A stretch of 64,000 nt of DNA, taken from contig BDIU01000276.1 of the NCBI GenBank assembly GCA_002118135.1, positions 45,143 through 109,142 on the forward strand. Reading direction: 5' to 3'. Positions 1 through 64,000 of this stretch are shown piece by piece. Source of the DNA: Trebouxia sp. TZW2008. Its lineage: Eukaryota > Chlorophyta > Trebouxiophyceae > Trebouxiales > Trebouxiaceae. Below the pieces are notes generated by a model that did not search any database, was not told where the DNA came from, and saw only the letters and a list, made by a program, of their open reading frames with translations. The translations under genes were made by a program, and so were the position numbers. Numbering within the stretch: the stretch's first letter is position 1; each line of letters starts with the position of its first letter.

Positions 1-3000
1 GACATAACACCCTGCACGCAGCATAGCATAGGGGGTTGGTGAACTGAGTTTTGACTTTGGGAATTGGACAGCTGGGACGTGTCATGCAGGTGAATTTCAA
101 GAAGGGGCAGCATGTTCAAAGGTCGGGATTTTACCTTGAGCAAGGGGCATTGTTGGCATCAGACATCAAAGTCAAGTGTGGCCTCGTCAGCATAGGACAT
201 CAACAAACGACAGAAGCATGATCATTGCACCACATCAAAGCCCCCAGTGTGGGTGACAATGGCCAAAGAGATGTTAGCCTCCTGGCTTTGCCCATTATGG
301 CTGCGTTGGGTCCGGCAGAAGAAGATTTGGGGAAAGCAGTAGGCCCCAGACTGTTTTTGGCCATTCGCATGGTTTGCACACCACATGCCAACAATGATGC
401 TGTTGTGCATGACAATGAGCAGGCTTTTGAGACACTGGCGTTATACGGCAAGCAACTTTCAGGTAGGGGCACACCACAGCAAAGCCAAACAGTGATGCCG
501 GTGTAGGTGACAAGGCCAGAGAGATATTGGATTCCTGCCGTTGCAAAGCAGGCCTGTCTGGACAAGAAGGGAGGGTCATGGGGAGGGGGGCCCCTGAGCT
601 GAAATCGGATTGAGGCATTGATGACATTCCACATCAAAGCCCACAGTGATGCCGGTGTGGGTGACACTGATCAGAGAGGTATTGGCCTATTGCCATTGCT
701 CGTCATGGCTGCAGCTGGTCAGCCCAAAAGATCTTGGGGTTTTGGGGGGGGGAGGGTTGCAGGGGGGGCTTTGGATGCAAGGACGCAGATGCTAGACCGA
801 GATCAGATGGAGTCATTGAAGCATACCACATCAAAGCCCACAGTGATGCCAGTGTGAGTGACAATGGCCAGAGAGATGTTAGCCTCCTGTCTCTGCTCAT
901 CATGACTGCATTTGGTCAGCCGGAAGAACTGGTTGACCTCAAAGAAGTGCTTCTCAAGCTGTCTGAGGACGTACACAATCAGATTCTGCTTGCCAACCGC
1001 ATCTGGTCCAAACATCTGCACACATGCAGTCAACAGTCACAGCTGCGCTGACTCTAACGATAGACAGCTGTCCACAGAAGAAGAGCTGTCTGAAGGAGAA
1101 GAAGTGGTTCTCAAGCTGCCTGAGCAGGTACACAGTCAGATTTTGCTTGCCAATTGTCAGAAGGGTAATATCTGGTCCAAACATTTGCACGCCATACAGT
1201 CAGGTTCAGCATGGCATTGCTGCTCTCAGCGCAGCAATCCTTGACAAATGGACAGCCCGGGAGCGGTCTGCAAGCCACAGCAATATATCACCCAAAATCA
1301 GCCTGAAAAAGAAACTCAAGACACAGCGCTCACTCAGGAATGGGTCAGCTCTGGGAACAGTGCTCAGGACACAACAAACAATCAGCAAACAGGCAGCCTA
1401 GGATTGCTGCTGTAAACGCAACTGATCAACTTGCGCCCTGACAATGTAGTTCATCAACTTTTGGCCGCTATGGTCGCAAAAACCCTACCAAAAATCTACA
1501 ATTTTACTTTTTATTAAGGGTGAAACTCACAACTTGTGACTGTTGCTGTGGCTGCAGCAGTAACCAATCAGAGGGTGAGAGGAAGGGATGACATGCACAC
1601 CTGTATTTGGACAGAAGCTGCTTGGTAGGGATGCCGCTGGGTGATGCTTAGTTTTTTCTGAGTCAGTCCATCACCAAGTGATGTTGACTTGTTGTATGTG
1701 AAATTTGGGGAGTGCTGTTGCTTTACCTATATTTGGACTTGGGCTGCTCGGCAGGGATGCCATTGGGTGATGTCTAGATCTCACTGAGTCAGTGCATCAC
1801 TGAGTGATGTTGAGTTGTCTTATGTGCAGTTTGTTGAGTGTTATTGCCTTACCTGTGTTTGGACTTGGGCTGCTCAGTACTGGTGCCACTGCATGAGTTC
1901 TCACTGAGTCAGTCTGTGATTGAGTGATGTTGAGTTGTTGTAGGTGAAGTTTGGGGGGAGTGCCATCGCTTCTCCTGTATTTGGACTTGGGCTGCTGGGT
2001 AGGGGTGCCTTGGGTGATGTCTTGTCACTCCATCATTGAGTGATGCTTTGTGAGATCATGTGAAGTCTGATCAGTGTGAGGAGTCAATTACTGCATTACC
2101 TGTATGTGGACTTGGGCTGCTCGGTAGGGGTGCCATTGGGTGATGTACTGCGCCAGCTGCACATTGTGAATGATGTGTGTCTCCAGCTGCGGGAGCTCCC
2201 TCTGCACAACACAGCAACCCAGATACCTTGCACAAGTTTTGAAAGGCCAACTTGAGCACAAGCTGTGTCTCAAACAATTGCTGGTAGCTGTAATTTTGCA
2301 GGCACTACATGATTGCAGGAACAACAAGATGCAAATGAGCATTAGACAACATCATGTGCCTTGAGACTGTCACAAAACTTTGGAGGCATGAGGGAAGGGG
2401 CGCAGCTGTCAAGAGCAAGTAGAATGGTTTTCAAATATTCGCATACTGGACACGATTACATTCTTGCTGTAAGCCAATGCAAGCAATTAGGAATCAATCC
2501 GCGCATTCTGACTGCAGTGGTACTTTTGAGGTTGGAAAAGTTGTTGTAGACGTTCTTCCTGGTACACAGTATTGTCATACAAACACAGAATATGGTCAGA
2601 ACAGATTGCTGGCAACCAGTGCAGTCGTTACAAAAGAGAAGTCACTGTACCTGAATGCCAGATTCAGAAAAAACAGGGTCATCACTAGTAGGAAACCATC
2701 TCAACCTCATCACTTCCGGAAGCAAGGAACTGCTGTTGATGGAAACCTCTAGCATGGCATGCAAATGGTCATACTGCTCGTAGCCCACTTCCACCTGCTG
2801 CGCTATGCATGCTGGGCAGCCTGTCAGGTTCTCCTTCAAATGCATTGGAAAGTACTGCACCATGCAGACGGTCTCGCACAGCCGCGCTGAGTTCTCATCT
2901 GCATTGCAGCCAAAAGGAAAATGGTTCATCGGTATGATGTGCTTGCTTACTAGTAAGGCTTTATCAATTTGCTGAATGCATGCGGAGCGTACATTCACCT

Positions 3001-4678
3001 GCTGCGCTATGCACGCTGAGAAGTCTGTCAGGTTCTCTTTCAAATGTGCTGGGAACTGCTGCACCATGCAGACGGTCTCGCACAGCTGAGATGAATTCTC
3101 GTCTGCATTGCAGCCAAAGTCAGAATGATTCATCATGATCATGTACATGCTTGCTAGTTCCTTGATTCTGCTGAGTGCATATATGTGCCTGCTGTGCTAT
3201 GCACGCTGAGCAACCTGTGAGGTTCGCCTTCAAATGCACTGGGAAGTACTGCACCATGCAGACAGTCTTGCACAGTTGAGCTGAGATCTCATCTGCATTG
3301 CAGCCAAGGCTTAGGTTTGCAAGGAGGTGGGCTGAAAACGCCTTCACTGTACCAGAAGATGTATGCACCTTGACAGCAGTGGCAACAGGTTAAACCAGAA
3401 AGTTGTGAAGAGTTGATGCACTAGCAGTGAGAGCGGCACAGTGTTGCGATGTTGAGTTGCAGCAGGTCAAAGCTGTCGGGCATGGACGTTTTAGCTGTGC
3501 AGTGAGAGCAGCAAAGCCATGCATCTTATAAGTCACAGCAAGTCAAAGCTGGGAGTAGAACGTACACAGATGTGCAGTGTGATTAGCACAGCTTTTCACC
3601 CTTGAAATGCAGCAAGTCTTCAAAGCTGTGAGGCGGTAATGCACTAGCTGCACAGTGAGAGCAACACAGTGACTCGCCCTTGAGGCACAGCAAGTCACAA
3701 AGCTGTGATTGATTGATGCACTGCAAACTGCACAATATGGTTGCGCACAGCTGTGCGGTGACAACAGCATAGTGTATTACCTTTCAGACGCAGCAACTCC
3801 CCAAAGCTGTAAGTCGTTGATGCGCTATGAGTGACCAGAAACCCTCTGCCCTTGTACTCAAAAAGCGGGCAATGCGTTTCCAGTACTGCTGCTTGGACGT
3901 CTATCAGTCCTTGCTTCAGCGGCAGCAAGCCTTTGCCTGTCACCCTGTGAGCCAACAGACATTGTACGTGGTCAGAGTGAAGTGAATCGTGTCAAATGGG
4001 GTGTGAACAGGCATCTTTGGTACTTTTGACAGCAGTGCTGCTGAATGCATGTTACACGGAACACAGCAGCAAGCCTCTGGCGTAGATGAGTCATGCATTG
4101 GCATTGTATCTGATCAGAGTTGCTTAAGGGATGTCAGATGTGTTGTCAGCAGGCCTGGGCAGTCATGGCCATAACAAGGTTGCTCAAAGGGTGTAACATG
4201 GACCACAGCATCAAGACAGGCATTGGCATGCTGAAGCGGTTTGAGGTGTACCTATAGGCTCTAGTGTACAGCAATGTTAACTGGTTTTCTGGGAGTAGGG
4301 AGCTGGGAATCAGGTCACTTGCTCGCTTGTAGTCAGACAACCAGGGAGACTTGTCCAGGGCCTTAGCTTGGCTGCGTTCCACCGCACTATCTATTTCTGC
4401 GATCGAGGTTGGACTGACAAGCGTACCACTGGCCTGCATCAGTTTGCCACTCTACTGGGAAATCGAGACCGAGACTGATGGCACTGCTTGCGGGTAGGCG
4501 AAGCGAACGAACATGCGTCGCCACTCTCACTCACCTCTGCGGATAGATTATCGCTCTGTACCGGCAGTACAGTAAATGCAACGAAGACCGCGGCAAGCAG
4601 GATGTAAGTGCGACGGGCTCCTTGACTTGCACAGTAGCTGCTAGTCGTACGAGTAGCCGGACGGTCTGCACGTATCAT
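1..4678 (-). CDS. Unrecognised multi-exon protein with N-terminal signal/anchor (3' end outside window)
   Basis: Six exons join in phase on the minus strand: 4535-4678, 4252-4433, 3781-3944, 2651-2898, 2100-2201 and 827-1015. Each is bounded by GT-AG sites and the reading frame stays open throughout. The first exon starts at an ATG (4676-4678) and encodes an Arg-rich leader, then a hydrophobic stretch (YILLAAVFVAFTVLPV, about residues 25-40), so a secreted or single-anchor membrane protein is likely. Later parts include SPWLSDYKRASDLIP, THSASTTYSFGELL, a Cys-containing segment (CETVCMVQYFP) and QLEKHFFEVNQFFRL. I do not recognise the family. Its clean splicing and near-complete lack of stops argue that it is a real conserved gene. 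The gene continues past the left edge; a possible donor lies near 135. Its introns hold many decayed copies of its own exon ends, listed separately. Confidence 0.6.
235..700 (-). repeat. Decayed copies of the 3' end of exon 827-1015
   Basis: Segments near 235-330, 490-560 and 630-720 repeat the end of the exon at 827-1015, including the words for ISLAIVTHTGITVGFD and the following donor region. They carry stops, indels and altered donor sites. They lie downstream of the true exon in transcription order, as expected for tandem duplication of an exon edge plus flanking intron. Confidence 0.7.
1065..1190 (-). repeat. Decayed copy of the 5' end of exon 827-1015
   Basis: On the minus strand this segment reads QMFGPD, then a short insertion, then GKQNLTVYLLRQLENHFF. 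It is clearly a copy of the start of the neighbouring exon (QMFGPDAVGKQNLIVYVLRQ, the Q coming from the acceptor cag) with its acceptor side retained. It then loses similarity and meets a stop. Confidence 0.75.
1600..2030 (-). repeat. About 120-bp tandem array: four copies of the 3' end of exon 2100-2201
   Basis: Units near 1605-1660, 1728-1780, 1845-1890 and 1966-2015 each contain a version of the exon end (minus strand: GGCACCCCTACCGAGCAGC, then the word before the donor) followed by a more or less intact GT donor. The intervening bases (a tgagtgatgttgagttg-like tract) also repeat, so the duplicated unit is exon edge plus intron. Confidence 0.8.
2985..3310 (-). repeat. Two copies of the 5' half of exon 2651-2898, about 190-bp period
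   Basis: Segments around 2990-3115 and 3195-3305 repeat the exon start (acceptor TGCAATGCAG, then LCETVCMVQxFPxHLKxNL and SACIAQQ). They retain open frames and acceptor-like sites over the repeated part. The true exon is identified because only it closes the phase with both neighbours and continues into unique coding sequence. Confidence 0.75.
3420..3720 (-). repeat. About 90-bp array: copies of the 3' end of exon 3781-3944
   Basis: Four segments (about 3425-3480, 3500-3545, 3575-3645, 3655-3715) share the pattern dinucleotide-CAGCAAGTC-AAAGCTGTG with the end of the exon at 3781-3944 (THSASTTYSFGELLRLK). They are progressively degenerate and lie just downstream of the exon in transcription order. 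Confidence 0.7.
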
Positions 4679-5488
4679 CGACAGCCGCGCCTGCCTTCGC
4701 GAGGTGCGCTTGTATTGCACGAGGCACTGCTTGGACTTGTCCACTTGTGAGTTAGAGTGCTGAGACGTGAACGAGAGCAGATGTCGATCACAGCAGGTGC
4801 GTAGCAGACTCGTTCCAGCCCGCCTGTGCTGCACCTGGCCGGATACACTTGGCAACGACCAGGTTTTTGATCTCGTTTCCTACTATCCATACGAAAGAGG
4901 GTGGCTGATCGAATTAGCGCTTAGATTAGCGCTTAGGCAAGCAAAGTGCCAAGCTCGGAGGGTTGAGTAATGTGTTAGTAAGTTACGACGCGTTGCTACC
5001 CAATTTGCTGCACAGATTGCTGTCCAAGATTGCTGCTCTTGTGCAATGCAGTATGAGCAGTGTCTGAAAGGAGCAAAAATTGCGCTCGCACATACGGATT
5101 TGACTCGCAACGTGTAACACAAGTAGTTGCAGCTTCGCTCATGTAGACATTGATTTTGATTGTGGAGACGTTCACGTGCACAAACGTGAACGTCGCCCAA
5201 ACGAGACTTTCAGCACTTCATAACATGATACTGCTGCTTTGCTGATCTCTTTGTCAAAAGGCATGCTAAAATTCGTGTGAAGCGAGATACGCTTACTTTA
5301 GTAAGCTGCATGTCATGATGGTTTCGGAGCAACACATGTCGCAGTTCGATCGACACAAACAATAGCTTTCCAACTTGCGCTTTGGTCAGCAGCCCTGCAT
5401 CCTCCTCAATCTATGCTTCATGGGACTGACAAGCTAACATTTGCAGCTGTGAGCTTGCTGCACTTCTGACCACGAGGTCTCGCGTGAC
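4679..5488. promoter_or_regulatory. Shared 5' region of two divergent genes
   Basis: This 810-bp stretch separates the minus-strand gene starting at 4678 from the plus-strand RNase H-like gene starting at 5489. No coding segment is supported. It contains the near-perfect inverted repeat at 5167-5194. Upstream in-frame ATG codons of the minus gene exist (for example 4855), so part of the interval may be 5' coding or UTR. Confidence 0.4.
5167..5194. promoter_or_regulatory. 11-bp perfect inverted repeat with CACGTG core
   Basis: GACGTTCACGT (5167-5177) and its exact reverse complement (5184-5194) flank a 6-base loop. The left arm and loop contain CACGTG, the G-box core bound by bZIP and bHLH factors in plants. 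It lies between two divergent genes. A cruciform, transcript hairpin or dimer-binding site are all possible. Confidence 0.45.
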
Positions 5489-6829
5489 ATGGGCTACTAC
5501 GACGAGCTTGACGACAATTACACTTATCTGCTGGTACGCTGCTGACATGACTGCAGTTGGCAATCCCTTGAGGCTCAGTACCGCCGCCCACATTTGTCCT
5601 GCTGACACATGCAGACGTTCGACGGTGCCTCTTGTGAGTACCGTAACGGGAGTGCCGCTGGTGCCGGAGCTGTGCTGTGGGAGTCGTCAAACGCGACATA
5701 CCGCGACTGGGACGAGGTCTCTACCGCTCTACAGAAATGCGCATCACGCAGCCGGCTGCGAAATGTGGTGTGACAGTCACCTTCGTATTGCTAGACAGGT
5801 TGACGTTGCACCAGCGTGTTATACAGGTTGCCTCTGTTTCCACCTTCTTGGGCAGTGTTTCCAGCAAACAGGCTGAACATGCTGCTCTGATATACGGCCT
5901 TGAGATACGTCACAGGCTTAGGTATAGCTTTGGTACTGTTGTGTCTGAAACGGCACATCTGAGCCTTCAATAAGCATCGATTGCAGTCATTCTGTTGCAA
6001 GGTGAAAGCAATTGCATCTGCTGTTTTTGCAATTGCATCTGCTGTTTTTGCAATTGCAGACGGCTTGTGATGCTGGGGCACGCCAAATTCAAGCTCAAGG
6101 CGACTCTGAGCTTGTTGTTCAGCAGTTGTGATTGATTCTGGTTTGCATGAATGGACAGATCAGAGGCAGTGTCATGTCAACACAAGCATCACACTTCACA
6201 CTTGCTGCATCTAGAGTGTTCCCTGATGCAGACCATGTTCATGACTTCTGCAATTCATGGGTTTGACAGCAATTTGGGCTTGGACACTGCTTTGTTGGCA
6301 TCTGGAGAGATTATAGCAGCATAACCCCAAGGTGAGCAATTGCATTGTTTTGCAGATCCTTGGAAATTACAATGTCAGGTCACCGAGACTGCGGCCTCTG
6401 TACGAGAGGGCGTGCGACATTGTCCGTCAGCATCAATCATGTTCACAGGTAGAAACTGGCTTTAAACTGGCATTAGCAAAATGTAACTTCACTTTAGAGT
6501 CAAGCATGGATACAGAAGCCAGCCATATACCAACCGTAGCCTACTGATGGTTTGTCTGTTCGTTCATCTGCATGGGTGACCGTCGTCATATGACTGTCTG
6601 ACAGCTGCAACCCAAATCACATGCACTGGCTCTTGTGTGCCGACTCCTTTGTGCCCACATAGGCCTGTCCAACATGGTGGCTAAGTATGCTTGTGACTAA
6701 TGCAGAGAAGACAATCAGGCTGCAGACGCCTTGGCCAACCGCGCAATAGACTGTGAACCTTGGCAAGGCTTACCAGCAGAGGTCTGCGCACATGTCACAT
6801 CGCTGCTCACCATGCATTTGTGCAACTGA
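5489..6829 (+). CDS. RNase H-like (plant RVT_3-type) protein, probably decaying
   Basis: Exon pieces in order match an RNase HI-type fold. 5489-5533 (MGYYDELDDNYTYLL) splices to 5615 onward, giving TFDGAS and then AGAGAVLWE, the family's first-Asp motif and GAGAVL strand. About 5818-5925 gives STFLGS and EHAALIYGLE, with the helix-A glutamate. About 6256-6320 gives LGLDTALLASGEIIAA. 6356-6448 gives GNYNVRSPRLRPLYERA. 6707-6829 gives EDNQAADALANRAID, with the C-terminal Asp motif. RNase H cleaves RNA in RNA:DNA hybrids. Problems: where the family has GDSE, this copy has SGE, so an active-site Asp is lost; an in-frame stop follows at about 6324; and the last join does not close phase. It may be a pseudogene, or I may have misplaced two junctions. 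Confidence 0.55.
6007..6058. repeat. 21-bp tandem repeat
   Basis: Two full units of GCAATTGCATCTGCTGTTTTT and a partial third lie in an intron of the RNase H-like gene. Each unit contains the palindrome GCAATTGC. Confidence 0.85.
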
Positions 6830-8416
6830 TCGTTGTTGCACAGGTCATGCTTTTTGCACAGCTCAAAACATTGTATATCACGCACAGCATGCAATTGTGC
6901 AGCTGCATTTCAGGCTGCATTTGTTGATTGGGGGGAGACTTCACTTGTTCATCGCAGAGAGCAATGGGCAAGTGCTTGTCAGCACAATTAATTTTGTACA
7001 TTTCATCATCTGTGCTAGCATGAGCACAGCTGATGGCTTGTGCAAGAGCAAAATCATCTGTCTGCGGCGTATTTTGACTTGAGACGTTGACTTCACTTGA
7101 TTTACTTAAATTCTTGATTTGACTTGATATATTGGTTTGACTAAATTTGCTTGAACTACTTGAATTACTTGATGTTACTTGATTGACTTGGTTCTATTTG
7201 ATTTGTTTTAATTTATTTGTGCCAAATATTGTGTCATGCTTGGTGCAGGGGGACATGTTGGCTGACTTCAGATATGAGTTGCCGCTGCAGTCAAGTCTAT
7301 CAAGAATCAAAGCAAAAGTCTGTGCTATTCAGCGTTACACGTTTGCCACAAATAGCCCAGGGTTGCTGCTGTGGGGGCAAAAACAGCGTTCATTTACTTT
7401 CTGAGTGCAATTATCTTGAGCAGAAGACGATTGGGCAACAACAACGCTGTCAAAAAGAAGGCAAAAGTCAATACGATTCAGCGTTATGCAGTTGCCACAA
7501 GCAGCCCACGGTTGCTGCTGTGCGGGCAACGACAGCGCTCATTTACTTTCTGACTGAAAGTTTCTTGGGCAGAAGACATTTTGACGACAACAGTTTCACG
7601 AGTTGAGGACAGTTGTGATTGCAAGCTGCAGGATAGGTCGTGCTGAAGGTCATGTTGCTGGGTGTTGATCGGTGCTGATTTTCAAACCTGTCTGGCGCTC
7701 TAGCAATCTCTGTATTTGACACTGAGGCTTTTTTTGATGCCATTTGCTAAGCAATTGTTTTGTGATTTAGTGTCTTGCAGTTCAGCATTGTAGATTGTAC
7801 TCAGCTTGTACAGTGTTGTATTGCCTTGCCAGCTGACCATCTCCCTTTTCGTGATTTGAGCAAATGCCAGAGAGTGTATGCAACATTGGTCTGCCAGTTT
7901 CCCGGGTTGCATCTTGAGACAGAGGCTCCTGTTTTGACGCCTAGCAGCGTACACATTTCTGTTTCAGGATTGACTTCTTCTTTGTTTGCAAGCATGGTGA
8001 GTCTTGCTGAGCTTGTGTAAAGCGTGCTGTAGCTTTTGCTCGGTACTACTCGTGGCAAAGGCACATTGGCTATCATGTTTCAGGCTGCTGCAACACTGTC
8101 CACACAACAGGTTTTAAGTTGGAACTTTCACTTGTCCAGATCGGTATTGGTGCTAGACTGTGTAGGACAACACCACGTCTGACATTCTAATGCCTGTTCC
8201 TGTGCTGTCAGTGCTGCTAGATTTACCTTGTACACATCTTACCTGACACAAGTTGTACCCAGAAGATCAACCGTCAGTGGTACCTCACAATTTCATCGTC
8301 AGCAGTATCCGTGTTGCTTGAACGTGCTGCACCTCTCGGCACGTCGCCATAGTTCATCTGACTTGCTGAGCAACAGCGCCCCCGTAGTCGTCGGCCCAGC
8401 AGTGCCGTCTTCCCGA
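6830..8416. other. Intergenic stretch without supported gene
   Basis: About 1.6 kb between two plus-strand genes. It contains a thymine-rich ACTTGA-repetitive tract near 7080-7200, the direct duplication at 7312-7579, and a segment near 7918-7960 that recurs near 11009-11045. Short ORFs in both strands lack family similarity or splice support. I see no RNA gene. Confidence 0.5.
7312..7579. repeat. Direct duplication of about 119 bp, 149-bp offset
   Basis: 7312-7430 and 7461-7579 align over their length, sharing GCAAAAGTC at the start, ATTCAGCGTTA, GGTTGCTGCTGTG, GCTCATTTACTTTCTGA and AGAAGAC at the end. Both copies have similar divergence, and the reading frames are broken by stops. The style matches the exon-edge arrays, but no parent exon was found nearby. 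Confidence 0.8.
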
Positions 8417-9668
8417 ATGGGATCGGCAGGCAACTTAAGCCGTGAATGCTTCCTGCCGCTCAGCAGACACCGTCAGAGTCAGTGCCGAGCTGCAGGCAGG
8501 CCTCTTCGCCTCGTGAGGCTTACTATTGGCCGGCCTGATGCAACGTGCAAGGCGCGCCCGAGATCTGCATATGCCAAGTCTGCGGCGCAAAACGACTGCC
8601 AAAGAAAGGGCATGAACACCAGACTTCTCAGAGGTCAGGACATCTGTCACGGTTGCGGCAGCAGCATCTTGACACAAAGCTTCTGTAGCCCGGCAGCTGT
8701 TTTGTGCAGATTCAACGCTAAACAAAGCGCATTCAGCGATTGTCCTCAGCATCAGTCAGGCAGAATCTTCACAACAGCCAGGACCAGACATCAGTGCGCT
8801 AAATAAACAGCTGCAACAGCAGTGGGACCACGCAGCCAACTTGCACCTGGGCAACATTGCCATCAGCAAATTTGCCGATAGAAAAGTGGCATGGACATGT
8901 GATCAATGTCCAGATGGGCATCCCCACAAATGGACGGCAACTGTCAATAGCAGGAGCAACGGTGCAGGCTGTCCCCAATGCAAAGGCGGAAAGCTATGCA
9001 AGCACAACTCACTTGCTGCTGTGGCACCTGCATCTGCTGCCTACTGGGACATTCAGAAAAACGGTTGCACTGCTGACATGATACTGGCTAACAGCTCTGC
9101 ACCAGCACATTGGCACTGCAGCAATTGCAAGCATGACTGGATTACACGGCCAAACAGAAAAGCTCAGAGACACAGCAGGTGCCCAAACTGCACTTCAGGC
9201 AACCGTAGAACCAACCAAAAGCATCCAACCTTTGTGCAAAGTCAGCATCCTCTCTTGGCAGAGCAGTGGGATCATGAACGCAATGCTGCTGATGGGCTAT
9301 ATCCTGATAGCGTAACCTTAGGAAGCCAGAAAAGAGTGCACTGGTTTTGCCACAAGTGCTGTGTGGGCGAACCACATCGTTGGACAGCAATGCCTTCAAG
9401 CAGGATTGGTCGATCAGCAGGGTGCCCATTCTGTGCCAGCAGAGCTGTTTGCAAATGCAATAGTCTGCAAACAGTTTTCCCTTCCATAGCTGCAGAATGG
9501 AACCATGATCTCAATCTCGGCACACCTGATGACTACACAGCTAGGTGTAATAAGCTAGTTTGGTGGACGAGCAAGGACAGGGGCAGTTGGCAACAAAAAA
9601 TCCACTCACGCAGCGAGGGGATTCTTCTTGCGGAAAAGCGCAGACAATATGTTCAAGACAAACTCTGA
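8417..9668 (+). CDS. Four-repeat zinc-ribbon (treble-clef, DUF4379-like) protein with Arg-rich leader
   Basis: Exons 8417-8633 and 8710-9668 join in phase (acceptor ttttgtgcag) to give 391 aa. The N-terminal ~75 residues are rich in Arg/Ser/Ala and poor in acidic residues, like a mitochondrial or plastid transit peptide. The rest is four units of the pattern W-D-x4-N ... W-x-C-x2-C ... H-x-W ... C-P-x-C: unit 1 has WTCDQC and CPQC, unit 2 WHCSNC and CPNC, unit 3 WFCHKC and CPFC. Unit 4 keeps the tryptophans (VWWTSKDRGSW) but has lost all metal-binding cysteines. This repeat family is known from green algae, bacteria and large DNA viruses and is presumed to bind nucleic acid or act beside nuclease domains; no nuclease domain is present here. 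The Met at 8417 is chosen because it is the first ATG in the open frame; upstream only TTG is available. Confidence 0.75.
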
Positions 9669-11477
9669 TGCGGCGGTTGGGCTATTTCACCCTTGCATTT
9701 GCCCTGCCGTCGTTTTCCAGGTAATGCTCCATGCACGGTATGCATTTTGCAGTGGGAGATATTATGCATTGACAGCTGCAGGCCCGTTACATCATCGTTC
9801 CCTGGCATTGAGTGGGTCAAACCATGATACTGGATGCAGCATTACAGTCATAACATTCCTGATCAAGTTTACACAAAACAAATACAGCATGACGTCATTT
9901 AGACGGGAATTGTTGCGCCATTATGACAAACACCAAGCATGCTTGACCTGCAGATCATGCTGACAGGATGTTTTGCATGCAGCACCAAACATCACTCATT
10001 GCATTGCCCAGTGTGACAGATCATGCATTCAAAGCTGTTTATGCCAGTCACATCATTCAAATTTGCCCAGGTTTTTTCATGTTGCTTCAAGCCTCAGTCA
10101 GATCTAGCTGCACAATCAAATCCCCACAGCAGCGCTTTGAGATACCAAAAAATACTTGTTCCTGTCCATTGTCAATCATCTGTCTCATCACAAAGAGTCG
10201 CCATTCTGGTGAAAATGACTTGACCTATTGTGTGCATTTGCAGATTTTCTGGCTGGTGTAAATGATCACACTCAAGCTGTGGCCAACCAATCATTGCAGA
10301 CAGCCTGGGTCATAAGTCGCGCGTGAAGCCTGAATTCGACTTGCAGGCACTTGTTCTTTCAAAATATGATCACGCTCATTTACCATTACATGAACTCCTT
10401 GACCCCCCCTCCCCCCCCCCGGGCTACCCACCCACAGTCTGTAGTTGTAAGCTGACTATGCCCTGTCAGCTTCCTGTATCAAAATTCCCGGTTGCTTCTG
10501 CTTTGACATTGGTAGTCAGGTTGTGCAGTTGTTGCTTTGACATCGCGCAGGTCTGATCTTTACTGGAGTGGCAAACAATGCAGCAATCAACAAAATTGTT
10601 TGCTCTACTATAGTGTAATTGACATAATTCAATCTTTACAACAGGCCTTGTGACCCCAAAACCTACAATTATTATAACAGCGTGAAGTGTACGACGACGT
10701 CTGCGTATATTGCTCATGGTATGCAGCAACTTTCTCAAACTTTGTGGATTACATAATGCATGCTTGTAAGCTTGCTTCAGCAACTTATCCTCATTAGGCC
10801 CATGAACAGCTGTTGGGTTGTGATGCTGGGTCATCTGGTTCAATTAATTAAGGGGCTCTGCAGCACACCTATCATGCAACGCTGGTGGATGTGCTTACCA
10901 AAGGTGTGGCTCAGGTCATATATATATTATATAATGCTGCAACCTCCACGGAGGCATTTGTACTGAAACTTCTTGCAGCTTCTAGTCACTCGGGCTGCCC
11001 CTTTAGACAGAGGCTCCCGCTATGACGCCTCACGGCGTAGACTTTTCTTTTCTTTTCTCTTCCAATCGCAGCACCAGTCATATAACGCAACCTCAAAAAT
11101 TTTGCACAATTTAGCACAAGACGCTGTGTCGTCATTGAAGCTAGGTGCATCTGCTTCCTTGAGTCCACACACAAGAGCAGCACAAGTTGTGGATGTTGAG
11201 TCAGCTGAACACGCCCTAATGTGTACATCGAGCAGGGCAACAGGACCGCTTTCTGTACTTGATCAAGCTGTCATTGTGTACATGTGCTGGTCAACAGTCA
11301 CAAATGCCACCCTGAGACTCAGCCCCAAACTTCAAACTCTGAACTTGCAATGAAATAAAACATGATCTTACTGTTCAGGCAGTCAAAAAGAATAGCTTAA
11401 GCGCTTGACTCCCAGCAGATCCAGACAATAGCTTGGTTCAGTTGCAGCATCGCAAAAATGGACTTTGTGATGTAGCA
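9669..11477. other. Gene-poor stretch
   Basis: 1.8 kb between the zinc-ribbon gene and the last SelO exon. No ORF has family similarity. A poly-C tract lies near 10403-10421. A 38-bp segment at about 11009-11045 resembles 7918-7955 at roughly 30 of 38 positions. The part nearest 11478 presumably holds the SelO 3' UTR. Confidence 0.45.
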
Positions 11478-14400
11478 CTAAGATGAGCATGATAAGCATT
11501 CCACTCCCCATCGGGTTTCCCCATAGGGGGCCGGCTTGGTGTACCTCTCACACCCCTCCTGCTCCTCATATGGGTGTTTCAGTATGCTCATCAACTCATT
11601 CACCTGAAGCACAGCAACAGTTTTGGGTTTTGAAGATTTGAGAAATTGGGACAGAATGCAAGCATTTGACTGCTCCTGAATATGGTCTCTTCAGCGCACT
11701 CAACAACATATTCACCTGAAGCACAGCAAGACTCACTGATCCTGGTCACATACACCAAGGCGACTTCTTTTTATAAGCACTACGTCGCTCTACAATTGCA
11801 ACAAGTGCGAAGAGCGTCGGGCCCAGATCTTGCAAGAAACACAGCACTTTGGAACCAAAGTTGCTGTGCATTGGCACGTGCTTATGAAAGTAGATTGGCA
11901 CACTCATTGCATGCATCATCAAGCATCCAGGATGTGCTATGAAATATGAATTGCAGACACATTGTAACATGTGGCAACAAACTTCAGTTGCATGTGTATG
12001 CCCCAACAAACATCGTTTGCATGAAGCATTGTAAGCCAGGAATTTCAATGAGTCACATCTGGCTCCCTGCCCCAGACTGTAAATTCTATTGATTGATTCA
12101 TTGATTGATTGATTGTAACATGTGGCATCAAACATCAGTAGCATGTGCTTTCTTTACCGCTTCAAATTCGCCTGTTTCTGCCAATGCAATGACGTCTTGC
12201 AAAAGATGGTTGCGAGGTATGTAGCATGGATTGACGCTATTCTGCATCTCTATCCGCTTGTCGTGGTCCATTCCCTCCTCTTTCAGCACAGCCTTGTACT
12301 GCTGAAGCCACTCCTTCCATGCGGTTTGCCTTTCTTCTTCCAATTCCAACCCAGCAGCCTACAGACAAATTCTACATCTTTGCATGACACCACCAAGCGT
12401 GCACAATGCTTTGATCTGCTCTGTCAAATTATCAAAGGACAACACCCAACAATTCTTGCGCTTTCAACCCGATGCATGCATGCATTCTGCTGTTCTGCTG
12501 GTAAGTCTGGTCCAATTAGCGTGCCGACAGACACTCCGCCCAGTTACAAAACAGCCTGCAGACAACCATGCATGCAGCCTTTGTCTGGCAAGGCAAAGTG
12601 CAGCTTTGCACACAAGGATCACACATATGCCCCATGCTAGCAAAGACAGGATATGCATTGCTGAACCCACACCCCCCATGCACTTTGCCTTTTGTCCTCT
12701 AAGTCAAATCCAACAGCCTGTGGAGAAAGACTTCACCCTTACATGACACCAGAGAGAGAGAGAGTAATTTTACATGCTTCAGCCAGCCAACAAGGCTGCT
12801 CGCATGTGCCACACAGTGGCAATGACTATATGCCCAGCATGGCAAACAGCATCACACCAACCATGACAGCACATGTGGGCATGTAGACATGAGTTAAGGC
12901 GAGGTCAGTATGTTGAACCAGCATATTGACATAGCATGTTGCATCAGCATGAGTCAGATGTAATGCTGTGTGCATGATACAATGATATCAGGCTGATATT
13001 AGCATATTATCAGCAGCATCACCTGTTGCAAAGCATAAGGAGACTCTTTGCTGAGAACAAAGGTGGAATCAGCATGTTGCAGCAGCACGAGTCGTCTTGC
13101 CTTTCTCGCTTGAAAAAGCAGGATAGGTCAAAAGTAAAGACATGAGTCAGCACGTGAACACAATGGTATAGGCAGCATTACCTGTTGCAAAGCGTCAGGT
13201 AAGTTTTCGCTGGTGTCATTTGGATCAACGCTCGCTAGACTCCTGAATGTGTTGGTGAAGTCTGCATTGCAACCAACCTAGTCAGTGCTGATTGCCTGTG
13301 CAACAACAGACGATGAGCAGATACATGGATCGTCTGAGCTTCCCAATGGACAACCGTCAGCATACTTGATGATGTCGACACATCTTTAGCCTCCCGTCAG
13401 CACCCTTGCATGTTGCAGCTTGACCAAAATGGCTTTAAGTTGTCAGCAAGCAGACAGTGGAAGTAAGAGGATTCAGTGCGTGCATGGCATGTCTTTGCGC
13501 AGCTCCTCTCTTTTTTGGTTGGCCGCAGGGGACGCGTCTACTCCCAGTAGACAAACAGCAAACCGAAACACCAGCTCCCTTTCTGGTTGTTTCCTGACCT
13601 TTTGAAAGTGTGATGCGCGCCACAAATATGTGTAGATTCAAGAAAAGGCTACACGCATCAAGTCACTTGTAAAGCAAAGCACAGCCACAAATCAATGCTG
13701 TTTTGCTCAAACGAGCAAGTGCTGAATCTCCTGCTTTTTGACTCGATTTGAAGCAATGAGTCCTTGGTACTCCAAAGTGATGTCTTATGATCAGCAAAGC
13801 CTGACATGGTACATGGCAGTGCTTTTGCAGATCCTCGCAGCATGACATACGCACTTCTGGGTCAAGGCAAAGCAATGTGATGTTGTGTGAAATGGCTCAC
13901 CTGCGTTTTCTGTGAACATGTTTTGGTCAATAGATTCAAAGAAAGATTTATTGTTGTCAGATCTTTGCAGCATGGCAAGAACTTTGATGAATGCAAAGTA
14001 AAGCGATGTAATGCAGACTGTCACATACATCTTTGATAGGAACAGGAACTGGAGGCAGTTCATGATACAAATTTTAGGCAAGAAAATGAACATTCATCAT
14101 GTGCAGGTGTGTAGGTGAACTGCTCACCTGTGTTTTTGGTGATCATGTTGGTCAGCAGAATGGCAAAAACATCCTTGGAGTCAAACTCTTTCAGCATGGC
14201 AACAACTGTTCTGACCCACAACACAGTGGTGCAATGCAGTATGAAGCTGCTCACCTGCATTCTCTGTGTACATGTTGGTCAGCAGCTGGACAGAGACACA
14301 ATGTTGACAAACCTTTGCAGAATGGCAAGAACTTGTGAGCTGACACAAATTGATGCAGCGTAAAGTGAAACAGCTCGCCTGCAATTTCAGTGTACATGTT

Positions 14401-17400
14401 GGTCAGCAGCTGAACAGAAACACAATGTTGACAAAACTTTGCAGCATGGCAAGATCTTGTGAACCAACACAAGTTGATGCAGCGTGACATGAGACAGCTC
14501 ACCTGCGTTTTCAGTGTACATGTTGCTTAGCAGCTGGACGGAAAGGTCCTTGTTGTAAGTCTGCAAGCCCATTTTGGCAGCCATGTTTTCTGTGTATAGG
14601 CTATTGAGCTGTTGGTTATATGATGAAAGCATGGCTTCTGCTTCTTCCTGCATTGCATTACTACACTTGTCAGATTCTGGACTGCATGAATTCCTGCAAT
14701 GAACAAGCATTGTATCTTTACGTTTTCGGATTGTGAGATGCGCACAGATGAAATGAACTACATTGAGCTGTTGGTTGTATGATGACAGCATTGCTTCTGC
14801 TTCCTCCTGCATTGCATCTTTACACATTTGCAACCATAGAACACAGATACATGATGTGAACAAGATCGAGCTGAAACCTTACAATGCAGCCATCTTTTCT
14901 GTGTACAGGCCATTGAGCTGTTGATTATATGGTGACAGCATTGCTTCTGCTTCTTCCTGCATTGCATCTTTACACAATTGCAACCATAGAACACACATAC
15001 ATGATGTGAACAAGATCGAGCTGAAACCTTGCAATGAAGCCATCTTTTCTGTGTACAGGCCATTGAGCTGTTGATTCTATGATGACAGCATTGCTTCTGC
15101 TTCTTCCTGCATTGCATTACTACATTTTCAGGTTGTGAACTGCACCCAGACTATTTGAACTATACTGAGTTGATGATTGTATGCTGACAGCGTGTTCATG
15201 TATGTGTGTGTGTATGTGTGTGTGTATGCATGTATGCATGTATGTGTGTGTGTATGTATGTGTGTATGCATGCATGCATGTGTGTAACAGCGTCGCTTCT
15301 GCTTCTTTCTGCATTGCATCATTACATTTTCAGATTGTGAACTGCACACAGACCATCTGAAGTACATTGAGCTGATGTGTATATGATGACACAGCTGCCT
15401 CTGCTCCTTCCTGTATTGCATCAGTACACTTTCAGACTGTGAGCTGCATACATACCATTTGAACTACATTGCACTGATGTGTGTATGATGACAGTACGAT
15501 TCTGCTTCTTCCTGCATTGCATCATTGCAAGCTCAAGTTATATCATGTAGATAGATCGTTAAAGAGCATGCATACAGATAGATCATTTAGAGCATGAAAA
15601 TGATGTAATATGAGATACATGTAGTTCAGCCTGCATCATGCGTGCAGGTGGCTTGACCACAGACACAACCTGATATACAACCTTGCATTCTGTTACACAG
15701 AATCTCAAACCCTAACCATGCAAAACCCTAAATAATCTGCATGTCTCAACAGGAAATTTGAAGCCCTGAAAGCACAACACAGGAGAGTTCTGCCTACCTT
15801 CTCAACCAAGTGTGCAGCACAGAAACTGGTTGCCAAAGCCGTAAGATTCCACTGCACAATCTGCGGCTGATTTCTGAAGTTGTAGCGTCCATTGTACAGG
15901 TCTGTTGTGTTAGGGGTGTAGTCTGGGTCAAAACGCTCCAAGAACCCAAACGGGCCGTAGTCAATTGTTTCCCCAAGGATGCTCATGTTGTCTGTGTTAA
16001 GCACCCCATGGACAAAACCCACTGCCTGCCATTTGGCTGCTAGCTTGGCTGTGCGGGAGGTGACCTCTTGCAATAGGCCAAGGTATGGGTTCTCCTTGCC
16101 TGAAGCAAGTAAGAAGCAGGAAATGAGCATTGGATAGACAATGATTTTTCTGCCAGGCAGCTGATGTTGTCTGTGTTGAGCACGCCATGGACAAAACCCA
16201 CTGCCTGCCATTTGAGTAATAGCTTGGCTGTGCGGGATTTGTCCTGTTGCAACAGGCTGAGGCATGGGCTGTCCTTGCCTACAGCATAAGCAAGAAGCAG
16301 ACATGAACAGTTGTTGGTCAATGATTTCTCCCAGGATGCTCATGTTGTCTGTGTTGAGCATGCTGTGGACAGAACCCACTGCTTGCCATTTGGCTGTTAG
16401 CTTGGCTGTGCGGGGGGTGACTTCTTGTAGTAGGCCAAGATATGGGTTGACTTTGCAAAAGCAACTAAGAAGCAGAAGTGAGCATTACTCCCAGACTGCT
16501 TGCCATTTGGCTACTAACTTGGCTGTTCTAGTAGTGAGCTATTGTGTTCAGCACGAGCACGGGTTTCCTTTGCCTGCAGCAACAGTGAAGCAAACCCAAC
16601 TGCCTGCCACTGTGCTGCTAGCTTGGCCGTACGCAAAATGACTTCTGATGGTAGGCCAAGGTAAGGGGTGCTCATGCCTGTCAGCAACAGGACAGACGAC
16701 GAAGACAGGATGAATGTTAGAGTGTAAGTGCAACACCTGACGTGCCTGAGAATGGCACAGCATGTATCACTAAGTGTCCTGCTCTCTCATGCAGCTGAAT
16801 TTGTTGCTGCTGCTGCATCAGGCCTTCAAGAGTTTGACCTCATACTCTTGAAGAGGCGCCAGCAGCTGAAAGGAGCCACATCTAATCCAGGAGAGTTTGA
16901 AGTCAATTTTCTGTTTCAAGTCCATTTTGGTGCTACTCACCTTGCACTTGTGGATAATGATGCTTGATGACATAGTCTGCCAGCTGCTTCACCAGGTCGT
17001 TCTCTTCCTGAGCTGCAGGCAGCTGGAAGGAGCCAAACCTGATCCAGGAGTGAGCGGCTCGGCACACCACTGCGCCAGGCTCCCATTTGATGTTACCACT
17101 GCAGTGAAACAAACAACATGTTTAGCAAATGCAGCAAAAACATTCCAGCAACGGCTTTTTTGCTCAGGACTGTAGTGCACAACATTGTACCAGGCTCCCA
17201 CTTATGTTGCCGTTGAAGTCAGTCAGTCAGTCAGTCAGTCAGTCAGTCGGTCAGTCAGACAGGCAGTGAGTCAGCGGGTCACTTAGTCAGCCACTCAGTC
17301 AGTCAATCAACAATCCAGCTTGCAGTCCATCAACACGTCTAATGGCCACTGCCTCTGTCAAGAGAATGTGTGGTCATGGCTTACTCAGTGCAACCATTCC

Positions 17401-18766
17401 CTTCATTCCACTGTCAACTGAATGTGTGATGCGCATCACGTCAATTCCACAATATCTGTCAAGTGATTGCTTACTTGTAGAACATGTCCCTCACAACACT
17501 TTGCCCAGTGCCTGCAAGGCTCAAAGCCCTAGAGGTTGGCACCCCCAAATGGTACATAGCTTCACTGCCGATGAACTCCCTGATGGATGACCGCATGACA
17601 GCTCTGCCGTCTGCCATGCGGGAATAAGGAGTTTTGCCGGCACCCTTGAGCTGAAGTTCCCATTTCTGACCGTCTTTGCCTTCAATCTCGCCAAGATTGA
17701 CCACTCGGCCATCACCCAACTGACCTGCAGTTTGCTATGTTCTTGTCAGCTGAAATCCAGATGCTATGCATATAGATGCTGATGTGTTTCATGGGTGGAC
17801 TTTGTCTGTTTTTGCCTTCAATCTCGCCTAGGTTGACCATGCGCTCATCACTCATTTGACCTACATATGGCAATGCAATCATGTGCTGTTTGTGCAGACA
17901 CAAGGGTCATAATTGAGAGGTGCTTGAGCAACACCTTGCAGCAAGCTTACAAGGGCCACATGTGCAAGCTTGGTGTAATATGAGCGGCTGAGCATGTAGT
18001 CAAGCAATAGCACTTGAGGTTGCCACTCATTCCACATTGAGCAAGAAGTGACTGCAGTTGACAAGGACTTGCAAATGAGGCACCCAGACTATGGACGCTG
18101 ACATGCTTCATATATCTGAGCTGCTGGTAGAGTGCAACATCACATAGCTGCCAACATGACCATGAGTAACCCACCAGCCCACGTGCCAAATTGATGGCCG
18201 CCATAGCGCATGGCGTATGTCGTGTTGGAAGCACCAGGAATGGGTGCCTGGCCTGTGAAAACCTCGGCAAATTGCTGTGTGGGGATTTTCTCAAGGTCTA
18301 AGCCAAACTCGTCGGCCATTTCTGCAGAAACGGACACCACATATGGGTCTTCACCATCTGTTGGAGTGGGCTGGACTGGCGACCAGAATGCATTTTTGAC
18401 CTACAGCACAGCATGCACAGCATATGAATTGTTGCAGGATTTGAATTCCTAGCAACGTGAAAAGGTATGAGGCATACCTGACGGAGTCTGTTTTCTTTCT
18501 CTGGGTCTCCTGGCAACTCTTCAGTGTAGCTGCTGGTAATCTTAAGGTCCTACAGTTGTCAAGGCACTGACTCACATATAGCTGACATGTCTCTACTGTT
18601 GCATGCTTTTTTGAGAAGGCGAGTGGGTCACCTCAAGGAGCTTCAACCGAACCGCAGTTGCTGCATTGACATGCATCATAGCTCTGCAACCTATGTCTGT
18701 GGCTCTCGCAGGTGCTCGAAGTCTGTTTGTCAGCAAGCGGCTTGAGGCCAACGCTTGTCTCAACAT
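11478..18766 (-). CDS. SELENOO: Selenoprotein O homologue (SelO/YdiU pseudokinase AMPylase), Cys form
   Basis: Ten exons close phase throughout: 18632-18766, 18478-18549, 18175-18400, 17475-17724, 16941-17098, 15798-16099, 14503-14647, 13182-13261, 12158-12358, 11478-11603, giving 564 aa. SelO transfers AMP from ATP to Ser/Thr/Tyr of protein substrates and is mitochondrial in eukaryotes. Family landmarks are in order: [32 protein letters not shown] (about 170-180), [25 protein letters not shown] with the catalytic Asp at 317, DYGPFGF with the metal Asp at 327, [10 protein letters not shown], and [11 protein letters not shown]. The C terminus is CLSCSS: Cys stands three from the end where many animal forms have selenocysteine. 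The start at 18766 gives [18 protein letters not shown], an amphipathic presequence; in-frame ATGs at 18835 and 18895 are possible. Several introns carry decayed exon copies. Confidence 0.93.
11685..11735 (-). repeat. Copy of the 5' edge of SelO exon 10
   Basis: Minus strand repeats the acceptor GTGCTTCAG and then [12 protein letters not shown], compared with [12 protein letters not shown] in the true last exon at 11478-11603. It loses similarity after about 40 bases. Confidence 0.8.
12093..12117. repeat. (GATT)n microsatellite
   Basis: Short tetranucleotide run in the intron between SelO exons 9 and 10. Confidence 0.8.
12690..12755 (-). repeat. Copy of the acceptor edge of SelO exon 9
   Basis: The sequence shares the order caaatcCAACAGCCTgt, ttc-ac-ctt and CATGACACCA with the acceptor region of the exon at 12158-12358 and its upstream intron. 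A second pair in the same area (11968-11998 against 12116-12150) repeats the intron just downstream of that exon. Confidence 0.6.
13890..14435 (-). repeat. Array of copies of the 3' edge of SelO exon 7
   Basis: Segments near 13895-13930, 14120-14160, 14255-14290 and 14375-14415 carry variants of the exon end (minus: [10 protein letters not shown], then a GTGAG donor). All are downstream of exon 7 (14503-14647). Donor dinucleotides are mostly intact, and spacing is about 115-225 bp. Confidence 0.85.
14755..15530 (-). repeat. Array of copies of the 5' edge of SelO exon 7
   Basis: At least six copies (near 14757-14815, 14906-14970, 15055-15118, 15285-15315, 15375-15420, 15490-15525) repeat the acceptor TGCAATGCAG and the coding words for [15 protein letters not shown]. 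Two units near 14880-15060 are almost identical to each other, so duplication is recent or still active. Between them lies a TG/ATGT-rich tract at about 15195-15285. Confidence 0.88.
15195..15286. repeat. TG/ATGT-rich microsatellite
   Basis: Runs of TGTGTG, TATG and GCATGCATG inside the exon-7 copy array of SelO. Confidence 0.9.
16140..16710 (-). repeat. Four decayed copies of the 5' half of SelO exon 6
   Basis: Copies near 16150-16290, 16330-16460, 16495-16570 and 16570-16690 repeat parts of the acceptor, SRTAKLxxKWQAVGF and [10 protein letters not shown]. The best copies keep the catalytic motif words VLNTDN but have deletions and frame breaks. The true exon (15798-16099) alone continues into DYGPFGF and the donor. 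Confidence 0.88.
16815..16895 (-). repeat. Copy of the middle of SelO exon 5
   Basis: Minus strand reads [16 protein letters not shown] against [16 protein letters not shown] in the true exon at 16941-17098. A second truncated copy of the exon start (GGGAGCCTGGTAC) lies near 17170-17205 on the other side. Confidence 0.8.
17214..17310. repeat. (CAGT)n microsatellite
   Basis: Long imperfect tetranucleotide run in the SelO intron between exons 4 and 5. Confidence 0.9.
17795..17870 (-). repeat. Copy of the 5' edge of SelO exon 4
   Basis: Minus strand has an acceptor (ATATGTAG) and then [19 protein letters not shown], a copy of [19 protein letters not shown] at the start of the exon at 17475-17724. 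Similarity stops after about 60 bases. Confidence 0.88.
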
Positions 18767-19015
18767 CAACTGCGGAGGCGCGGACGGCTGGCGAGTAGGA
18801 TGCAATTTGCAGGCAGCAGGCAGACTATATTGCATGCTTCTAGATCCTGTGTTGACGTGAATGTCAGCGATGAATGGCAAAGTGTTGACTTGCATGCATG
18901 CACAGCAGACGAAACAGTGACGGAGGGCGTTTCATCTTACGGAGCGACGCGCCGCAAGCAACACCCTCATTGCAGCTGCTCCAAGCATCGTGACTTGCGC
19001 TCTGCACGGCTCGAT

Positions 19016-22000
19016 ATGTCAGATGTAGACGTCAAAGCAGAGGAACCACCTGAAGAGACAGCTGTAGCAGCAACAATTGAGAGCGAACCTCAGGCTGAGG
19101 TTGTCAAGTCAGAAGAACCTGCTGAGATCAGTGCCGAGGTTGCAGCCACTGCAGCGACTGATGCGCCAGTGAAAGCAGAAGTTGACGATCAGCAAATGGA
19201 GCCTAAAACAGAAGGCGTCAAAGAGGAGAATGGTCAGCCAGCTGAGGAGACTGCGGTCAAGGCGGACGACACAAATCTAGACAGCAAAGATAGCGAAAAA
19301 GAGAAAGACGGCTCAGACAAGGACAAAGACGGCAGCAAAGACAAAGACAAAGATCGTGAGCACCGTCGGGACAGATCGCACAAGGAGAAAGATCGCAGCA
19401 GGGACAAGGAAAAGGCATCAGGCAAGGACAGAGACAAGGATCGGGAGAAGACCAGAGAACGCGACAGGGACAGGGACAAAGATAGGGACAGCAAGCGGGA
19501 CAGGAAAGATCGCAGCAGGGAGAGGGAGAGAGATAAAGATAGGGACAAGAAGTCTCAGAGGTCTAGGGAAAGGTCCAGAGACAGATCCAGGCGGCGTTCC
19601 TCTCGTGAGCGGCGACATCGCTCAAGATCAAGGTCCAGAGACAGGCACAGGTCACGCCGTAGGGATTCTCCCAGGTACACTCCCCGTTGCCTGGGGCTTC
19701 ACTTCCATGAAAGCCTACACATGCAGTGCTCTTGCTCAAGCTTGCTCTGCATTTGACCAGATCATTCGCATTTCATCATCGCTGCCAGCTCTTGTAAAGC
19801 AGCCATAGAGCAACTACACTTTGTAATCAGCTGTTGAGCAATCGGCAAAGGCCGTACTGCAGCATGCTGGGATTGCACAAAGCCAAGATTGAATATACTC
19901 AACTGCAGGGATGATAGGTATAGGTCAAGCAAGCGGCGACATGACTCAGGTAGCAGCGATGATGAGTATGGCGGATATGTTCCCAGGAAGCGTCAAGAAG
20001 CTCCTCAACCAGGTATGCAAAAAAAAATTGCTTGTGCTTCACAGCTGCAGCTTCCTTGCAGTGCATTGTTGCATGCACATCACTGGTTTATGCAGGCTGC
20101 ATCCAATTTAGAAATGTATTGACCAAAAAGTTGTGGCTTCGTGTCAGGATTAATGCCTTACTGCTCATGTGCCTGATTTTGCCTTAGGTTGTTTGTATCA
20201 AAGATAGACATGCCTAATGTTTGTGATCGCTTCATTCACTGTGGCTACCTGCATGTTGATGTACATGATGTGCAGTAGGTACAGCATGGCAGACGGCGGG
20301 TCAGTGTACACGTACAGGCTGTCATGCAAGCCATAGCCCATTGCCCTGCACAGCAAACAGCAATCCGAGTGCCACTGTCTACCTGGCACACCATGTGCCA
20401 ATGGGAAATGATCCGCCAGCATGGCGATAAGCAGTGCAAGGGCTGCGAATCATTGTAGACACCACATACTGTTTGACTCAAGCAGCATCGACTACGCCTT
20501 CTGGTCATGTTTCTGGACATCACACAGCTGAATTGACCGCAACGGCTTTCTTGCTGCAGCTGTGGGATACAGCACCAGCTACATAGACCCCTATGCGGCG
20601 CTTAGAAACAAGAGTGGCATTGTATCTCAGGATCCCAAAGAGAGTAAGCAGCCTTGCTCTCCACTGAAGGCGCACAGCTGTCTGGCACAGTGTGCATATT
20701 GACCAGCATCCAGACCTGCGTGACTGCACGTGGGTGCATTCTCAGACGCATGGAGACATTTGTGAGGCCAGTCACAGGCTGGTATGGAAGCTGCACAAGT
20801 CTGAGTGTTATGGCTGTCAGAGCACATCAAGTGTAGCATGAATACATTCATGACAGTCTTTTCAAACAATGCTTGCATGGACAGGCCTGGGCGTCAATTA
20901 TTATGCCTGTTGTCATACCCTCAACACAAGAATCGCCATGATTGTATTCTGAATCACTGCTGTATGCTGCAGTTGCAAGGCAACTCCAGGAGCAGCAGCT
21001 GCAAGCTCGGCAGCTGGTCTTGCAGCAACAGGCTGCATCTGCAGTTGCAGCAGCAAGCAAAACGCAAAGAGAGGTGAGTGCTGTCAATCCGTCCTCACTA
21101 CAACACCTTTCAAGCAAGGTGTTTGTGCCAATATTGTCATTCATGACATTGCTGTGCTGTTGCTGCAGGGTCATAAGTTGCATTGCTGTGCAAGTGTGCA
21201 TCAGCTTGCTGCATTGCCTGTGCAGGTGTTTGTCAATTTTGGCTCGCTGCCTGTGGCTAGCTTGATTCTATGCGTTGCTAGACATGCAGATCACCTCATT
21301 GTCTCGGCAACGCAAACAGGCAGTGGGTGTCGCACAGTAGTGTCATGCCTTGTCACATGTCGACTGCTGTAATAGTGCACTGATGTCAATTCACGCTGAA
21401 TGCCAAAGGCTGACACCATGTTGTGGCTTGGCCTCATCCCACTAGGTCTATGTGGGAAATCTGGTGGCTGGTCTGGTGACAGAGGAAGCTCTGAGGCAGC
21501 TATTCAACAGCACCATGACGGCTGCATTCCCTGATAAGCTTACTCCTGGCTTTGACCCTGTGGTGAACGTGTCTATGCATTCCGAAGGGCGCTACGCTTT
21601 TGTGGAGCTGCGAACTCCTGAGATGGCTTCCGCAGCTTTACAGCTCAGCAACCAGGTTCAGCTTTTGGGTCAGTCCATTTCTGTGGGGCGCCCCAGTGGG
21701 TATGTTGACCCCAGCAAAGCGCAACAGGCAGCTTCTGCAGCGGCTGCTGCCCTTGCAGCTTTCAAGGTAAGTCTGATCTTCCTTCAGAAAGTGTATGTCA
21801 GTAGATACTGAAAAGCATGTATCAGGCAAATCCCACCTGCATCCATTTAAGGAGCTAGTAAATTGTCTCTTCAAACCATTTTAGATCAGACTGTTTGGTT
21901 CAGATAAATCTCGCTCCCAGCAAATGCATGTTGACCATTGCAGGCAAGCTGTGTGTACATAGTATTGCCCAGTTTTGCGCACAAGAGCAGAAAGCATGAC

Positions 22001-24710
22001 ATCAGCTTGATCATGCTACAGTTGCTGTGTTTCCGGTTCTCTTCGGAATTGTGATGCGTTTTCCAATGTAATGCTGAGTGTCAGTCTTGTTTGCAAAAAC
22101 TTTCTTGCCTGGCACTGCTTGAAAAGGGAACTGTCGAGAATTTCCAGCAAGAAAACGCAAGTCTTTACTGTCTTTCAGGCTGTTCTGCATGCTTCAGTGC
22201 TGCCTGTCTCGTCCTTGAAGACTGATCAGCACGCATGTACCACATGTGCTGTTACTTTCACATTGCACCTGGCAAGCAAGCATGCCTTCAGAAGCACTTA
22301 TGACCAAGCCCCACATGTTATGTGTCATGATTGTTGGGTTTGCCTCTTCAGTCACACCTGCAGTCCTGCAGCTTTTGTTTCATGACGCTTCTGCTGATTA
22401 CACTCATGCTGACAGTGCTAAGCCCCTTGCTCATTCTGACTGTGCAGGCTGGAGATGATAGTGCTGAGATGCAGCAAAGGCTGAAGGACTTGGGAGTGCC
22501 CATCCCAACAGGGCCAGATGCTGTACCCAGCATGCCCTCTGCCCCAATGCCTATGGGCAACATCATTCCCGCCCCTGCTGGACCCATGATGGGTATGGGT
22601 CAACCCTACCCCCTCATGCCCCAGATCACTGTGGGCCCCACAGAATTCCTGTCGGTGAATGGCATGGTCACGCCTGATGTGCTGGTGGACAACGATGAGT
22701 ACAAGGAGGTATTGTGCCAATCATACTTGCATGCATTGACGAACCTTGGCTCAGTCTTGTTGTACTCATAAATCACGCCTTTTGCTGCACCCATGATGGG
22801 TCAGCTCTACCACCTCATGCCCCAGATCACTATGGGCCCCACAGACTTCCTGTCGGTCAATGGCATGGTCACACCAGATGTGCTAGTTGACAATGATGAG
22901 TACAAGGAGGTATTGTGCCACTCTTCCTTGCATGCATCTGATTCAGCATTGTTGTAATCATAGATCCCCGCCCCTGCTGGGCCCACGATGGGCATGGGTC
23001 AACCCTTACCCCTCATGCCCCAGATCACTGTGGGCCCCACAGAGTTCCTGTTGGTCAATGGCATGGTCACCCAGATGTGCAAATGACAAGGGTGGCTTGA
23101 CATACTTCCTCAAACAAGGGTGCACTGAGCAGCATATTTCGCTTCAGGCTTGTGTACTCAGCAAGTCCTGTGTCTTTTGTACTTTAGCTCATTAACACCT
23201 TCCAGCCTGGCCTGATACCCATATGAAACACAGCTTGTGACGCGTTTTGCAGCAGATTGCTGTCAGTCTGGTTTGGCTGGTGCATGTGCATGTTTGTGGG
23301 GCCTACAAACGACGTGTTCTATCCGCTGATCATCTGATGACGACTTGCTTGCTCGCCAGGTCATGAAGTGTGTGAGCTCCCACAGCCTACTTGCCATGTA
23401 TTGTGTCTGCTGATTGAGCAGCTCATCAAACTCTGCCTCAGACAGTCTTGCATGGGAGCAGTTGCATGCGTCTGTACGTACCTAGTCACTGGGGTCCCAA
23501 GCCTGCCTAGCAAGCGTTCTCAACAAGGGAGTAAAATGTGCTTGCTGATCAGGTCATAGAGAACTTGCATGAGCAGTGCAGCAAGTGCCATGCAGTGAAG
23601 AAGGTGGTTGTGTGTCCTGTTTTCTCATCATATAACGACAGCCTGCTTGTCTTTCCGCTCATACAGGACTTACATCAGCACAGCCTGCGTGTCACGAGTT
23701 GTGTCTTGTCTTCAAAGCATTTGGCAAAACTCTGCTTGCAAGAGAGGACTTGCATGAGGAGTGCAGCAAGTACGGCCAAGTGATGCAGTCGGTTCTGTTT
23801 CGTATTGTCATCATGCGATGAAGCCTTCCTGCCTTGTAGGTTATAGAGGACTTACGTGAGGAGTGCAGCAAGTATGGTCAAGTGATAAAGGTGGTGGTGC
23901 CTCGGCCCCCTGACCCAAGGCAGGCCCACGCTCTCTTCAACCAGCAGAATTTTGGCAAGGTCAGACCCTAGCAAATTGCACATGAACATCCTTTGCCCTC
24001 ATTGGACCCCACAAGCCTTGCATATCAGTAGTGTCAGTGTTGGATGCTGCAAAGCTCACACATCAGCAATACTGATGTTAAGCTCTCCAAGGCACAACGT
24101 CCTCATTGCAGCTATTGGAATCCGCATACCAACAACATCAGTGCTTAAACTTGCAAAGCTCACATCTTGCTTTCATTCGTCTATCCAGTAGGCAGTTGAT
24201 TGAACGTATGTATGCGCTCGCTGTGATTGATGTGTGCACAGAAGCCAGCAAGAGGCTCATGTTTCAACTGCAGCAAGCTGTGTGTTGTTGGCATCTTGCT
24301 GTGCTGTCAAGTGCAGCTGTGATGCTGGCATATGCGGCCTGATCTTCTTTTTTGTCACTGAAGTCGCACCTGTCTTCTACTGTACTTCTGAACACGGTGA
24401 CACTGCAGCAGTAGTGACCGCACAGGGCAGCCACCAGCAAGGCCTCACAGCATGTATCAGTGAGTTCAATGACTGTCAATGCTAGTTTGTGAGCCGCTGC
24501 CATTATATTCTGATGCCGTTGCATGCTTGGACTGTATTTTGATGGTCTGCTGAGGCTGATTTGGTTCTGCAGGCTTTTGCTCAATTTGGAAATCCAATGG
24601 GTGCCCAGGCTGCCAAAGATGCCATTCACGGCCGATTGTTTGCTGGCAGCACAGTCGAGGTCAACTACATTACTGCTCAGCAATTTGGTGCTGTTGGCGG
24701 CTTTCTATAG
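19016..24710 (+). CDS. U2AF65-like splicing factor: RS domain, one RRM, C-terminal UHM
   Basis: Eight exons close phase: 19016-19674, 19909-20012, 20560-20643, 20973-21073, 21446-21766, 22448-22708, 23840-23959, 24573-24710, giving 595 aa. Residues 1-110 are acidic. Residues 110-220 form a long Arg/Lys/Asp/Ser RS domain. Then GGYVPRKR, a Gln-rich helix ending KTQRE, an RRM (about 317-410: VYVGNL, RNP1-like GRYAFVELR), a Met/Pro-rich linker, and a UHM-type RRM (about 490-595: NGMVTPDVLVDNDEY, LREECSKYGQV, GNPMGAQAAKDA). U2AF65 recognises the polypyrimidine tract in 3' splice-site selection. Unlike canonical U2AF65 there is no second RRM; the linker takes its place. Alternatives are a CC1/RBM39-like or PUF60-like protein. 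TGTAA follows the stop at 24731. It is divergent from SelO across 249 bp. Confidence 0.85.
22785..23095 (+). repeat. Two copies of the 3' part of U2AF-like exon 6
   Basis: Copy A (about 22790-22916) repeats the exon from PLMPQIT to DNDEYKE and its GTATTG donor, with the frame fully open. Copy B (about 22970-23090) repeats it to NGMVT and then frameshifts. Period is about 185 bp. Copy A has a possible acceptor gggtcag at about 22799-22805, so use as an alternative exon cannot be excluded. Confidence 0.88.
23540..23785 (+). repeat. Three copies of the 5' edge of U2AF-like exon 7
   Basis: Near 23550-23615, 23660-23690 and 23745-23785 are variants of the exon start VIEDLREECSKYGQV, the first with an acceptor (gatcag). 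They sit about 95 bp apart, upstream of the true exon at 23840-23959, and are progressively damaged. Confidence 0.82.
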
Positions 24711-24730
24711 CACATTGAATGCAGTGCTGA

Positions 24731-24735
24731 TGTAA
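24731..24735 (+). terminator. TGTAA polyadenylation signal candidate
   Basis: TGTAA, the usual poly(A) signal of chlorophyte nuclear genes, occurs 20 nt after the stop codon of the U2AF-like gene. Confidence 0.4.
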
Positions 24736-25420
24736 CTGGTAATGCTTACAAGGCAAACTTTTCCCATTATTTTTGCTTGAAGGTTGATAAGAGGGTGGCC
24801 TGTGAGGTACACAGGTGGGTGTCACTTGCAGATTGTTCCCAGGTATTCCCAGGAAACAAGCGACACAACGTGTATGCAATCACGCTAGCTGTGCTCTCAA
24901 ATGCCGCTGGCGCTGATCAATCTACTGCAATGCAACCTCATGAGGGATAGGCCTGACAGCATATGATATCACCGCCAGTGCAGCATACTAGCATGCAAGT
25001 CTTGCATGACATGATGCATGTTGTCGGACAGGACAGCCTTGTAATGGGTGGAGCCTCTTTGAAGGCCTAGGCTCTCAACAGCTTGACATTGCCTTATCGA
25101 TGCTGTAAGCAAGCCTGACCGAACTCACGCCATTCTCGTGGCTCTCTCCTGATCATGTGCGTGCTTCTGTCACATGGCATCGGTAAGTGCCCAGACAACA
25201 ACTGAAGGTTGTACCAGGATGGCGACTTTGCATTTTAAATAGTGCCAGAAGCAGAGGAATCTGCTGCTTTCTTGCAAGACAACTGCAAAAGGACATTGCA
25301 TCAGTGAGTCCGCTGCATACTTCTTGCACTTGCCAAACCATTGAAAGCTGCATGCACAGTTAACTGCCATGCTGAGAAAGCTGTCACCAGCTGTCACACA
25401 GCTAGCGCTGTCTTATCTAT
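24736..25420. other. Convergent intergenic region
   Basis: Between the 3' ends of the U2AF-like and Nudix genes. No supported coding or RNA feature; presumably the two 3' UTRs. Confidence 0.45.
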
Positions 25421-27789
25421 CTACAGCAGCTCTCGCCGTTGTAGCTCCTCAAGGGCCAAGAAAGCTGTTGTGACTGATGGTAACAGCATGTTGCCACTGT
25501 GCATGATCTCCCTCAGGCGTGCTATATCCACTCTATGTATCTGCAGTAAGCAACAGGTCCCACTGCTGCTCACAATCTAAGCGATCATTGAGGACAGGCA
25601 GTGTGTAGAGCATGACTTTGCTGTGCACTGAAGCAGGTGTTGCATTTGATCTGACAAGGTCGCCTGTTTGAATGCTGGGCGGGCCACAACAGACAGTGCA
25701 GTTGCTTGTCGTTCACAAATGTCATGCGCACTTCCATGCAGAGAACCATGTGCTGCGTTTCCCTCTGCGCCTTGTGCAGATATGAAAGACATAAATGTCA
25801 TTCCCACAATGACCTTGGCAAGTACTTTCTGCACGTGCACCCAGCATGCATGCTGACAAAGCACGTGCTGACTTACCAATGACCCTATAAACTCCTTGGC
25901 AACTCGATTTCTCGCAATGGCAGCTGCTGCTGGGCCCAAAAAGGGTGTGAAACGTTTGGCACCCCATTTCACCTCAGCAATTCCTGTTTTGCACCTCTGT
26001 GACTGCAATCTTGTGCACATGCACCTAGCATGCATGCTGCAAACCCAGACCCATGTTGACGATGAGTACCTCTATGAACTCCTCTGCATCTCGCTTGCCT
26101 GCTGTGCTAGCTGCTGCTGGGCCAATACACAGAAAGGGTGTGAAGCGATTGGCGCACCACTTGACCTCAGCAATGCCAGGGTGCCCAGGACCTAACAGAT
26201 CCACCCATTCGCCCCCCTGTAACTGGGCCTGCAGGATTCTATCAGTTACTATTCTGTCAATTGCAGTCACTGATTGGACCAGATTGCAGCAGCAATGAGA
26301 TCAGTCTTGAAGAACAGCCAGAGCCCATTGTCACGCAGTGAACATGAGTTGGGTGCTCCAGCTTGACTTCTTTGGGCAATATTGTCAGCTCGGACATCGC
26401 TTTGCAGGGCATGATGCTAGATGTGGATGACAGGAGCATCATACATTAGGACACATAGCTGGCAAGCGACAATAATTTGAGCGTTTACCCACAGCTTCAA
26501 TGAAATGTCATGAATGGATCATCAAGACAGATTTGATAGATGTCAAGACACAGTGGTTGACATGTCAAACAACAGCTGCAACAGATGGCAAGACGTAGTA
26601 CTTGTGACATTTCAAACAACAGCTTCAATAGCTGTCAAGACGTAGTACTTGAAGTCCACTGAGCTGACCTCTTCCCACAATTCAGCGCGAGCGCACTCGA
26701 CAAAAGCGCTGTGCCGCCTTGCATCAAAGCTGCCAGCAGGCAAGCTGTACATCATCTCATTGGGTCCTTGGCAGAACTCTCTCAGGATTGTCACCTGCCA
26801 CACAAACAGATTTTGCGAGAAATGGCAGGAGGTAAGAATGCAAGACATCTAGATGTTTTAATCATCAATGACAATTGATTACACTTTCCAGCACATGTGC
26901 CAGGTGTGTGTGGCCCGAGCCCTATCTCGCCAGGCGGGCTTGTTCTGAGCATCACGGTGAGAACGATTTGTGTTCAAGTGCTGAAAATCAGACAAAACTA
27001 GATGCTATGCTGCAGATCATCATCAAAGGCAGAGGCTGATCACAGGCTGTGCAACAGCAATGATTGATGAATTTTGTGTGGAGGACACAAGACACATGGT
27101 GCCCAAATGCAGTGATGTTGCAGCCATGAATGGGATAGGCAAAGGTAGAACAAGTCTACTGACATCCGTATCTTGACGCAATGAAAAAGCTAGCCTGACA
27201 AGATCAGACCTGAGCTTACATGCTGAGAGTTGTGCATAGATCAGCTGTATATGATTCGCCTTGATTGAGACCCTGAAAGCAGATGGCACAGTGCGGCATC
27301 TGAGGGCAGCTCACCTGGGCAGGCGCGTTGTCTGTAGCAGGGTGGAAAGGGAATACAGCTGAGAATTGAAACATGGCTTGAGGATGGCCTATGATATCAA
27401 ATTCATGTTCTTCAGCCTATGGTACGTTCTCGTGCTCAGCAGACATGCTTCTGCTGCCTGCTTTGAGGCGTTGCAAGTGATCTGACTTACTGATCGGTCT
27501 TTGAGAGCAGGAAAGCGTATTCTGCGGTTGTACAGGGTCAGATAGCGTTTGTACACTTGCTCCTCCTTGAGTACTGTAAACTCTGCAGCATGACAATGTA
27601 TATTTAGGTTGCAGCTTCGGCAGCTGTGTGCGTGAATGACGACAGTAACATGCCTGGTTGTGCAGAGCTGCTGCTTTGTTGCCCAGAGACGCCGGCGAAC
27701 GCCATTTTGGAGCAACTCTTACGCAAGCTGAACCCGGTATTGGTGGATCTGATTGGACTTAACAGGCGTGAGGTCAGAGCGGCCTGCAT
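25421..27789 (-). CDS. Nudix hydrolase with organelle-type leader
   Basis: Six exons close phase: 27654-27789, 27491-27582, 27315-27416, 26669-26794, 26070-26228, 25421-25540, giving 244 aa. Intron 1 uses a GC donor (CCAG|GCATGT). The Ser/Arg-rich leader (about residues 1-45) suggests import into an organelle. The core runs EEQVYKRYLTLYNRR, VTILREFCQGPNEMMYSLPAG, then the Nudix helix ECARAELWEE. Nudix enzymes cleave nucleoside-diphosphate-X compounds; the REFxQGPNE and LPAG words resemble ADP-ribose pyrophosphatase-type members, but substrate cannot be set from sequence. The Nudix box is atypical: between the Gly of LPAG and ELWEE it is two residues longer than GX5EX7REUXEE, the first Glu is missing and RE is AE. 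The distal GEWVDLLGPGHP and AEVKWCANRF exon is well conserved internally. It is divergent from the CLC gene. Confidence 0.82.
25865..26005 (-). repeat. Copy of the 3' part of Nudix exon 5
   Basis: Minus strand reads GIAEVKWGAKRFTPFLGP and AKEFI, followed by an altered donor region, paralleling GIAEVKWCANRFTPFL and AEEFIE in the true exon at 26070-26228. The frame is open over the copied part. Confidence 0.88.
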
Positions 27790-28083
27790 CGGATCATGCG
27801 AAAATGTGGCCAAATTGGCAAGTTTGCGACAGTGGCTTCTGCTGGTGGGCCTGAGGGAGGCTTCAGGGCTAACACAGGGACACTGTCCTGCTTCAGGCAC
27901 GGCACTGCGACAGACAGCAAAAGCTTGATGCCTTGATGCATTTGACTTCTGCTGCTGCTTCTGACTAAGTGCTTTAGATTTCACGTAGTGCACAACAAGC
28001 ACACTGTGCAAACAGGCGCACTTGCGGAGAAATCGACCACTCACAGCACAGAAGCTGGATGCGCAGGGCCCACCGTGGCCAGT

Positions 28084-31000
28084 ATGGATCGTAGTTGGAC
28101 GGGCGACGATGAAAAGTCAGCATTTGATGACTTGCTATCAGCTCGAGTCCCATCAAGAGGTGCTCTCAGGTATGTGCTGCTTATGCTACCGAGAGAGCGC
28201 GCAACAATTTTCAAAATCCACTTGTCACAATGTTCTTGCTGTCTGCGTTTGAGCTGTTGACGCATCTGGCTTGACGGCTTTCCACTCATCTGCCGGGAAG
28301 CCTCACAACCCTGACTTTGACTTGCTCCCTGACTCTTGCAGCAACGTCTTGGAGGACTACGAGCTGAAGGCCTTGCAGTCAGAGCACGCAGCTGAACAGT
28401 ATGCCGTGCATCACGAGACGTCCAGACGCCCTGCGTCTGGCTGGCGAGATCCCAAGCACAGGATACAGGCAGAACTCTCAGAGACAGTACACCATGTACA
28501 GGATGCTTTCAACGTGTTCAAAGAGCGAGGCGTGTTGCACCACACAGAATATGATGCCAACATCCCTGCTGCTGTGCACGGCGCTCCAAAGACCGCAGAG
28601 GTATGCCACCAGACTCTTCAGCCTTGTATTGCAACCTTCTTTTGCAAAACAAAGTATCTGACATTTTGCGTGCCAGACAAACACCTGGCAAACACATCAC
28701 AGGAGATGCTGCCGTGAACACTTAAAAGTCATTGTGAATACGTTACCTGGCATCACATATTGGTTGTTGCAGGAAAGTAAGGAGTCTCTGGAGAGGTTGC
28801 GCCGCATGGGAGCTTTTGAGGCCCAAGACTTTGACAACACGGTATGTCAGCTCCTCCAGAAGCACTGTCAGTATGCCATTGATGAACCCTTGCAGAACAA
28901 CCCGACGATGAAGTCGTGGCTTGATTTGACTGCTTGGTCTCTCTTGCAATGTTATTATCAGCTAATATTCACGGTAGCATGACCCCCACACTTGCTTATT
29001 TTAGACAGACTTGTGCAATTCACTACAGAGCAGCTGGTATCAGAACTTGCTTTGCGTGCTATACAAGTATTTTCCCCCTTGTGCTGGTACACAGCACTGC
29101 AAAAGGGCAACTTTGATGCAGGACAATGATGTAGAGCGTGAGACCACTTTGAACCGTGATCACCTGGACTATCTGGTGGAGGAAAGCTGGAGATGGCTGT
29201 TGTCATGTAAGTTCAGATCCATGCAGTGCTGTGCTGCATCAGTTGAAGATTCATAGCTGACTATGTGTTATGTGCATCAACAATCAGCGCTCAGGGGGTG
29301 TACCGAGCGTTTTTCTTGATGATGAACTCCTTGTTCATGACATTGTCAAATATTGTTGGCCACCGGACAGTTGATCAACAGCATGCTGTTTTCTCCATAG
29401 CCCTTGCAGAGTCCCATGAGGATTTTTTATGTTGTGTGAATACAGGCACCATTCCTGGCATGCCAGCTTCAACTGCATGCAATCTGTCAAAGCACAGCAT
29501 GCTCGTTGAGTTGCCTGTTGAGCACGTTCTTGCTGTCTGCAGCTGCCGTTGGCGTGAGGATGGGGTTGTTGGCCTCCCTATTTCACATCATCTTGCAGCG
29601 ACTGAACAGCTCCATCATCTCTTTGCAGAGCTTAATGTAACTCACAGTGATGCGCTGCAGTTGCCGTTGTCATGAGCGTTGGAGTGTTTGCCTTCTCTGT
29701 GAAACCTTGCCTGCACTCAAGTGACTCTGAGCCAAGTGCTGCAGCATGCAAATGCACCAAGCCAAGCCTATGTCTTGACAACGGTTTGCAGTTGCCATCG
29801 GCGTGCGCATCGCAGTGTTGTCCTTCCTGATCGACATCTTGATGCAGTCAAGTTTTTGAACACTTGACTGTGTCAAGCTAAACTCTGAGACTACACGACA
29901 CTTTGCAGTTGCTATTGGCGTGAGCATGGGGGTGTTGGCGTTCCTGGTAGACATCTTCCTGCAGCGGCTGAACAGCTTCAAGTACTCAGCTGTGAAGAGC
30001 GTAGTGAGGGACACTGGGGGCTTCTGGGCTCCCTACATTGTGTGGCTGTGCTTCACAATGGGCTATGCAGCTCTTTCCTCCTACCTGGTGACCACCTTTG
30101 CGCCTTTGGGCGCTGGCAGTGGCATTCCTGAGATCAAGACTTACCTCAATGGAGTGCACATCAAAGGTACACCAGCATCTGTCATGTAGTCTTTGCACTC
30201 CATCAGATTGACGTTAGTTGCAACGTGCAAGGCAATCCTTCAGCATGCAGTCATCTGCTTTGTGCCCTCTGAGCGGTGGCTGTGGCATTACTGAGCTCAA
30301 AATCACCTCAATGCAGCAGTGCACATCAAAGGTACACCCCAACACAACACACAACTCTCACGTTGACATAAAGTGCTGCTTCCGTATGTACCCAGCAAAC
30401 ATGCATTTGTCCTCCTGGCTGCAAACCAGCAATTTTGTTCAATGTGCCTCATGACACATTCAAGTGACGCCAATGTAACATTTTGTGCTTTCAAAACTTT
30501 CTTGTCTCTGTCAGCTTTGCCCTTAACATGTATGCTCAAAGACACTGTGCCTCTGATGCTTTCAGGCTTGCTTGGATTGAAGACCCTGGCGGTGAAATTG
30601 TTTAGCATCAACCTGCAAACAGAAGCCATGGCATGCCTCTGGACAAGCACAATGCTCTTGTTGCTTTGGGATTGCTTGGGCTGCAGACCCTGATTGTGAA
30701 GCTGTCCAGCATGACCCTGCATACGGAAGCCTAGGCATGGCTATTGAAGATCGTGCTGCTTTCAGGCTTGCTTGGGCTGAAGACACTGGTGGTGAAGATG
30801 TTCAGTGTAACCTTGTCCATGGCTGGAGGCATCATTGCTGGCAAGGAGGGACCCTTCATCCATGCTGGGGGTATTGTCGGGGGTGGCTGGGCCGGCATGG
30901 GGTCCAGGTGGGTCATCCCGCTTCCACAAATTGGCTGTGTTGCAATCTTAACATGAATAGTAGTATAAGCCTGAAAGCTGCATCAGAGCAGGCCTGGACC

Positions 31001-34000
31001 ATGACAGGACGGCTTGGTAGCAAGGGCAGAGCATGCCTGTAGCCTGCATTGGGGCAGGCCTGAAACATGATAGGGTAGGGCTGGCAGTGATCATAAAGTC
31101 AGCTGGGACAGGGCTGAGGGCAATGACAGATCCAATCAGGGCACAGCTGACAGACTTGATGATTACTTTGGGCAGGGCAGAGATAACAGCATTGCTGGGC
31201 TGAGCTCAGGGTTTTGCAGATCAAAAAGGGCAAAATGGGCATTGCTGATCATTTGCACGCCCACAGCGATATTTCTAGCAACTTCATCTCAGCATGCCCA
31301 GCATGACTCTGTTCAGTTCTTGTAAGCAAAGCTGGTCTGCTCTTAGCTTTGGCCCTGTTCACTGTAGGTTGCCTTGACTCATGTCAGTAGTGACATGGGT
31401 CCTCTCAGCAGGATCTCAAAACAGGATATGTGTCGGCTGACCAGGAATATTCATTTCAATATAGTTGTATCAGCCTTTTGGTCATGCTGTATGACTGTCT
31501 CTGCCAGCAGCCTGCCATTCGATGCATGCCTGCCATGCACAATGTTCATGATAGGATGAAGCAGATGTTTTCAAGACCAGTGACTGAACCCCACTCAAGA
31601 GATACAGCGCAACTGGAATGGGGCTGCACTTTGACACTGGCAAGTCAAGCGTTGTTGATGTTGCGCCTCAAGCTCAGCTCCTTTGGCAGTGACTGCCCCA
31701 ATCTTGGCCTCAGCAACAGCACTTCTAGCCTCAGAACGAGAGTCTTGCATGCTAAGCTCAAATAGCTGGAACAGCGGTAGCAGCTTTCCGGAAGGGTTTG
31801 AGTGCCAGAAAGCTGCTGTCGCTGTCAACGCTGCGCTGAGCCATGGAAGGCTCCGACTCTGAGGCAGGACTGCTGATACTGAAGCTAAGGACAGGCTTGA
31901 ACTGCCAAGGCAGCTGCGCTATGAGAGGACTACTTTGGTTCTACTGTGTCTGTCTGTCACTCTTTGTGTTAGATCTCTCAACAGTGCACAGAACAGCGCA
32001 AGACCAGAGCTTCAGACCACGAGCGGCAAGCAGCTGACTGTCTGGGACAGCTAAGTTTGGCAAGGTATTATTCCACAATCTTTAGTCAGATCACAAACAA
32101 TATGTGTGTGAAAACCTAAGCTTCCAACAGAATGCCTGACAGCACTGCCTATATCTTTGTGTCTGGAATTAGCTTGTCTGGTCAAGTCTTGTCTTATCTT
32201 TTCTTGTCTCAGCCAAATTAGACATTGACACTTGGCAGAATTGGGTTTCTCCAGGACCATCACGGATTTGTTGAGGAGGTTTGGCTACAAGAAGGAGGCC
32301 AAAGCGCCGCACAAGTATGGCGGCTACTTCCGGAATGACGCCGACCACAGAGACTTTGTGGGCATTGGCACTGCAGCAGGTCAGGCTCACTCACTGCTTA
32401 AATATGCTGTCATGGTTGTTGAGTTGATTGTTCATGCATTCTAACACCTGTTCTTCCTTTGACCCAGGTCAGTTGCCAGCTCCCTACGTCTCTTGCACAC
32501 ATTGTCTGCAGCTGTTACAGATGTCAGCAAATTCATGCAGTCAAGGTGTGGTTGGTCGCAACGGATGCTGTTGGGCATTGCTCAGCAGCGGTGCAAGCTG
32601 ATGCCTAGCTGCAGTCATTTGTCAACATGTAGTTGAGAGCAACGCCTGTTGTGCATATTGCACAGCACCATCATCGGGTTGTGGCTGATTTGCCGAAAGT
32701 GTGCCACTTGCTGCTGTACTTTCTTTGTACCAGGCACACCCAGCACTTACGCTGCAATTACTTGTCAGCTCTACTTCTGTTGCCACTGTGGTCTCCATGA
32801 TGAATGTCATTGTCACTTGTTGTGATCATTGCTGCTTTCGTCATTGCTGGTACTGACTGCTTGCAGGTGTGTCATGTTCGTTTGCTGCACCCATTGGTGG
32901 TCTGCTGCTGTCTATTGAGGAGGGTGCATCCTTCTACAGCACCTCTCTCTTCTGGCGTGGCTTCTTGGCAACTTGCACAGGAGTGTGCACCCTTCACTTC
33001 CTTGCTCAGTTCCACGAGAAGCCAAGCGAGATTCTTGATGCCCGGTTCGGCATCCGGCGTGATTTGGGTCTGTATGACGACAACATTGCGCTGTACGGAG
33101 CTCGCTTTTGGTATTATATTTGGGAGCTGCCAATCTATGTGCTGATCGGTTGCATCGCGGGGTCCCTAGGCGGTTGGTTCATCAAGCTGAACATCATCTT
33201 CACCGCCTTCCGGGCCAAGTACATTCCTGCCAGCAACAGATGGCGACGGTTTGGCGAGGTAAGACCAGCAAGAGCATTTACTGTCTCCAAAAGCAGTCTT
33301 CACTTTGCCTTTCACTTCACCTATAGCATGTTGGGTGTGCAGCAATACGACCTGCTACTGCATGCCTAGTGTTCCCTTGCTGACACAATTGTTAGGAGTC
33401 TCTGGGGTGCTGACGCAGGTTGCTGCAAATTTTGATCAGACTTGGTGCTTGGCTGCAGGTGGTGTTTGTAGCATGGTTTGTGGCAACCATCTGGTTCTTT
33501 GTCACGTATGCGTCCCCTTGCCAAAACCTGCCCTCAAAGGAGCAGCTGTCATACTACGAGAACTCAGGGGAGGACCAGGACATTTATGCCGGTGTCTCTG
33601 GCTTTGACTCAAGGGGACTCAAATTCTTCCCTCAGCTCTGGTAAGCTGTGTTGCAGCATCTATTCATTTGTGTCCGCAACTCTGAAATGTCTTGCATGCA
33701 TGTCTCTGTGTGATTTCACTTTCACGCATGGGAGGTTGAAAGGGGTTGACTGCCTGCATTGCCTGAAGAAACATATCTTGGATGATGTTGTTGGTCCATA
33801 GCCAAGGCAGCATGGCGACAACTGCAAGCTCGTTTGTGCAGCTGTCTTGCAGTGACTTAGGCATGCACTTACTCACCGCACATTGGCGCAAATTGCTTCA
33901 AAGGTTTACACCACTTTTTGTGTTTCAGGTGCAACTCCACTCAGTTCAATCCTCATGGCCAGCTGTTCTTCAATCCACTGGTGCAGTCCATGCGCATGAT

Positions 34001-37000
34001 TGTGCACTTTGGGGAGACTCTGCCAGAGTCGATCACGCCAGAGCACATTATCAGCACTGGGCTGCTAGCTGTCTGGGCCGTTGCCATCTTTGTTGGCATG
34101 CTGTTCTGCTTTGGCATTGGAGCTGCCACTGGTGAGCAATATATCTATTTGTCTGTGAATCTTGATCAATGTCTGAAGTTCTGTGCTGGCATGCTCCTCT
34201 ACTTTCCCATACAGCTGTCATGCATGAGCTTCACTGTCTGCCTGTCTGTGTTTAGCGTTCACGCTGACGTGTGCTTGTTCTGGCGTCGAAGCTGCCACTA
34301 AAGAGCTGTCTGTCCTGACTGTCTGTCTGTTTGTGTCCTTGCCAGTATGACTAGCTATATGTGTGTGCCTCTGTCTGCGTCTATATGCTTTGGCTGACGC
34401 GCTCGTTTGTCTTTGCAGTGCTGCCGCTGGTCAGCCATCTGTCTGCTTAGTCATATTTTGAATATGTATCTATCGATCTGTCTGCTTGTACAGGCATGCT
34501 CTTTTGATTTGACAGTGAGGCCACACTGAGTGAGCTGACGGCCTGTCTGTCTGTCTGTCTGTCTGAAGTCATGACGCATACTGTGCAGGCTTGTTCATCC
34601 CTTCATTGGCGCTGGGGGCAGCCTGGGGTCGTATGGTGGGTATGCTGGTCAGGCATGCTGTGCGGCACCACCACATTGCCATCTCACTGCCAGCATATGC
34701 GGTAGGTCACTAGGTAGCATAGGAATTTTGGTCCATTGTCACTGTTTACACCAGTTTCTCAGCATATCTGGTAGGTCAATAGACGACATCGCTGATTTGT
34801 GTCGATCTTAGAAGCAGGCTACTGGTCAGGCATGCTGCGCACCACCGCCACATTGCCATCTCGCTGCCAGCACATGCGGTAAGTGCGTGGCTTGCATGAC
34901 TGTTGCGTGTCACTGTCATATTTGCAATTGATATTTGTCGCCATCTTGCTGCAGGATATGCAGCAGGACAATGCACAACTTCACCCTTTTTTCAAGTCAG
35001 CATCAGCATGGATATATCACTCATCGCTTGCCGCATACCTTGTCTCTGTAGTATCTGCGCGTTTGTAGTGATGGCTCCAAAGCTATTGCTGTTGCTGCCC
35101 ACAACATTTCCTGCATAAAGAAGATCCAGGTATCAAACAGCTAGTTGGAACCCAACAGCAGCTAAACCCTGCATGATCAAAGCCTACTTGCATGGCAGCT
35201 CATATGTAACTTGTGTTCAGGCTGTGGGGGCAGCAACACAGCTCAGTTGAGTTGCTTGTATGGCGCTCAGCTTCATGGTACAAGTTGTGCGGTCAACTCG
35301 CATGACTGTGTCGCAGGCTGTGGGGGCAGCAGCGCAGCTGGGTGGAGTTACTCGTATGACGCTGAGTATCACTGTACTGGTCATGGAAGGCACAGGAGCT
35401 CTGCAGCTGGTGGTGCCCATGATGCTTGCAGTCTTCGTGGCCAAGATTGTGGGCGATGCTGTTGCCATGGGCGTGTATGATCTGCACATCAAGATCAGGG
35501 GTGCACCTGTGCTGGTGCGTATTTGCATGAAGAAGTTCCCTTGAACACTTTGTTTGCATGGTTTTGGTTAAGCTTGTAGTCTTTGGCTTGAACATTATAA
35601 GCAGTGCTGTTGCCAAGCCAGCTTGTACTCTGAACAAGTACTGAATGAACTCCCAACTTGCCTGGATGTGCGTCAGGGCTCGACGCTCGTTGCCTGCATC
35701 TCATCATTGCCCCCTTATCAGGCAAGCCAAACTGGCGCAACTACTGCAATTGTCTCTGGAGTCTCACCAGCGCATTCATTGCGGTAAGCTGAACGTGGGT
35801 GAGATACGACTGCCTAGATAACAGCCCTGGAGCCTAACATGCTGATGTTCAAGCTATCATGCATGTCTTGCAGCTGGAAGCATCTCTGCGACCCCACCAT
35901 TGCTTTTCCAACAACAGCAACCTGTTTCTACCTGATTATCTAACCCTTGCTGCAATGCCTTAGCACAAGCGCTGCAGTTGCAGTCATCTCTGCAGTCTCA
36001 CCCATGCATGATAAGTGACAAACTGAGCATGGGCTAGCTAATGAGCGCCCACATGACAGCTCAGATGACACATGTTGAGCCGGTCATGCTTGTATCCAAG
36101 CTCTGACATGTCTTGCAGCTGGAGTCTTCTCTAGAGTCACATCAGCGCATGGTGAGTGACAAGCTGAGCGTAGGCGAGCTGATGACCACTCAGATGACCG
36201 CTCTTGAACCCGTCATGCTGGTGTCCAAGTTGGAAGGCGTGCTCAGGCGCTGTGCTCATCAGGCCTTCCCTATTACCAATGAAGTGGACAAGGCCTTTGC
36301 TGCCAGTAAGTTGTGACTGCAATGGATCGTGACTTCTGTGCAACAGACCACATTCTGTTCGATTGCAATGAACAAAAGTATCGCTGTTATTGGAATCCAG
36401 TGCGCATTTACCCCGCTTCTGATCCCTACGTCACTTGCCCTGTTGCCCTGCTGCACAACGTTGAGTGGTGTGCTGAACGCCTGACTGTTGCAAGGAGCAT
36501 GTATCAGCCAAGTCAAACGCAGCTTGCTGACTCTGTCATCACTTGTGAGATTTGTCTACTACAGCGCACACTTTCCATGCATGGGCGCCTTATCTTTGTC
36601 TGAAAGCCAGCTGTGTGAAACGTCTTGGAATGAGGTGTGAAGCAACTTGATTTGTCAAAATAGCGCATCAGGTGGCATGTTGCTGCAGATGAGAGCTTCC
36701 CATTGCATGGAGTGATAAAGGCGACCCATTAGCTTTTAGCAAGCGTCACATTAGCGTTTTCAGCATGATGGGGAAGGCTGTTGTCAACCGCTTCAAGAAA
36801 GCTAGCCTTGAGTTTTGCTTGTGGAAGTAGCTTTATGCTTTTGCTGCAGATGAGAGCTTCCCATTGCATGGAGTGATCAAGAGGACACAGATCTTGAGGA
36901 TGCTGAAGCACCGCATTGGCCTATTTCAGCATGATGGCATGTCAGCGTGGCCTCCTGCCAAACAGCGCATCCCTGACACCCAGGTGAGATAAGAATCCAC

Positions 37001-39814
37001 ACCCAATTTGTGTCCTGTGTTCAAGGCCTGAAGCTGACCACGCTGTTGCATTCTAAGCATTGAGGCATGTCAGCGTGGCCTTTTGCCAAACAGAGCATTC
37101 CTGACCCAGGTATTACAACAATCCATATCCATACTGTGCTCTGTATTGAAGGCCCAAAGCTGTCCACATTGTTGCAATTGAAGCATTGCGGCATGTCAGC
37201 GCGGCCTCCTGCCAAACAGCGTATTCCTACACCCAGGTGTGACAAACTTTTCGTTTGTGATCTGCTTCCCGTGTACAAGGCTTGCAATGCAAGCCCTTCA
37301 CGTCATATGAAGCAATGTAGGCAGTGCAACGTAGTTGCATGTACATGTAGCACCTCATGGAGCCACACGAAGCTTGCAGTCTGTGACTAGCCAGAACAAG
37401 GTGCGAGCTTGAAGTGTATTGTCCAAGAGCAATAGCAAGATATTTGCTTGCTTGTGTATTGTGACATTCAGCCTAACACAATCAAATCACTCCTGCATGA
37501 TGCATCAAGTTGCACGTACATTGACATACATACTTGCTGTGGCCACTTGCAGAATTGCTCATTCACAACTCAAATGTTTGAGACTCTTCTGACACAATTC
37601 TTGGGCTTCCTCTGTGCACTGCGCCTCCTCTTGTGCCGCCTAATGGCAATAAGTGCTTGATTGGGTTTGGGTCAGACGCACTGCTTGGACTTTTCTTGAG
37701 CAAATGCAATGCTGTAAACAAGCTTCGTGCATGACACAGGAGGGCCGCATTGAGCTGTTGGACAAGTTGGAACAGTTTCCGCTGAAGATCCGTGTCAAGG
37801 AGGAGCAGGAAGGCATTCTCAGGTGACCCTACGCAGCTGAACATCATTGTTACTTTCATGAAACACTACAATCTTGCTACGTCCACAAATAAAACAATCT
37901 TGCACTTTTCTGAATACTACGATCAGTGGAATTGTCGTCCCTGTTGTAATTGTGTCATAAAAGTTGTTGTTCATGCCCTCAATAATTTTGTTGTACCATC
38001 TTTCTCATACTTGTCATAGTTGTTTAGCATCATTACCATTATGTTTGATATTGCAATTGTTGACTTGGCATTTGTTGATGCCTGCAGAGACTTGACGGAC
38101 GAGGAGAGGCGCATGTACATTGATCTGAGGCCATTCATGCAGCGCACACCTTTCCTGGTGCACGCTAATGCCAGCCTGTCCAGGGCTTACCGCCTGTTCA
38201 GGACCATGGGGCTGCATCATGTGCTGGTCGCACCGCCTAAGCCCATGGTCATGGGTGTCATCACTCGCAAGGTCAGATCTGCTACCTGTTTACTGCATTC
38301 CCCACATGTGAATAGGTTGCTTGGTGCATCACCTGCAAGCCTCTCCAGGGCTCACCGCCTGTTTAGGACCAGGGGCTGCATCATGTGCTGTTGGCACTGC
38401 CTAAAGCCCATGATGATCGGTGGCGCACTAGCAAGGTCAGACATGCTGCTGGTTTCATGCAAAGCTCCCAACAGACGAAGGATGATACATGCATCATGTG
38501 CTGGTCGCATCGTCTAGGCCTATGGTCATGGGTGTGATCACTCGCAAGGTCCAACATGCTGCTGCTTTGCTGCTACAACACAGGTCGGTAGACAGAATCA
38601 TATGTACACCTTGTGATGGTGGTACCGCCTAAACCCATGGTTATGGGTGCCATCGCTTGCAAGGTCAGATCTGCTCAGCTTTGCTGCAATGCTCACACTG
38701 TCCTCAGGATGCAAGGTACAGTAAATAAAGTCTAGAATCACCTATGCAACTTTGAGCACAAAAGCATCATCACCAGAATGACAGGCAAAGATGGTACGAC
38801 GGCCCCAGGCATTTTTTTTTGCAGCCGCACAGTTCTGAGACAAACCTGAGCTATGCCGGGAAATACAAGCAAGCCTGTTCTTGCTCTATACGTGTCACAT
38901 CTAGCGCGTTGATAATCTGGGTTTCAGACGCTGCAAGCACCAGCATTATTATGGATTGCAGCTGTAGTCCAGAAAGCTGTCCCAGGCTCCCTCCACTCAC
39001 AGAGGCCCCTGCTGGGACGCCGAACAGCATAGCTTTTCCCTTGTTGCATTCAGATTGATTTGGGTGCAGGATGTGACTGAGGAGAATGCTGAGCTGGCGC
39101 TTGGTGTCAAAGCCAACAAGGGGCTCATTCCTGCTGCTGCCACACCAACAAGTGAGGCCATTGCTTGATGACCATCAGCTTGTACATGATATACCTGCAT
39201 TTGAGTGATCATTGAGTGAGGTGCTATGACCCCGCTAGATGCAACAAGTAAGACCAGTGTTGCATATGCCCGGTGCAAGTTGTCGTGACCAATTTGCATG
39301 CAAGCAGTCGTCCCTGCTTGCGCTGCCTTGCGTTGTTTACTGCATTTTACACTAAGCCTCATGCAAAGGACGACTTTTCAAGCAACGAGTAGCAAAGCTA
39401 TGTGTGCCCATCATAGCAGACTGCCACTGCATGTTGTGTCATACCTTGAGGTACATCTGCACGCTGCCGACACTGGGTGATCCTTGTACAATGACAAGAA
39501 AGCCTGCTTGTTTTGTGACAGTCTGTGGTTGAACCTGACCTAGCTGAGAGAAAGCTCTCTGTTTGCTTGACAACAGTCTGTGATCAAACGTCTTAAGCTT
39601 GAATGATCTAGCTGAGACATAGTGTTTGACAGGCGGTGGCACAAAGGATGTGCCATTTTTTCCTTACGCTCCTTACCAGCCTCAGGCAGAGATGAAGACA
39701 TCCAAAGTGGGTTTCAGTCGACATCAACCTGAGCAGCTGTCCACTGTAGAAGAAGACATGCAAGAAGAGGAAGAGCGTGAGGCTGAAGACAGTGAGAGGG
39801 TATGCACAGCTTGA
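28084..39814 (+). CDS. CLC chloride channel / Cl-/H+ antiporter with two CBS domains
   Basis: Eighteen exons close phase: 28084-28169, 28342-28600, 28773-28841, 29122-29206, 29909-30166, 30766-30907, 32255-32379, 32867-33258, 33459-33640, 33929-34131, 34589-34701, 35317-35514, 36119-36305, 36850-36983, 37740-37822, 38088-38271, 39070-39151, 39633-39814, giving 987 aa. CLC proteins move chloride or nitrate across endomembranes or plasma membrane. Selectivity motif GSGIPE lies at 236-241, with Ser as in chloride-preferring members rather than the Pro of plant nitrate exchangers. GKEGP at 278-282 keeps the gating Glu (280), and SIEEGA at 357-362 keeps the proton-pathway Glu, so coupled exchange is expected. 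Helix-N word GLFIPSLALGAAWGR is near 601. CBS1 (MTTQMTALEPV...) and CBS2 (FMQRTPFLVHANASLS...) occupy about 715-925. An acidic tail ends the protein. The N-terminal 165 residues are hydrophilic. Many introns contain exon-edge copies. Confidence 0.93.
29530..29860 (+). repeat. Three copies of the 5' edge of CLC exon 5
   Basis: Near 29541-29605, 29659-29695 and 29789-29850, each begins with a ...CAG acceptor and then a variant of AIGVSMGVLAFLVDIFLQRLN. The third reads AIGVRIAVLSFLIDILMQ. They lie about 110-130 bp apart, directly upstream of the true exon at 29909. Confidence 0.88.
30250..30340 (+). repeat. Copy of the 3' edge of CLC exon 5
   Basis: Repeats the end of the exon (GGCATT-CTGAG, CTCAATG-AG, GTGCACATCAAAG) and its GTACACC donor about 165 bp after the true donor. 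Confidence 0.85.
30560..30740 (+). repeat. Two copies of the 5' edge of CLC exon 6
   Basis: Near 30562-30640 and 30660-30735, variants of LLGLKTLVVKMFSVTL; the first has a tttcag acceptor identical in position to that of the true exon at 30766. Period is about 95-100 bp. Confidence 0.88.
30908..32254. other. Long CLC intron (6) without recognised insert
   Basis: 1.35 kb. GC-rich repetitive wording around 31000-31210 (GGCAGGG and CAGGCC variants). A minus-strand open frame near 31595-31828 is Ala/Glu-rich with no family similarity. No RNA gene seen. Confidence 0.4.
34540..34566. repeat. (GTCT)n microsatellite
   Basis: Tetranucleotide run in the CLC intron before exon 11; scattered CTGTCTG words surround it from about 34215 onward. 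Confidence 0.85.
34755..34885 (+). repeat. Copies of the 3' edge of CLC exon 11
   Basis: A short copy at about 34760-34785 (CAGCATATCTGGTAGGTCA) and a longer one at 34815-34885 (LVRHAAHHRHIAISLPAHA with a GTAAGT donor) follow the exon at 34589-34701. Confidence 0.87.
35219..35316 (+). repeat. Copy of the 5' edge of CLC exon 12
   Basis: Has acceptor gttcag and then AVGAATQLS followed by a stop; it abuts the acceptor of the true exon (AVGAAAQLGGV...). Unit length is about 98 bp. Confidence 0.88.
35725..36110 (+). repeat. Three copies of parts of CLC exon 13
   Basis: Near 35735-35800, 35870-35905 and 35975-36110. The last is longest and repeats the exon from LESSLESHQRM through EPVMLVSK with stops and small deletions. 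The true exon is 36119-36305. Confidence 0.82.
36680..36725 (+). repeat. Copy of the 5' edge of CLC exon 14
   Basis: Near-identical to the start of the exon at 36850 (ttgctgcagATGAGAGCTT and 25 further bases), then diverges. Offset is about 162 bp. Confidence 0.92.
37060..37235 (+). repeat. Two copies of the 3' edge of CLC exon 14
   Basis: At about 37063-37112 and 37187-37222, each carries GGCATGTCAGCG, GCCAAACAG and CCCAGGT with a donor, compared with the true exon end at 36983. Offset is about 115-125 bp. Confidence 0.9.
38300..38670 (+). repeat. Three copies of the 3' edge of CLC exon 16
   Basis: Near 38320-38436, 38485-38550 and 38600-38664, variants of ASLSRAYRLFRTMGLHHVLV and PMVMGVITRK, each ending AAGGT and followed by related intron sequence. 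They become shorter with distance from the true exon at 38088-38271. Confidence 0.9.
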
Positions 39815-41122
39815 CTGCTCTCAACGCTGTTTCAGTGTATTGAGTAAAAGCTGGCCCAAAAGAAAAATTCCACAACTTGAACTGAACAGCATGTCTTGGA
39901 AAATTGCCAAAATTTTGGTGGTAAGGTATTGTAGCAACAGTGGATGCCTGTTTCAGTGACCTCTGCAATGAACCATCTGGAAATTTTACTATTGTGCATG
40001 CCAAGCGTTTTCAGCTGATGTGCTTGCAAACATATATGATATTGCTATGATATGTATACCACCTGATCTCTGACCATTTCCAAAGGTTGCTGGTCAACGC
40101 AGTATTGAGCTTCCAGACCACTCATCAAGTGAACATATATGATAGTGTACAGAGTTTTGCTGATTGCGTGAAAGGCTGCTTCTGCTGACAAAGTTTTCTT
40201 CTCTTGTGAGTTTTCTTCTATCGCCTTTTCTTGCATGAGGCATTTCATGCTGCCATGCAGGCAGGTTTAATGAGTTCAAGCAGGGTTTGATCCGAGGTGA
40301 TGCAAGGCTCCAAGCACCACAAGAAGTGTACCATGGATTGGAAGCAACTTATTTAGCCTGACTTGATACTTGAATGTAATTACAGTAAACATGTGTTTTG
40401 CGTTCTAGCATGGGCGCGCCTGATGCACAAATGTGGTTTGAAACATCTAATCATAACCAGCAGCATAGCTGCAGCAGTATGCATGGTACTCATTCTATTC
40501 ATAGAGTAGCATCACGATGCTCAAAAAGAATACAGACAGTCAAGGCAGAACAGCATGACCCCTGTCTCGCCTTTGATCTCATTTGTCATGAGATGAGCAA
40601 TGGACGCTTGTTGGGCCAAACAGCTCGTGCTCAGATGCTACTACCAAATTTGCACCCGGACAACTGCAGGAAAGAGCTGAAAGCTTGAGATGCGGCACGA
40701 CCCAAAGTCAACTTTGATTCATGCGTCTGAAATGCATCTACATTGCTGCAGACAGCCCTGAAAGCAAGAACGTGATCTTTGCTGCCAATAGTAGTACTAC
40801 ATAGGTGATTGTGATTGTGCAATTTCCGTCCGACTGAGGGCCACACAGCAGTTGCTTGCATGTGTGTGGACCGAGCATGAGGTAGCACTAAGTCTTGCAA
40901 AAAAGATGGCATGCGTGCTGTCGTGTTTCTTTGACAAAGGATGGACTCAGCGTAACAAGGGCGCTCCTGGTGTGGCAAACTGTACATTGTGGTCAAGCTT
41001 ACCATAACAAGGTTACCTTTAGTGCCTGTTTGCACAGCTCTCAGCTGAGACCTGCAGGTATCATAATGTGCTCATGTGCTGCCTGGGTGTGTTGACATGT
41101 TTTGTCGTGTTTGTTGAAAGAA
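39815..41122. other. Intergenic region between convergent genes
   Basis: 1.3 kb between the CLC stop and the F-box-like gene stop. No ORF with family support and no RNA gene recognised. Around 40371-40376 is a TGTAAT word that could serve polyadenylation. Confidence 0.45.
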
Positions 41123-42529
41123 TCAGGCAGCATTCTGCAAATACTGCGAAAGAGATTGTCTATCCACTAATACCTTCACATGAGGACGCTTTGATGCCAA
41201 ATTGTAAAACAGAGCAGCTGAAACTGCCCATGATTCGCCAATGTGTTCCTTGACATCACTCAAAGACAGCAATGTCAAATGCTCCAATTTCAAAAGACTG
41301 ACTGCACTGCTTTGACTCAGGTACAACGTAAAATTTGATAGGACAAGTTCCCGTAGAGATGGCAGCTGGTGCCATTGACAGTCTGAAAAAAGCGGAGGAC
41401 ACAGGTTCGCATGACTAGAGAGCCCCCTAGGTGTACCTTGCAGACACAGTCGTGTGAGTTGTGTCAAGCTGGTCAAGATTGTAAGAGAATTGTCCAACGG
41501 TGAACAGCGAATTTGTTCAATGTTCAGATGCTGCAGTGCTGTCAACTCACTGACCCATCCCAACTGTATCAGATCCATAACTCTGCTGCTGCGCAACTTG
41601 AGTGTGACAAGATCTGTGAGGCGATTCATGTGGGCAGGCACGACTGACAAATCTTCCATTAAAAGCTGGCTGCCTTGAGTGTCTGAAATGATTGAATCTG
41701 ACAATGTCAAGACTTGCAAACTCATACAAATAGGTAGTGAGTCTGGATGAAAGCCGTCAAGAGTACTTTTTGAAATCAGCAGAGTCCGCAATGCTGACAG
41801 AAAGCTGCAGTCAGCTAGATGTGTGACATTTGCGTACATCAGAGACAAGTAGGTCAAATGCTCCAGATTGTGCAGACCCCAAAATTTGCCTTCCAGATGT
41901 AAGTCTGTGAGATATGGTAGGCTTTGCAGAGCTGACAGGTCCCACTGAAACTCGTCATCGCTTGGAGATAGCCAGACTTTTGCTAGGGTGCGGAAGGCTG
42001 ACAACAATACAAGAGTAGCTTCATCAAACTCCGCTATGCTGACACATGTAAGAGGAGAGTTCAAGACCGCCAAGCCGCTCAGAACAGCATATAATATAGA
42101 TTTAACGCAGGTAGCCTGCAAGACTCTGATCGAGACCTGGCTCTTATGCAGCCAGAATAGCAGTCCCGGAAGCCTCGTTATATCAACTCCCAAGTCGAGC
42201 TCAAGCCGTTGCGCATGCTCGTCATACAAAGCTTTGAAAAACTTGCTTACAAGCCTGATCCCCAGGTTTGGTAGCAAAAGATCATACTGCTCAACACTTC
42301 CAAAGCCTGGTGCGTCCTCGATGCCTTCGATCATGTTGAAGATGCGAGCCCAGACTTCTGAGTTCAAAGACAACAAGCCTTTCTGCTCTACGGAGGATGT
42401 TTGTGCGTGAGGTTGCTGCAGAGCATCGCTAGGGGGCTGAGACGATGACTCGCTAATCAGGCGTGCTGCCGCTGGCTCCTCCTCTGCTTCCTGCTGAGTG
42501 GACTTGAGTCGTTGGCTGCGACGCTGCAT
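41123..42529 (-). CDS. Intronless F-box-like / leucine-rich repeat protein
   Basis: One uninterrupted frame of 468 aa from the ATG at 42529 (an upstream GTG-initiated extension of 8 residues is disregarded). The N-terminal 60 residues are basic, then Gln/Glu/Ser-rich. A compact helical segment follows (LNSEVWARIFNMIEG, then RLVSKFFKALYDEH), matching the layout of an F-box, though the Leu-Pro start is absent. From about residue 90 there are irregular leucine-rich repeats such as LPYLTDLHLEGKFWGL, LEHLTYLSLMYANV, LTALQHLNIEQI and LPSLRELVLSNF. F-box/LRR proteins select substrates for SCF ubiquitin ligases. It is the only large single-exon protein gene among intron-rich neighbours, suggesting retroposition or a distinct, expanded family. 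Confidence 0.75.
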   Translation of the reverse strand: MQRRSQRLKSTQQEAEEEPAAARLISESSSQPPSDALQQPHAQTSSVEQKGLLSLNSEVWARIFNMIEGIEDAPGFGSVEQYDLLLPNLGIRLVSKFFKALYDEHAQRLELDLGVDITRLPGLLFWLHKSQVSIRVLQATCVKSILYAVLSGLAVLNSPLTCVSIAEFDEATLVLLSAFRTLAKVWLSPSDDEFQWDLSALQSLPYLTDLHLEGKFWGLHNLEHLTYLSLMYANVTHLADCSFLSALRTLLISKSTLDGFHPDSLPICMSLQVLTLSDSIISDTQGSQLLMEDLSVVPAHMNRLTDLVTLKLRSSRVMDLIQLGWVSELTALQHLNIEQIRCSPLDNSLTILTSLTQLTRLCLQGTPRGLSSHANLCPPLFSDCQWHQLPSLRELVLSNFTLYLSQSSAVSLLKLEHLTLLSLSDVKEHIGESWAVSAALFYNLASKRPHVKVLVDRQSLSQYLQNAA

Positions 42530-42656
42530 AGAACTCGAGTGGTGCCTGAGCACACGTCTTCAATTCCAATGCAATGCAGATCTAACGCTGTCAGAGCGTA
42601 CGAGTGCCTGTGCTGTGGTGTCACAAGCAAAGCGATGACGACGGTGGAGCCCTGGC

Positions 42657-43058
42657 GTGTCGCCGGTGCTTGACCTGGTTCTGGACGTTTGGAGCATTCG
42701 TCAATCAGCGGAAACGGCAGTGTTTGGCCTGCCGTTTATTCCCATTTTTGTTGGCCAAAAGAATTTGCATTTTGAGCAAGCGAGAGTCTGCCGACATGAA
42801 TCAATGCCAAAGTCAATACATTGTCACAGGGAGAATGTTGCAGCATTCTGTCACAAGGTCGTTGACATCTGGCCAACAGCTTGGACAAGTCTCACTTTGA
42901 GCTGCCTTGCAAGACCCAGATTGAATGACTTCGTGTCAGTTCATGGCAGCCTCAGGCCTCACTTCGGGACCAATGCTTTTATGTTTTGGGCAAAGGAGTG
43001 TCTGCAGACATTTACCAGGAAACCGGCAGGCCATAAAAAGAATGCCAGCCTGGCATAG
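42657..43058 (+). CDS. Uncharacterised ORF, doubtful
   Basis: An open frame of about 134 codons (for example GLPFIPIFVGQKNLHF, FGTNAFMFWAKECLQTF) without an ATG at its start and without recognisable family. A preceding stop limits it on the 5' side. It may be an exon of an unrecognised gene divergent from the F-box-like gene, or chance. Confidence 0.25.
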   Translation: MSPVLDLVLDVWSIRQSAETAVFGLPFIPIFVGQKNLHFEQARVCRHESMPKSIHCHRENVAAFCHKVVDIWPTAWTSLTLSCLARPRLNDFVSVHGSLRPHFGTNAFMFWAKECLQTFTRKPAGHKKNASLA

Positions 43059-43245
43059 ACCTGAGGCCTATGAGCTGCCAGGCTGTAACGTCCTATGCTA
43101 CTAGTAGTGTGTATTACACGACAGCAGCGTAGTACGTATTTCTAGCTTGCAATGTTCAGCATATTCACAGGGACATAAAGGAATGCCATGGTCTATCCAA
43201 GGCCTTTCAAACAAGCCTAAAGGCATCTAATCTTTCTTTTCATGA

Positions 43246-46200
43246 TCACAGGCTGGTTCTGAATGGCAGGGGCAAAGCCTCAAAGAAGCCCTGTACCGTT
43301 TGGTTGATTCCTTTGGCAGCAACGACATGCGGTTCATCGGCCTCCACAGGGATAATTTGTGCAGGCACACCATGTGACAAACTGTGCACAACATGATTTG
43401 CTGCAACTAAGCCTGTGATATATGCTCTTTCCTGTGAAAGTCCGTTTGCACCATGATCGAGCCCTTTTACCCAGTCTCCAGCCATGAAAACATTCCCCAA
43501 TGAAGTTGTTTGCAATGGGCGAGAGGAATATGATCCAGGGCTGAAATGGGTCACTGCGTCAGAGAAGCGCAAGACTGCGCTGTCTACCACCTGTAGGAAC
43601 AAACACAGACACTGAATAAAATTGCTTCCCACATGAGACGCAACTCATATCATAAGAAACAGTTTCTGAATGTGACAAAGCGACTGCACACAGACTGTTT
43701 GAACCTCACAATGCTTTCCCCTCCATTGTTTCTACTGTTTTCGCATATGGCAAGTTTGGAGCAATGCCGTTAGAGAAAGCCAAAGCTTGGGATTGCAAAG
43801 CTGCTCAAACAAAAAGACAACAAAAGTGTACGCCATTAAGCATCTTGACAGGAGCCTTTGGCATGAGTGGCAGCCCAGGTGTGACAGATTATGCTCAGCT
43901 CTGTTGAGCGTGCGAGTACCAGTCAGACACATGCTTAAGTGCATTGGTGCATAGCCGCCAGTGCTCCATCAGATAAGCTCAGACACTTGTGTGTGTCTAC
44001 ACAAGGCCGTTTTTGGAATAATGCTCTTTAAGTGCACAACAACACAGCACATTGCACCAGGCTGCTCATAGCTTCATCTGAATATACACTCTCTCACCTT
44101 TGCAGTCTTGAAAGTGGGCTCACAAGTGTCAATATTCCTCTTGACCCTGCCAATGATCTCCGCATCTGAGAGAGGCATCAGCGTGTTTGAGTGATAGAAA
44201 TCAGCTGCTATGACCGTGCCTGGCTCTGTCTTGTACTCATCCTGCAGCAATGCAACATTTGGTGAGCAAAATAAGACAGGATGTTGCTGTCGAATGTGCT
44301 GATGATCTCTGCATCTGAGAGAGGCATTATGACTGTGCCTGGCTCTGTCTTGTATTCATCCTGTAGCAATGCAAATCTTGGTGAGAAACTTTGACTATGA
44401 AACTGACAATGTACACTTTTAGCTGTGACAGACGTGAGATAATACTGAAATATGAAGTTGTTTTTGTCGGCCCAGCAAGTTTCTGCTCAAGATGTGCAAG
44501 TCATTATGTTTTTGCAAGGTAATCGACTCTGAGCTGGCCTGAAAGTTTGAGAATTTGAAGCAGGTTTGGCACATCAGCAAATCAAGATATGGAGGGCATG
44601 ATGCATACATACAGTCATAGGCTCTCATGATGCTTTGGTAAGCTCACAAGATTGCAGCTGACCTGAAGCTCAGACAAATTGAAATAAGTGCCGCCAACAC
44701 CAGGCTCAAATCCCGCCAAAACATTGGCTGGAAACCTAGTGGGTAGGGTTTGGTCCAACCATATCCGAGTTGCAATAACATCTAACCCTTTCAAGTTCAT
44801 GATGTTACGGAACTCTGGCCTGGTCCCCAGAGCTGAACAATTGGTGATCAGCTTCTTCATGCCTACACAGCAGATCCAAATCTTGACAATGCAGCTGTTG
44901 TGAAATGATGAAAAGCTTCTGCACACCTACAAATCAGATCCACTGCTGCACAGTGCACATCTTGCAAGGGCGTGCTGTGATGTCTGCATTGCTAAACGCA
45001 TTAGAACAGACAAGCTGGCAGTCGTACGGTCAGCAACAATCAGGTGCTTTTCCTACAGTGTGACTGCATGCCCAATTTTGTGTTTGGCTGAGCTGCATTG
45101 CAGCCATTGTAAGCACAACATGCACTGCAACACGGTATGAAGCAGAGAGATCATTTCCTCCCAGTTCATGCCTACATGACTTGTGATTGCAGCCTCTTGT
45201 TGGAGGCGTCAAAACCAGCACAATATGCAATGCACGCATGTCCAGTTAGATATATAGATTACTATTCCTACCATTGTTATTACTGTTGTTGCTGTTATAA
45301 TTGTGATTAATGTTAGGATTATTATCATTGTTATCATCATCATCCTTTATGATTTTATAGGTGCTGTCATCACCTGTTATTCCCACAGCAAAGATGACAG
45401 CATCAGCAGCGTAATAAGTCTTCTTCCCCTCCCTGGTGTTTGCATACACTCCATTTGCTGTTCCGCTTGCCTCGTCAACAGTCACATCAGTCACCAACTG
45501 CCCCCCAACAATGTTGCCTCCTTGCTTCTTGATTAGCTCCACCAATGGGGAGAAGATACGCTCACTTACGGAGCCCTTACACCAGCATACGTCGAAGTCG
45601 TACTGATGCGCCAGAGCTGCACAGTAACACTACACAACGCATCATCAGTCATTCATTCAGAGCAGCCTTCTCTTTCAAACAAAATACAGTCGCATGCAGA
45701 GATTGGCAACACATGCTTGAACAGCGCACGCTCAAGTTCAATTGATACAAGCACTCAAGGCCCAATTCATTTCTGATTGTCGTCCAAGCTGCTTTCTCTG
45801 ACACTGCAGACAATGTTCCATGAGGCATACTCCCAGCTATGTCAAGTCTCTCAAGGCACATAGTGCAGGGTCAGGTAGGTAGATGTCTTGGCCAACGTCA
45901 CGATGAAAGTGATAGGTCAACATGCAATGCTTAGTGCAAGATCACCATAGCTCATGTTGTGATCTTGTCAGATCACACGAACCTTGTTGCCTGCAGCGCA
46001 ACCTTCAACATTCTGCAGTGATGATGCATGTACCAATCTTTGTGCAATTCACGGATGCTGCTGTAGAGTGATGGATCAGATCAGCAGTGCACTCACCATA
46101 GAAGCACAGGGCAATAACCCATGACTGTTGCTGACAGCGTTTCTGCAGGGAAAAGGACGCCCGATAGCAGCAAGGCAAGCAGCATGACAAGCGTTGCGCT

Positions 46201-49200
46201 GGCAATGAATGAACAGAATGTCAACAATGACAGGCAGGCAGTTGTCAGTAAACCCCACCACCACCTTTCTTCCCTCCCTCTTCTCCCCCTTGCGGTGACA
46301 GCTTCTCAGCAGGGGCAGACAGGGCCCCCACCAGCGAAACAAGCAGCACAACGAGCAGCGCGGCACAAATATTGAGAGGGTTGTTGATGTTAGACAGGTT
46401 TCTTACCATAGAAATATAGGGTGCCGATCATGACCGCTGCTGACAATTCCTCTGCAGGTGCAAACAGCCCAACTAGTAGCAAAGGGCGTAGAAAATCCTC
46501 AAATAGCCGCCGGCTGACACCGTACCTGTGCAAAACACGGAACTTGAGCAACACAAGATTGAGCGCTTTTCCATGCCTGCCACAGCTGTCACAAACACAA
46601 ACTTCAGAGCTGATGTTTACAGCAAACTGTGCAGTACTTGTTTTTGAAATTTAGGGGCATGAAGCTTGAATTACCAACTGGCTGTGCAGATTTGAAAAGC
46701 AAGAGAAAATTTCCTTCTCAGAACAGTTTTTGATGCAGATAAGCCTGAAAAGCTGCAGCTTTTTGGTCCAAGTTGAGGTGGTGTCTGCAGACAAGTGCCA
46801 CAGCAATTTGAGCACAGTGCTGACGCAGAGGTGCTTGACACTGTCGTGACTTTGAAATTGCTTGGAAATATCATGGTTCAGCAGCGTATCCCAAGCCTTG
46901 TGTACAGCGACGACATGTCTTCTGAGTAGCTGACCCAAATAAACAGAGCGAAAACGCTGTGCCTACTTGCGCAACAGAAACCCACTATCATGTCTACACG
47001 GAATGGCGTCACAAACTATCGAAAATCCAAAGGGGTATAAGAACATCTTGGCATGCCTTCATTATACAATGGTATACAGCGTAGACAGTGTCATGAAAGC
47101 TATCAAAACGAGATCATGCATATGCGCAATTGATGAAGTGATTCATGCAACCAATCCAGATGGAGACAGCATCGACAAGGTTTTGTACATTCTGGAAAAG
47201 GCATTGACACAGGCACATGGCGCTCCACACAGCACAACATGGCAGGAATGGCAGCAGCATAACCTTCCAGTCTATGACACCATCCAGGCCGAATGATAGC
47301 TAGGGGGTTACATCAAAAAGAGAGTCCGAGTGGACAGAAATGCTGTACAAGGTTATGTGGGATTGGTAGCAAGACATGCAACCTTCATAAGGACAATGTT
47401 CGCTTTGGTCTAGAGACCTTTAGCTTGACAATGTCAGCTCGCTCTGAAATTCTTGATGGCTTTCCGGGTTCCATGCTTGTCAATATGCCAAACGAAGAAA
47501 TTTTAACTTTGGCTGAGCTATGCTCCGCAAGAGAGATGTCTCAAGCCAAACAGAATATAACTGTGTACGAATCCGCTAAATTTGATAGTTCACCGGATTG
47601 GAACTTTGTGAAAGCACCTCAACGAAATAACCTCATCGAAATTGTTCTGGAAGACAAAAGTACTTTCATCTGTGGTGAAGATCAGCCAATTCTCAGCATG
47701 CATGGAAGTCAAAAGGCCGCCAATCTTCAGCAAGGTGACTTGCTAGTCACCAAGCAAGGCTTGCAAGCTCTCAATGATGATCAGTGGCAGCTGGTGATTG
47801 GAAGTCTATTTGGTCGAGGAGATGTGAAACCAAAAGGAAAATTTGGAGCGTTGCTGCAAGTCTACCACCAGATGAACCAAAAAGATTACTGTGAATGGAA
47901 AGCACAAGTTATGCAAACAGAGCTTCGACAGGTTCCTGGCAAGGGCAATTATGGTGCTGACCGAATAGGCTTTGTCACTTTACCTTTTGCATGCTCAGAA
48001 CCTTTTGTTGCAAGACATGTTCCAGATTGGATGATTTCAAAATTAGATGCACGAGCCATAGCTGTGTGGTACATGGACAGCGGAGCCTTATCCAAAGATA
48101 GCCTCTCTGCTATTTTGCCTTTGGGAAATCATGATGAGGATAGTCATCAATCGGCTCTCACAGATCGACATCACTGCTCAATATCGCTGGAAGAAGCGAA
48201 ATATCGAAATTATTGTAGAGGAGAAGGCATGTCGGCAATTCATGCAGGCAATTCAACCCCATTGCCACGTTTCTACCAAAGAAACATATCATTGAACTGC
48301 AACGTTGTTCAGATTGTGATGTGCCCTGATGAAGCAACAGCCGACTAATGTGACATTTAGATGCAACTTTGGCTCATGGTGACAGAGCTGCTTTACACAC
48401 ACACTGATGTTAAACGCTTTCTCAGACCATTTGAGCAAGCATGTAAGCTCAAGGCGCGATGTGTGCAAAAGACATACTGGTCCAAACCAGCAACAAAAGA
48501 GAAACATGATCTGCTGCAATGCCCAGCAGAAGGTGACTAGTGTTCAAACCTGATCGTTATGTGGCATGGCTAAAGCATGTAGTAAAGTAGTGTGTGGTAA
48601 CAGCATGTGGTTATGCTGGCTGCTCACCTTTGAAACAAGTCCCAGGCGCTCATTTTGTCATACATCTCAAAAGTGGCTGGCGATCTGTCATAGTCCAAAA
48701 TGCTGTACAGCAGCGGCAGCATTGTCAACCTGTCAGCCAAGGGAATGGTCCTGCATGCCAAAACAGACAATCAAGGTCAGCATTTGTTGACTTGTGAAGC
48801 CATTGCTGTTTGGTGCCCAAGAGTGTGCATCAGAACTTGAGCCTTGGCTACCTGTCAGCCAAAAGGATTGTCTGTCAGTGAAGACAATACATGTGTGATT
48901 GTTGACTGCGATATCTGTTTGATCTGTACTATCACGCATTATCACTCTATGATCTGTGTTATCGCTCATGAATGCCAACAGCCAGGATAGATACATGAGT
49001 GATATGGCGCCTAGGCTCATCACCAAAGGAGGGCCCTCCATAGCAAGGACAGTCAGGTCAGCACCTCAATGTGCAGTGGCTCAAGTGAAACCTTGTTCAG
49101 GAGCATTTTTGCATTGGATTACATACTTGGAGCAAAACGTTTGTGTAATACAGCTGTAGTCTCTCACCCAAAACAAAGTGAATTGATGAGGAGGGTGTTT

Positions 49201-50947
49201 GCTCAGGTCAGGTAATGCAAAACCAGTGGGGACCTAAAACACTAGTCAGACAGATTGCTACACAGACCAAGTCAGCGCAAATCACCTGAACAAGGGAAAG
49301 GTGTGGATGAATTGCCCAACTAGGGTAGGGTACTGCTCTTTCTTGGAGAAGACAGGGGCTTCCGTTGTCAAGCCCCTAGGGCTCCAGAAACCACTGGTTG
49401 TCCACTCTGTGAAGGGCCAAGGAATGCCCAACTCCCGGATCAATGCAAATATGTTGTGATACTGCAGCAAGCATAATGACTTGGCAAGCATGTTGTCAGA
49501 GGGTTTGAGAGTGTTGGATCATAAGGAACCGAGGACAAATTCAAAACACAACAGCAGATGGTGTTTGCTCTTTTCTTGCTTTCACATGGCAACCTCACAA
49601 GACTTTTGCAAGTATAGACTGTGGCAAAAATGCTCTCTGTGCCAATAGAGCTCAAGATCCCGCTGGTGGTCCAGCCTGTGAAGGGCCAAGGAATATCCAT
49701 CTCCCACATCAACGCAAATATGTTGTGATACTATAGCAAATGTCACGTTTTTTCCAATTTTGGAACATCATGTCCTCACGAAGCCACCGGATGCTCAACT
49801 CTCAGATCAAAGGAATATGCGGTGATACTGCAGCAAGCTGAGCCTTCAGCGGATACGCTACAGGACTGCAGCAAGCAGTGCTGCGCAATGATGTGCGCAT
49901 GCTCCGCAAGCATTAAGCGGGGATTAGCCACTAACCATAAGCTTTCAAAGACAAATGTCTGCAGCTATTTGCCCCTGGCGTGATTGAAATCTTTCATCTG
50001 ACAACAAGCAACAGATCAAATCAAACAATCAATCAAGGTAGGCAATGAGCTTTGTTACAAAGTGATTTACCTGGCATCCACAGCCCTGACCCCTGCTTCA
50101 ATGGCAAATCTGAACCTGATACGAACAAAAGACCAGACAAAAGACGCATACCTGATACCAGAAGCCCTTGACCCCTGCTTCGACAGCCCTGCCCTGCTCA
50201 GTGCGCCATCCAGCTGACAAGCCCCCAGGATTGGGTGAGCCATCTAGCAGGGTTACAGAATAACCCTGCTGAGACAGATGCTTTGCTGCTCCAAAACCTG
50301 CCAAAAAGAGTGATGTGATAGAGCATCTCAAGCTGAGGGACACAAGCTTTGCCGTTTCCAAACTTGCATGAGGCAGGGTACTTGTCTCATCAGGCATTGG
50401 TAAAAGAGCTGTCAAGCAAGGTGACACAATAGCCTTGCTGAGACAGATGCTGCGCTGCTCCAAAGCCTGCAAAGGTCTGTTTTAAGGCAGTTTTAAAGCA
50501 TAGAGCCTTTCACTAAGCAATTCAGGCAGATTGATGGCAGGCTGAATGCACAACGAGATGGGTGCATCCTTGCCCAGTGAGACAGCGTTTGAACAAGACG
50601 CGTGAGTAAGGCATTAGCTTGCCTGCCCAGCCCCCTCCGACTATGACGACCCGCTTGCCAGGCTCGCCGGTGTCTGCAGCTTCACTGTCTGACTTGCGCT
50701 TCTGCTTCGAGTCGCCATGAGCTTTGGGAGGCGTGGAGGAGGGTTTGAGTGCTGTCGACGAGGAGTTTGATCGGGATTTTGTGTTGGCAGCTGATGTTGA
50801 GTTCACCTGAGCTTGCGCGCAAATACGGTGGGCACAGGAATATGTCGGCAGACTGGATTTTTGCCATGTACGGTGTCGAGATGCTGTAAATGGTCTGGCC
50901 GTCCTGAGGTGCCAGGCATTCAGGGGCGCAAGTGCTTGGCACGGCAT
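43246..50947 (-). CDS. Plastid-type FAD amine oxidase (phytoene-desaturase superfamily)
   Basis: Nine exons close phase: 50623-50947, 50152-50297, 49286-49461, 48628-48750, 46407-46525, 45374-45616, 44663-44862, 44098-44241, 43246-43590, giving 606 aa. Residues 1-95 are a Ser/Thr/Arg/Lys-rich plastid-like transit region. The dinucleotide-binding motif VVIVGGGWAGFGAAKHL starts near residue 99, followed by GYSVTLLDGSPNPGGL and AVEAGVKGFWYQ. Further landmarks are PWPFTEWTTSGFWSP, RPLLLVGLFAP, the WCKGSVSERIFSPLVE helix, and the C-terminal FAD motif NVFMAGDWVKGLDHGANGLS. The superfamily includes carotenoid desaturases/isomerases and amine oxidases of cyanobacterial descent; the substrate is unknown. 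Intron 1 has a GC donor (GGCAG|GCAAGC). Intron 4 (46526-48627, 2.1 kb, between exons 4 and 5) holds an antisense intein-like gene. It is divergent from HMGS across 539 bp. Confidence 0.85.
44285..44370 (-). repeat. Copy of amine-oxidase exon 8 edge with internal deletion
   Basis: Minus strand has an acceptor and then DEYKTEPGTVI fused directly to MPLSDAEII; the residues between (AADFYHSNTL) are deleted relative to the true exon at 44098-44241. Confidence 0.9.
46075..46335 (-). repeat. Copies of the 3' part of amine-oxidase exon 5
   Basis: A copy near 46090-46170 carries LSATVM-like words and a donor (TTCTATG|GTGAG). A second near 46270-46335 reads LLVxLVGALSAPAEKLS. The true exon (46407-46525) reads LLLVGLFAPAEELSAAVM. 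Confidence 0.72.
47003..47296 (+). CDS. Small ORF upstream of and overlapping the intein-like ORF
   Basis: ATG at 47003 opens a 97-residue frame (MASQTIENPKGYKNIL..., ending VYDTIQAE). Its TGA overlaps the ATG of the next ORF as ATGA at 47293-47296. No family recognised. Composition is coding-like and free of introns. Either this is a separate viral-style overlapping gene, or the two ORFs are one ancestral ORF split by a frameshift. Confidence 0.4.
   Translation: MASQTIENPKGYKNILACLHYTMVYSVDSVMKAIKTRSCICAIDEVIHATNPDGDSIDKVLYILEKALTQAHGAPHSTTWQEWQQHNLPVYDTIQAE
47293..48348 (+). CDS. Intein-like Hint + LAGLIDADG homing-endonuclease protein, freestanding
   Basis: 351 aa, no introns. Residues 17-32 form a Cys/His cluster (CCTRLCGIGSKTCNLH). 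Residues 56-150 follow the order of an intein N-terminal splicing domain: GFPGSMLVNMPNEEI (block A-like), a central variable part, then IEIVLEDKSTFICGEDQPIL (block B-like) and KAANLQQGDLLV. Two LAGLIDADG-type helices follow: LVIGSLFGRGD (167-177) and ARAIAVWYMDSG (253-264), each with the acidic residue near the end. Against active inteins, the nucleophile Cys/Ser at block A appears to be Gly, the block-B His is Gln (EDQP), and no C-terminal His-Asn is seen, so self-splicing should be dead. DNA cleavage may remain possible. It lies antisense within intron 4 of the amine oxidase gene. Origin from a large DNA virus or a degenerate mobile intein is inferred, not shown. Confidence 0.65.
   Translation: MIARGLHQKESPSGQKCCTRLCGIGSKTCNLHKDNVRFGLETFSLTMSARSEILDGFPGSMLVNMPNEEILTLAELCSAREMSQAKQNITVYESAKFDSSPDWNFVKAPQRNNLIEIVLEDKSTFICGEDQPILSMHGSQKAANLQQGDLLVTKQGLQALNDDQWQLVIGSLFGRGDVKPKGKFGALLQVYHQMNQKDYCEWKAQVMQTELRQVPGKGNYGADRIGFVTLPFACSEPFVARHVPDWMISKLDARAIAVWYMDSGALSKDSLSAILPLGNHDEDSHQSALTDRHHCSISLEEAKYRNYCRGEGMSAIHAGNSTPLPRFYQRNISLNCNVVQIVMCPDEATAD
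48840..49060 (-). repeat. Decayed copy near amine-oxidase exon 4
   Basis: At about 48845-48875 the minus strand has GACAATCCTTTTGGCTGACAGGT, matching GACCATTCCCTTGGCTGACAGGT at the start of the true exon (48628-48750). The rest of the interval, including an open minus frame near 48960-49040, has no recognisable parent. Confidence 0.6.
49635..49740 (-). repeat. Copy of the 5' half of amine-oxidase exon 3
   Basis: Minus strand reads YHNIFALMWEMDIPWPFTGWTT, against YHNIFALIRELGIPWPFTEWTT in the true exon at 49286-49461, then diverges. A further acceptor-edge fragment appears near 49810-49835. Confidence 0.9.
50415..50480 (-). repeat. Copy of the 5' edge of amine-oxidase exon 2
   Basis: Minus strand has an acceptor (TTTGCAG) and then GFGAAQHLSQQGYCVTLLD, against GFGAAKHLSQQGYSVTLLD in the true exon at 50152-50297. 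Confidence 0.92.
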
Positions 50948-51486
50948 GCTGTGCTATGCTAGATACCTATGCAGCCAAAACTTTTGCGGCTGGCTGCTTC
51001 AGCAACAATCGAGCGACTTTTCAACTTGCTAAGTCAGCCAGTCGATGCACAGCCGAGTGCGCGGCTCATGACACTTCGTCAAGCATGCGCAGGCCACAGA
51101 ACTCGCAATCTCGGTCAACGCAGAATACTTGGCAGAATACGGATCGGCAGACTTCCCAGCAGGCCTGCAACACCGCGCTGACGCGGATGCCCGGTACTCT
51201 AGCGCCATAGCTAACTATTATTCAAAACACTCTATACAAATCAATACAGGTCCTCAGGTTTCACACTACATCAACTGCGCGCCCGAGCCGAACACAAGTC
51301 GAGGGAGTGATCAGCTGACGGTCCGCTCCTGCAGCGAGCACCGTGCAGCATTTAGAGGCGTGGGTAGAGCCACTTGCAGAGCTGTCATTGTCCAGTCAAG
51401 TGTCATCAGCAGCTGCAGCGCAGCAATCGCTCCTTTCCCCTGAGTGACTCACCAGGAGAGGGCATGTTGAATACAAGCTGAAAGCA

Positions 51487-54400
51487 ATGGACAGACCGCC
51501 TAACATCGGCATACTGGCCATTGAGACATACTTCCCAAACCAATATGCAAGTGTGCTGCTGGCAGCTTCAGCTGTCTCAGGTCTGGCCTGGCTTGACTTG
51601 AACTTGTTCACGTGCAACAGGTTGATCAAGCAGAGCTAGAGGCACATGATGGAGTTAAGCCTGGAAAATACACAGTTGGTCTGGGACAGGTATCTTTTAG
51701 CTTGCTTATGGCTGCCTCAGACAGATCTTGACGCACACAGCTGCAATCAACAGTCACCTGACACAAATGTCATGCATGCACTGCAGACACGCATGGCTTT
51801 CTTTCTGGACAACGAGGATGTCGTTTCTGCAGCCATGACTGTCACCCATAACTTGCTGGATAAGTACAGTATAAATCCACGCAGCATAGGGAGGTAAGTA
51901 CATTTTTGCAGCCTTTCAGATGGTTATGTGGTTTTGCCTGAAGCTCACAGCAATACGATTTTAATGCCATTAGTGCAGCATGTTGCTCTTATGCATGTCA
52001 CTCATGTGCGTCACGCTCATGCACAGCAGGCCATAGACCAGCATGCTGTGCACAGATATGCGCCTTGCTGCTTTCAGCTACCAACCTCATGCATTCTGGG
52101 GGCAATTCAAGCTTGCTCATTGACTTCTATGCATGTGCTTCACCTCATGCTTCACAGTATCCACTTTTCACATCAAACAGTCCGCAAGTCTAGCAGCAGG
52201 TGATTGTGTTTGTACACCATTGTGGCAGTGAAACTGCAAAGCTGTGAACATGAGGTGAAGCATTTGTGGGTTTCTGATTGGCAAACTGACCTGCAGGCTA
52301 GAGGTGGGCACTGAGAGCAGTGTAGACAGAAGCAAGTCCATCAAGACATTCCTGATGACCTTGTTTCAGGAGTGTGGCAACAGTGACATTGAGGTGCCGC
52401 CCTTTTCTGGCAAGTCTTGTTCAGTCATTCTTGTGTGTCCACACATTGCTCAGACCATTTGCATAACGTCTTGGTGCAGTCGACAGGCGGGTGACTTCAT
52501 GTGCATGCAGCTTCTAGCAATGGAGTTCAAAAGCCCATGTTGGTGTACTGTGTTATGGCGTTTGCCAATTCCCTTTTCTTACGATGCATTCCTGTATGCA
52601 GGGTGTGGACAATGTGAACGCATGCTATGGCGGCACAGCTGGTCTGTACAACGCGGTCAACTGGATTGAATCAAGCGCCTGGGACGGCCGTTATGCCCTG
52701 GTAGTGGCTTCTGATGAAGCCGTCTACAGCAAAGGGCCTGCAAGGCCCTCTGGGGGTGCTGGGGCTATTGCATTCCTTGTAGGTACAGCTTGCCTTTTGC
52801 CATTGCTGTTTATCCTCTTCCATGATTGGCTGAAGGTTGTTGCTACTCTTGATTTCTGAAGAAGAAGAGGAGGAAGAAGAGGAGGAAGTAGAAGAAGACC
52901 TTTAGCATGGGCTTTCTACGGCCCTCAGGGGTGGCTGCAGTTGTTCCATTGTTTCTAAGAACAGATTGCTGCATGGCACTGGACAAGTTCTCTGCTCCAT
53001 ACTGTCTCTTGCTTCAGTACATGCAGAAGAAGTTCAACACAAAAGATCGGAGGAAGAGAGAACAGCAGCCACTGCAGTGACACAATTCTTGAGCATTAAA
53101 CTGTGAATGTGTGCTCTGTTTCCAATCTTGCACCTTCAGCATGCCTATACACGAAATGCCAGCTCTACTATTGCCATTTGTTGTTGAGTTACAGCATTTC
53201 CCCTGTCCTTGCACTGTTTGGTGTGAATGCTGCTGCTATGTAACTATTGTGTGCAAGCTTTTCGCAAACACATGTAATGCGGCGAGGTATTTCTTCTGCC
53301 AATGTGTCCTGCTGTATCGCTCAAGGCTGCCTGAAGGAGCAACGATGAGCGTGAGTATTGTTTACATGAGTATTGTCTACATGTGCAGCAGCATTGTCTG
53401 GTTTGTTTTGTCACATCAGAACTACACAGCAGCATTGTCTGGTCTCTTTTCTTCACATCATAACTTCACAGCACAGAGACTCAAGGTCAAAATTGCTCAT
53501 TGCATGTACATTGTGCATTCTGAGGCAGCAAAAACAATGCTTACTGCACGCGCATTCAAGACAGAGCACAGAATTTTACATGGTGATGCAGGTCCTGATG
53601 CGCCCCTAGTACTGGAGCGAGGCCTGACTTCTTGTCACATGGAGCACGCCTATGACTTCTACAAGCCCTGCGGGCTTTACCCAAAGGTAGGCTGTTACCT
53701 TTTTTTGGCAAGCAGTGCACACTTTCTTGAGCAAGCTCTGACCAAACTGACTTAGAATACACCCTCACACTTCTCACTTGCTATACCCCATATTGTTGCC
53801 GCAGCATTTTGCCCTCTAGGGGCAGGATTATGCATGCTATTTGTATGGCTCAACCTGTCATTGTTGCACTGCAGGGATTTCATAGTCACTGCGCTGCAGC
53901 TCACTATTCGTTTTCCATGCTGTCAATTTGAGAGCAGGCATGCAATATTGTGGTGTGCCGCAGCATAATGAGCCGTTTGCTAAATTCAGGTCAACAAGAT
54001 AAATGGTCACACAGAAGCTTGAGTGCACCGTACAAACCCGGCATGTCCCTCTATAACCCTACGTAACATTTCACTCCCCTTGCAGTTACTGCTTTGCGAG
54101 CCCTGTGAGGCAACACTGGCCACTACTCCCCTGTGTTGTCTGCCTGCAGGTAGATGGGCCGCTGTCGTTGAAGTGCTACATGCAAGCTTTGCAAAGATGC
54201 TACATCAGGCTGTGTCATAAAGCAGAGCTGCGCAAGACTCTTGATGTGGCCAATCCCAAGCACCCACATGCACCTGACAGTGCTAATCTGCCTCTAGCCT
54301 CCCATCACTCAGTGTCTGCACAAGCGGCAGGTAAACAGTCACAACCTAAGTCACAACCCAAACAGTCAAGCGATTCACAAGTGCATGTATGCTGTGTGAA

Positions 54401-57038
54401 TTACTCTGCAGATGGTGCATGACTCCATTTCATTGCCAATGTGCATCAATATTCAGTAACTCGTGACACAAGATGTGCAGATCAAGTAGGTGAGTCTGCA
54501 TTTCCAATCTGCCTGACTCTGTTCTAGTTTTGTTACCACGTGCCGGCGGCAACACAGCAGCTGCTGGTTGCGACTCTTGCAACAGGCCAGCTTTGGTGGC
54601 GATTCTAGCAACTGCTTCCCAGCATGAATTTAGCATTCATACATGTGCAACAGTGACATTTACAGCTGATCACAACAAACGTGTGACCAACGCAGGTTTT
54701 GTAACAGCTTCAAATGGTGATGTAGAGGCAGCAGCCGCTGCACCTGCAGCGTCTCATGATGAAACAAGCATTACAGCCGATTGTGCCGAAGATCGACAGC
54801 ATAGCTCAAATAACCCAGCTGCCGCGTCAAATGTATGGCACAGCTCCAAGGCGCCTTTTGGGCTGCATCAACTTGACTATTGCTGCTTTCACTCTCCTTT
54901 CCACAAGCTGGTACGTAAAGCGTTTGCCCAGCTTTGCTACATTGACCATCTGAGGCATCAGCACTGGCAGCAACAACAGCACACAAATGGGCAATCGCAC
55001 CGTGCTGAGCTTGGTGCGCAGCAGCAGCAGCAGCAGCAACAGAATACACAGCCAGTAAAAGCCATCTCAGCGCAGAATCAACAGCCACAACATGCTGGGT
55101 CTCAGACACACAGTAAACAGCTTGTCAGGGTGAGTGATCATGCACAGCACTCACAGCATGACCATCAGCAGCAGCAGCAGCTGGGACAGCAACAGCAGCC
55201 TGCACAGAGAGATTCCAAAGGGCAAAACAGTGCTGTACCTGACGCACAAGACGCAGGCAGCAATCATAATGGTTCTCAGCAGCCAGAGTGGCAGCAGCAG
55301 CGGTGGCATTGGTCGCCCTCACATACACAGCATCAGGCAAGCACATTGTATCAGCAACAGCAAGCAGAGGCAGACTTGTTACATCAGCAGCTGACTGCAT
55401 CCTTGTCAGATAGGGATTTGGAAAGAGAGCTGGCTGAAGCTTCCTCTGAAGGCTTTGAAGCCAAAGTGGAGCCTGGCTGTTTGGCTGGCAAGGAACTGGG
55501 CAATGCATACTCAGGTGAGCATGCTGCTAGTGCGTCGTGAGCCAGCCGTACACAAAGCCTATATTGCTACAGCCCAGACCCGTTCGTGGGGCGCACCATC
55601 TTGCATAACTTATTTGGGCGAAAAGCAAATCTTTCCATCATTCGTGACAATTTGGCCGAGTGGTCTAAGGCGCTGGATTTAGGCTCCAGTCCGAAAGGGC
55701 GTGAGTTCAAATCTCACAGTTGTCATCAATTTTTTCGGCTTTTTGCGTTTTGCTGACCCTAGTCGTTTTTGTTTTCTTTGGCTGCTTTTAGTCTGCGAGC
55801 AGGCTTGTTCTTGGGCTGCTGCTGTGACATGAGGCACTTTTGCTGATCCTAGTCGGTTTTGTTTATTTTAGCTGCTTTTAGTCTGCGAGCAGGCTTGTTC
55901 TTGGGCTGCTGCTGTGACAAGAGGCACTGCGGAGAGCCTCTTGTTTGAGCAGCCCTTTTCAGGTTGCTGCTATGATATTGGGCTCTCTAGGTTGGTGCCT
56001 GTCAGCAAAAACTTTTTCTTCTTGTTTTGAACTAACAGAGAGGGTTGCACAGTGACAATGTGCCTTGACACGCGCTTTGCCTTGCTCTTGCTGAGTGCTA
56101 ATGCTCACTGACAGCCTCTTTTCTGACAGCATGTCAAGTTTGCCATGTTCCCTTTCTCCTGTTGACGGATAGCCCACGTGACTTGTTTGACATCAGCAGG
56201 CAGTCTGCAATGAGAACAAGTCACAAGCACATAGCAACGATGCAAGATAAGCACCAGACTCATTTCCACAGTTCAAATGATATTCAACACCCTTCTATCT
56301 ATCTATCAGGTCGTTGGCTACATGCTGCCAATCTGTAGCTTGTCTTCTGTACTTTTCCCTTGTAGACTGCCACTCACACCCCTGATCTGTGAATGCAGCC
56401 TCTCTGGGGTTGGTGCTTGCATCATTGGTGGAGGCCAAAGGAGCTGAATTGGAAGGGCGCTCAATCCTGATGTACTCATATGGCAGTGGCTTGGCTGCCA
56501 GCATGTTTGTCCTGCGAGGCCGGGCAACAGCTGGCAGATTTAGCCTGCGGCACATGCAACAGAAGGTGATGAACTTGTCACTGCAAAGCTGCACTTGCAC
56601 AGCATCATCGCAGCAGCCAAGAAACATGCTGGCATCCTGTTGTGGCTCATCAGGCATCAATCTACCTTTGTCTGTCAGACACAAGAGCACACTGCATTTT
56701 ACAACCACAACGGCTGGTGGAAACTCGCTGCAAATGCATTGGCCAAACCTAAACGCACAGTGAACAATGAGCATCAAAGAAAGATATCACTGTTAGTGGC
56801 ATTGCTGTAAATTGCTGCAACATGCATGTTACGCTTGGCGCAGGTGCTTTTTGGTGGTTTGCAGCAGCGCACCAAGATGTCTCCTGAGCGCTTTGAAGCC
56901 AGCATGCAACAGCTTGAGCAGAAGTTCCAGTCAGCTGCCTACAACCCCATATCCTCAACTAATTCTTTGCGCCCACACACATATCACCTGGCCAGAGTAG
57001 ATGATGAATTCCGCAGAAGCTATGCAAGGCTAGATTGA
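51487..57038 (+). CDS. HMGS: Hydroxymethylglutaryl-CoA synthase with Gln-rich insertions
   Basis: Ten exons close phase: 51487-51546, 51621-51689, 51787-51893, 52297-52393, 52602-52782, 53592-53686, 54150-54330, 54696-55514, 56399-56565, 56844-57038, giving 656 aa. The enzyme condenses acetyl-CoA with acetoacetyl-CoA to HMG-CoA in the mevalonate pathway or ketogenesis. All catalytic residues are in place: Glu85 in LEVGTES, the nucleophile Cys119 in NACYGG and His329 in FHSPFHKLV. Other family words are [62 protein letters not shown] and [13 protein letters not shown]. The C terminus [14 protein letters not shown] is complete. The usual length is about 460; the excess is an Ala/Ser-rich insert before FHSP and a Gln/His-rich insert (about 350-490) after it, both in exon 8 or at its border. 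No transit peptide is seen, so it is likely cytosolic. Intron 1 uses a GC donor (TAT|GCAAGT). The exon 7/8 junction is the least certain. Confidence 0.9.
52862..52900. repeat. GA-rich (GARGAR)n tract
   Basis: Purine run in HMGS intron 5, followed near 52905-52950 by a short copy of the end of exon 5 (TACGGCCCTCAGGGGTGG, compared with AAGGCCCTCTGGGGGTGC). Confidence 0.75.
55646..55725 (+). tRNA. tRNA-Leu (anticodon UAG)
   Basis: 80-nt type II tRNA without intron. Acceptor stem GACAATT pairs with AGTTGTC (one G-T), discriminator A. D-arm GCC-GGC contains GAGTGGTCTAA. Anticodon stem CTGGA/TCCAG encloses TTTAGGC with anticodon TAG. A long variable arm (TCCGAAAGGGC) and T-arm GTGAG-TTCAAAT-CTCAC follow. 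Box A (TGGCCGAGTGG) and box B (GAGTTCAAATC) are intact, and a T6 Pol III terminator follows at 55730-55735. It lies in the sense direction inside intron 8 of the HMGS gene, whose exons end at 55514 and resume at 56399. Confidence 0.95.
55745..55928. repeat. Direct duplication of about 95-105 bp
   Basis: Two copies begin near TTTTGCTGA-CCTAGTCG and end TGTGACA-GAGGCACT (about 55749-55838 and 55839-55926), with more than 90 percent identity by eye. They lie just after the tRNA-Leu terminator within HMGS intron 8, and no parent exon is recognised. Confidence 0.88.
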
Positions 57039-57682
57039 AGCGCCATGCAGACATGCTTTTGATGGGTTGCAAAGCTATGGCAGCTTCTGCTGCTGAATCA
57101 GCAGAGCTCTGGAATTGGGCAATTTTCCAGATCTGTGCATGTCGTGAAATACTTCGTTTAAAATCAGGACCACCATCAGGGCCTTCCAAAGGAGTTTTGG
57201 CAATATTGGTGACGGCGTCGCATCTGAAATTGAGCCCATACCAATATATATATTTGCGTGTCTGACCACTGACCATAGGGTTTCTCCTGTGTTTACTAAG
57301 GTTGTGTCAGGGTTCAGGGTCCTCAAGCAGCCATGTGGTGTGGAGTAATACCCTCTTTATTTGAATTCAAATTTTGAAAAATGCCCTGACAACCCTGTTA
57401 CTTGTACTCATCCTGCAGTGACTAATGGCCCCTGCAAGTACTTGTATGATTACCAATTATTGATCACATGTCAAAGTAACGAAGTAACAGAGTATTCTAT
57501 GAGATTGCCTAGTACTAGTCTGACGCACACACACCCTTTGGAATCGGTCGTCGACTCTGTGACCTCGTCCGACAGGCAACGGCTCCCTGCGGCTGACTGC
57601 GGCAGAAAGATTTTGATTGGGCTACGGGAGCTTGCGACGTTGACGCGTGCGTGAGGTGAGGGCTTTTGCTTCTTCGCTACGA
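57039..57682. other. Intergenic region after HMGS
   Basis: No supported gene. Presumed HMGS 3' UTR and upstream region of the small ORF at 57683. Confidence 0.4.
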
Positions 57683-57934
57683 ATGTCTGCAGCGAGTCTT
57701 GCAAGGAGCTCTGGAAATGCTAAGCGCCAGCCGGTCCCTAAAAGCATCTCGCAGAGTAAGCGCTCCAAACGAGACACCCGTGCAGCTGCAAAGCCCCAAG
57801 GCAAACTTGTCAAAGCGCCTCAGCCCAAAGACTACCTTTCCCCGGAAGATACGCCAGTCGTTCCCCTGGTCATCTTGGTCGGCAGTCTCGTGTCGTACAG
57901 TGTCAAGGTCTTGCTCGACATTTCGCAGAAGTAG
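57683..57934 (+). CDS. Hypothetical small basic protein with C-terminal membrane segment
   Basis: 83-residue frame from an ATG. Lys/Arg/Ser-rich N-terminal half (AKRQPVPKSISQSKRSKRD), then LSPEDTPVVPLVILVGSL, a single likely transmembrane segment near the C terminus, suggesting a tail-anchored protein. No family recognised. An overlapping longer frame (57666-58286) with LLGLLFDCACIAVAALF is an alternative reading, and a splice between the two cannot be excluded. Confidence 0.35.
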   Translation: MSAASLARSSGNAKRQPVPKSISQSKRSKRDTRAAAKPQGKLVKAPQPKDYLSPEDTPVVPLVILVGSLVSYSVKVLLDISQK

Positions 57935-59019
57935 AGCTACTGACGGACTCTCAGCAGCACTTCAAGAAGTGAAGGAAGCAGCAATCATATACCGAGAGAA
58001 GCTTTTAGGCTTGCTGTTCGATTGTGCTTGTATTGCTGTTGCTGCGTTGTTTACAGATTTCGTTGTCAATGCAACCTACCTGGACACAAAGCAATATCTA
58101 GCAATTCTTGAAGGTCACATTCTCAGCAATGTCTTTGTGCGAGCTAGAGAAGTGGTTCAAGCCAAAGGTGTATATAGCGCACGCCTGAAGTACAAACTCA
58201 CTAGTAAAGTACACTCAGCAGTAGCATTTTGCCTTTGCTTTGCATTGACTGCCAATGCAGCACAGTACTGCAGTGATCCATCATGAACGACTTGACTTCC
58301 CTGCAATCCTTGCTTTCAAACATCAACTCAAATTGCAAGAGTGTACTCGCAGAATTGAGTGCATGGCGCATGAAGTTTAATGTGAGAGCTGATTATTCTA
58401 TACTCTGCATGCATGCAATCATTTATATAAATCAATGTAATTTGACAGGTGGCCTTGTCATCTTTGACTTGATAAAAAGACGCTAGATCCTCATGACTGA
58501 TCACTCTCGAGCTCGACTCGAGGTGCAACTTTATAAAATTGATGATATGAATAGAGGATGAAAATCATGAACCGTTGGAGTTCACAAGGTGCACACCTCG
58601 ACATGTAAGCAAGCTTTCACATGTGAGCAGGATGCCACAACTTGAAGCATGACTTGTACTGATCACATCCAATTTCGTGACTGAGATGATTGCAAACGGC
58701 AAACATCTGTCCTACATTGCCAGTTGGCAGGCGTCCAAGACAAAATTCAGTTCTCTCAACAGCTGGCAACATCCAAAGCAACTTCTTTGTAGGGCTGCAC
58801 TCTCTCTTCGCCCTGGAGCCAGGGCCGAAGCTGACTTGGCTTCTAAATTTTCGTGGGAGCTTGAGGCACCTGGGCTTCCGCAAACCAGATGTGACCCTCC
58901 TGTTGTCATCAAGCAACAGCTGGCTGACTTTCTGAGCTGAAGCTGAGCAGCATGTGCCTAAGCTTGTTGTGAGATATAACAGGACGGGTCTTGGAAACTT
59001 GACATCCTTGAACTGCAAG
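57935..59019. other. Region upstream of the bZIP gene, unresolved
   Basis: Contains an open frame starting ATG at 58283 (MNDLTSLQSLLSNI..., 33 codons) followed by a GTGAGA donor-like site, and other short frames. I could not assemble a convincing gene. It may hold the 5' UTR of the bZIP gene. Confidence 0.3.
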
Positions 59020-62000
59020 ATGGGGTCTCTTCATCGGCAGAACACGTTGTCGAAGCAGACCAGCGCTGTGTTCAACATGACGCTGGATGAACTGCAAGCA
59101 TCGATGGGCAGTGGGAGACCTTTTGGCTCCATGAACATGGTATTGCAGCCTGTCGTGAACAAGCTGAACGCTTTCGACAACAAAGTTCCCTGGCTGTCAG
59201 CGCGATTTCGCCACCACGTGCAGGACGAGTTCCTACAGACCGTCTGGGACAAAGATCCGGGACTGCTGAACACGCAACTTTCGACAGAGCCGATGTTTGA
59301 CGGAGGGCTGTTTTCCCAAAACAGCCTAGACAAGACAAATTTGAGTTTGCCCCAAGATTACAGGTCTGTGCATGCTGTACGCAACCCCCAGCAGTCCCCA
59401 TCAGTGACCTGCTGTGTTCTCAGCGTGCAAGGCCAGCACTTACAGCAATTTGTTGACTGAAGCTAGATGCTCTGCAGTGGCAAGACTGTTGACGAGGTCT
59501 GGAATGCCATCAAAGCCAACCAGACTCAACCAAACTATGAGCAGCCCTTCACAGTGGGGCACCTGCTGGAAGGCATTGGGGTAGTCTCTGACAGTCCTCA
59601 TGATGTCCAACCAGCACAGCTGCCATTCCTACAGCAGTTTGGCCAATCGCAGCCTGAAGTGCGGCAATCACAGTTGCAGCAAGCGCGCTTGCCAGACCCT
59701 CCTAAGCTCCAGATCCATTCGCAGGGCATGACTCCCAGCTTCAGCCCTGCTCAGTACGCAGCACAGCAGCATCAGCTGAATAGCGGCCTCCCAATGCAGC
59801 AGCAGCAGCATCAGCATCAGCAAGCGCCGCCTCAGCAGTTCTCCCAGCAGCAGTACATTCACCACGCTCAGCATCAGCATCCCCTGCAGCAGCAGCCGCA
59901 CCAGCAGCAGCAACAGCAGTTCCAGCAGCAGCTGCCTGCGCATCAACATGCACAGCAGCAGCAGCAACAGCAGTCTGGTCAGTCGTCCATGCAACAGTCA
60001 CAGGGAACAGTGCGAGGGAACAGGTCGCCTGCCAAGGCTCGCCCTGGAGGCAAGACGTCTCCTGACAAGGCACAGCCTTCTGATGGCGTTGCTGTGAACA
60101 TCAGGGCAAGCACTCAGTACCCTCCTGCTCAGCAGGTATACTTGCCACAACAGCTTTTTACATACATTCACCTTCTTGCATGCACGCATATCTGCATGCA
60201 AGCTACAAGCAAAGATCTTTTTGGCGGCAAAATGTCTCCTGACACTGCACAGCCTTCTGGTGGTCTTGCTGCGAACATCACAGCAAGCACTCAGTTTCCT
60301 CAACAAGTATGTCTGCCACTGCAGCTTCTTGCATGCATCACATGCAGGATGCATGCTACAAGCAAGGCTTGCACTGGGGGCAAGGCCTCCCCATGGTAAG
60401 GCACAGCCTTGTGGTGACATTGCTGTGAACATCATGCAAGCACTTGGGCCCTCAGCAGGTACACCTTTCACTTCAGCATCTTGCATGCTTCATCTTCTTG
60501 CATTGCAAAGATGGCATACATCCATCTTCACGCATGCTAGTTGTTGCCACACAAGACTATCTCTCAGGCGCTGCACCTGTTTCACAGTGTCTTAGATGCT
60601 GTTTGTTTTGAGTCTTGCTTGTATTACTCAATGTGACTTGCCACAAGATGTTGTCGTGGCACAGACAGCACCAGCAGGTTGAGCATGCTTTAGCATGCTC
60701 AGATGCAGAGCAGCAGAAGCATTTGTTCCAGACGTGTGCCTTCCTTGCCTGTGACTCCCTTGACATGTCTCAGCTTGCAGCAATGGGCATGCAGCGTGAA
60801 TATGGTCACAACAGCATGTCAGCTGTGGGAGGCTGCAAGCCATTGGTCTGCTTGAAACAAAAGTCAGAAGCAGCATGCTTTCCTAAAGTTGACCGTATCA
60901 GAACATGCTGTAGATCTGTCACATCACAGACGGAACACACGCCACAATGTCTTCAATGCTGCTCATGTTCGCAGGGCCTAGAGAAAGCCATTAGCCTGCG
61001 CGCCCTGTGGCCAGTTCAACTAGTATGATTCAGATGCTCTTCGTGTGTGGCAGTCACGTACAGTGATTAGACTGTTGAAATGCAGGTAAAGTCAGGCTCA
61101 GCAGCAATGCAGTCACAGCCCGCCTGACCTAGGGGCAGGCCCCTCCCCCACAGCAGCCAATCTCATGCGTTTACCATGATTATACAACCCACAGCAACCT
61201 CGTGTAGTTACTCTTGTGTTCCGTTGTCAGGGCTCTGCAGTGCAGGTGCAGGCTGCCCGCCCTTCAATTAGCTTATCTCATCATGCCAGAAGAAATGCAA
61301 TCTTGAGCCCCCGTGCAGAATTCCTGACATCATGTACTATTCTGCTGCACACATGTGATCATGTCTTTTCTTGCCGCAGGCGTTGTCGGGCCCAGCGGCA
61401 ATGCAGTCCCAAGCTGCAAGGCCAGGGGCAGGGCCCTCCCCCACAGCGGGCCCCATGCCCCCTTCCCCTCCCTCAGAGTCACACAGCAGACGGCAAGATA
61501 GCAGCCATACGGTGAGCGCTTCATGCCTCTTTGCCTTGCTCAGAAGCAATAATTCTATCCCATTGAATGATTGTTGTGTTGCGTGGCTGACAACAATGCA
61601 TCAGTCCCAGTGAGCGCTCTCCCACCTTCAAAGTCACACAGCACGCAGCAACATAGCAGCCATACAGTGAGCACAGGAGAGTACCAAACCTGCAAACCCA
61701 TGTCATATTCACCTGGCACCTTTCCTGATCAACAGAATCAACATGACAACCTGTCAGAGCCAAGCTAGTCTTTGGCATGTCGATGTCACTTTTTATCATT
61801 GAACATGTGTGTGCAAGTTTTTCTTGAAAACAGTTTCAAAGGTAGACTCATGGTTATGCAGCTTGGTTTACACTGTCATGCAGAGGGACGAGGGAGCTGG
61901 CCCTTCACCAACGCCTGCAGCAACAATAGATGATGATTGAGGGGAATGCAAAAGTCATTGGCACGTTCAGTGTATGGATGTTATCACTTGTGCATGCATC

Positions 62001-63214
62001 TCCAGTCACAAATGTTATGCTGCCATGTGGAGGAGTTGCTGCCACTGCTTCCAGCAACGGCAGCAAATTCTCATTGCAGGGAAGCCAAAGTCAGTCTCAT
62101 GGCCTACCGATTGCATCAAAATCACATACAGAGCTTGAGATATAACTGCTGTGCTGTTCTGCAGAGGGGTGGAGGTGCTAGCCCTTCACCAGCACCTTCA
62201 GCAGCAGCAACTGATGATGATCGAGGGGAGACCAAGAGGGCCCGCCAGCGCAAGCGCAAAGACCCTGAAGTGGTTGACGAGCGCACTGCCAGGATGCAGA
62301 AGCGCATGGTGAGTCTTGTGTCAGCCCTTGTCTGTTATACTGACTGCAGGAGAGGCTGACTGGATGAATATCGTACAATTTCACTGCCTGGGTGCACAAG
62401 CGTATGGTGAGCTGTACATGACATCTGCCCACATGCGCTTGACTGATGCCTTGACTGCTAGAGTGTCATCAGATGGTTTACTTGCTTACTTGCTTGTCAG
62501 CTCAGCTGTTTATCTAATTTGTCCACATTTGCGTGAACGCTTAATGCAGGAGATTTTGGTTGCCGCACTCACTCACTCACTTGATTTTTCACCCACTCCC
62601 TCACTCGCTCAAGTTTTCACCCACTCCCTCCCTCGCTCGCTCACTCATTGACTCCCTCACTCACTCACTCATTCATTCACTCACTCACTCACCCACTCAC
62701 TCACCCGTTCACTCAGAGAGCCATGAGCCCATCTACAATGGTGCATGAGGCTACATGCACAACTGTAGCTGCAAATGCACACTGCATAGGGTGTGGTCAG
62801 GCCATGCTTTGTCAATTTCTGTCACAGCTGTGATTCTAGCCTGATGTTGCTCAACTTTGACCCTTGCCTGACATGTGACAAGCTGTATGGTCTCCGCAAC
62901 TGCTCTCTGCTGGAGAACTGGTAGTATCAACTTGCTCTGACACATCTGGTGCTTTTGTCAAAAGCAAACGAGCATACACACAATGACCGTGACGCTATGC
63001 ATCTGTTGTGTAGGTCAAGAATCGCGAGAGTGCTGCTAGGTCGCGGCAGCGCAAGCAGGAGTACACAGCCACGCTTGAGGATCAGGTGAACCAGCTGAAA
63101 GAGCAGAACCGACTGCTGCTGCAGAGAGTGATTGATGCGTGTCCACCTCCAGAGGACAAACACTCAGGCATCGTTGATGGCGAGCCCTTACGACGCACAC
63201 GATCTGGTGTGTGA
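59020..63214 (+). CDS. Group A (ABI5/ABF-like) bZIP transcription factor
   Basis: Six exons close phase: 59020-59139, 59224-59363, 59478-60135, 61380-61511, 62165-62308, 63014-63214, giving 464 aa. In land plants group A bZIPs bind ABRE/G-box elements (ACGTG) and carry out abscisic-acid responses after SnRK2 phosphorylation. Conserved blocks appear in the land-plant order. C1-like HRQNTLSKQ contains an R-x-x-T SnRK-type site, then MTLDELQASMGSGRPFGSMNM. C2-like DEFLQTVW follows, then C3-like GKTVDEVWNAI near residue 87. A Gln/His-rich region spans about 180-260. The basic region (VKNRESAARSRQRKQEY, from residue 399) has the N-x7-R signature (N401, R409), followed by a short leucine zipper (LEDQVNQLKEQNRLLL). 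Regulation by ABA in this organism is inference. Introns 3 and 4 contain exon-edge copies. Confidence 0.88.
60200..60460 (+). repeat. Two copies of the 3' edge of bZIP exon 3
   Basis: Near 60215-60309 and 60360-60459, each repeats GGCGGCAAAA-GTCTCCTGACA, GCACAGCCTT, GTGAACAT and ends CAG/CAA-GTA. The true exon ends at 60135. Offsets are about 170 and 150 bp. Confidence 0.88.
61085..61155 (+). repeat. Copy of the middle of bZIP exon 4
   Basis: Shares GCAATGCAGTC-CA, GGGGCAGG-CCCTCCCCCACAGC with the true exon at 61380-61511, upstream of it by about 295 bp. Confidence 0.8.
61605..61675 (+). repeat. Copy of the 3' edge of bZIP exon 4
   Basis: Repeats CTCCC-CCTTC, AGTCACACAGCA, CAA-ATAGCAGCCATAC and the GTGAGC donor about 160 bp after the true donor. 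Confidence 0.88.
61878..61940 (+). repeat. Copy of the 5' edge of bZIP exon 5
   Basis: Acceptor tgcag, AGGG-GAGGGAGCTGGCCCTTCACCA, GATGATGATTGAGGGGA: matches the start of the true exon at 62165 with substitutions and a stop. A small 3'-edge copy (AAGCGTATGGTGAGC) is at about 62398-62412. Confidence 0.87.
62560..62720. repeat. (ACTC)n minisatellite-like tract
   Basis: About 160 bp of CACTCACTC with CCCTCCCTCGCT variants, in bZIP intron 5. Confidence 0.92.
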
Positions 63215-64000
63215 GATGTACAAAATAATGACGATAGATCACATGTTCTAGCAAAGTTGCTAGGTGTGCATGGCACAAGTCCTGTTTCACCTGAGATGCA
63301 CATGACAGGTCGTAACACCTGTTCATGCCAATTTTGAATGGCTTTCAGCCTGAAGGGTCCTGTATCATTGCCAAATTTGTGTGAGTTATCCAGCGTCTGC
63401 ATGGTAGTCAGTTGTCAGAATGACATTCAATTTGTGCAATGGCAGTCCTTAAGTCGAGCGATCTAAGCTGCAGCTGTCTCTTGGTTAGAGCTTTGCTTTC
63501 GGAAGCTGTGATCTGCCTTTTCGAGGAGCTGTTTACTGTATGTAGTCAGCAAGGGCCTTGAGCTTGATGTAAATTTGTGCATGCACTGCTCACAACAGTA
63601 ATCTGACAGCCACATGCGCATGCTTTGCAGATCTTGTCGGGCGGTCCATGCTTGTTTCACGCTGCAGCTGCTTGCATGCGCCGCGATTTCTTCCAATGAC
63701 CTGTGCTCGCCTGCAACGAAACCATTATCTTTGGCAATGTTTCATGTGCCGACCACAACGCAAGCGAAGGTTACCTTCCGGAAGTCGGTTGTGGAAGCTG
63801 GTTTCACTTGAAGACTTGCAAGGGTCAGTCGTGACGAGAGGATGTGCTTTGCTGCTGTACAGATCGAGGCATGGACGTGTGGCGACTTGTTGGTTACAAT
63901 TGGCAGGAAGTTAGCGCGCGTGAAAGATCGAGGCAATCTACAGGGGAGCCGGAAAGTCTTGATCAGGACATTTGCATGAGTCACAGCTGTAGCAGTGTGA
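63215..64000. other. Region after the bZIP gene, no supported gene
   Basis: TGTAA at about 63569-63573 may serve the bZIP transcript. Short frames near 63614-63811 (plus) and 63742-63984 (minus, Arg/Thr-rich, leader-like) have no clear start or family. A gene beginning at the right edge is possible. Confidence 0.35.

Follow-up and report, generated by a model that had tools for sequence, protein, structure and literature searches.

Tandem exon duplication with mutually exclusive exons involves whole exons, which carry both splice sites and are under coding constraint, and introner elements are similar across unrelated genes. Internal gene duplication, reportedly treated by Gao and Lynch in 2009, resembles the case described here in that duplication within genes is frequent. 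Small tandem duplication by fill-in of breaks depends on end joining and Pol alpha-primase/CST. Small tandem duplications, arising by fill-in at staggered breaks, are introduced in one report as the type of short insertion (<100 bp) that is commonest in the human genome (PMC8355091). In the potato RdRp case, the duplicated upstream intron-exon piece included a putative 3' splice site, tract and branch site (PMC4974935), and the near-intron pairs of Drosophila are a comparison case for local duplication at intron-exon structure (PMC2891723). The potato and Drosophila systems comprise few cases, each of them a new spliced intron.

Here we describe a window of the Trebouxia sp. TZW2008 genome, i.e., the whole stretch of 64,000 nucleotides that was analysed, in whose introns arrays of decayed copies of the edge of the adjoining exon had been proposed from the letters alone (the original prediction). 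Tandem exon duplication likewise leaves exon-like extra sequence in introns, whereas the Trebouxia copies are for the most part incomplete and unconstrained. Introner elements likewise shape intron content by repeated sequence, whereas the adjacent exon is almost the sole match of the Trebouxia copies. With the potato and Drosophila cases these copies share local direct duplication across intron-exon structure (PMC4974935, PMC2891723), the difference being that the extra copies in Trebouxia lie inside existing introns, are apparently inert and occur at more than a quarter of the tested exons. The human break fill-in duplications are similar as direct tandem duplications of short segments; unlike the Trebouxia arrays, they are given no link to exon edges in the cited passages (PMC8355091). 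A literature search, with most subscription papers outside its coverage, gave no title on exon-edge arrays among the matches listed.

Materials and Methods

The sample comprised 257 kb, i.e., the window and 16 sampled regions, with 296 tested exons. Repeat pairs were collected with a custom aligner, and the cut-off was the score reached 0.5 times per replicate in shuffled sequence (two replicates). The first scoring scheme of the aligner had chained arrays into kilobase alignments and was replaced. The aligner gave 435 direct pairs in 274 kb, of which 32 low-complexity pairs were dropped, as were a further 109 located within L003 or L006, two loci with dense direct and inverted repeats. These two loci were left out of the statistics on decay, lag, geometry, exon queries, array counts, exon length and GC, and window counts, as well as of the simulation, the bound on intron-only arrays and the count by exon score.

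Results

Exon-edge copies were present in most of the sampled regions and not in the window alone. A same-orientation copy was found within 1 kb at 82 of the 296 tested exons. Used as queries, the 296 exons gave 190 direct and no inverted matches within 1 kb, and 12 matches elsewhere, 7 of which lay at 1-5 kb and 5 in other sampled loci (5 of 202 non-self matches); the copies are thus direct and close to their source. Matches to distant exons as frequent as those to adjacent ones, which the original prediction had held against itself, were not observed in this sample. Comparison of the window with itself at E 1e-6 yielded 47 repeat pairs, all direct and 46 of them within 1 kb, and a looser cut (E 1e-3, 4-kb pieces, L003 and L006 left out) gave 266 direct versus 25 inverted pairs within 1 kb. 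One exon-bearing stretch had itself as the sole match in the 68.5-Mb genome. A kinesin scan of the whole genome, with 7 of 157 matches left out, showed clear overlapping-model copies on at least six further contigs. The non-redundant, non-exonic copies in the window numbered 41, beside 23 predicted exons, as against more than 50 copies over about 25 exons in the original prediction. The proposed arrays are real and extend beyond the window. Exon-anchored arrays made up 16% of the intron sequence in the sample, and array-bearing introns did not differ significantly in length from the others (medians 459 vs 377; p 0.11). The HMG-CoA synthase gene yielded no exon-anchored array. Over the pooled exon part the copies differed from their own exon by about 18% and carried many indels, which mis-assembly does not create, and the chance that the arrays are an assembly artefact is practically nil.

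The copies assigned to individual genes of the window are listed in Table 1. At SelO exon 15798-16100 the DNA array extends over 15958-16680 with a lag of 176, and the three stacked copies begin at residue 251 or 252, which is the exon start according to the proteins of relatives. The self-trained gene finder wrongly predicted the third copy as an exon (16519-16677), and by gene-finder error 3 of the 10 predicted SelO exons had no counterpart in relatives. Copy 14876-14959 matched P0124 with E 0.001, while copy 15026-15109 was weak and matched only P0122 (E 0.49); the DNA pair of the copy at 12643-12720 had a lag of 359 and E 4e-14. All 18 predicted exons of the CLC gene aligned to the Trebouxia sp. 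C0010 protein, with one 17-residue piece missed and a poor alignment of the last exon (55 of 61 residues, 45% identity). The gene finder ended the exon from 34589 too early, at 34647, as the protein of the relative continues to 34701. The last two 3'-edge copies, 38489-38548 and 38604-38663, stop at residue 772 like exon 38088-38271 (E 1e-4 and 0.012 with P0002). Judged from relatives' proteins, several SelO and CLC copies lie exactly at the exon edge. These proteins, the direct local pairs and the 190 direct versus no inverted exon matches support the idea that local tandem duplication occurred repeatedly and that one full exon was retained.

Table 1. Exons and exon-edge copies in the window (positions within the window).
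Gene	Feature	Position	Strand	Support
SelO	true exon	15798..16100	-	residues 251-351; tblastn, Trebouxia sp. C0009 SelO protein P0124, 77% identity; Pfam SelO
SelO	decayed copy 1, 5' edge of exon 15798-16100, upstream	16148..16279	-	residues 251-294
SelO	decayed copy 2, 5' edge of exon 15798-16100	16317..16454	-	residues 252-297; DNA identity to exon 85%
SelO	decayed copy 3, 5' edge of exon 15798-16100	16574..16678	-	residues 251-285 (tblastn)
SelO	upstream copy, 5' edge of exon 17475-17728	17802..17867	-	tblastn residues 113-134; lag 136
SelO	two upstream copies, 5' edge of exon 14516-14650	14876-14959 and 15026-15109	-	tblastn; wider array 13828-15569
SelO	upstream copy, 5' edge of exon 12149-12358	12643..12720	-	E 0.026 with P0122, 0.14 with P0124
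RRM protein	downstream copies, 3' end of exon 22448-22708	22767..23094	+	DNA self-comparison, Pfam
RRM protein	array of upstream copies into 5' edge of exon 23840-23959	23314..23899	+	DNA pairs
	array across 3' edge of predicted exon 26070-26228	25827..26177	-	lag 184
CLC chloride channel	upstream copy, 5' edge of exon 29909-30166	29548..29610	+	relative's protein
CLC chloride channel	upstream copy, 5' edge of exon 30766-30907	30553..30615	+	relative's protein; lag 200; second copy at lag ~100
CLC chloride channel	downstream copy, 3' edge of exon 34589 to ~34701	34822..34926	+	DNA pair
CLC chloride channel	upstream copy, 5' edge of exon 36119-36305	35717..35806	+	relative's protein; array 35744-36229
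CLC chloride channel	upstream copy, 5' edge of exon 36850-36983	36682..36729	+	relative's protein; lag 161
CLC chloride channel	downstream copy, 3' edge of exon 36850-36983	37178..37276	+	P0002 residues 664-696; array 36928-37245, lag 127
CLC chloride channel	true exon	38088..38271	+	Trebouxia sp. C0005 residues 711-772, 95% identity
CLC chloride channel	three downstream copies, 3' edge of exon 38088-38271	38317..38720	+	lags 164, 277, 391
amine-oxidase-like	upstream copy, 5' edge of exon 44098-44241	44281..44388	-	close-up; Pfam Amino_oxidase
	upstream copy, 5' edge of exon covering 50237-50304	50406..50473	-	DNA pair
	array of downstream copies, 3' edge of predicted exon 59478-60135	60033..60576	+	DNA pairs
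	copies flanking predicted exon 61380-61511	upstream 61082-61154, downstream 61599-61672	+	DNA pairs
	upstream copy, 5' edge of predicted exon 62165-62308	61873..61954	+	DNA pairs

The RRM-protein gene with exon 22448-22708 is a candidate U2AF-like gene, as we presume by eye. No Pfam family match was found for the small gene at 25421-27374. Within the copy at 44281-44388, about 30 bp are deleted. The exon covering 50237-50304 was missed by the gene finder, and a Pfam NAD_binding_8 match starts where the copy of this exon starts. The gene model holding predicted exon 59478-60135 ends in a bZIP domain (Pfam).

The Mito_carr domain is internally repeated. Three loci matching it were examined: L024 had an upstream copy at an exon 5' edge, itself a weak Pfam match, L025 a short-period repeat only, away from exons, and L026 several repeats, one of which (lag 204) overlapped a Pfam match. 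No gene was called in L026 by the gene finder despite five Pfam matches.

Among 106 non-redundant copies, 65 included only the facing exon edge, 4 only the far edge and 33 ended inside the exon, while only 4 were whole exons with both edges (pairs of two predicted exons stand outside this count). The rule that 5'-edge copies always lie upstream and 3'-edge copies always downstream is thus nearly, but not strictly, correct. When a tandem duplication crosses a 5' edge, the stray copy comes to lie upstream, and when it crosses a 3' edge, downstream, so the fan-like direction is forced; every tandem duplication of this kind produces it, and it is no sign of a special mechanism. Minimal-lag pairs of exon and non-exon sequence were divided equally between 5' and 3' edges (30 and 29), and the exon share of the unit was 37-98% in 20 full-period pairs. 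These values fit exon-focused units better than the originally suggested units centred on splice sites. The lag was 96-205 bp in 50 of the 59 minimal-lag pairs, the proposed spacing being about 90-190 bp; two pairs were shorter (69 and 76) and seven longer. Shortening or greater damage with distance, another feature of the original prediction, was not confirmed at the 18 edges with at least two copies, where the farthest copy was shorter at 12 (Wilcoxon p 0.09) and less identical at 11 (p 0.26). A sharp lower lag limit at about 105 bp was considered and rejected as at least partly an artefact, since gapped BLAST extension seemingly merges short lags into the main diagonal; the custom aligner yields lags from about 20 bp. 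With this aligner, lags below 95 bp occurred in 15 of 28 intron-only minimal-lag pairs versus 2 of the 59 exon/non-exon pairs. Touched and untouched exons were of similar length (medians 158 vs 145 bp, p 0.25) and differed slightly in GC (0.546 vs 0.522, p 2e-4).

According to the Rogers model of intron gain via tandem duplication of exonic sequence, the introns themselves would be duplicated exon segments. As this model predicts, two different predicted exons are linked in 13 of the 132 minimal-lag pairs, some of which may involve copies mis-called as exons, cf. SelO. However, the copies seen in close-up are each accompanied by an acceptor or donor stretch of their own, inside an intron with unrelated sequence as well, and we regard the model as a very improbable source of the arrays.

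Homology extended over the whole period in 28 of 67 exon arrays and 21 of 87 exon-copy pairs, and the others are decayed or gapped; in the remaining 66 pairs the alignment was shorter than the lag. In 49 such pairs, whose gap contained little or no exon sequence, this gap showed no homology to its expected partner (median z 0.2; z >3 in 2 of 49). Many aligned patches extend 0-35 bp into the intron, at a lag of 115-205 bp and with a gap without visible homology, as if an exon-edge patch had been copied about 150 bp away non-tandemly by templated insertion, or old copies had been refreshed from the exon by gene conversion. Such an origin is improbable, as inverted exon copies within 1 kb are absent, the 21 contiguous pairs show the same neutral pattern, the close-up of exon 44098-44241 reads as tandem duplication of a 149-bp unit followed by a deletion, and the simulation reproduces the short coverage at K >=0.2. 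Age and large indels account for some of the short alignments. A never-homologous intron half of the units had been suspected, and simulation and close-ups account for part of that pattern, not all.

Mismatches between exon and copy at codon positions 1, 2 and 3 amounted to 0.159, 0.130 and 0.261 (87 pairs pooled), and this ratio of about 1:1:2 is expected when a free copy is compared with an exon in which mainly third positions change. Indels were frame-breaking, i.e., not multiples of three, in 64 of 70 cases. The copies have kept neither reading frame nor codon constraint and decay neutrally, without protein-coding constraint. The AG or GT was retained in 58 of 80 copies versus 71% expected from identity; the anticipated decoy splice sites are hence present by sequence, but kept only at the rate of neutral decay. 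Some copies are also exon-like enough to be predicted as exons by the gene finder. That the copies are functional, as alternative or poison exons or as selected splice decoys, is nevertheless scarcely credible in view of the codon-position and indel patterns and of splice-site retention at the neutral expectation. The SelO copies were not found in the SelO proteins of three relatives. A supply of alternative exons, as once envisaged, is not supported by these data.

At lags of 95-210 bp, a range picked after the exon-edge lags were known, 67 arrays touched exons, 6 were intron-only and 5 lay outside gene models, the exon calls coming mostly from the self-trained gene finder with its known errors and some window models merging genes. 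Two of the six intron-only arrays (34645-34926 and 50237-50473) are exon edges by homology. The corresponding numbers were 28, 1 and 2 for full-period arrays in this range and 87, 18 and 16 over all lags, while lags below 95 bp showed no exon excess (10, 9 and 6). Restriction to exons scoring >=16 weakened the excess, with 49 arrays on such exons and 24 not (p 2e-4). Uniform tandem duplication throughout the genome might produce an apparent exon link, if pairs with a conserved exon side stay recognisable longer than intron-intron pairs. This detection bias is real, reaching 4.9:1 for detected exon-edge versus intron-only pairs at K 0.25-0.30 in the simulation and more when older, and most of the observed arrays are old by this measure, 28 of the 67 exon arrays having full-period homology. 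Averaged over ages, however, simulated uniform duplication gave 1029:1213 (~0.85:1), and a linear-programming bound over age-bin mixtures (K up to 0.45) required at least 22-44 intron-only arrays where 6 were observed. Together with the full-period ratio of 28:1, this makes uniform duplication a rather unlikely explanation. The concentration at exon edges put forward by the original prediction is supported beyond chance against the simulated uniform process, and on the observed 67:6 exons look like duplication hot spots.

Discussion

The copies are probably relics of recurrent, exon-biased tandem duplications of about 95-210 bp, which would persist only where splicing can skip the extra copy. 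Such duplications would strike exon-bearing DNA several times more than pure intron. Because they alter the protein, units lying wholly within an exon would be eliminated by selection; those including one edge would be tolerated because the intact exon retains a complete splice site. The duplications may arise when staggered breaks are filled in and then closed by end joining. Exons might be favoured by more breaks or nicks there, perhaps via nucleosomes on the GC-richer exons. More tentatively, this lineage could possess a process that preferentially tandem-duplicates nucleosome-sized exon DNA, of which only edge-spanning units survive; the introns would then be a neutral fossil record, in which arrays can be dated by their decay against their own exon.

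For annotation the arrays are a warning, as partial copies are mis-called as exons by the gene finder and give extra matches in domain scans. If the proposed origin is true, they would offer many naturally dated tests of the mechanism of tandem duplication, of the disregard of splicing for nearby duplicate sites and of intron growth. If exons are duplication hot spots, the introns of this alga would preserve the traces of a mutation bias toward coding DNA, which selection normally erases.

Sample and gene models

The window (bases 45143-109142 of contig C262) was analyzed together with 18 sampled stretches, one of them on the same contig, and four neighbours, comprising in total 274 kb of a 68.5-Mb genome in 527 contigs. 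Two stretches, L003 (C27:30001-36927) and L006 (C135:30001-40000), were dense in direct and inverted repeats, perhaps mobile elements, with a low GC content in L003 (0.407); their exclusion left 257 kb. A self-trained gene finder produced 38 gene models holding 325 exons, and the splice consensus was CAG/GTRAG at donors and TGCAG/G at acceptors. Pfam-backed genes in the window encode SelO, an RRM protein, a CLC channel with a CBS domain, an amine-oxidase-like protein, HMG-CoA synthase and a bZIP protein. Among the matches listed, the CLC protein was nearest to Trebouxia sp. C0005 (89% identity) and C0010 (88%), followed by Myrmecia bisecta (63%); the alga is probably a Trebouxia or closely related to it. 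All 18 predicted CLC exons aligned to the C0010 protein, edge to edge with two exceptions, a 17-residue piece missed by the models and a poor last exon. Three of the ten predicted SelO exons (16519-16677, 14883-14956 and 14128-14205) had no counterpart in the proteins of three relatives; the first two re-match exon 5' edges and are thus copies, not exons. Given the CLC agreement and these mis-calls, the gene models are good but not clean, and some fuse adjacent genes.

Two open frames in the window are listed in the table. The LAGLIDADG_2 frame lies on the opposite strand to the amine-oxidase-like gene, apparently between its exons, and no structure-solved relative was found by sequence; a homing-type gene in the intron of a nuclear gene would be noteworthy. 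The other frame had one relative in a protein search (72% identity), and none of the arrays in the sample's list touches it.

Features of the window referred to in the text
Feature	Position	Strand	Description
SelO true exon	16100-15798	-	residues 251-351 of Trebouxia sp. C0009 SelO protein
SelO intronic copy, upstream of this exon	16279-16148	-	C0009 residues 251-294
SelO intronic copy, upstream of this exon	16454-16317	-	C0009 residues 252-297
SelO intronic copy, upstream of this exon	16678-16574	-	C0009 residues 251-285
SelO internal repeat	14761-15117		inside SelO array; 150-bp unit x2.4, 95% match
CLC copies, downstream of exon 38088-38271	38489-38548 and 38604-38663	+	end at residue 772, as the exon does
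LAGLIDADG_2 frame	47278-48348	+	356 aa; endonuclease domain, E 5e-8
Long open frame	41123-42559	-	478 aa

Exon copies are local and direct

Self-comparison of the window gave 47 repeat pairs, all direct and 46 of them less than 1 kb apart, and a looser cut with L003 and L006 excluded gave 266 direct against 25 inverted pairs within 1 kb. A custom aligner (lags of 20-1000 bp) returned 435 pairs at a score occurring 0.5 times per shuffled replicate. When 296 exons were queried against the 257 kb, 190 direct and no inverted matches were found within 1 kb, and a further 7 matches lay 1-5 kb away and another 5 fell in other loci. A direct copy less than 1 kb away was present for 82 of the 296 exons. 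The local direct copies of the original prediction are thus real, and within the 257 kb distant matches are far rarer than adjacent ones. Its count of more than 50 copies over about 25 exons compares with 41 non-redundant copies adjoining 23 exons in the window.

Proteins of relatives confirm copies in two genes: the C0009 SelO protein matches the true exon and then three stretches of the intron upstream of it, and two CLC copies stop at the residue where their exon stops (table). The SelO internal repeat is a recent expansion, apparently of a copy of a copy. In a genome-wide kinesin scan, tallied on 150 listed of 157 matches, at least 23 close pairs overlapped in model range by 10 or more positions, where short overlaps could be alignment overrun; at least 9 of the pairs listed, on contigs C33, C79, C157, C184, C193 and C275, overlapped by 23 or more. 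Where a match continues from exon into copy, direction is trivial, being fixed by exon order, and one C79 pair was self-overlapping with no direction readable. Direction is informative for the copies that stand apart from their exon match on C33, C79 and C157, and each of these carries the exon part facing the copy.

Copies decay neutrally

In 87 exon-copy pairs, mismatches at codon positions 1, 2 and 3 were 308/1933, 253/1943 and 501/1923, and 64 of 70 indels broke the frame (not multiples of three). Contiguous (n=21) and gapped (n=66) pairs decayed alike. For the 49 gapped pairs whose gap contained hardly any exon or none, the gap had no visible homology (median z 0.2). The splice dinucleotide was retained in 58 of 80 copies, against an identity-based expectation of 71%. 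The decay of copies is neutral. The proposed shortening and damage with distance was not significant (shorter in 12/18, less identical in 11/18).

Arrays are focused on exons

Repeat pairs clustered into 121 arrays, of which 87 touched a predicted exon, 18 were intronic and 16 fell outside gene models. Sorted by smallest lag, these three classes numbered 10, 9 and 6 below 95 bp, 67, 6 and 5 at 95-210 bp (a range picked post hoc, with the data already seen), and 10, 3 and 5 above 210 bp; full-period arrays at 95-210 bp numbered 28, 1 and 2.

Uniform tandem duplication was simulated in the sampled genes, with unit sizes taken from exon-edge lags, copies and introns decaying neutrally and exons protected. 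Of the simulated units, 2247 at edges and 3753 in introns were tolerated, and 1029 and 1213 of these were detected (ratio 0.85). Because exon-edge pairs stay visible longer, nine age bins were also allowed to mix in any proportion, and the observed exon arrays then required a minimum of 22-44 intron-only arrays, whereas 6 were observed (Poisson P 5e-5 to 1e-12). Pfam-supported window genes gave 20 exon against 3 intron-only arrays at 95-210 bp (p 7e-5), and two of the three (34645-34926 and 50237-50473) were exon edges on inspection. At exon score cut-offs of 0, 10, 13 and 16, arrays on exons numbered 67, 64, 59 and 49 of 73; the excess is weaker yet persists under high-scoring exons only. In 20 full-period pairs the exon share of the unit was 37-98%, while one quarter of simulated units had less than 30% (KS p 0.02).

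Duplications with lags of 20-95 bp made up 15/28 intron-only minimal-lag pairs and 2/59 at exon edges in the whole sample.

Among 27 predicted genes with at least four exons in the whole sample, the exon share touched by arrays was strongly uneven (chi-square 75.0, 26 df, p 1e-6), and none of the 18 exons of a gene model in stretch L012 was touched. Genes with a higher per-base coding score tended to have a larger touched share (Spearman 0.49, p 0.01).

Direction and origin of the arrays

Copies covering only one exon edge showed the facing edge in 65 cases and the far edge in 4. Tandem duplication of an intron end with an exon start would give [I E1][I E1]E2, in which the second E1 stays attached to the exon remainder E2 and the stray copy lies upstream; duplication of a 3' edge would be the mirror image, with the stray copy downstream. 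As this geometry is forced, the 65:4 ratio is a signature of tandem duplication. The predicted fan direction is near-general, and it is no sign of a splice-directed process.

We attribute the arrays to recurrent exon-segment tandem duplication, a selective filter and neutral decay. Duplication would repeatedly hit exon-bearing segments, selection would then filter the duplicates, and the survivors would decay neutrally. One predicted exon on C189 (12260-13960 of the joined L022 and L008) contains internally repeated, divergent units of roughly 129 bp (43 codons), which may reflect an in-frame counterpart of this process. Break fill-in with end joining is described as an established route to small tandem duplications (PMC8355091); it may act at exons here, and any reason for exons to attract it would be conjectural. 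Intron gains by tandem duplication are known relatives, and the products described in these sources are spliced introns (PMC4974935; PMC2891723), whereas the arrays of this alga are apparently inert and lie at more than a quarter of exons.
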